From the IMG/VR virus record IMGVR_UViG_3300028783_000026, positions 1-22,106 of that record: DNA of 22,106 nt; one strand, given 5' to 3'. The position numbers and the translations under genes are program-made. The stretch is from a virus. Positions 1-22,106 of the stretch are shown here, in pieces (the stretch's first letter is position 1; every line of letters begins with the position of its first letter). The notes under the pieces were generated by a model. That model saw only the letters and a list, made by a program, of their open reading frames with translations, did not search any database and was not told the origin of the DNA.

Positions 1-177
1 TGGAGTATGATATCGCTGACTTGACATCATTGACTTTTGCAACTCTGCATATAAGTCAATACTAAGATAAACCATCGTAGGAACTTTGCCAGCTTCCCAT
101 TCTTCATTTGCACGACGGTTGATTTCTTCTAGACTGATGTCGGAGGTTTCACACCACTCTTTAGAACTATTTCGCAT
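1..177 (-). CDS. Hypothetical phage protein, N-terminal part (runs off left edge)
   Basis: An ATG at 175-177 opens a minus-strand frame of 59 codons that stays open to the edge of the window, so the C-terminus is outside. The visible part is MRNSSKEWCETSDISLEEIN followed by a charged stretch and a segment ending near VPTMVYLSIDLYAELQ. I do not recognise the family. It begins 80 nt after the recombinase stop and is in the same direction, so it is probably the next gene of the same operon. An AAAGG lies about 11 nt upstream of the ATG, a long spacing. A small hairpin (CTACG-AACA-CGTAG, 194-207) lies just before that AAAGG and might modulate translation, which is inference. The opposite-strand reading frame over this stretch is treated as a shadow. 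Confidence 0.55.
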   Translation of the reverse strand, partial: MRNSSKEWCETSDISLEEINRRANEEWEAGKVPTMVYLSIDLYAELQKSMMSSQRYHTP

Positions 178-257
178 ACGTGGTCTAGCCTTTCTACGTG
201 TTCGTAGGCAGACCAGGGATCGGTCGCTACAGCACATACGCCGTGACGATCTTATTC

Positions 258-1373
258 TCACAGTTCTAGATTGATATCGTCCAGTCCATCGCCTGCTTCA
301 ATAACTGTTCCTGAAGCATCAAGCTCTACAGGAGCATCTTTGTGGGAGTAGCAAGCAGCCAAGATCTCGTCTTGAAGAACCTTAGATCCTTGTACCAAGG
401 CAAGTGCATTATCTTCACCTTTGATAGGTGGATGTTGACCAATAGCCCACATTGAGTTATTTGGCTTGCCAGTATTCTCACTGATTGGATGATAGATCAC
501 ACCAAGCGACTTACCTAGTTCAAAGATCTCCGAAGCGGTGTCGACAACTCCGTTTTCGTAATGCCAAGTAAACTGTGCAGTGCGGGCCGGTGCACCTAGA
601 CGATTCTTTTTAACTTTGATACGAACCTTATGACCGGTCTGTTGAGCTCCACCATGAATGTTCTCGCCAGATTCAAGGACTCCAGCTTTGGTATCAAGCT
701 TAACAATCTCTAACATGATGTCTGCAGCATGCTTCAGAGCACGACCTTCTGTGATGACATACGGGTTACGTAATGCCTTCATCGGATCGATCTCCATAGT
801 TACCTGTTGGATAAAGAATGTAGCGAGATTAAACTCAGCAATGACCGGAATAACCAGTTTCAGAGTCGATGGAAGGTATGATGCACCAGTTCCACCCATC
901 TTCTGATCTGTAGTCTGCTTCATGTTGGTCTCTTTAGGATATCTAATTGCCTTAATACTATCAATAACGATACCGCGGATTGGAGCTCCTTCTTGGAGAG
1001 CTTCGAGCATCTCGCCGCCAATGTAGTCAAAGATTTTAAGGGGGTCGTTTGATTTTCGTACCACAAGTCGCTTAGGATCGCCACCAATCTTGAGAAAGAG
1101 AGGGAGGTTAAATGAGAACTCAGCGTCAAACCAGATGAAGATTCCATCTTTATCCTTTGCTTGCTCGTCAGCGACCGCCATCATGGCAAGGAGTGATTTA
1201 CCAGAAGATTCTGGTCCATATAGAACAGCCACTTTACCTGGCTGAAAGCCTCCGATTCCAGTGGCCCAGTTCAACGATGGCGAACGGGTTGGAATTACAG
1301 GAGGAAGCTTTGTATTTAGATTGGCTGCTACCACACCGAAATCGGCTGTCAGCTTACTCATCCATTTAGACAT
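258..1373 (-). CDS. RecA/UvsX-like recombinase, 371 aa
   Basis: ATP-dependent strand-exchange protein that should coat ssDNA and pair it with homologous duplex in phage recombination-dependent replication and repair. Walker A is GPESSGKS at residues 53-60, and the Walker B strand IRGIVIDSI (132-140) ends in the Mg-coordinating Asp138. The sequence IQQVTMEIDP (188-197) and EGRALKHAADIMLEI (209-223) correspond to the L2 region and the following conserved core of RecA folds. Length and the acidic C-terminal tail (GDGLDDINLEL) fit RecA/UvsX (about 350-390 aa). The ATG at 1373 is preceded by GGAGAA (1379-1384, spacer 5 nt), which lies inside the 3' end of the upstream HNH gene. The HNH stop overlaps this start by 8 nt. 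RecA versus UvsX subfamily is not settled by motifs alone. Confidence 0.93.
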   Translation of the reverse strand: MSKWMSKLTADFGVVAANLNTKLPPVIPTRSPSLNWATGIGGFQPGKVAVLYGPESSGKSLLAMMAVADEQAKDKDGIFIWFDAEFSFNLPLFLKIGGDPKRLVVRKSNDPLKIFDYIGGEMLEALQEGAPIRGIVIDSIKAIRYPKETNMKQTTDQKMGGTGASYLPSTLKLVIPVIAEFNLATFFIQQVTMEIDPMKALRNPYVITEGRALKHAADIMLEIVKLDTKAGVLESGENIHGGAQQTGHKVRIKVKKNRLGAPARTAQFTWHYENGVVDTASEIFELGKSLGVIYHPISENTGKPNNSMWAIGQHPPIKGEDNALALVQGSKVLQDEILAACYSHKDAPVELDASGTVIEAGDGLDDINLEL

Positions 1374-1881
1374 GTGTATTCTCCATTTTATTATATTTTA
1401 CAATATTGTCTTTAGCCCATAAAGGCTGAAGGTTAGTATAGTGACAAGCCATCAGCAGTTCTTTTGTGTCGCTTAAATTAAACTTACTCAATGGCTTGAT
1501 ATGATCAATATGCCATTTTCCATAGTTATCCCAAGTCATGCCTAAAGTAAACTTAGATTCAAGAAAGCTTTTTAATTCTTCTATTGAGCAACCTAAATCC
1601 TTAACTGCAGATATATTACTTGTTATAGCTTTACCTAGTCTAGTTCTAAGATTATGAGCAATCTTGTTTTGAGGCAAAGATAGGTAGTTAGACATGTAAT
1701 TAGTATCCTTGCGCCAAGAGCGTTGACGCTCTAATCTTTCATTTAATCTAGGTTTTTTGTATGCTTTGCCATAATCTAGAGTGCACTTTTTGCACCACGA
1801 ACTATGGCCATCTGCATACTTAGCCCTAACATAAAAATGTATGTACTCTTTATTAAGAGCACACTTAGAACACACCTTCAT
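1366..1881 (-). CDS. HNH homing-type endonuclease, 171 aa
   Basis: Free-standing HNH nuclease. An N-terminal zinc-binding pattern (CSKCALNK, then CKKC about 25 residues later) is followed by a basic linker. The C-terminal HNH core reads WHIDHIKPLSKF, then an NLQPLWAKDN motif. The annotated start is the ATG at 1881, which overlaps the upstream stop as TGATG. A GTG one codon earlier (1884) is possible but less likely. The stop lies 8 nt inside the recombinase gene (ATGTCTAA). The gene is clearly more AT-rich than its neighbours, as expected for a recent mobile insertion, and it now supplies the ribosome-binding site of the recombinase. Members of this class usually cut intron-less alleles of the neighbouring gene and spread by gene conversion; that role is inference here. 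Confidence 0.85.
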   Translation of the reverse strand: MKVCSKCALNKEYIHFYVRAKYADGHSSWCKKCTLDYGKAYKKPRLNERLERQRSWRKDTNYMSNYLSLPQNKIAHNLRTRLGKAITSNISAVKDLGCSIEELKSFLESKFTLGMTWDNYGKWHIDHIKPLSKFNLSDTKELLMACHYTNLQPLWAKDNIVKYNKMENTHV

Positions 1882-2333
1882 CACATACCTTCGTATGCAG
1901 TCATGTGAGTATCCCCGTAAACAATCTTCTTCAGATCGTCGTGGGCTTGTCGCAGAACTGATAATTTGTTCTTCATTAATGCTACCAATGCCTCGGTCAT
2001 AGCCTTCTTATCTTTCGCTTGAATAACGAGTTCGTCGATGTCGACGTAACGTTTACAGGCTTCAGATGAATACTTAATACCTTTGGATTCTAAATAGGCA
2101 GGAGCATGTTCCAGATATGCAACGGCTTCAGCATGTTCCAGCTTGGCCTTTGCTTTTGCGTCTTCGCGGACTGCACGAGCTAACAACTCACCTGCCAAGT
2201 CTTGTCCTTCGATAAAGTCCCTAAGATAAGTTGCCCCCATCATTTTATTGATGGAGGCGAGCTCTTTAACTTTAGCGAGGTAGCCGGCAAGCTGAGTGAC
2301 GTCGATTGTCGCCACTTGCTTTTCAGTACTCAT
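1881..2333 (-). CDS. Small helical protein between SSB and recombinase; candidate UvsY-like mediator
   Basis: A 150-residue protein, predicted almost entirely helical and rich in Lys, Ala and Glu. The ATG at 2333 has a strong AAGGGGA ribosome-binding site that overlaps the SSB stop codon, so translation is probably coupled to SSB. Its place between a gp32-like SSB and a RecA/UvsX recombinase suggests the role of a recombination mediator (UvsY in T4, 137 aa), which loads recombinase on SSB-coated DNA. Features loosely like UvsY are a Lys/Ala-rich helix leading to an aromatic (AKAKLEHAEAVAYLE), a K-R-Y-x-D-x-D segment (ACKRYVDIDE), and a long C-terminal helix ending in LRQAHDDLKKI. This is inference from size, composition and context, not a clear family match. 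A generic phage protein is the alternative. Confidence 0.75.
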   Translation of the reverse strand: MSTEKQVATIDVTQLAGYLAKVKELASINKMMGATYLRDFIEGQDLAGELLARAVREDAKAKAKLEHAEAVAYLEHAPAYLESKGIKYSSEACKRYVDIDELVIQAKDKKAMTEALVALMKNKLSVLRQAHDDLKKIVYGDTHMTAYEGM

Positions 2334-2342
2334 TGTGTCCCC

Positions 2343-3344
2343 TTACGAGTTTAGAAGCGCGTCAGCTTCAGCCAAGAAATCGTCATCTGCAGCAGCTGTT
2401 GCTTTTGCAGTAGCGCGAACTGGCTTCGCTTGAACTTCTTCCTCTTCGTCACCGTCATCAAGACGGATCGATACAGGCTTTGTACCTGCTGACTTAGCAG
2501 CCACTTTTGCAGGAGCTGGTGTTGGGGCGAGAACAACGCGTTCGAAAGCGTTAAGGTCTGCATCTGGGCAGAGATCAACGATAGTTTGCATGTTTGCCTC
2601 GAGGATCTCAGCTAATTCGTCATACGATTTAACTTGGTAAACTGAACCAAGATCGTAAGCCAAATCATCGTAGCTTTCAACAACTGAATCAGGGAGCGGC
2701 GAACGATCATCTTCGAAAGTGATCTTGCCTGTAGCAGATTTAGTTTTAGTTTGGAATTTCAAAACATCGTACTCAGTATCGCGGCCTTCGCCAGTACGAG
2801 TGATGTTGAACCATACACCAGAATCTGTGTCTTCAGAATTCAAAGACGTAGGATCTTGGTTGTAGTCTTTGATATACGTGGTCATCAAAGCTTTCATCTT
2901 TTTCTGAGCAGTTGATTTCAACTCCAACAGACCAACATCGCCAGCACGGTCAGCCGCGTTGTAGATATAGACAGTCTTAGGATTCATGTTAGAAATCAAG
3001 CTGTTAAGAGACTGGAGACGAGCCTTTTGGTCTTCTTCAGAAACACCAGCTGCTTGCAACTGAGATTTCAAGACTTCAGCTTTTTTCTTCAATTCACCAA
3101 CGTACTCAGTGATCGGGCAACGCTTTTCGCTTGTCATTGACGAAGCAAAAGGACGTGAACGTCCAGACTCAGGGTCTTGTAATCCCCAGATGATCTGCCA
3201 TTTGCGATATGGGTAGCCGTTAGATGATTCGCCGAAGGGCGGGAGAATGCGGAAAATGTTATTTCCGTCTTTTACTTTATGGCGCTTCCACTCACGACGA
3301 GTTTTAAGCGAATCCATATTAATTTTGATCTTGCCTGTAGACAT
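2343..3344 (-). CDS. gp32-like single-stranded DNA-binding protein, 333 aa
   Basis: Binds ssDNA cooperatively at the replication fork and recruits recombination and replication partners. The N-terminus is basic (KTRREWKRHKVKDGNN), matching the protein-protein/LAST-type region of gp32 proteins. An OB-fold core follows, with aromatic motifs such as FRILPPF, YPYRKWQIIWGL and GVWFNITRTGEG. The C-terminus has an Ala/Pro/Lys linker and an acidic tail (DDDFLAEADALLNS) typical of SSBs. Only two cysteines are visible, so the zinc site of T4 gp32 appears absent. The ATG at 3344 has an excellent GAAGGAG site (3350-3356, spacer 5 nt). A GTATAAT -10 box (3400-3405) lies in the gap upstream, giving a leader of about 50 nt. 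It is followed by the putative mediator and the recombinase. Confidence 0.85.
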   Translation of the reverse strand: MSTGKIKINMDSLKTRREWKRHKVKDGNNIFRILPPFGESSNGYPYRKWQIIWGLQDPESGRSRPFASSMTSEKRCPITEYVGELKKKAEVLKSQLQAAGVSEEDQKARLQSLNSLISNMNPKTVYIYNAADRAGDVGLLELKSTAQKKMKALMTTYIKDYNQDPTSLNSEDTDSGVWFNITRTGEGRDTEYDVLKFQTKTKSATGKITFEDDRSPLPDSVVESYDDLAYDLGSVYQVKSYDELAEILEANMQTIVDLCPDADLNAFERVVLAPTPAPAKVAAKSAGTKPVSIRLDDGDEEEEVQAKPVRATAKATAAADDDFLAEADALLNS

Positions 3345-3399
3345 AGATACTCCTTCAAGGGGTTACTGTTTTGTTATCGGCCATAATTGGCGTACTTAT

Positions 3400-3405
3400 A
3401 TTATA
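3400..3405 (-). promoter_or_regulatory. -10 box upstream of SSB (TGGTATAAT)
   Basis: The minus strand reads CTGGTATAATATAAGTACG in the gap between the 170-aa gene and SSB. It is a perfect TATAAT with an extended TGG in front. No recognisable -35 lies 16-18 nt upstream. Unlike the other -10 boxes in this window it is about 55 nt from the start codon, and SSB has its own strong Shine-Dalgarno site, so this transcript would carry a normal leader. Confidence 0.6.
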
Positions 3406-3433
3406 CCAGAATGTTATACAGAACGAATAATTA

Positions 3434-3946
3434 TTAGCTATCCGCCTGATTTTTCTTAGCTTCTGTCTTTTCTTTATGTTTGCCGTGATGTTTGTTTTCT
3501 TGTGGAACTTCAGCAGTTTCTTGGCTTAGACCATTGCGAGTAAAGATGTCAAATTGACCATCAATATTCGAGTCAACATAGATAACTCTGTCGGCATCAG
3601 TTGGACGCGAACGAACTTTCTCTTCTAAATATTTAGCAAGAAGATGTGAACAATCCGAGCGAATTGCACGAAGGATAATATCATTAACTTCTGAGTCAAG
3701 TGAAGCTTTGATTCCAGTATAGAGATGGTACTTAACTCGGTTACTATGTGGATTAGTATTTCCTGCATCATAAGCCTCACCAATAGAGTTCATGATTGCA
3801 TCAAGATACATACGCTCTGTAAGACCTGAGCGCGGCTTCTTAGCTTTGTGAAATTCAATTTGGGGAATGAAAGAAGGGGTATCAATAAGATACTCACCTT
3901 TCTTTAACTCAGTCGGCACTTCTTTAACTACTACAAATTTTGCCAT
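3434..3946 (-). CDS. Hypothetical protein, 170 aa, Lys/His-rich C-terminus
   Basis: Not recognised. The N-terminus is short and hydrophobic/basic (MAKFVVVKEVPTELKKGEY). The middle has mixed helix and strand character with segments such as ERMYLDAIMNSIGEAYDAG and HLLAKYLEEKVRSR. The last 30 residues are charged and probably disordered, including KHHGKHKEKTEAKKNQADS. The ATG at 3946 has an AAGGAGA site a few bases upstream. The stop is a tandem TAA TAA. It sits 19 nt after the polymerase stop and before SSB, in the same direction, so a replication-linked role is possible but unproven. No membrane segment or signal peptide is seen. Confidence 0.75.
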   Translation of the reverse strand: MAKFVVVKEVPTELKKGEYLIDTPSFIPQIEFHKAKKPRSGLTERMYLDAIMNSIGEAYDAGNTNPHSNRVKYHLYTGIKASLDSEVNDIILRAIRSDCSHLLAKYLEEKVRSRPTDADRVIYVDSNIDGQFDIFTRNGLSQETAEVPQENKHHGKHKEKTEAKKNQADS

Positions 3947-3965
3947 TCAGTTCTCCTTGAAGTTA

Positions 3966-6900
3966 TCATTCTACTTTGTCAATTTCTACGATGTCGAAGC
4001 CCAAAGGCGTCTTCCATCCTGATTTAAGAGTTCCACGAACGTATACAATCGTATCTTTATCCCAGCCGAATGCTTTCTTCTGGTCCCAGATAGTAGCTTC
4101 GATCATATTGTAGCCATCAGAAAGCATGACGTTAACACGATGCCAAGGTCTGCCAGATTTCTTAGATACTCCCTGCTTGTAAGAGCTAGAGTCAAAGAGA
4201 AGAATCATTGCAACTTCTTTTTCATACTTCTTCTTTAAGAAACCTTCAGCTACCTTTACGGATCCCAATACATAGCAGTCTTGATCAGAACCCTGTGCTG
4301 ACTTCATAAAGTATGGAATACCCTTGCGACCGGTCGACGTGAGTGCAGGCCAACGTCCCTCAAGGATCTGACCTATCTTTGGATCCCCCATCAGATAGCG
4401 GTTAAACGAGCTGTTATATTCCTTCTCTTGGAGGAAGACTTTAATTGGATCAAGCTTGTACATATCGTCTTTAAAAGTCGTCTTAGACTTACGATTGCGC
4501 AAGTAACGATCCATGAGCTCATAGCGTCTTTCGATATAGTCTTCGATTGTGCTATCCATTAGATCATCAGCTGCACGAGCCTTTATAAGTGCCGCGATCG
4601 ACCCAATATTGACTTTCGTGTGGTTGATTCGAGCCGTGAAGTCTTCAATTGAGCTAAACGGACCTTTTGATACGATTTCATTGACGACTGCAGGCCCAAC
4701 AGATTTAATAGCTGAAATAGGTGCAACAATCCTTCCGTTCTGGATCGTAAAGATACGCTCAGGGGTCTTGAGGCTTGGAGCTGTGACGATATCACCAAGG
4801 TAGGCGATATATCTCTTGATCTTGTCATTGTTTTCTTCATTGTTTAGAACCGCCGTCCACCATTCGAGCTTGTAATGGTGCTTCATGTAAAGTGTGATAT
4901 AGCCCAATTCACCGTACGCATGGCTATGTGATTTATTGAACGAATAACGAGCAAATGCTTGAATCTGTTGACAGATTGTCTCAATAGCCTCTTGTGACCA
5001 GCCGCGAGCCGTACAGCTCTCACGAATCTTAGTAAAGGTTGCCATGATCACTTCATGCTTCTTCTTCGCAATCGCACCACGAATCAAATCTGACTCTTCC
5101 CAGCTATATCCAACGATATCCACTAGAAATTTCATGATCTCTTCTTGGTAAACAAATACACCATTCGAGGGCCCTAGAATTGATTCTAGGTCTTCATGTA
5201 AGTATTCAACCGAACGCTTTCCGTTACGAATATCCATGTAGTATTGAGCTGCTGTAGTATCGTAGAGTGGTGCATCCAAGGCACCTGGACGAAGAAGAGC
5301 AGTCATTGCAGAACAGTCAGCCCGATTAAGCGGTGCAAACTCTGGTGCAAACCCTTTGACCAATTCAGTATTGAACTGGAAGCTAGAATCTGTATCTTTA
5401 TTAAAGAAGTCAGTGAAGACACCAGGATCTGAGTCTGGAAGACGATAGATCAATGGAATTCCTTGTTCTTTGACACGGAAATCTACCCCATGGTTCTTCA
5501 TGATGAGGTCCATCGCATCGGATACCATGTTGAGGGTGTTAATACCCAAGATATCAGCTTTGACCATTCCGCATTTCTCAACCATAGTGGCATTGAACTG
5601 CGTGACCATGATCTCGCCCAATTCTTTATCGGAGAACATCATGGTAGGAACGCGACCGTCTGACAGATCCAGAGTGGAGATAACGAAAGCCGAAGCATGA
5701 CGTCCCCAACCAGCGATGGCACCGATGAGCTTGTTTACGAGCTCTTGGACTTCCGGGCGCTGTTGGAAGAAGTTCTTTAAGATAGGCTTCTTGTCAACTT
5801 CACCTTCGTGATCCACATCTTCTTGATCAGTGTAACCGTATAGGAAGTCGTGCTCGTCGACACCCTGTGGAGAGTCATCAATTGCTTCGCAAACAGCTAC
5901 AATCTCAGGATCCTTACCACCACGACCGTAGAGCGAGTACATCGCATCCTTGATGGCTTTTTTGGTCTTCATCTTAGAGAACGTAGACATCTGTGCAAAG
6001 CCCAGACCGTATTTATCTTGTAAATACTTCATGACCAGCGGACGAGCGCGTTTCGCGATATCTAAGTCGATATCTGGGAACGATCCTGCACGAATACGAG
6101 CATGACTTAAGAAACGTTCGAATGGGAGGTTGTAACGAACTGGATCAACGTGAATGATATTTAAGTAGTACGAAAGGAGCGATCCACCAGCCGAACCACG
6201 GGCAATACCTTGCATCAGGCCAGAAGAAGTAGCGTAGGCACAGATATCTTCATAAACTAAGAAGTACGGAATGAAGTTTAGCGTGGCGTTCTTCATAATG
6301 ACGTCAACTTCACGTTTGAAACGCTCTACATACTCCGGAGTGTTGTTCCAACGTCCGTGTTTCTGGATCTTCTGCATCATTACATAGTAAGTCTGCATGT
6401 TGTAATCGTCAGTCTTTGCTACGATTTCAGCAGGGATCTCGATCTTAGGTAAATGAAACTCATGCTTGATATTAATAGAAGCGGCTGCTTCCATGATCTC
6501 ATGGGTATTTTTAATCATTTCCGTGAAAGCGGCTTCCGTTAAATTATCACTGAGATGGCCCTTTAAGATTGAATACATCTCTTGAGAGCGAGTTACGTGA
6601 CGCGATTCAAAGAAGTAACGACCATCCTCGTAGGCATTACGAGATACGCAGTCTTGCACGATCTTGTCAATAGGGTCTATAAAGTGAGCATCTGATACGG
6701 GAACCATCTTGATGCCAAATTTACGAGAGCACATCTCGTAGAACATGTTGATTTGCTTCTGGATGTTACCACCAGTGATGTTATAACCACTGAAACCGAT
6801 CGATGAATCGAAGTTCTTATATACGTCTAGGGCAGCAAGTTCAAGACGGATATCGAGGTTAGCATGTAGGTATTGAATCAACTCTGCGGCCTGGGAGAGC

Positions 6901-7994
6901 TGCCTAGATACCAGGAAAGGAGTGATTGGTCCGTTGACACCTGGAATGCCGAAAACCAGACCATCTTTAAGACGAATAACTTCTTCCAAAGAGACGACCG
7001 GCATCTCTTGCGACGAGATATCGATACGATTGTTCCAGCCGATAGATGCAAGCTTGGTAAGGTGTTTGTATCCTTGGTTCGATACGGCCCAAGCTGACAG
7101 ATAGAACATCTGTTCGCCATGTTTTACGTATAGGCCGGAACCAGGTATACCAACAGGCTTGTTAGTTAGAAGTGCTGTACCTTCCTTCTTTCTTGATTCG
7201 TTTTCTTTCTTAAAGATGCCTGAAATATCCATTGTGTCGAACAACGATGCAGCATTACCGTGATCTACGAATGCCAGACCGGGAACGTTGTTGTCGCTTG
7301 CCCAGATAGCCCAATCCTTTACGGAATTTAGCGAGTCTGTGTGAGAGAACATCGAGTGAATATGTAATTGTGCAGGCTCAGGAAACGATACATCGAGTAA
7401 TTGATGTTCTTCCATCACGAAGACTTCGGTCTCGCCGAGCATATCAGAGAGTATTTTATCTACCTTAATCGTTGCTTGAATATCACTGAGAGCGTCATGG
7501 GCGTTGATTGCAATGCCAAAATGCGCTGCAAGGGTAGCTAATTTGATGTTCGGAGTAGGCAATTGTGCCTTAAGTTTCTTTGCCCGTTTCATCGTATCGC
7601 GGATATCGCCGGTGAACAACTCTAAGAAATCAGACTCGCGACCAACCTTCTTGAAGAGTGCAGCTATAAAGTCTTTATCAAAACCTACGTTGTAGCCAGC
7701 GATGATGAATCGGCAGTTGAACTGCTTGGCGAACAAGACGAGGTTGTTTACCATCACCTGGGCAGTCTGCTGTTTCTTTAAGAAATCAACGGTAAGGCCG
7801 TTGACAGCAAGTGCCCCCATATCAATCTCGTTATAGTCGAGAGGTTGGCAGTATTGGTTGAAAGTGACCGCTTGCTCTTCGCCGCCTACAACCGCTACAC
7901 AAGCAAGCTGGACGATGTCGTTGCGTAAAGAGTCGAGACCCGTAGTCTCGCCGTCAAGCCACAAATAATTAACGGTATTGCGCAAAATTTTCAT
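3966..7994 (-). CDS. DNA polymerase III alpha-type replicase with fused N-terminal 3'-5' exonuclease, 1342 aa
   Basis: The replicative polymerase of the phage. Residues about 8-190 form a DEDDh proofreading exonuclease: D14 and E16 in WLDGETTG, D106 in YNVGFD, H166 and D171 in HDALSD. A PHP domain follows (H211-I-H213, DHG at 244-246, SDAH at 434-437). The pol III core has RGSAGGS (599-605), the catalytic PDIDLDI with D641 and D643, and a third Asp, D814, in MVKADILGINTL. FNKSHSHAYGELGY starts near 1019. The C-terminus has an OB-like segment (VYVRGTLKSGW). The longest frame begins at a TTG at 8009, but that codon lies partly in the -10 box. The ATG at 7994, exactly 6 nt after TATAAT, is the likely start and implies a leaderless mRNA. 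Exonuclease-PHP-polymerase in one chain is unlike E. coli, where epsilon is separate, and unlike PolC, where the exonuclease is inserted within PHP. Confidence 0.93.
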   Translation of the reverse strand: MKILRNTVNYLWLDGETTGLDSLRNDIVQLACVAVVGGEEQAVTFNQYCQPLDYNEIDMGALAVNGLTVDFLKKQQTAQVMVNNLVLFAKQFNCRFIIAGYNVGFDKDFIAALFKKVGRESDFLELFTGDIRDTMKRAKKLKAQLPTPNIKLATLAAHFGIAINAHDALSDIQATIKVDKILSDMLGETEVFVMEEHQLLDVSFPEPAQLHIHSMFSHTDSLNSVKDWAIWASDNNVPGLAFVDHGNAASLFDTMDISGIFKKENESRKKEGTALLTNKPVGIPGSGLYVKHGEQMFYLSAWAVSNQGYKHLTKLASIGWNNRIDISSQEMPVVSLEEVIRLKDGLVFGIPGVNGPITPFLVSRQLSQAAELIQYLHANLDIRLELAALDVYKNFDSSIGFSGYNITGGNIQKQINMFYEMCSRKFGIKMVPVSDAHFIDPIDKIVQDCVSRNAYEDGRYFFESRHVTRSQEMYSILKGHLSDNLTEAAFTEMIKNTHEIMEAAASINIKHEFHLPKIEIPAEIVAKTDDYNMQTYYVMMQKIQKHGRWNNTPEYVERFKREVDVIMKNATLNFIPYFLVYEDICAYATSSGLMQGIARGSAGGSLLSYYLNIIHVDPVRYNLPFERFLSHARIRAGSFPDIDLDIAKRARPLVMKYLQDKYGLGFAQMSTFSKMKTKKAIKDAMYSLYGRGGKDPEIVAVCEAIDDSPQGVDEHDFLYGYTDQEDVDHEGEVDKKPILKNFFQQRPEVQELVNKLIGAIAGWGRHASAFVISTLDLSDGRVPTMMFSDKELGEIMVTQFNATMVEKCGMVKADILGINTLNMVSDAMDLIMKNHGVDFRVKEQGIPLIYRLPDSDPGVFTDFFNKDTDSSFQFNTELVKGFAPEFAPLNRADCSAMTALLRPGALDAPLYDTTAAQYYMDIRNGKRSVEYLHEDLESILGPSNGVFVYQEEIMKFLVDIVGYSWEESDLIRGAIAKKKHEVIMATFTKIRESCTARGWSQEAIETICQQIQAFARYSFNKSHSHAYGELGYITLYMKHHYKLEWWTAVLNNEENNDKIKRYIAYLGDIVTAPSLKTPERIFTIQNGRIVAPISAIKSVGPAVVNEIVSKGPFSSIEDFTARINHTKVNIGSIAALIKARAADDLMDSTIEDYIERRYELMDRYLRNRKSKTTFKDDMYKLDPIKVFLQEKEYNSSFNRYLMGDPKIGQILEGRWPALTSTGRKGIPYFMKSAQGSDQDCYVLGSVKVAEGFLKKKYEKEVAMILLFDSSSYKQGVSKKSGRPWHRVNVMLSDGYNMIEATIWDQKKAFGWDKDTIVYVRGTLKSGWKTPLGFDIVEIDKVE

Positions 7995-8000
7995 GACGCA

Positions 8001-8006
8001 ATTATA
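8001..8006 (-). promoter_or_regulatory. -10 box of the polymerase gene (GTATAAT, 6 nt before ATG)
   Basis: The minus strand reads TTTTGTATAAT, then TGCGTC, then ATG. With transcription normally starting 6-8 nt after the -10 box, the first transcribed base would be at or next to the A of the ATG. There is no Shine-Dalgarno sequence between. The expected -35 region falls inside the terminator hairpin at 8016-8039 and has no consensus. Confidence 0.7.
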
Positions 8007-8039
8007 CAAAAGAAAAAGGCACCGCTTTCGCGATGCCTT
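8007..8039 (-). terminator. Rho-independent terminator after the virion-like gene
   Basis: The minus strand forms a 10-bp stem, AAGGCATCGC / GCGGTGCCTT, with one T-G wobble and a GAAA tetraloop, followed by TTTTTCTTTT counting the last stem bases. It lies 26 nt after the stop of the 281-aa gene and directly before the polymerase -10 box, so it separates the two transcription units. The opposite strand has no T-run, so it is one-directional. Confidence 0.88.
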
Positions 8040-8064
8040 CTAATGCTTTATTGTAATGTGAGTC

Positions 8065-8910
8065 TTATGTTGTCTGGAAGTTGAATACGAGATTGATGCT
8101 CGTAGTAATCGTGTCCGATACGTTCAGTTGTGCCGAAACTTCATAGTCATAAATTTCCTGATCGGCCATGCCAGCTTGAATTCCCGAGAGATAAGCTTGG
8201 AGCAATAAGTTTGTACTCTGTAAAGGAGTAGCACCACGTTGGTAGCTTTGATATCCTGAGGGAGTTGAACTGCCTTGCGGCTGTGACATATTGCTATTGC
8301 AGCTTGACATCGAGTTTCCACGAAGTGCAGACGGCTGATAGGTAGTTGGCAAAGTAAGGGTGAATTGGGTTTGTCCAACACCAGCTGCGGACAGCAAAGC
8401 TGCGCGGATAGCTGAGTAGTTACCAGTTGCAGCAGTACCAGCTTGAGCGACAGAAGCATTTGCAGTGCCCCAGCCAGAACTCAAAGTGATGTGCGTTCCT
8501 ACAACCAAAGGAGCAGACGTCTCAAACTGCAGAGCGTTACCGATCTGAGTAATAACGAAAGGGGCTGTAGAGATGGCAGTTACAGCAGCTGCGATATCAG
8601 AAGCAGCCTGCATTGAACTATCACCAGGAGCAACAGGAACTTGGATAAGGGTACGGCCTGCACCAGTTGGTGCAATCTCGCCAGCAACCGAGATCCACAT
8701 GCGGTATCCAATACCAGGTGCATCTAGATCAAAGTAGATTCCAGCTAAACCAGAACCTGCGCCCATGTTGGCACCAGAACGGTCGCCAAGGCTAAGTACC
8801 GAGATCTCCGTGTTACCGGATCCAACAAAAGCGACGCCTGCTTGAAAGGCGTCATTAAGGGTCTGCGTCAGACCCGTTTCACCATTAAAATAATCGGTTT
8901 TTAAACTCAT
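8065..8910 (-). CDS. Probable virion structural protein, 281 aa
   Basis: Ala/Gly/Ser/Thr-rich and beta-strand-rich, like tail or decoration proteins. Residues about 57-140 (GIYFDLDAPGIGYRMWISVAG, an A-P-T-G-A-G-R-T segment, IQVPV, GDSSMQAASDIAAAVTA, ITQIGNALQFE) resemble a domain I know from many phage structural proteins, with a W/Y-centred strand, then a helix of the A..IA.A...A type, then short strands. That is recognition of a pattern, not a search result. The ATG at 8910 has a GGAGG site 5-6 nt upstream. The gene is followed by the strongest terminator in the window, which suits a highly expressed product. Being among replication genes is unusual for a virion gene. Which virion part it forms is unknown. 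Confidence 0.7.
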   Translation of the reverse strand: MSLKTDYFNGETGLTQTLNDAFQAGVAFVGSGNTEISVLSLGDRSGANMGAGSGLAGIYFDLDAPGIGYRMWISVAGEIAPTGAGRTLIQVPVAPGDSSMQAASDIAAAVTAISTAPFVITQIGNALQFETSAPLVVGTHITLSSGWGTANASVAQAGTAATGNYSAIRAALLSAAGVGQTQFTLTLPTTYQPSALRGNSMSSCNSNMSQPQGSSTPSGYQSYQRGATPLQSTNLLLQAYLSGIQAGMADQEIYDYEVSAQLNVSDTITTSINLVFNFQTT

Positions 8911-8941
8911 AGAGCCTCCATGAAACTATGAGTTCATTCTA

Positions 8942-9229
8942 TCAGGAGTTAGCACCTGAGCTAGGATTCACTTCGCCGTCCTGGATTTCACTGATCTTTT
9001 CCAAGAGGAAGTTGATCTTAGATTTCTCATACTTAATAGCTGAAGTATAGGCGCTATTGATATCCTTAACGATCTGCTTAGCAGCAGTGAGCTTTTCATC
9101 AGCCTCACGCTCTTGTTCGATCTCGCGGATCTTCTGGGTCGATTCTACGATCAACTGACCAGCTGCGTCTTCGTTGATGTCTTCGTGGTTATCCATGAAC
9201 GATTTAGTGAGGCCTTTAGTTTCTGACAT
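8942..9229 (-). CDS. Small acidic coiled-coil protein, 95 aa
   Basis: Not recognised. It is strongly charged and helical throughout: residues about 20-85 carry heptad-like spacing (IVESTQKIREIEQEREADEK, then ISEIQ) consistent with a coiled coil. It ends in a short flexible tail (VNPSSGANS). There are no cysteines, membrane segments or enzyme motifs. The ATG at 9229 has an AAAGGAG site that lies within the last codons of the upstream nuclease gene. The gap to the 281-aa gene downstream is 31 nt, so the two are probably co-transcribed and may act together, for example as a structural protein and its partner. That link is inference only. Confidence 0.75.
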   Translation of the reverse strand: MSETKGLTKSFMDNHEDINEDAAGQLIVESTQKIREIEQEREADEKLTAAKQIVKDINSAYTSAIKYEKSKINFLLEKISEIQDGEVNPSSGANS

Positions 9230-9230
9230 G

Positions 9231-9776
9231 TTAGCTCCTTTTGGGTTTCAAAACATCTTTCAATTTCATGGCTCTTTCTACAACGGATTCTAAACCGATA
9301 GTCTTCTTCTTGGCCGTGAATTTAGAGAGCTGCTTTAATAGGGCCTTAGGTTCTATGATGAGGATTGGCCAGCGAGCCTCGATGTTGTCCAGCTCTGCAG
9401 TATACTTTATAAGCAATCTAGTAATACGTTCTTCTTGGGTCTTCTTGTCGTGGCAAGGATCACAAATGCGCTGTAGATTGCTCTTGTCACACCATAGGCG
9501 AGCTATAAATTCGTCCCACGACTGCTTGCCATGATCTACAGAGATAACAGGAATCTTGTGGTCTACTGCCATCTTGGATGTAGAGACCCACTCATCACAG
9601 ACTTGACATTGACGTTGTACCCAGTCTTTTTTATGGCGACTACCATCTTTGTTAAACCTTGGCACTTGTCTTCTTGAAGCAGCCATAACCTCTTGAACTA
9701 TAGGCGAACGACTGAATGCTCTTCTTAGAGCACCTCGTATAGCGGCTTCCTGGTTATACGGCGGGCGTTTTTTCAT
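9231..9776 (-). CDS. HNH endonuclease, 181 aa
   Basis: A basic N-terminal region leads to a zinc-stabilised HNH core: CQVC, then AVDHKIPV, then NLQRICDPCHDKKT. The two CxxC pairs would hold a structural zinc, and the His residues of DHK and CHDKK frame the metal-dependent active site. The C-terminal third is Lys-rich and helical. The longest frame starts at a TTG (9794), but the ATG at 9776 has GGAG (9781-9784) four bases upstream and is the better start. It overlaps the endonuclease VII-like gene by 23 nt. Base composition is closer to the resident genes than that of the AT-rich HNH genes, so it could be an older resident nuclease and not a recent homing element. Confidence 0.83.
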   Translation of the reverse strand: MKKRPPYNQEAAIRGALRRAFSRSPIVQEVMAASRRQVPRFNKDGSRHKKDWVQRQCQVCDEWVSTSKMAVDHKIPVISVDHGKQSWDEFIARLWCDKSNLQRICDPCHDKKTQEERITRLLIKYTAELDNIEARWPILIIEPKALLKQLSKFTAKKKTIGLESVVERAMKLKDVLKPKRS

Positions 9777-10227
9777 AAAGCTCCAGGTATTCAACCAGTT
9801 TTAAAGCATTGGATTTACTGTCTTTTAGTAGACCAATAGCCATATTACACTTATAACAAAGAAGACCACGGACTTGTCCATTAGCATGATTATGATCTAA
9901 TGCTAACATACGACCCTTTAAATTCTCATTCTGAGGCTTGCTGCAGATGGCACATTTACCGTCTTGCTTTTCAAACATGGTCTTATAGGTCTCAAGAGTT
10001 ACGCCATACTTAGTTTCTAGACTATTATTTTTTACGTAATCGGGGTTACGTAACTTCCAAGCAGTTGTTTGAGCTTTACGCTTGGATCCAGTAGACTTAT
10101 AGATCTCTAAATTATATGAACGAGTGCAAGTTTTGCACTTGTGTTTTAATCCACTAGGCAAACTTGAATCTTTATAGAATTGTGATTGGTCTTGCTCTAT
10201 GTTACAAGTATTACATCTCTTCGCCAT
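9754..10227 (-). CDS. Endonuclease VII-like (HNH/His-Me) nuclease, 157 aa
   Basis: An N-terminal zinc-finger-like part (CNTCNIEQ, then CKTCTRSY) precedes a recombination endonuclease VII-type domain. The domain begins at KYGVTLETYKTMFEKQDGKC, with CAIC, then LALDHNH, GQVRGLLCYKCN and a final helix. This is the same family and layout as the product of 13312-13686. T4 endonuclease VII (gp49) resolves Holliday junctions and has the same paired CxxC zinc site, but small free-standing relatives usually behave as homing nucleases. Two copies here favour the homing reading. The ATG at 10227 has no Shine-Dalgarno site; a GTATAAT box lies 9 nt upstream, immediately after the stop of the previous gene, so a leaderless or nearly leaderless mRNA is likely. 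Confidence 0.85.
   Translation of the reverse strand: MAKRCNTCNIEQDQSQFYKDSSLPSGLKHKCKTCTRSYNLEIYKSTGSKRKAQTTAWKLRNPDYVKNNSLETKYGVTLETYKTMFEKQDGKCAICSKPQNENLKGRMLALDHNHANGQVRGLLCYKCNMAIGLLKDSKSNALKLVEYLELYEKTPAV
9781..9784 (-). promoter_or_regulatory. Ribosome-binding site that fixes the HNH start at 9776
   Basis: GGAG with spacer CTTT before ATG. It shows that the first codon of the open frame (TTG at 9794) is probably not the start of the 181-aa HNH gene. Confidence 0.65.
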
Positions 10228-10236
10228 GCTAAGAAT

Positions 10237-10242
10237 ATTATA
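10237..10242 (-). promoter_or_regulatory. -10 box 9 nt before the endonuclease VII-like gene
   Basis: The minus strand reads TTTAAGTATAAT, then ATTCTTAGC, then ATG. The box starts just after the TAA stop of the proline-rich gene, TAA being followed by GTATAAT. It shares the G immediately before TATAAT with the other boxes in the window. The spacing is longer than the 6-7 nt seen at the other genes. Confidence 0.5.
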
Positions 10243-10243
10243 C

Positions 10244-10564
10244 TTAAATGTCTGAGGGCTCTGTCGGCTCTAAATACCACTGACCAGTTTGTGAGTCAGC
10301 TTTAGCAACCAAGGTCTTTGCGCCTTTAGTTGACATAGATCCGTTCTTGATTTGCTCTGCAATCTTCTTTGGATCTTTCTTAGAATCTGGACCTTGACCG
10401 GCACCGATCTTAGGTGCAGTAGTAGAAGCAGGAGTCATGGATGGTTGGGGCGGAGCTTTGATAGAAGGCAGTTCGGGAAGCTTAGGTGCAACAGGCGGAT
10501 TCAATTTCTTGACCGCTTTAATAGCCTTCTGAAGCTCTTCTAGTTTCTTGTACAGTTCATCCAT
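10244..10564 (-). CDS. Proline-rich small protein, 106 aa
   Basis: Not recognised. Residues 1-20 form a charged amphipathic helix (MDELYKKLEELQKAIKAVKK). Residues 21-60 are rich in Pro, Ala and Thr and likely unstructured. The C-terminal 45 residues are Lys-rich with a conserved-looking KNGSMSTKGAKTLV segment and end in GQWYLEPTEPSDI. The ATG at 10564 has no ribosome-binding site and lies 7 nt after a GTATAAT box that abuts the UAG stop of the SbcC-like gene. It could be an adaptor or a small structural protein; nothing in the sequence decides. Confidence 0.7.
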   Translation of the reverse strand: MDELYKKLEELQKAIKAVKKLNPPVAPKLPELPSIKAPPQPSMTPASTTAPKIGAGQGPDSKKDPKKIAEQIKNGSMSTKGAKTLVAKADSQTGQWYLEPTEPSDI

Positions 10565-10571
10565 GACTTAG

Positions 10572-10577
10572 ATTATA
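10572..10577 (-). promoter_or_regulatory. -10 box of the proline-rich gene (TAGTATAAT, 7 nt before ATG)
   Basis: The minus strand reads TTCTAGTATAAT, then CTAAGTC, then ATG. The TAG directly before TATAAT is the stop codon of the SbcC-like gene, so stop codon and promoter are fused. The upstream CTAGAATTCTAG resembles the CTAGAATCCATAG in front of the lysozyme box. Confidence 0.62.
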
Positions 10578-12317
10578 CTAGAATTCTAGGTTGATGACGG
10601 AGATTTCATTCCTTAGTTCAACCTTAAATGACTTAGTAAATTTGGCCTTTGCCTCTGCAGCGTGATCAATAACAAAGATCTGGCGAGTGCGTGCCAGGGT
10701 CTCTAACAGATCAATCACTATCTCGCGCCCTGCTTCATCCAGACCATCAAATGGCTCGTCGAGGATAATAGGGTTAAGGGTCATTCCAAACTGCGTCTCA
10801 AGGACCTCTAGGAGCGCGAAGTCGACACATAGAGATAGGCCCTTCTGTTCACCACCAGATAGTGATCCGACCGATACGTCTTTGCCATTCTTCATCAGGG
10901 TCTCTGAGAACTTAGCACTAATCTCGCCCTTACCGTTCTCTTTGAAGGAGTTAAGTACGTATGTCATTGTGGGAGACAGAATATCCACGTACTTCTGAAT
11001 GATCTCGTTGAATGAATCGACAATAGAATCCAAGACATAGGCCTGAGCACCTGTGGGAGAATAGATGTTCGACAGCGTCTTGTAAACCTCTAATTGTCGC
11101 TTATTTGCACTAATATTAGTGACTAACTTTGATACACTTGCTTCCAAGGTCTCGATCTTGTTCTGTAAATCAGCGTTACTATTTAGTTTTAAACTCAGGT
11201 TTTCGACCTGTAAATTTTGTGTTCTTACAGACGCTTTAAGTTCTGAGAGGCGAAGTTGAGCAGCTTGATAGTCAGCACTATCTTGTTGCTTCTTCTCGCG
11301 CAGCCTACGAGCTAAGTCAGTTACACCCTGCTCCTTGAGCACAATGGCATCAGTCTCATCGATCTGCGTCTTTACAGATGCAGCCTTATCCTGTACCTTC
11401 TTTTGATGATCGGCATGTGCTAGACGTGCCTCTGCTGTGTCTAATGATGCGCCACATTCGCCGCAGGCAGCATCAGAATTATAATCGCCAATCGCAGAGC
11501 GAAGCTCACGATAACGATCATGTAGCATTCCACGCTTGGCTTTGGCCTGTGCAATCTCGGACTGTTGCGTGCGGATCTTATCTTCGACAGAAATGTATTT
11601 AGATAGGTCAGGTTTTGTAACCTGGGCCTGTTCTAAGATTTCCTTTTCAAGATCTGCAATCATGAGGATGTATTGATTGATCTTCGTTTGTAGCGAAGCA
11701 GTGTCAACTAAAGATTCCTCGTATGCCTGAATGCGGGAACGAGTAGATGCAAGCGAGCGGTCGTCTACTTCGACTGCTGCTGAAAACTTTTTAATAAGGT
11801 CATCGATGAGCTTTTTGCCGGACCCAAACTGGTCAAGATTGAGAAGCTGAAGGAGGAACTCTTTCTTAGCCGCATCAGGGGAACTAAGGAATCGGATAAG
11901 TTCTCCACTATTTGATTGAGGCGTATAGATTGTAAGAAGGAACTGTCCATAGCTGAGTCGAATAAAGGACTCAAATTCTGCTTGGGTGATGTCTTGTGGA
12001 ATCCCATTTTTTGAGAAGATAGCTCCCTTAGGACGGCTTCGTCGAACGGTCCAGATATCCTCACCACATAAGACGCTAGCCTCCGCGAAGCCAGTCTTGC
12101 ATCCTCTTCTAAGAATTTCACTTGCAGTAATTTTTCTAGGAAGTTTATCATACAGAGCAAATGACAGCCCATTGAATATAGCTGTCTTCCCGGCCCCGTT
12201 GGCTCTCTGAGTGTCATAATTCCAACCTTCAACGAGCACAAGACCCGTGTCTTCAAACTTTAGAGAAGCCTGCTGAATACTAAGAATGTCTTGGATCTCT
12301 AATGATAAAACACGCAT
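10578..12317 (-). CDS. SbcC/Rad50/gp46-like recombination nuclease ATPase subunit, 579 aa
   Basis: SMC-type ATPase that, with an Mre11/gp47-type nuclease, resects DNA ends to feed recombination. Walker A lies at residues 31-45 (GWNYDTQRANGAGKT). Coiled-coil arms at about 165-280 and 300-410 flank a zinc-hook motif CGEC at 285-288. Beyond them come the signature LSGGEQ (486-491), Walker B IILDEP with the DGLD D-loop (517-526), and an H-loop VIDH ending at His552. Length is close to T4 gp46 (560 aa). No nuclease partner gene is in the window. The ATG at 12317 is exactly 6 nt after TATAAT with no Shine-Dalgarno site, so the mRNA is probably leaderless. The upstream zinc-ribbon gene ends with UAG in the same frame, five codons before this ATG. 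The stop is TAG. Confidence 0.92.
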   Translation of the reverse strand: MRVLSLEIQDILSIQQASLKFEDTGLVLVEGWNYDTQRANGAGKTAIFNGLSFALYDKLPRKITASEILRRGCKTGFAEASVLCGEDIWTVRRSRPKGAIFSKNGIPQDITQAEFESFIRLSYGQFLLTIYTPQSNSGELIRFLSSPDAAKKEFLLQLLNLDQFGSGKKLIDDLIKKFSAAVEVDDRSLASTRSRIQAYEESLVDTASLQTKINQYILMIADLEKEILEQAQVTKPDLSKYISVEDKIRTQQSEIAQAKAKRGMLHDRYRELRSAIGDYNSDAACGECGASLDTAEARLAHADHQKKVQDKAASVKTQIDETDAIVLKEQGVTDLARRLREKKQQDSADYQAAQLRLSELKASVRTQNLQVENLSLKLNSNADLQNKIETLEASVSKLVTNISANKRQLEVYKTLSNIYSPTGAQAYVLDSIVDSFNEIIQKYVDILSPTMTYVLNSFKENGKGEISAKFSETLMKNGKDVSVGSLSGGEQKGLSLCVDFALLEVLETQFGMTLNPIILDEPFDGLDEAGREIVIDLLETLARTRQIFVIDHAAEAKAKFTKSFKVELRNEISVINLEF

Positions 12318-12323
12318 CGCATG

Positions 12324-12329
12324 ATTATA
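12324..12329 (-). promoter_or_regulatory. -10 box of the SbcC-like gene (TAGTATAAT, 6 nt before ATG)
   Basis: The minus strand reads GCGCTAGTATAAT, then CATGCG, then ATG. The TAG is the stop codon of the zinc-ribbon gene. The predicted transcription start falls on or next to the start codon. No -35 consensus is visible upstream. Confidence 0.72.
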
Positions 12330-12680
12330 CTAGCGCTTGGACGGAGCCTTAGGCACAACTAGCTCACCTTTGTCATTGTAAACAAGCCAGCCTTCTTCAA
12401 GGCAAGTCTGAGTTGAATATGTCTGAACAAGACGAGGTACTTCTACTTCCCAGAAGTGATCATCCTTACGTTTTTTCATTACGAGTTCATGGTCTTTTCC
12501 CCACTTACGATTAGTGTAGGAATCAACTACTTCACGGACTTCTGTTTCAGCTTGGATATTGGGCATGTTGCGAGACATCTCTTCCTTACATTCCGGACAA
12601 GGCAATACCTCAACCGTTGATGGAACATACCGATGTCCCGTGTACTCGCACTTAGGGCAGACGAACTGATACTTAGGCAT
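12330..12680 (-). CDS. Zinc-ribbon protein, 116 aa
   Basis: The first 31 residues form a zinc ribbon of the FmdB-like kind, with Cys pairs C8-P-K-C11 and C28-P-E-C31, followed by an acidic/basic mixed helix (KWGKDHELVMKKRKDD) and a short aromatic C-terminus ending VPKAPSKR. Such ribbons bind nucleic acids or proteins; the target is unknown. The ATG at 12680 overlaps the upstream stop as TAATG, with GAGG a few bases before. The stop is UAG, immediately followed by the SbcC promoter. After UAG the frame continues through YNHA into the Met of the SbcC-like protein, so amber readthrough would fuse the two. Its position suggests a link to end processing, which is inference. Confidence 0.82.
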   Translation of the reverse strand: MPKYQFVCPKCEYTGHRYVPSTVEVLPCPECKEEMSRNMPNIQAETEVREVVDSYTNRKWGKDHELVMKKRKDDHFWEVEVPRLVQTYSTQTCLEEGWLVYNDKGELVVPKAPSKR

Positions 12681-13309
12681 TAGAACCTCAGACCGATACC
12701 AACACCAACACGGTTATCAGCGTTTTGATCGCTAGATGGACCTTTGACTTCGCCTTGGATACCCAAGAAGACTGGACCCCAAAGATCAGCAGTACCGTGA
12801 ACATAATAATCTTTGTCGTTCATGATACCGATTTCAACTCCAAAATGCTTCTCGTTGACAGTAACCGTCTTACTCTTCTCAAGAGTTTGAATGGTCTGCT
12901 GATACTGTTGCTCTTTAGAAGCAAAGTCCTTCTGCATCTGAACAGTCTTCTCATCAGTGGTCGAAGAAGAACTGTCGGTGTTCTCAGTGGTGTTTTTCAC
13001 TGTAGTTTGGTGAACCTCAATAGTGCCGTCAGGACGAGTAATCTTTTCGTAGACAACTTTAGAGTGACTGCTAAGATCAGTTACTTGTGAAGTCAAACTA
13101 GTGATCTTCTCTTCCGACAGACTCTTATATTGAGAGAACTCCGTCTTCATCTGAGAGATCTGTTGTTCGTACTTAGCAGACGTCTTCTCTTCAATCTTTT
13201 TAGTCGGATAGAAGATGGCGCCAACCGTGATTCCCACGAATAGAATTAAGATGTAGCGAACCCAGATATTCTGGAGTGCTGCAGCTGGATTTAAGGTTGG
13301 CAGTTCCAT
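12680..13309 (-). CDS. Membrane-anchored coiled-coil protein, 209 aa
   Basis: One transmembrane segment lies at about residues 16-34 (NIWVRYILILFVGITVGAIF) after a short N-terminus and is followed by KK, so the N-terminus could lie on either face. Residues 40-85 and 120-150 are Gln/Glu/Lys-rich and probably coiled coil, separated by a Ser/Thr-rich linker (TDSSSSTTDEKT). The last 60 residues alternate glycine and hydrophobics (GVEIGIMNDKDYYVHG, VGVGIGLRF), suggesting a small beta domain. Function is unknown; a spanin-like or superinfection-related envelope protein is possible. The ATG at 13309 has its AAGGA site inside the last codons of the upstream nuclease gene, whose stop is 2 nt away. The zinc-ribbon gene follows by a TAATG overlap. 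Confidence 0.78.
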   Translation of the reverse strand: MELPTLNPAAALQNIWVRYILILFVGITVGAIFYPTKKIEEKTSAKYEQQISQMKTEFSQYKSLSEEKITSLTSQVTDLSSHSKVVYEKITRPDGTIEVHQTTVKNTTENTDSSSSTTDEKTVQMQKDFASKEQQYQQTIQTLEKSKTVTVNEKHFGVEIGIMNDKDYYVHGTADLWGPVFLGIQGEVKGPSSDQNADNRVGVGIGLRF

Positions 13310-13311
13310 AT

Positions 13312-13686
13312 TTATTCCTTCTTCAAATATTCAGCTGCTTTAATTAACAGCTCTGGTGAATCTCTAAAATGACCTAGCCCCTGATTACACCAGTTACAGA
13401 GTAGTCCTCTAACTTTACCTGTCACATGATTATGATCTATGCTAAGCATCTTAGTTCTAGCCACACCAGTATCAGTTCTCTTACAGATCGCACAAGCCGA
13501 TCCTTGTTCTTTATACATAGTCTGAAAGGTTTCCTCAGTCAGACCGTATTTAGATTTCCTATAGCCTTTATCTCTATGCTTAGAACCACAAGGTTTACAA
13601 CGATAAGACTTACCTAATGGCCTATTCTTATCGTTATGAAACTCCTCTAATGGTTTAGAAGTCTTGCAAACACCGCATGTCCTCAT
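13312..13686 (-). CDS. Endonuclease VII-like free-standing nuclease, 124 aa
   Basis: Zinc-finger-like N-terminus (CGVCKTSK, then CKPCGSKH) followed by an endonuclease VII-type domain: KYGLTEETFQTMYKEQGSAC, CAIC, MLSIDHNH, GKVRGLLCNWCNQGLGHF and a last helix. It is a shorter relative of the 9754-10227 product, sharing the order of every motif. The start is taken as the ATG at 13686, which overlaps the chaperonin stop as TGATG; a GTG one codon earlier is the alternative. The end of the gene (AAG GAA TAA) supplies the ribosome-binding site of the membrane protein gene 2 nt downstream. A homing nuclease that jumped into a gene junction is the best reading. A true Holliday-junction resolvase is possible but not favoured, given the sister copy. 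Confidence 0.86.
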   Translation of the reverse strand: MRTCGVCKTSKPLEEFHNDKNRPLGKSYRCKPCGSKHRDKGYRKSKYGLTEETFQTMYKEQGSACAICKRTDTGVARTKMLSIDHNHVTGKVRGLLCNWCNQGLGHFRDSPELLIKAAEYLKKE

Positions 13687-15410
13687 CACTCTTGTCCAAC
13701 GTGACCTGTACTTGCAGACATCATTTCCTTAAAAGCACCTTTCGATAACTCAAGTTGTTGTTCTAAGCCAGCATTACGTGGAGAAACTACTATTCCGCCC
13801 AATGTAGTTAATAGTGCAGCTACTGACAGGGCGTTACCAATTGTTACGCGGCAGACCTTTGCAGGTTCGATAATTCCGGCTTCAATAGGGTCTACGATCG
13901 CATGAGCTTGAGCATCGAAGATCTTCTTTGGAAGACCGTTCTGTGCCAAGAAAGCATCTTGGATCATCGGCCAAATCTCTTCAACAGACTCACCGCAGTT
14001 GTCAAGCAACAGGTGAAAAGGCTGTTTTAATGCATTTGCCATGATTCCCCATGAAGGTTTCCGCTCTGGGTGATGTTCAATCATGTCTGCAAGTACAAGC
14101 TGAACTGCACAACCGCCAGGCAAGATGCCTTCAGCGATAGCAGATTTCACCGCTTCAACCGCGTCTTCAACGCGATCACGTTTTTCACGAGCTTCAAGAT
14201 CAGAGCCACCGCCGACCCAAATAGTCGAAATACCGCCAGTAAGCTTACCGATAGCGGCCTTAATATGCATCTTATCAAAATCAGAGGGAGCCACATCCAT
14301 AAGATGTTTAAGTTCAGCCAGGCGAGAGTCAATTCGCTCAGCGTCAGGTATTCCCTGAACGACAGATTCATACATGCCAACTTTAGCAGAATCAAATGCG
14401 CCAAAGCCAGACGCTCGGTCTTCCGTAATAAACTTTTCGAGGGATCCGGGGTCATAGACCGTAGCTCCAGTGTATGCTGACATGTCCAGCAAGAAAGAGG
14501 AACGTGAGTTTGCGACACCCGACATTGGAGTCTTTACTGGAACGACTGTGTAACCGCCCTTTGTAGTCTTGGCGAAAGCTTCCATAACAACATCAGCAAA
14601 GCTGTGTGCGAAGACCATAATAGGAAGACCATAGAGTTCGGTACCTTCGATAGTTGCTTGGATCGCTCCAGGTACTTTAAGATCATTGAGGGATCCGTCA
14701 TATAAGAATGCTAATCCGTGGTCCATCTTGACCTGTTGCAAACCTTTATCATTGATGAAGACTCGACCAATAGCTCCGATATCTTTCAAACCAGAAGTGA
14801 TAATGAATCCGTCCATGGTCTCAACTTTAAGTTGATTGCCCTGAGCTTCTTCAATCAGAACGTGACCATCATCTCCTGCAGCCATAACAGCAGTAACCGC
14901 AGCTTCAGCAATAGCTTTATCTCCGTTAGATGAAATCGTTGCAACAGAGATAAGTTGCTCTCGTCCTTTAACTGGAATTGCATTTGCTTTAATGTAGGGA
15001 GTGATAACAGTAGAATATAGGTGGTTAAGTTCACCGACCATCCGCTGAGGATTATACTTGGGGTTGTTTGCAAGGAAATTCAATCCATTCTTCGTGATGG
15101 CATTAGCAAGCACGATAGCGGTAGTCGTACCGTCACCAGCTTCTTTAGCAGTTTTTAAACAGATCTCTTTAGCAGCATCAACGATGACGTTAGCGGCTGC
15201 ATTTTCGACACCATAAGATTTTGCGACAGTTACACCATCTTTAGTAATTAAAGGTGACAAGTTGTCGCGCTCAATAATAACTGGATTTCCACCAGGGCCA
15301 AGTGTTGTTCCAATAATTGCAGCCATATCATTAATGGTTGAATGAACGATGCTCTTTACATCATCTTTATTAACAACAACTTGCTTAGCTTTACTTCTCT
15401 CGTAAATCAT
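13686..15410 (-). CDS. GroEL-type (group I) chaperonin, 574 aa
   Basis: ATP-driven folding chamber subunit. Equatorial ATP-site motifs are intact: TLGPGGNPV at 36-44, DGVTVA at 58-63 (D58 matches the GroEL Mg/ATP Asp52), GDGTTTA at 92-98, and the catalytic-type Asp at RVEDA (D416, GroEL Asp398) preceded by GGISTIWVGGGS. EGILPGG (427-433) and the C-terminal PAKVCRVTIGNALSVAALL segment also fit. It is about 26 residues longer than E. coli GroEL and lacks the GGM tail, ending STGHVGQE. Phage chaperonins are known from some jumbo phages, and some work without a co-chaperonin; no GroES-like gene is in this window. The ATG at 15410 follows AAGGTAATAG and overlaps the HNH stop as ATGA. Likely clients are phage virion or replication proteins, which is inference. 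Confidence 0.94.
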   Translation of the reverse strand: MIYERSKAKQVVVNKDDVKSIVHSTINDMAAIIGTTLGPGGNPVIIERDNLSPLITKDGVTVAKSYGVENAAANVIVDAAKEICLKTAKEAGDGTTTAIVLANAITKNGLNFLANNPKYNPQRMVGELNHLYSTVITPYIKANAIPVKGREQLISVATISSNGDKAIAEAAVTAVMAAGDDGHVLIEEAQGNQLKVETMDGFIITSGLKDIGAIGRVFINDKGLQQVKMDHGLAFLYDGSLNDLKVPGAIQATIEGTELYGLPIMVFAHSFADVVMEAFAKTTKGGYTVVPVKTPMSGVANSRSSFLLDMSAYTGATVYDPGSLEKFITEDRASGFGAFDSAKVGMYESVVQGIPDAERIDSRLAELKHLMDVAPSDFDKMHIKAAIGKLTGGISTIWVGGGSDLEAREKRDRVEDAVEAVKSAIAEGILPGGCAVQLVLADMIEHHPERKPSWGIMANALKQPFHLLLDNCGESVEEIWPMIQDAFLAQNGLPKKIFDAQAHAIVDPIEAGIIEPAKVCRVTIGNALSVAALLTTLGGIVVSPRNAGLEQQLELSKGAFKEMMSASTGHVGQE

Positions 15411-15784
15411 CTATTACCTTGCTGCTTTCTTGCTGCTCTTATTTTACTTAAAGTTTCTTCTGAGTGTTTCTTACCAAAGAAAGGGTTATCTTCTCCGACA
15501 AACCTTATGTCCTTCATAAGGTGTGACTTTAATGCATGACAGTTACAACATAGTGTTTTCAAGTTAGACTTGTCATTATTAGTTCGATCACCATCAATAT
15601 GATCAATTTCTAACTGAGAAGAAACTAACGCAATAAACACACACTCTTCACAAGAAGAACTCTTAACGATTCCATATCTTGTGCGACCTCTGCAGGTTCG
15701 ACAAGTCTTTCCCCAAGAATTTGAACCGTCAACCTTAACAGCAGTCTTTTCTACTAAATTGCCACATGCGCATGTGGGTCTCAT
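15407..15784 (-). CDS. HNH endonuclease with NUMOD3-like tail, 125 aa
   Basis: Zinc-binding N-terminus (CACGN, then CRTCRGR) and a compact HNH core: CEECVF, LEIDHIDGDRTNNDKSNL, LCCNCHALKSH. The segment NPFFGKKHSEETLSKIRAA at about 98-116 resembles NUMOD3, a short DNA-binding module found in homing nucleases. The gene is inserted precisely between the methyltransferase-like and chaperonin genes. Its ATG overlaps the upstream stop as ATGA, and its own stop overlaps the chaperonin start as ATGA. Deleting everything from one ATGA to the other would rebuild a single four-base overlap between the resident genes. This is strong circumstantial evidence for a mobile origin. Confidence 0.86.
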   Translation of the reverse strand: MRPTCACGNLVEKTAVKVDGSNSWGKTCRTCRGRTRYGIVKSSSCEECVFIALVSSQLEIDHIDGDRTNNDKSNLKTLCCNCHALKSHLMKDIRFVGEDNPFFGKKHSEETLSKIRAARKQQGNR

Positions 15785-16542
15785 TCGAAGTCATCCTCTT
15801 CTTTAGCCTTCTTAGCTTGCTTGATTGTACCTGGATTGTCTAACTTACCTTGGTTATGATCAGCTACAACCTTCTCATACTTCTTTAACTGTTTCTTATC
15901 AGTCTCAAACCCAAAGAAACTATGTCCTAATTTAAGTGCAGCTCTGAGTGAGCCTGTTCCGCCCATATTAGGGTCGAACACAACAGAACCTGGAAGACAA
16001 TTGGTCATACGGATAAGTAGCTCTGCTAAATCTACCGGATAACTCTCATCTAGGGAGCCCGTCTCGATTTCCCAAGTATTGCCTGGGCAGGATAAGTCAT
16101 CGTGGACTTTCATGTACTGGCGCAGCGGAAGGCGGTCCAGTTTCCAGACATCGCCGTTGCAGAAGTGCATTACATATTCGTGGGAATTAACGAGATTCGT
16201 TTCTGAGCGCTTGCCAGGGAACCAGGTCTTTTTGATAACTATGTTATCAACGTGATTGAATCCTGCATCGTCCATCAACTTAGCAACTTCAAATGGGCGC
16301 CACTTAGCTTCAATAGGAGCATAGCAAATTAAGAACACGATCCCGTTAGGAACCATGTTGGCTTTTAAACGCTTTGCAAATTCTTCGAATTTCTTTGGAT
16401 CCCAACCGTCACGCTTACGAATAGGGACGCGGGTAATGCAGATCTCCGTATTCGCCGGCCATACAGCATCAGCGTCTAGGGAGTCCAATTCTTGGATACG
16501 AACTGATGTGTTGAATAGGCTGGAGAGATTATCTAATTTCAC
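15781..16542 (-). CDS. DNA N4/N6-methyltransferase-like protein with degenerate catalytic motif, 253 aa
   Basis: The overall pattern is that of beta-class N6-adenine/N4-cytosine DNA methyltransferases, catalytic half first. NGIVFLICYAP and DDAGFNHVDNIVIKKTWFPG match the strands after motif IV, HEYVMHFCNGDVW the following strand, and SYPVDLAELLIRM with FDPNMGGTGS (189-198) motifs X and I. FFGFETDKKQ matches the acidic SAM-ribose site. At the place of the catalytic (D/N/S)PP(Y/F/W) tetrad the protein has ITRVPI (36-41), so catalysis may be lost or altered. The start is a GTG overlapping the HNH stop as GTGA, with only a weak GG upstream; an original ATG may have been displaced by that HNH insertion. 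Role: DNA modification against host restriction, or a SAM-binding non-catalytic protein. Confidence 0.72.
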   Translation of the reverse strand: MKLDNLSSLFNTSVRIQELDSLDADAVWPANTEICITRVPIRKRDGWDPKKFEEFAKRLKANMVPNGIVFLICYAPIEAKWRPFEVAKLMDDAGFNHVDNIVIKKTWFPGKRSETNLVNSHEYVMHFCNGDVWKLDRLPLRQYMKVHDDLSCPGNTWEIETGSLDESYPVDLAELLIRMTNCLPGSVVFDPNMGGTGSLRAALKLGHSFFGFETDKKQLKKYEKVVADHNQGKLDNPGTIKQAKKAKEEDDFE

Positions 16543-17111
16543 TTGAAACCATTGCTTTTCTTAAAGTTTAAATCGCCAGGTAATAGCTGTAAGTTCCAAG
16601 GTACATGTAATCCACATACAATTTTTCCCCGTAAAGGTACAATATGGTCTACATGAAAAGCTTTTCCATCTTGATTAAGCCAAGCTAAGTCTTGAGCCAG
16701 ATTATAAAACTCTTTAATATCCTCTAACTGTACTTGAGATAGCCACTGTGGAGTAGATTTTTTCTTTACTAATCTATAATGAGTCGTAGCTGCGTTACAA
16801 ACACCTTTATTGTCTTTTCTATAAAGAGAGTTATAAGAGTTAACTTTAACTTTATTACTTAAGTAATAAGTATGTCTAAGTTCTTTATGATAATCTATAT
16901 TATTAGTGTAATAGTTCTTCATTTTAGAAGAAATGATATGAGCATTCACTAACCTATAGTTTTTGCTATAAAGTTTTCTAGTTTCAGAGTTATTTTGATA
17001 ATATTGATTACAACAAGTTTTACAATAGTGGTGAAAACCATCTTTTGATCTAGTTCTCTTATGGAACTCATCGAATGATTTAGTGATTTTACATTGCAAA
17101 CAAAGCTTCAT
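16539..17111 (-). CDS. HNH homing-type endonuclease, 190 aa
   Basis: Zinc-finger-like N-terminus (CLQCKITKSFDEFHK, then CKTCCNQYY), a long Asn/Tyr/Lys-rich linker and a C-terminal HNH core (AFHVDHIVPLRG, then VPWNLQLLPGDLNFKKSN). The open frame extends to an ATG at 17120, but that ATG is part of the TATAAT box (17119-17124). The second ATG at 17111 is 7 nt after the box, has MKLCLQC right behind it like its relatives, and is the likely leaderless start. The gene is markedly AT-rich and codon-poor compared with its neighbours, a sign of recent transfer. Its stop overlaps the GTG of the methyltransferase-like gene. The presence of its own promoter sets it apart from the other inserted nucleases. 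Confidence 0.85.
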   Translation of the reverse strand: MKLCLQCKITKSFDEFHKRTRSKDGFHHYCKTCCNQYYQNNSETRKLYSKNYRLVNAHIISSKMKNYYTNNIDYHKELRHTYYLSNKVKVNSYNSLYRKDNKGVCNAATTHYRLVKKKSTPQWLSQVQLEDIKEFYNLAQDLAWLNQDGKAFHVDHIVPLRGKIVCGLHVPWNLQLLPGDLNFKKSNGFK

Positions 17112-17118
17112 GCCTGAC

Positions 17119-17124
17119 ATTATA
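17119..17124 (-). promoter_or_regulatory. -10 box of the HNH gene (TAGTATAAT, 7 nt before ATG)
   Basis: The minus strand reads ACATAGTATAAT, then GTCAGGC, then ATG. The TAG is the stop codon of the 150-aa gene upstream, as at two other promoters here. The upstream ATG in the box itself (TATAATG) could be mistaken for the start. Confidence 0.62.
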
Positions 17125-17577
17125 CTATGTTGTTAAAGTTTCCTCAAGTACTTCTCTAAACTCTAGATCGAGTTGAGTCATAGCGTACTCATGAAGCTTA
17201 GTTGAGAAGGAATCATAATCCATAAGTTTGATCTTGTATTGGATTCTGTAGATTGGCTCTCCTCGAAAAGGAGAGATTTGGCGTTGCAGGAATACACCTT
17301 GAACATGGTGTAACATTGCGCTTATTCGCTCTTCTAGCTTTTGAAAGATATCTTCTTTCTTGAGAAGCGACATTTGATTAACATAGATGTCTAGGTCGAG
17401 ATCGACGTCTGGTGCGCCCATATATTGGTGGACAGAACCTCTACCTATTGAGAACATAGTATCAACATTGTTGCGAGCATTAATAGTGTAGTAAACCTGG
17501 ATATTATTTCCCAGACCCATAACATTAACTATGTCTCGCGTGAGCTGATCGTTACTTCCCTGTTGAACCGAAACCAT
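17125..17577 (-). CDS. Hypothetical protein, 150 aa
   Basis: Not recognised. Mixed alpha/beta composition with a central acidic strand (GAPDVDLDLDIYVN) and an amphipathic helix (KEDIFQKLEERISAMLHHVQ). The C-terminal helix is acidic (LDLEFREVLEETLTT). There are no cysteines and no membrane segment. The ATG at 17577 has GAGG 5 nt upstream and lies 26 nt inside the dUTPase gene, so translation is probably coupled to dUTPase. The stop is TAG and runs straight into the promoter of the next gene. Nothing in the sequence points to a specific function. Confidence 0.75.
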   Translation of the reverse strand: MVSVQQGSNDQLTRDIVNVMGLGNNIQVYYTINARNNVDTMFSIGRGSVHQYMGAPDVDLDLDIYVNQMSLLKKEDIFQKLEERISAMLHHVQGVFLQRQISPFRGEPIYRIQYKIKLMDYDSFSTKLHEYAMTQLDLEFREVLEETLTT

Positions 17578-18064
17578 TTTCGCCTCGTGACGTGTTAGTG
17601 TCGATTACTTCGACCTGTTCTACGAAGTATTGATTTGAGTAAGGGTGCAAGATTAACTGTGCAAGTTTCTCGCCCTTCTTGACAACAAGAGGTGAAGTGT
17701 TCATCAGCGGGATACCATCTTCATCTAAGCGATCAATGATGTTAACATTAGAGTGAATAACATTGATAACGCCGCGGTACTCTTCGTCGATGATGCCAGC
17801 GCGTACGGCATGACCTTTTGAACCAAGACCAGACTTAGTCGTGATCTCAGCGTAAGTATTCGGCGGAAGCTTAAGTTGAATGTTCAGTGGGGTCTTGCCC
17901 GACTGACCTGGAAACAACGTGATATCTTCTGTTGCGAAGAGATCAAAACCTGCGTCAGTGTGACGAACTTTATTGGGCAGTTTCCCGCCGTCGTTCACTT
18001 GAACTTCGATTTTGAAAGCTTTATCGCGCAGGGCTTTTAATTTGGCTTGTACATCATCATTCAT
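17552..18064 (-). CDS. dut: dUTPase (dUTP diphosphatase), 170 aa
   Basis: Hydrolyses dUTP to dUMP and pyrophosphate, keeping uracil out of phage DNA and supplying dUMP for dTTP synthesis. All five trimeric dUTPase motifs are present in order: DAGFDL at 37-42, TKSGLGSKG at 76-84, GIIDEEYRG at 90-98 with the catalytic Asp93, GEKLAQLIL at 131-139, and the C-terminal RGENGFGSTG at 160-169 that closes over the substrate. The N-terminal 25 residues are an extra helix, and the stretch between motifs III and IV is somewhat longer than usual. The ATG at 18064 is exactly 6 nt after TATAAT and has no Shine-Dalgarno site, so the mRNA is probably leaderless. The following gene overlaps it by 26 nt. Confidence 0.95.
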   Translation of the reverse strand: MNDDVQAKLKALRDKAFKIEVQVNDGGKLPNKVRHTDAGFDLFATEDITLFPGQSGKTPLNIQLKLPPNTYAEITTKSGLGSKGHAVRAGIIDEEYRGVINVIHSNVNIIDRLDEDGIPLMNTSPLVVKKGEKLAQLILHPYSNQYFVEQVEVIDTNTSRGENGFGSTGK

Positions 18065-18070
18065 GTTGCG

Positions 18071-18076
18071 ATTATA
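18071..18076 (-). promoter_or_regulatory. -10 box of dUTPase (AGTATAAT, 6 nt before ATG)
   Basis: The minus strand reads AACAGTATAAT, then CGCAAC, then ATG. It is the cleanest case of the leaderless arrangement because a gene-free stretch of about 250 nt lies upstream. No -35 consensus is seen. Confidence 0.75.
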
Positions 18077-18331
18077 CTGTTAGGGGTTTCCAAAGTGGGG
18101 TTCATATTTATTTTTAAACCATAGTTAAAAAGCTGTTGCTCGCGGGTACCATAAGAGATAAGAATTTACCCCTTGCTAACCTATCTAACCAGAGAAAATT
18201 AGTCTTACTCTACGTGCGTGATTTCACGCACACGAGCGCGTAGACGCGCTCGGCAAGAGAAAGAAATACTGATTAAGGAAGAAAGTCAAGGGCCCTTCCA
18301 AACCCAATTAGGGTCTTAAGTAAGTCTTGAC
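18077..18331. other. Gene-free stretch with palindromes and repeats
   Basis: About 255 nt between the dUTPase promoter and the stop of the 112-aa gene, the longest stretch without gene or RNA in the window. It contains two adjacent perfect 8-bp inverted repeats (18214-18231 and 18234-18251), a 10-bp palindrome AAGGGCCCTT (18288-18297), and the first copy of a 16-bp tandem repeat. No T-run follows the hairpins on either strand, so they do not look like terminators. A role as replication origin, protein-binding site or processed RNA is possible. Confidence 0.6.
18214..18251. repeat. Two adjacent perfect inverted repeats
   Basis: GTGCGTGA-TT-TCACGCAC (18214-18231) is followed after 2 nt by GAGCGCGT-AG-ACGCGCTC (18234-18251). 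Each is a perfect 8-bp stem with a 2-nt centre. They are far more GC-rich than the flanking DNA. Confidence 0.85.
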
Positions 18332-18346
18332 TTAAGTAAGTCTTGA
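18315..18346. repeat. Two tandem 16-bp repeats
   Basis: CTTAAGTAAGTCTTGA occurs twice head to tail (18315-18330 and 18331-18346), with a degraded third start after it (CTTTAGTAATTGATG). The stop codon of the 112-aa gene lies in the second copy. Part of the repeat, CTTGACTTT (18342-18350), is a perfect inverse of AAAGTCAAG at 18282-18290. Confidence 0.85.
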
Positions 18347-18670
18347 CTTTAGTAATTGATGGGCGAGGTTGAGAAGAATAAGACGGTCAACCCGCAGAGA
18401 ATACTGGTGATAACCCGTCGGCATGCCCTGGGTCATAAGGCGTTGACATGTAAAGGTGATATCGCGAACATCTGCACCGACAAAGATTTCAATAGATCTG
18501 CCGTCTACCATATAGCTAGAATAATTATAATGGGTCATGTGAGTGACGGTATCGTATGTGACGTATTGTAATTGGATCTGATACAAACCCATTGGCAGAG
18601 AAACACCCGGGATGAGATTTAACTTAACTCTCTTACTAAAGTCATTACCGATGTGCTGTGGTGTACTCAC
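18332..18670 (-). CDS. Hypothetical protein, 112 aa
   Basis: Not recognised. Composition is that of a soluble beta-rich protein (GLYQIQLQYVTYD, GRSIEIFVGADVRDITFTC), with a basic-hydrophobic C-terminal helix. The first codon of the open frame is GTG, starting 6 nt after the CCA end of the CUA-anticodon tRNA, and there is no Shine-Dalgarno site in the usual place. If the transcript is cut at the tRNA 3' end, the mRNA would begin a few bases before the GTG, a near-leaderless message made by tRNA processing; this is inference. The C-terminal codons and stop lie within the 16-bp tandem repeats. The opposite-strand frame over this gene is treated as a shadow, but either could be non-coding. Confidence 0.55.
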   Translation of the reverse strand: MSTPQHIGNDFSKRVKLNLIPGVSLPMGLYQIQLQYVTYDTVTHMTHYNYSSYMVDGRSIEIFVGADVRDITFTCQRLMTQGMPTGYHQYSLRVDRLILLNLAHQLLKSRLT

Positions 18671-18676
18671 ATTAAG

Positions 18677-18751
18677 TGGTGCTCCATGAGGGGATCGAAC
18701 CCACGACCAGGTCTTTTAGAGGGACTTGCTCTACCGCTGAGCTAATGGAGC
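18677..18751 (-). tRNA. tRNA with CUA anticodon (possible amber suppressor)
   Basis: 75 nt including an encoded CCA. The acceptor stem GCTCCAT/ATGGAGC is perfect, the D arm GCTC-AGCGGTA-GAGC is perfect, and the T arm GTGGG-TTCGATC-CCCTC has one T-T mismatch. The discriminator base is A. The anticodon loop reads CTCTAAA, with U33 and anticodon CUA, the same loop as the supF amber suppressor. The anticodon stem AGTCC/AGACC is poor: three central pairs hold, while the first and last are A-C and C-A mismatches. It could be a working suppressor, a partly decayed tRNA, or need base modification. The charged amino acid cannot be told from sequence alone. It is followed 5 nt later (18752-18756) by the interrupted tRNA on the upstream side. 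Confidence 0.8.
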
Positions 18752-18756
18752 GTAAT

Positions 18757-18925
18757 TGGTACCCGAGGATGGATTCGAACCACCGACCTCTCAACTCCTT
18801 TTATACTCTTACTTACAATCATCGTCATGACTGCTTTCTTAGCCGAGATCCCGTATGTACCGTTGATCAAACGGCTGGTAACGGTTTCCCCAGGTTGAGC
18901 ACTCTACCACTGAGCATACTCGGGC
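18757..18925 (-). tRNA. tRNA interrupted by a ~93-nt insertion in the anticodon loop
   Basis: The two ends form a clear tRNA. The acceptor GCCCGAG pairs with CTCGGGT (one G-T pair) followed by ACCA. The D arm is GCTC-AGTGGTA-GAGT, with three bases (TAT) instead of two before it. The anticodon stem is CTCAA/TTGAG, the variable loop AGGTC, and the T arm GGTGG-TTCGAAT-CCATC, with one G-T pair. Between the two sides of the anticodon stem lie 100 nt (18795-18894) where 7 are normal. That is too short for a known group I intron. The loop can form ACCGTT/AACGGT and AGCCG/CGGCT helices that interleave as a pseudoknot. The mature anticodon cannot be assigned; CCU+GGAG would give UGG but lacks U33. It may be an intron-bearing tRNA or a dead one. 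Confidence 0.7.
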
Positions 18926-18931
18926 ATGGAT

Positions 18932-19117
18932 AAAAGAAAAGGTGCACGGGCTAGATTATTCCCACACTTTGTAACCGCCGTCTCTTGCGAGCGAGGCTGT
19001 GAGACCAACGACTCCGGCATAGGTACTAGCAGGTGGGCAACAAATCAAGGAAAGAACGCCGTAAAACTCTTTACAATCCTCTATCCGAAGTCACCCTCTG
19101 TTTACGCAGCCGTGCAC
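18932..19117 (-). ncRNA. Putative structured RNA of unknown class upstream of the tRNAs
   Basis: A GTATAAT promoter at 19122-19127 would start transcription near 19115. From there the sequence runs about 185 nt with no good reading frame on the minus strand. Its ends pair over 10 bp: GTGCACGGCT (19117-19108) with AGCCCGTGCAC (18952-18942), one bulged C. Inside are local hairpins such as GTAAA-GAGT-TTTAC and GTCTC...GAGAC (about 19005-18980). The closing stem is followed by TTTTCTTTT (18940-18932), then the interrupted tRNA. I see no RNase P, tmRNA or tRNA signatures. A closing stem around a long RNA recalls 6S-type RNAs, but nothing beyond that supports the comparison. It may simply be the leader of the tRNA precursor. 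Confidence 0.45.
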
Positions 19118-19121
19118 TTAC

Positions 19122-19127
19122 ATTATA
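19122..19127 (-). promoter_or_regulatory. -10 box of the ncRNA/tRNA cluster (TAGTATAAT)
   Basis: The minus strand reads GCATCTAGTATAAT, then GTAAGTGCACGG. It matches the TAGTATAAT form used at the protein genes, but no start codon follows; the next genes are RNA. The 60 nt upstream (19128-19187) up to the Pth2-like gene hold nothing else I can identify. Confidence 0.68.
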
Positions 19128-19187
19128 CTAGATGCATTAACATGTTGTTATTACCTATCGGTGTTTTCTATTTAAAGTTTAGTATTT

Positions 19188-19487
19188 TCATAACAGCTCT
19201 AAACCCTTCAGCATTTCGTCCGCTCCGTGAACGGCGACTGCAGTGACGCGGTTATTCCAATAGCTCTCAATAAACGTTGCATACGGTAGGCCCGCAAAAA
19301 CAAATTCAGCGGCTTTATCGATGAGCTCTATCTCTCCGTCGACCCCGAGTAAGATAACCGACTGGTGTTGCCATTCGGGAAACTTCTTCGCGAAGTCAAT
19401 TCCAGCATGGCATGCTTGAACAGCTCGCTGCGCAGGAGTGAGTTTCTTATCGACGAGGATGTACAGTTTATGACTTTGGGGCTGCAT
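19188..19487 (-). CDS. Pth2-like (peptidyl-tRNA hydrolase 2 family) protein, 99 aa
   Basis: The fold pattern matches the PTH2 family: a first strand KLYILVDKKL, a helix AQRAVQACHAGIDFAKK carrying the conserved A-Q-x-x-H-A core as ACHAG, a strand SVILLGVDGEIEL, a helix, and a last strand TAVAVHGAD. Pth2 enzymes release tRNA from stalled peptidyl-tRNA. Phage members of this family are common, but their activity is rarely proven. The usual N-terminal Lys/Arg-rich signature is reduced (DKKLTPAQR). The ATG at 19487 has GGAGG 7 nt upstream and overlaps the previous gene by 20 nt. It sits directly before the RNA cluster with the two tRNAs, which fits a tRNA-related job, as inference. Confidence 0.7.
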   Translation of the reverse strand: MQPQSHKLYILVDKKLTPAQRAVQACHAGIDFAKKFPEWQHQSVILLGVDGEIELIDKAAEFVFAGLPYATFIESYWNNRVTAVAVHGADEMLKGLELL

Positions 19488-19761
19488 TCTCTACCTCCAA
19501 AATAGATTGAACAATACGATTAGCTTCCTTACGAACACGGGCATGGTGCCAGCTGTCAGGATGTCTAAGTTTAGGTTCGATTTGTTCTAGTGTCTTACCG
19601 CGAAGAATGCAGTAAGCAATGTGGCCGGAACGGAATGCTTCTTGAGCGTTTTCAAGACCCGGGACGTATCCACGGAGTTCTTTGCGTTTCGATTTTAGGC
19701 TACGGATTTCGGTAGCGAGTGCTTTAAGATCGGTCTTTAATTTAAGTAAATGAGTTTTCAT
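19468..19761 (-). CDS. Small conserved-looking phage protein, 97 aa
   Basis: No assigned function. Residues 1-30 are a Lys/Leu helix (KLKTDLKALATEIRSLKSKR). The middle carries FRSGHIAYCILRGKTLEQIEPK, a motif I have seen in many small phage proteins of unknown role (a R-x-x-H-I-A-Y-x-x-L-R-G-x-x-x-x-x-I-E pattern). It is followed by a basic C-terminal helix. The ATG at 19761 has GGAG 5 nt upstream. It overlaps the Pth2-like gene by 20 nt, so translation is coupled. No catalytic motif, metal site or membrane segment is seen. The 70 nt between this gene and the lysozyme stop hold nothing identifiable. Confidence 0.72.
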   Translation of the reverse strand: MKTHLLKLKTDLKALATEIRSLKSKRKELRGYVPGLENAQEAFRSGHIAYCILRGKTLEQIEPKLRHPDSWHHARVRKEANRIVQSILEVENAAPKS

Positions 19762-19831
19762 ATAATCTCCAGTTAAGTTAGTGTTGGGGAAACAGCTGAT
19801 TCTTAATGGAGTTTTAGGGTGGTTCGCGAAT

Positions 19832-20365
19832 CTACTTCATAATATCGTCCTCTAAGGTTTGTAGTTTGCTATCAACATCTTCTGTCGACGGCTGTTCATC
19901 TGATTGTACCACGGGTTGCATGAAAAGAGCATGTTCAGCTTGACGACGGCGCGTTAAACCGGAAACAGCAACGCCACCAGCATGGTCCCATTTAAGGAAC
20001 TGGTCAGCAACTGCTTGACTTGGACCGTTGGCATTTAATAGTTTAAGAAGAGTTGAACCGTGTAATGCACCAAGACCCAGGTTGTAAGCAAAGCTAACAA
20101 GAGCTGCATATTGATTGTCATTGATGGTTGCGGTTACATACTTCTCGATACCTGCGCACTTCTGATCGATCTCCCACATAAGAAGATCGGTAGCCTCTGC
20201 TTCAGTGATCGGTGGATCTTGAAGAGTAACCTTGCGACCGTCTTTGTACATGATAGTGCCATAGCCGATAGTCGGTACATGTACCGAATCCGGATATGGA
20301 TGCAGCTTGAGTCCTTCAAAGGACTTAATCATATCGAGGCCAGCTTGGTTAATTTCGCGTTCCAT
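19832..20365 (-). CDS. T4-type lysozyme (GH24 muramidase endolysin), 177 aa
   Basis: Cleaves the beta-1,4 bond between N-acetylmuramic acid and N-acetylglucosamine in peptidoglycan to release progeny. The catalytic triad has the exact GH24 spacing: E17 in SFEGLKL, D26 in PYPDS and T32 in VPTIGYGT (E-8-D-5-T as in T4 lysozyme E11/D20/T26). The C-terminal lobe has DNQYAALVSFAYNLG and GLTRRRQAEHALF, both family hallmarks. There is no signal peptide or SAR segment, so a holin elsewhere is expected. About 30 acidic residues follow the fold (EQPSTEDVDSKLQTLEDDIM), longer than in T4. The ATG at 20365 is exactly 6 nt after TATAAT with no Shine-Dalgarno site. It could also be a virion-associated lysozyme. 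Confidence 0.93.
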   Translation of the reverse strand: MEREINQAGLDMIKSFEGLKLHPYPDSVHVPTIGYGTIMYKDGRKVTLQDPPITEAEATDLLMWEIDQKCAGIEKYVTATINDNQYAALVSFAYNLGLGALHGSTLLKLLNANGPSQAVADQFLKWDHAGGVAVSGLTRRRQAEHALFMQPVVQSDEQPSTEDVDSKLQTLEDDIMK

Positions 20366-20371
20366 AAGTTA

Positions 20372-20377
20372 ATTATA
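20372..20377 (-). promoter_or_regulatory. -10 box of the lysozyme gene (TAGTATAAT, 6 nt before ATG)
   Basis: The minus strand reads CCATAGTATAAT, then TAACTT, then ATG. The upstream CTAGAATCCATAG resembles CTAGAATTCTAG before the 10572-10577 box. The rest of the 86-nt gap up to the 75-aa gene shows no further signal. Confidence 0.72.
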
Positions 20378-20451
20378 CTATGGATTCTAGCTTACTTTAA
20401 AACTATGATTGCCCAGGATTGTCACCTAGAACGCGTTTTATAGGGGCCGAA

Positions 20452-20679
20452 TTACGGTCTTAAAGATAGATCGCGCTCAAAGTCTTCGTCCGTATACATC
20501 TCTTCTATGGCCCGCTTGATACCAGCTGTAACTGCTGCAGCAATGGCATCTGATACTGCTTGCGATACTGGACCCATCGCTTGGCCATATCCAAGAGACA
20601 TATCCATCTGCAATTTTGCGGCAGCTTGATGATCCGCGCGAATCTTCCACTCAGACTCAGGGGATTTGAATCTTATCAT
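20452..20679 (-). CDS. Hypothetical protein, 75 aa
   Basis: Not recognised. A charged N-terminus (MIRFKSPESEWKIRADHQAA) leads to a glycine/Met stretch and one long Ala-rich helix (VSDAIAAAVTAGIKRAIEEM), then an acidic end (TDEDFERDLSLRP). The helix is amphipathic rather than membrane-spanning. The ATG overlaps the helicase stop as ATGA, so translation is coupled to the helicase; AAAGG lies about 10 nt upstream. It may be a helicase accessory protein, on position alone. Confidence 0.68.
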   Translation of the reverse strand: MIRFKSPESEWKIRADHQAAAKLQMDMSLGYGQAMGPVSQAVSDAIAAAVTAGIKRAIEEMYTDEDFERDLSLRP

Positions 20680-22079
20680 AAGGTAATTACCTTTATCTTA
20701 GATGTGATCTCTTCATAGAATGCGAGACGGTTGTTTGCGTGACGGGATAACATAGTTGACCCAGTCGGAATATAGTCAAGAACTAAGCACTTAGTCTTAG
20801 TGCCCTGCATACGAAGACCACGTCCAACAGCTTGAATCACAGGTCCTTTAGAAGCTACGAAGTTAGCCAGGATGAGACAGTCGACATTCTTTGTGTCTGT
20901 GCCTTCCCCAACCTTCCCATCCGTCCCGACCAATCCTGGGATCTTTCCGGCATTGAGCTGGTCGACGTAATCTTGGGACTTCTTGTCTAGACCGGTAGCA
21001 AATGGAATACCTAAAGCTTTAGATAGTTCTTCTCCATGGGCAACTTCATCGACCAGGATGAGAACAGCCTTACCAGAATCCATCATGGCTTTTGCATCGC
21101 CCTGGATCCGGTCCTTCATTGCTTGGTTATTCAGGACGTGTTCTTTGTAGGATTTAAGCTTATCGTCTTTAAAATCCCTACCGCCGGTAGCAACTTCACG
21201 AACGATGAATACGGGTTCGGCCAGGTATTTATTGTCCACGCCCCACTTGATGTCTCGGCGGATGAGTACGTTTCCGCACCCAGCCGTAATCATTATGTCT
21301 TTACCATCAGACCGATAATCTGTGGCGGTAAGACCGAATATCTTCCCGACTCCACTAAGGCCTTTAGCAATCTCGTAGAAGGTGGAAGCTGGTGTGTGGT
21401 GGGTCTCATCGACGATAACAAGTCCAAGATCGGCTTGTCTAAACTCTTCAACATATTTAGAGACACTAGCAGCAATACCAACTGTAATGTCACAAATTTT
21501 CTTCTTTCCTCCGCCATAGAACCCCACTTTGTTCTGTCCGAACACGTCTACAAACTGGTTGTAGAACTGCTTGGCAACCGAGTCAGAAGGGCAAACGATT
21601 AGCGCCTTCTTCTTATATTGTTGCACAAGATGGGTTGCGACTAGGGTTTTGCCGAGACCAGTGGCGAAATTAATCACTCCCCGGTAGTTGTTCAGCATCA
21701 AATCGACGGCTTCTTGTTGGTATGGGCGCAATGGAAAAGGCTTGTTCTTCCAAGGCAGAGCGATCTTAGAACCAGTCTGCTTACGGTTATCTACGACGGT
21801 CGCTGCGTTAAACTCCTGAGCGAAATGTTCCTGAAAATATCCGTAGAAGGAAGAGGTACAAACAAGATCATTATTGGACATCTCGAAAAGGTGCCCATGA
21901 ACTTCGTTCTGAAGTCTTTTATAGTCCGGTGACTGACGTCCCCAGATTGACTTAGATAGACGACGAAGTTGATACTGTTTTGCCTTGTCAGTATAGGTTA
22001 ACTCAGACTGTAGGGTCTGAATAAACTGAGCACTGGCTCCAGAGATCGTCATAATATCGTTTGCTAGATCTACTTGCAT
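20676..22079 (-). CDS. UvsW-like superfamily 2 DNA helicase, 467 aa
   Basis: ATP-dependent helicase/branch-migration enzyme of the kind that processes recombination intermediates and stalled forks and, in T4, turns origin replication over to recombination. SF2 motifs in order: the Q-like LRPYQQEAV (117-125), motif I FATGLGKT (138-145), motif II DETH (224-227), motif III LTAT (250-253), motif V-like KVGEGTDTKNVD (389-400) and motif VI QAVGRGLRM (416-424). Length is close to T4 UvsW (about 500 aa), with an N-terminal 100-residue domain of no clear motif. The ATG at 22079 has no Shine-Dalgarno site in place and lies 6 nt after TACAAT, so it is another candidate leaderless gene. The next gene overlaps as ATGA. 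Other SF2 helicases such as RadD-like remain possible. Confidence 0.88.
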   Translation of the reverse strand: MQVDLANDIMTISGASAQFIQTLQSELTYTDKAKQYQLRRLSKSIWGRQSPDYKRLQNEVHGHLFEMSNNDLVCTSSFYGYFQEHFAQEFNAATVVDNRKQTGSKIALPWKNKPFPLRPYQQEAVDLMLNNYRGVINFATGLGKTLVATHLVQQYKKKALIVCPSDSVAKQFYNQFVDVFGQNKVGFYGGGKKKICDITVGIAASVSKYVEEFRQADLGLVIVDETHHTPASTFYEIAKGLSGVGKIFGLTATDYRSDGKDIMITAGCGNVLIRRDIKWGVDNKYLAEPVFIVREVATGGRDFKDDKLKSYKEHVLNNQAMKDRIQGDAKAMMDSGKAVLILVDEVAHGEELSKALGIPFATGLDKKSQDYVDQLNAGKIPGLVGTDGKVGEGTDTKNVDCLILANFVASKGPVIQAVGRGLRMQGTKTKCLVLDYIPTGSTMLSRHANNRLAFYEEITSKIKVITL

Positions 22080-22085
22080 TCGGCT

Positions 22086-22091
22086 ATTGTA
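22086..22091 (-). promoter_or_regulatory. -10 box of the helicase gene (GTACAAT, 6 nt before ATG)
   Basis: The minus strand reads AAGGGGTACAAT, then AGCCGA, then ATG. It is a one-base variant of TATAAT at the same 6-nt spacing. An AGGGG lies 15 nt upstream of the ATG, too far for a normal ribosome-binding site, and it would be upstream of the predicted transcript start. Confidence 0.5.
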
Positions 22092-22106
22092 CCCCTTGGT
22101 ATAACG

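Follow-up and report, generated by a model that had tools for sequence, protein, structure and literature searches.

A GTATAAT box six bases before ATG as a probable -10-only promoter of leaderless messages in an uncultured phage lineage

A GTATAAT box placed six bases before the ATG is a conserved, above-chance feature of an uncultured phage lineage (GC 34-45%), and these boxes are best read, with a probability of roughly 0.86, as -10-only promoters making leaderless mRNAs. RNA polymerase would start about seven bases after GTATAAT, and at some 15-18 genes per genome (a few of these being chance) the start codon would be placed at the transcription start; the mRNA would begin at the AUG, or 1-3 bases before it, and its translation would be of the leaderless kind. 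Elsewhere the same box would stand about 15-64 bases upstream of the gene and give a message with a short Shine-Dalgarno (SD) leader. A related box-to-start feature has been described in certain phages and bacteria outside this lineage. The window, that is the whole stretch of 22,106 nucleotides analysed, is part of a 175-kb phage contig (G001), to which contigs G002-G005 are related. It contains the following features:

3400..3406, minus strand: SSB box, GTATAAT; the gene is SD-led and starts at 3344, 55 bases further on, and here the box goes with a leader
7995..8007, minus strand: DNA polymerase box, GTATAAT at 8001-8007 plus six bases; ATG at 7994, ORF 3966-7994, 1342 aa
8014..8041, minus strand: intrinsic terminator-like hairpin before the polymerase box, 12 pairs (6 G-C), T-run ending at 8008
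10228..10243, minus strand: endonuclease VII gene box, GTATAAT (hexamer 10237-10242) plus nine bases; start 10227
10565..10578, minus strand: box of a 106-aa gene, GTATAAT (hexamer 10572-10577) plus seven bases; start 10564
12318..12330, minus strand: SbcC box, GTATAAT (hexamer 12324-12329) plus six bases; ATG at 12317
17112..17125, minus strand: HNH-like gene box, GTATAAT (hexamer 17119-17124) plus seven bases; start 17111
18065..18077, minus strand: dUTPase box, GTATAAT (hexamer 18071-18076) plus six bases; ATG at 18064
18931..19128, minus strand: box of a structured RNA, GTATAAT at 19122-19128 plus six bases; RNA 19115-18941, about 175 bases, followed by a T-run
20366..20378, minus strand: lysozyme box, GTATAAT (hexamer 20372-20377) plus six bases; ATG at 20365
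22080..22092, minus strand: helicase box, GTACAAT (hexamer TACAAT 22086-22091) plus six bases; ATG at 22079

The eight boxes next to start codons lie where the original prediction had placed them, all on the minus strand, with six bases before the polymerase, SbcC, dUTPase, lysozyme and helicase genes, seven at 10564 and 17111 and nine at 10227. A G stands before all eight, and no clear SD is seen by eye at these starts; the statement that most boxes are preceded by TAG was slightly overstated, TAG being found at four of the eight. The sites at 19122-19127 (structured RNA) and 3400-3405 (SSB) had not been mentioned earlier, and a further GTATAAT at 15051-15056, inside GroEL, is probably a chance match. 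Spacings of seven to nine bases leave 1-3 bases before the AUG, and these cases were counted against the leaderless reading.

Across the whole of G001, TATAAT with an ATG after six bases is the most over-represented pair of hexamer and spacing (16 against 0.44 expected), and SD motifs rank below it. When ATG-initiated ORFs of at least 50 codons were counted, 17 of the 108 TATAAT sites of G001 had one at this spacing, compared with a mean of 0.115 and a maximum of 2 in 200 dinucleotide shuffles; the corresponding figures are 11 versus a shuffle mean of 0.105 in G002 and 10 versus 0.04 in G003. The enrichment over shuffled sequence that had been predicted is thus present, and so is the genome-wide spacing peak on which the prediction had staked its refutation: in the five contigs G001-G005, the distance from GTATAAT to ATG has its maximum at 6 and no site at 0-5. 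In G001, spacing 6 accounts for 12 of the 41 GTATAAT sites, spacing 8 being empty as well. This peak supports the leaderless reading. It is also present in two further contigs (G006 and G009) and extends to relatives as distant as 43% SbcC identity; it is absent in a relative at 33% SbcC identity and in T4, SPO1 and Exiguobacterium phage EalM-132. P23-45 (80 kb) has no clear peak at six bases, where a relaxed -10 occurs three times, compared with 0-2 elsewhere. The signal in G002 depends on the exact box: with a relaxed -10 there is no peak (15 at six bases versus 4-17 at other spacings), and TANNNT at this distance shows no excess (24 seen, 24.7 expected).

The anatomy of the box was studied in 39 aligned sites from three related contigs, selected for TATAAT. 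A G is found at -13 in 31 of them and at -14 in only five. As had been proposed, there is no -35 element in the 39 sites, no position from -55 to -16 exceeding 0.36 bits, and the set does not fit an ordinary sigma-70 promoter. Nor does it fit the extended -10 (TGnTATAAT, with TG at -15/-14); a minority of the sites do carry TGATATAAT. T4-type late promoters consist of the octamer TATAAATA without a -35 and are read by a gp55-like sigma; the sites do not match this type, no base past the hexamer being conserved in the 39 TATAAT-selected sites.

SD matches of at least five bases are found at none of the 16 box starts of G001, and four-base matches at two, located 12 and 15 bases upstream. SD-led and box-led starts coexist in this contig, in which most called genes have an SD (the start chooser favoured both boxes and SDs) and 50 of the 257 ORFs have, by a crude call, neither an SD nor a box. 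This coexistence is the part of the predicted two translation classes that stands. That the box itself marks a separate class of genes is not supported, because GTATAAT also precedes the structured RNA and SD-led genes with short leaders (12/41 sites in G001, 11/39 in G002 and 6/24 in G003). Some of these SD-led sites are surely chance: G001 has 41 GTATAAT sites and 20 are expected from shuffles, so that about half of them may be fortuitous, which makes the SD-leader class less certain than the six-base class. The proposal that the leaderless class consists of key replication, nucleotide and lysis genes is not supported either, since RecA, SSB (clearly SD-led) and GroEL of the window lack a box adjacent to the ATG, and endonuclease genes and a tail gene do carry one.

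Orthologues retain the box and its spacing while the letters of the spacer vary. The most complete arrangement is that of the polymerase, in which hairpin, T-run, GTATAAT, six bases and ATG follow one another in 10 of 10 loci (9 distinct), the hairpin having the same place and a different sequence in the other distinct loci. For SbcC, a -10-like hexamer lies at six bases in 9 of 16 loci including the window (7 exact); the box is missing in six (L042-L047), and a seventh locus (L038) has an endonuclease-like gene in its place. Among orthologues of the 106-aa gene (10564) the hexamer is at six bases in 6/8 and at seven in 2/8 (the window and G002). The dUTPase box recurs at six bases in G002 and is replaced by an SD-like start in G003, the lysozyme box lies at seven bases in both contigs, and the helicase orthologue of G003 has TAAAAT at six bases. 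In 2 of 9 dTMP kinase orthologues the box is kept and an SD has been gained with a longer leader. Relatives thus differ in whether dTMP kinase and dUTPase are leaderless or SD-led, and this speaks against a strict translational regulon; for dTMP kinase, the leaderless form is seen in G002 and the SD-led one in the L115 relative. The SSB arrangement of GTATAAT plus leader is the same in G002 and G003. Regarding the structured RNA, the same box and six-base gap precede GCACG in the three genomes looked at (G001, G002 and G003), and over a stretch of 242 bases the region is 92% identical to G002 at the DNA level.

Both the polymerase loci and the RNA gene bear on where transcripts begin. Nothing separates the hairpin and T-run of the polymerase from the box that follows, and only box and spacer are left for the transcript start; these hairpins, together with the RNA gene, lend indirect support to a predicted 5' end at the start codon. 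The strongest of the competing explanations, although we consider it quite unlikely, accepts a real promoter and takes the ATG at six bases as a by-product of genome compaction, translation proceeding mainly by coupling on read-through messages. Genes are indeed tightly packed, as several boxes overlap the upstream stop (TAGTATAAT at SbcC, the 10564 gene and HNH 17111); the TAG stop shared with the SbcC box is that of the gene upstream, and the one shared with the 10564 box is that of SbcC. Besides, the G001 ORFs with neither SD nor box may be coupled. However, compaction would not favour one spacing and leave 0-5 and 8 empty, and the polymerase gene comes after a terminator-like hairpin. Far less probable is that TATAAT acts at the RNA level, enhancing translation from a place upstream of starts that have no SD, rather than as a promoter. 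Its fixed distance from the ATG, where it replaces the SD, would fit such a role, but the box is also found in front of SD-led genes, has a non-coding RNA beginning six bases after it and directly follows terminator-like hairpins, and both in sequence and in distance it corresponds to a -10 element. Fortuitous matches in an AT-rich genome can be dismissed: the window alone has only a modest excess with one mismatch allowed (11 TATAATN6ATG versus a mean of 6.4, at least 11 in 1 of 100 shuffles) besides its 4 exact matches, all on the minus strand (reversed control pattern, 0), but the genome-wide peak, judged by shuffles of the whole contig, by related contigs and by control phages, refutes this explanation.

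Comparable signals have been described. A passage of PMC3594737 reports that most middle and late mRNAs of Thermus phage phiYS40 have no leader and that IF2/IF3 levels change. In 150 kb of its genome (NC_008584), a relaxed -10 occurs 20 times at six bases and 1-9 times at other spacings from 0 to 19, so both systems share a -10-like element six bases before the ATG and a genome-wide peak. The box of phiYS40 is degenerate, exact TATAAT being found once at this distance, whereas here it is a near-perfect GTATAAT in genomes where most called genes have an SD. In bacteria, according to part of PMC3160421, leaderless genes are defined by a -10-like signal that takes the place of the SD and lies about 12 bp upstream of the start codon. 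The present boxes resemble such leaderless (TA-led) genes in position, lack of SD and excess over shuffles, here read from sequence; that survey, in the part concerned, deals with cellular genomes, and the signal here belongs to a phage lineage with a G at -13 and a fixed spacing. Leaderless initiation in lambda and leaderless mRNAs of E. coli prophages are mentioned in passages of PMC3160421 and PMC5230787, and a passage of PMC5312081 states that phage transcripts "are often leaderless". Transcripts beginning on the AUG, predicted here, are common to these cases, those named in the passages being single transcripts and not a genome-wide set with fixed spacing.

What the phages studied here would offer is a fixed-spacing leaderless signal, readable from sequence alone, in genomes otherwise relying on SD. 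To our knowledge, leaderless phage mRNA is seldom readable in this way across a lineage; the leaderless gene of lambda is cI. Natural pairs of the same gene, leaderless and SD-led, would provide a ready test of the cost or gain of a leader. Such starts may be set wrongly by gene callers that do not model leaderless genes; for the polymerase, a mechanical ORF lister chose a TTG further upstream, at 8009.

Endonuclease genes are found between a box and the original gene, a new observation with two clear cases, one of them read by eye. The endonuclease VII gene (10227) sits between the box and an HNH gene starting at about 9776, whose orthologue is directly preceded by a box in G002 (eight bases) and G003 (six). 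The HNH-like gene (17111) sits between the box and a methyltransferase gene (16542), itself directly preceded by a box in G002 (seven bases) and G003 (six). Pfam identifies endonuclease VII at window 10227 and at G001 17188 and 74160, and HNH at window 9776; it gives no match for the genes at window 17111, G001 159913, G001 78179, G003 13441 and L038 2498, which are HNH-like by motif or eye only. An HNH motif is present in 8 of 47 box genes and 14 of 519 others (Fisher p 1.6e-4), an enrichment that is only suggestive: the motif is crude and misses the Pfam-positive endonuclease VII genes, orthologues of three genomes are counted, and the box list takes in a few probable chance sites, e.g. the one inside GroEL. 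According to a passage of PMC2988022, free-standing homing endonucleases of T4 harness upstream promoters, and part of PMC11855218 proposes leaderless initiation for HNH hidden in mycobacteriophage methylases. In all these cases endonuclease genes use the expression signals of an existing phage gene, and the mycobacteriophage case shares the suggested leaderless initiation. Unlike both, the endonuclease gene here occupies the start-codon position of a box-led gene, with the box on one side and the original gene on the other, and the displaced gene has a new start within the endonuclease gene or beyond it.

The fusion of terminator, promoter and start is also new here. It is possible, though we hold it to be rather unlikely, that G-13, TATAAT, six bases and ATG make up a start cassette, about 16 bases long and portable (with the terminator-like hairpin before it at the polymerase), read by a phage-altered RNA polymerase needing no -35, and that its start codon is a recurrent insertion site of endonuclease genes, which capture promoter and translation start together. 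If so, a leaderless message would allow translation of chosen genes under limited SD-dependent initiation. Sigma70_r2 was found in none of the three contigs G001-G003, a result still compatible with a gp55-like protein. Sigma70_r4 gave matches below the cut-off in all three, to one conserved 135-aa protein (Pfam, 18.1 bits versus a cut-off of 24.1). Its AlphaFold model is of poor quality (mean pLDDT 53), and it has weak matches to PDB sequences (E 0.0074 for the best) and to PHROG. This protein, with its weak sigma region-4-like helix-turn-helix, is a candidate for the factor reading the start cassette. A single-subunit RNA polymerase matched in none of the three contigs, a result that carries no weight, since the control likewise matched nowhere, and neither phage IF3 nor S21 was found in G001 or G002.

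One match, a contig in a Cytophagales MAG, suggested a Cytophagales host; it was not accepted, since SD sites and TATAAT, both used by this phage, are uncharacteristic of Bacteroidota. Read-through of TAG was also rejected. TAG-ended ORFs are followed by an open frame in 4/36 cases in G001, 6/36 in G002 and 1/14 in G003, and TAA-ended ORFs behave alike (12/145, 12/156 and 2/47, respectively), so there is little excess for TAG. The succession of TAG, TATAAT, six bases and ATG is in frame by construction.

In this phage lineage a DNA signal, the box GTATAAT (hexamer TATAAT), stands six bases before start codons and is conserved at that spacing among relatives. Hexamers with at least five occurrences were ranked at spacings 0-24 before ATGs opening ORFs of at least 60 codons. 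In G001, the 175-kb viral contig containing the window (IMGVR_UViG_3300030518_000005, whose bases 94710-116815 match it at 99.995% identity), TATAAT at spacing 6 ranked first, with 16 seen vs 0.44 expected, and AAGGAG at 5 ranked below. Four more contigs, G002-G005, have SbcC identities of 57-70%, and more distant ones were found later. TATAAT at spacing 6 ranked second in G003, behind the overlapping GTATAA at 7, and eighth in G002, where Shine-Dalgarno (SD) motifs were on top. TATAAT-N6-ATG (N6, six bases between hexamer and ATG) was counted 17, 11 and 10 times in G001, G002 and G003, and the same count in 200 dinucleotide shuffles gave means of 0.115, 0.105 and 0.04 and maxima of 2, 1 and 1. 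An ATG-opened ORF follows GTATAAT at N6 in 12/41 sites of G001, 9/39 of G002, 9/24 of G003, 3/8 of G004 and 2/4 of G005, and at spacings 0-5 in none of these five contigs. The original prediction, that such boxes are leaderless promoters, would have been refuted by the lack of a genome-wide spacing peak at 6-7; the peak is present and supports the reading.

The alignment covered the 39 TATAAT-N6-ATG sites of G001-G003, which were picked by this string; orthologues are among them, as are, probably, a few sites due to chance. With the A of ATG as +1 the hexamer occupies -12 to -7, where textbooks place a -10 element. G is found at -13 in 31 of the 39, and T at -15 and A/T at -14 are less marked; no position from -55 to -16 exceeds 0.36 bits, the six-base spacer is unconserved, and TGATATAAT is present in a minority of the sites. 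Most likely, RNA polymerase would read GTATAAT without a -35 element and start seven bases downstream. An ATG at that point would give a leaderless message translated from its 5' AUG, and a gene start further downstream would give a message with an SD leader. Leaderless messages are described as using 70S ribosomes and tolerating few bases before the AUG (PMC5230787).

The eight boxes and spacings previously listed for the window were all correct on re-checking its sequence, the helicase box GTACAAT being the eighth credible ATG-adjacent one. GTATAAT itself occurs ten times, with ATG at N6 in four, N7 in two and N9 in two, one of the last falling inside GroEL and probably due to chance; the remaining two precede a structured RNA and the SSB gene. 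The features concerned are:

19122-19128 (-), GTATAAT box, six bases before the structured RNA
18931-19115 (-), structured RNA of about 175 bases; its ends pair and a T-run lies at its terminus
18757-18925 (-), tRNA-Pro-like gene, anticodon loop interrupted by 91 bases
18677-18751 (-), tRNA with anticodon CTA (amber suppressor-like)
13686-15410 (-), GroEL gene of the phage; the relatives have orthologues

The box before the structured RNA may be taken as an independent sign of a transcript start. G002 and G003 share the box and the six-base gap, the gap letters of G003 being different, and pairing of the RNA ends could extend into the gap by one or two bases. The RNA stretch has 92% DNA identity to G002 (protein identity is 70% for SbcC and 74% for the polymerase) and matched no Rfam family. 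The CTA tRNA lies near it in G001, G002 and G003. The tRNA-Pro-like interruption has 95 bases and different letters in G002; bacterial tRNA introns so short are unusual. At 12318-12332 the upstream gene stops at the TAG of TAGTATAAT and, given the spacing of six, this stop and the next start are in frame. If the CTA tRNA suppressed that TAG, the 116-aa gene product of the window would be joined to SbcC; G002 lacks the TAG.

Conservation was followed gene by gene. Before the polymerase, a hairpin of at least nine pairs, a T-run, GTATAAT, six bases and ATG come in that order in 10/10 loci from the alignment search (nine distinct sequences, window included), and the hairpin sequences differ among them. 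Beyond this set the spacing is N7 in locus L040 and N6 in contig G006; the L046 match stops short of the N-terminus. For SbcC, a -10-like hexamer stands at N6 in 9 of 16 loci (exact in seven); L036 has a GTG start, and the last base of the hexamer is G in L040 and A in L041. At the box position L038 carries an endonuclease-like gene, and L042-L047 (6/16) have no -10-like hexamer at N6, L042-L045 looking identical upstream. The 106-aa gene has such a hexamer at N6 in six of eight orthologues and at N7 in two. The dTMP kinase has GTATAAT-N6 in 6/9 loci (three distinct); two others combine GTATAAT with an SD leader, and one has an SD with only GTACAAT further upstream. The dTMP kinase of G006 is N6 as well. 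The box precedes the lysozyme in 3/3 (N6, N7, N7) and the dUTPase in 2/3, the third having an SD-like leader. The N6 peak is still present in G006 and G009, whose SbcC identities are 53% and 43%; G007, at 33%, lacks it.

Among comparison phages, exact TATAAT at N6 was counted once in T4, twice in SPO1, twice in EalM-132, once in phiYS40 and never in P23-45. When the -10 was relaxed, phiYS40 gave 20 at N6 vs 1-9 at the other 19 spacings and P23-45 gave 3 vs 0-2 elsewhere; T4, SPO1 and EalM-132 had 5 each, without a peak. According to a review, most middle and late phiYS40 mRNAs are made without leaders (PMC3594737); the signature of a phage reported as leaderless, a -10-like signal before ATG, thus lies at the same spacing as in the present lineage. 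The relaxed -10 peaks at N6 in G001 (32) and G003 (17). G002 has no such peak (15 there, 4-17 at other spacings), so that its signal depends on the exact box, and this counts against the leaderless-promoter reading.

The same box also precedes SD-led genes, at 12/41 sites in G001, 11/39 in G002 and 6/24 in G003, as counted by a regular expression reaching at most 70 bases ahead; chance accounts for some of these pairs, as about 20 GTATAAT sites are expected in G001 from shuffles. Fifteen leaders measured between box and SD-led gene span 15-64 bases, and SSB has GTATAAT with an SD leader in all three contigs. SD-led ORFs are the majority (191/257 in G001, 173/239 in G002, by a crude caller with start choice biased to SD and box). 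The proposed reservation of leaderless starts for key replication, nucleotide and lysis genes was not borne out.

Endonuclease genes are found at the unit itself. In the window the HNH-like gene 17111, which has no Pfam match, sits between box and methyltransferase gene; the methyltransferase of G002 and G003 follows the box with nothing in between, and around box and start the window agrees with G002 at 21 of 22 bases. The endonuclease VII gene 10227 (Pfam) likewise separates a box from the HNH gene at about 9776; in G002 and G003 the orthologue of that HNH gene comes directly after the box. At the G005 polymerase, a hairpin and the variant TATATT at N6 are followed by a 36-codon ORF, which by eye resembles an endonuclease remnant, and then by the polymerase. 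Upstream phage promoters are known to serve T4 endonucleases (PMC2988022), and HNH genes hidden in mycobacteriophage methylases have been proposed to initiate without a leader (PMC11855218). The openly licensed papers searched contained no description of an insertion at a leaderless gene's start codon.

Leaderless phage genes as such are already known. What the openly licensed papers searched did not describe is a unit of promoter and start, near-perfect and of fixed spacing, that is fused with a terminator-like hairpin before the polymerase and entered by endonuclease genes, in phages whose starts otherwise use SD sites. Searches with polymerase, SbcC, head protein and terminase returned no phage-collection records at 60% identity or more. 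G001 encodes tail sheath, portal, terminase and major head protein; the best named matches are SPO1-like phages for the head protein (~30% identity) and Myxococcus phage Mx1 for the terminase (29%). Outside the window, a conserved 135-aa protein (L014:3485-3892 (-), equal to G001 83485-83892), present in 11 viral loci including G001, has a sigma region-4-like match below the cut-off and is a candidate transcription factor.
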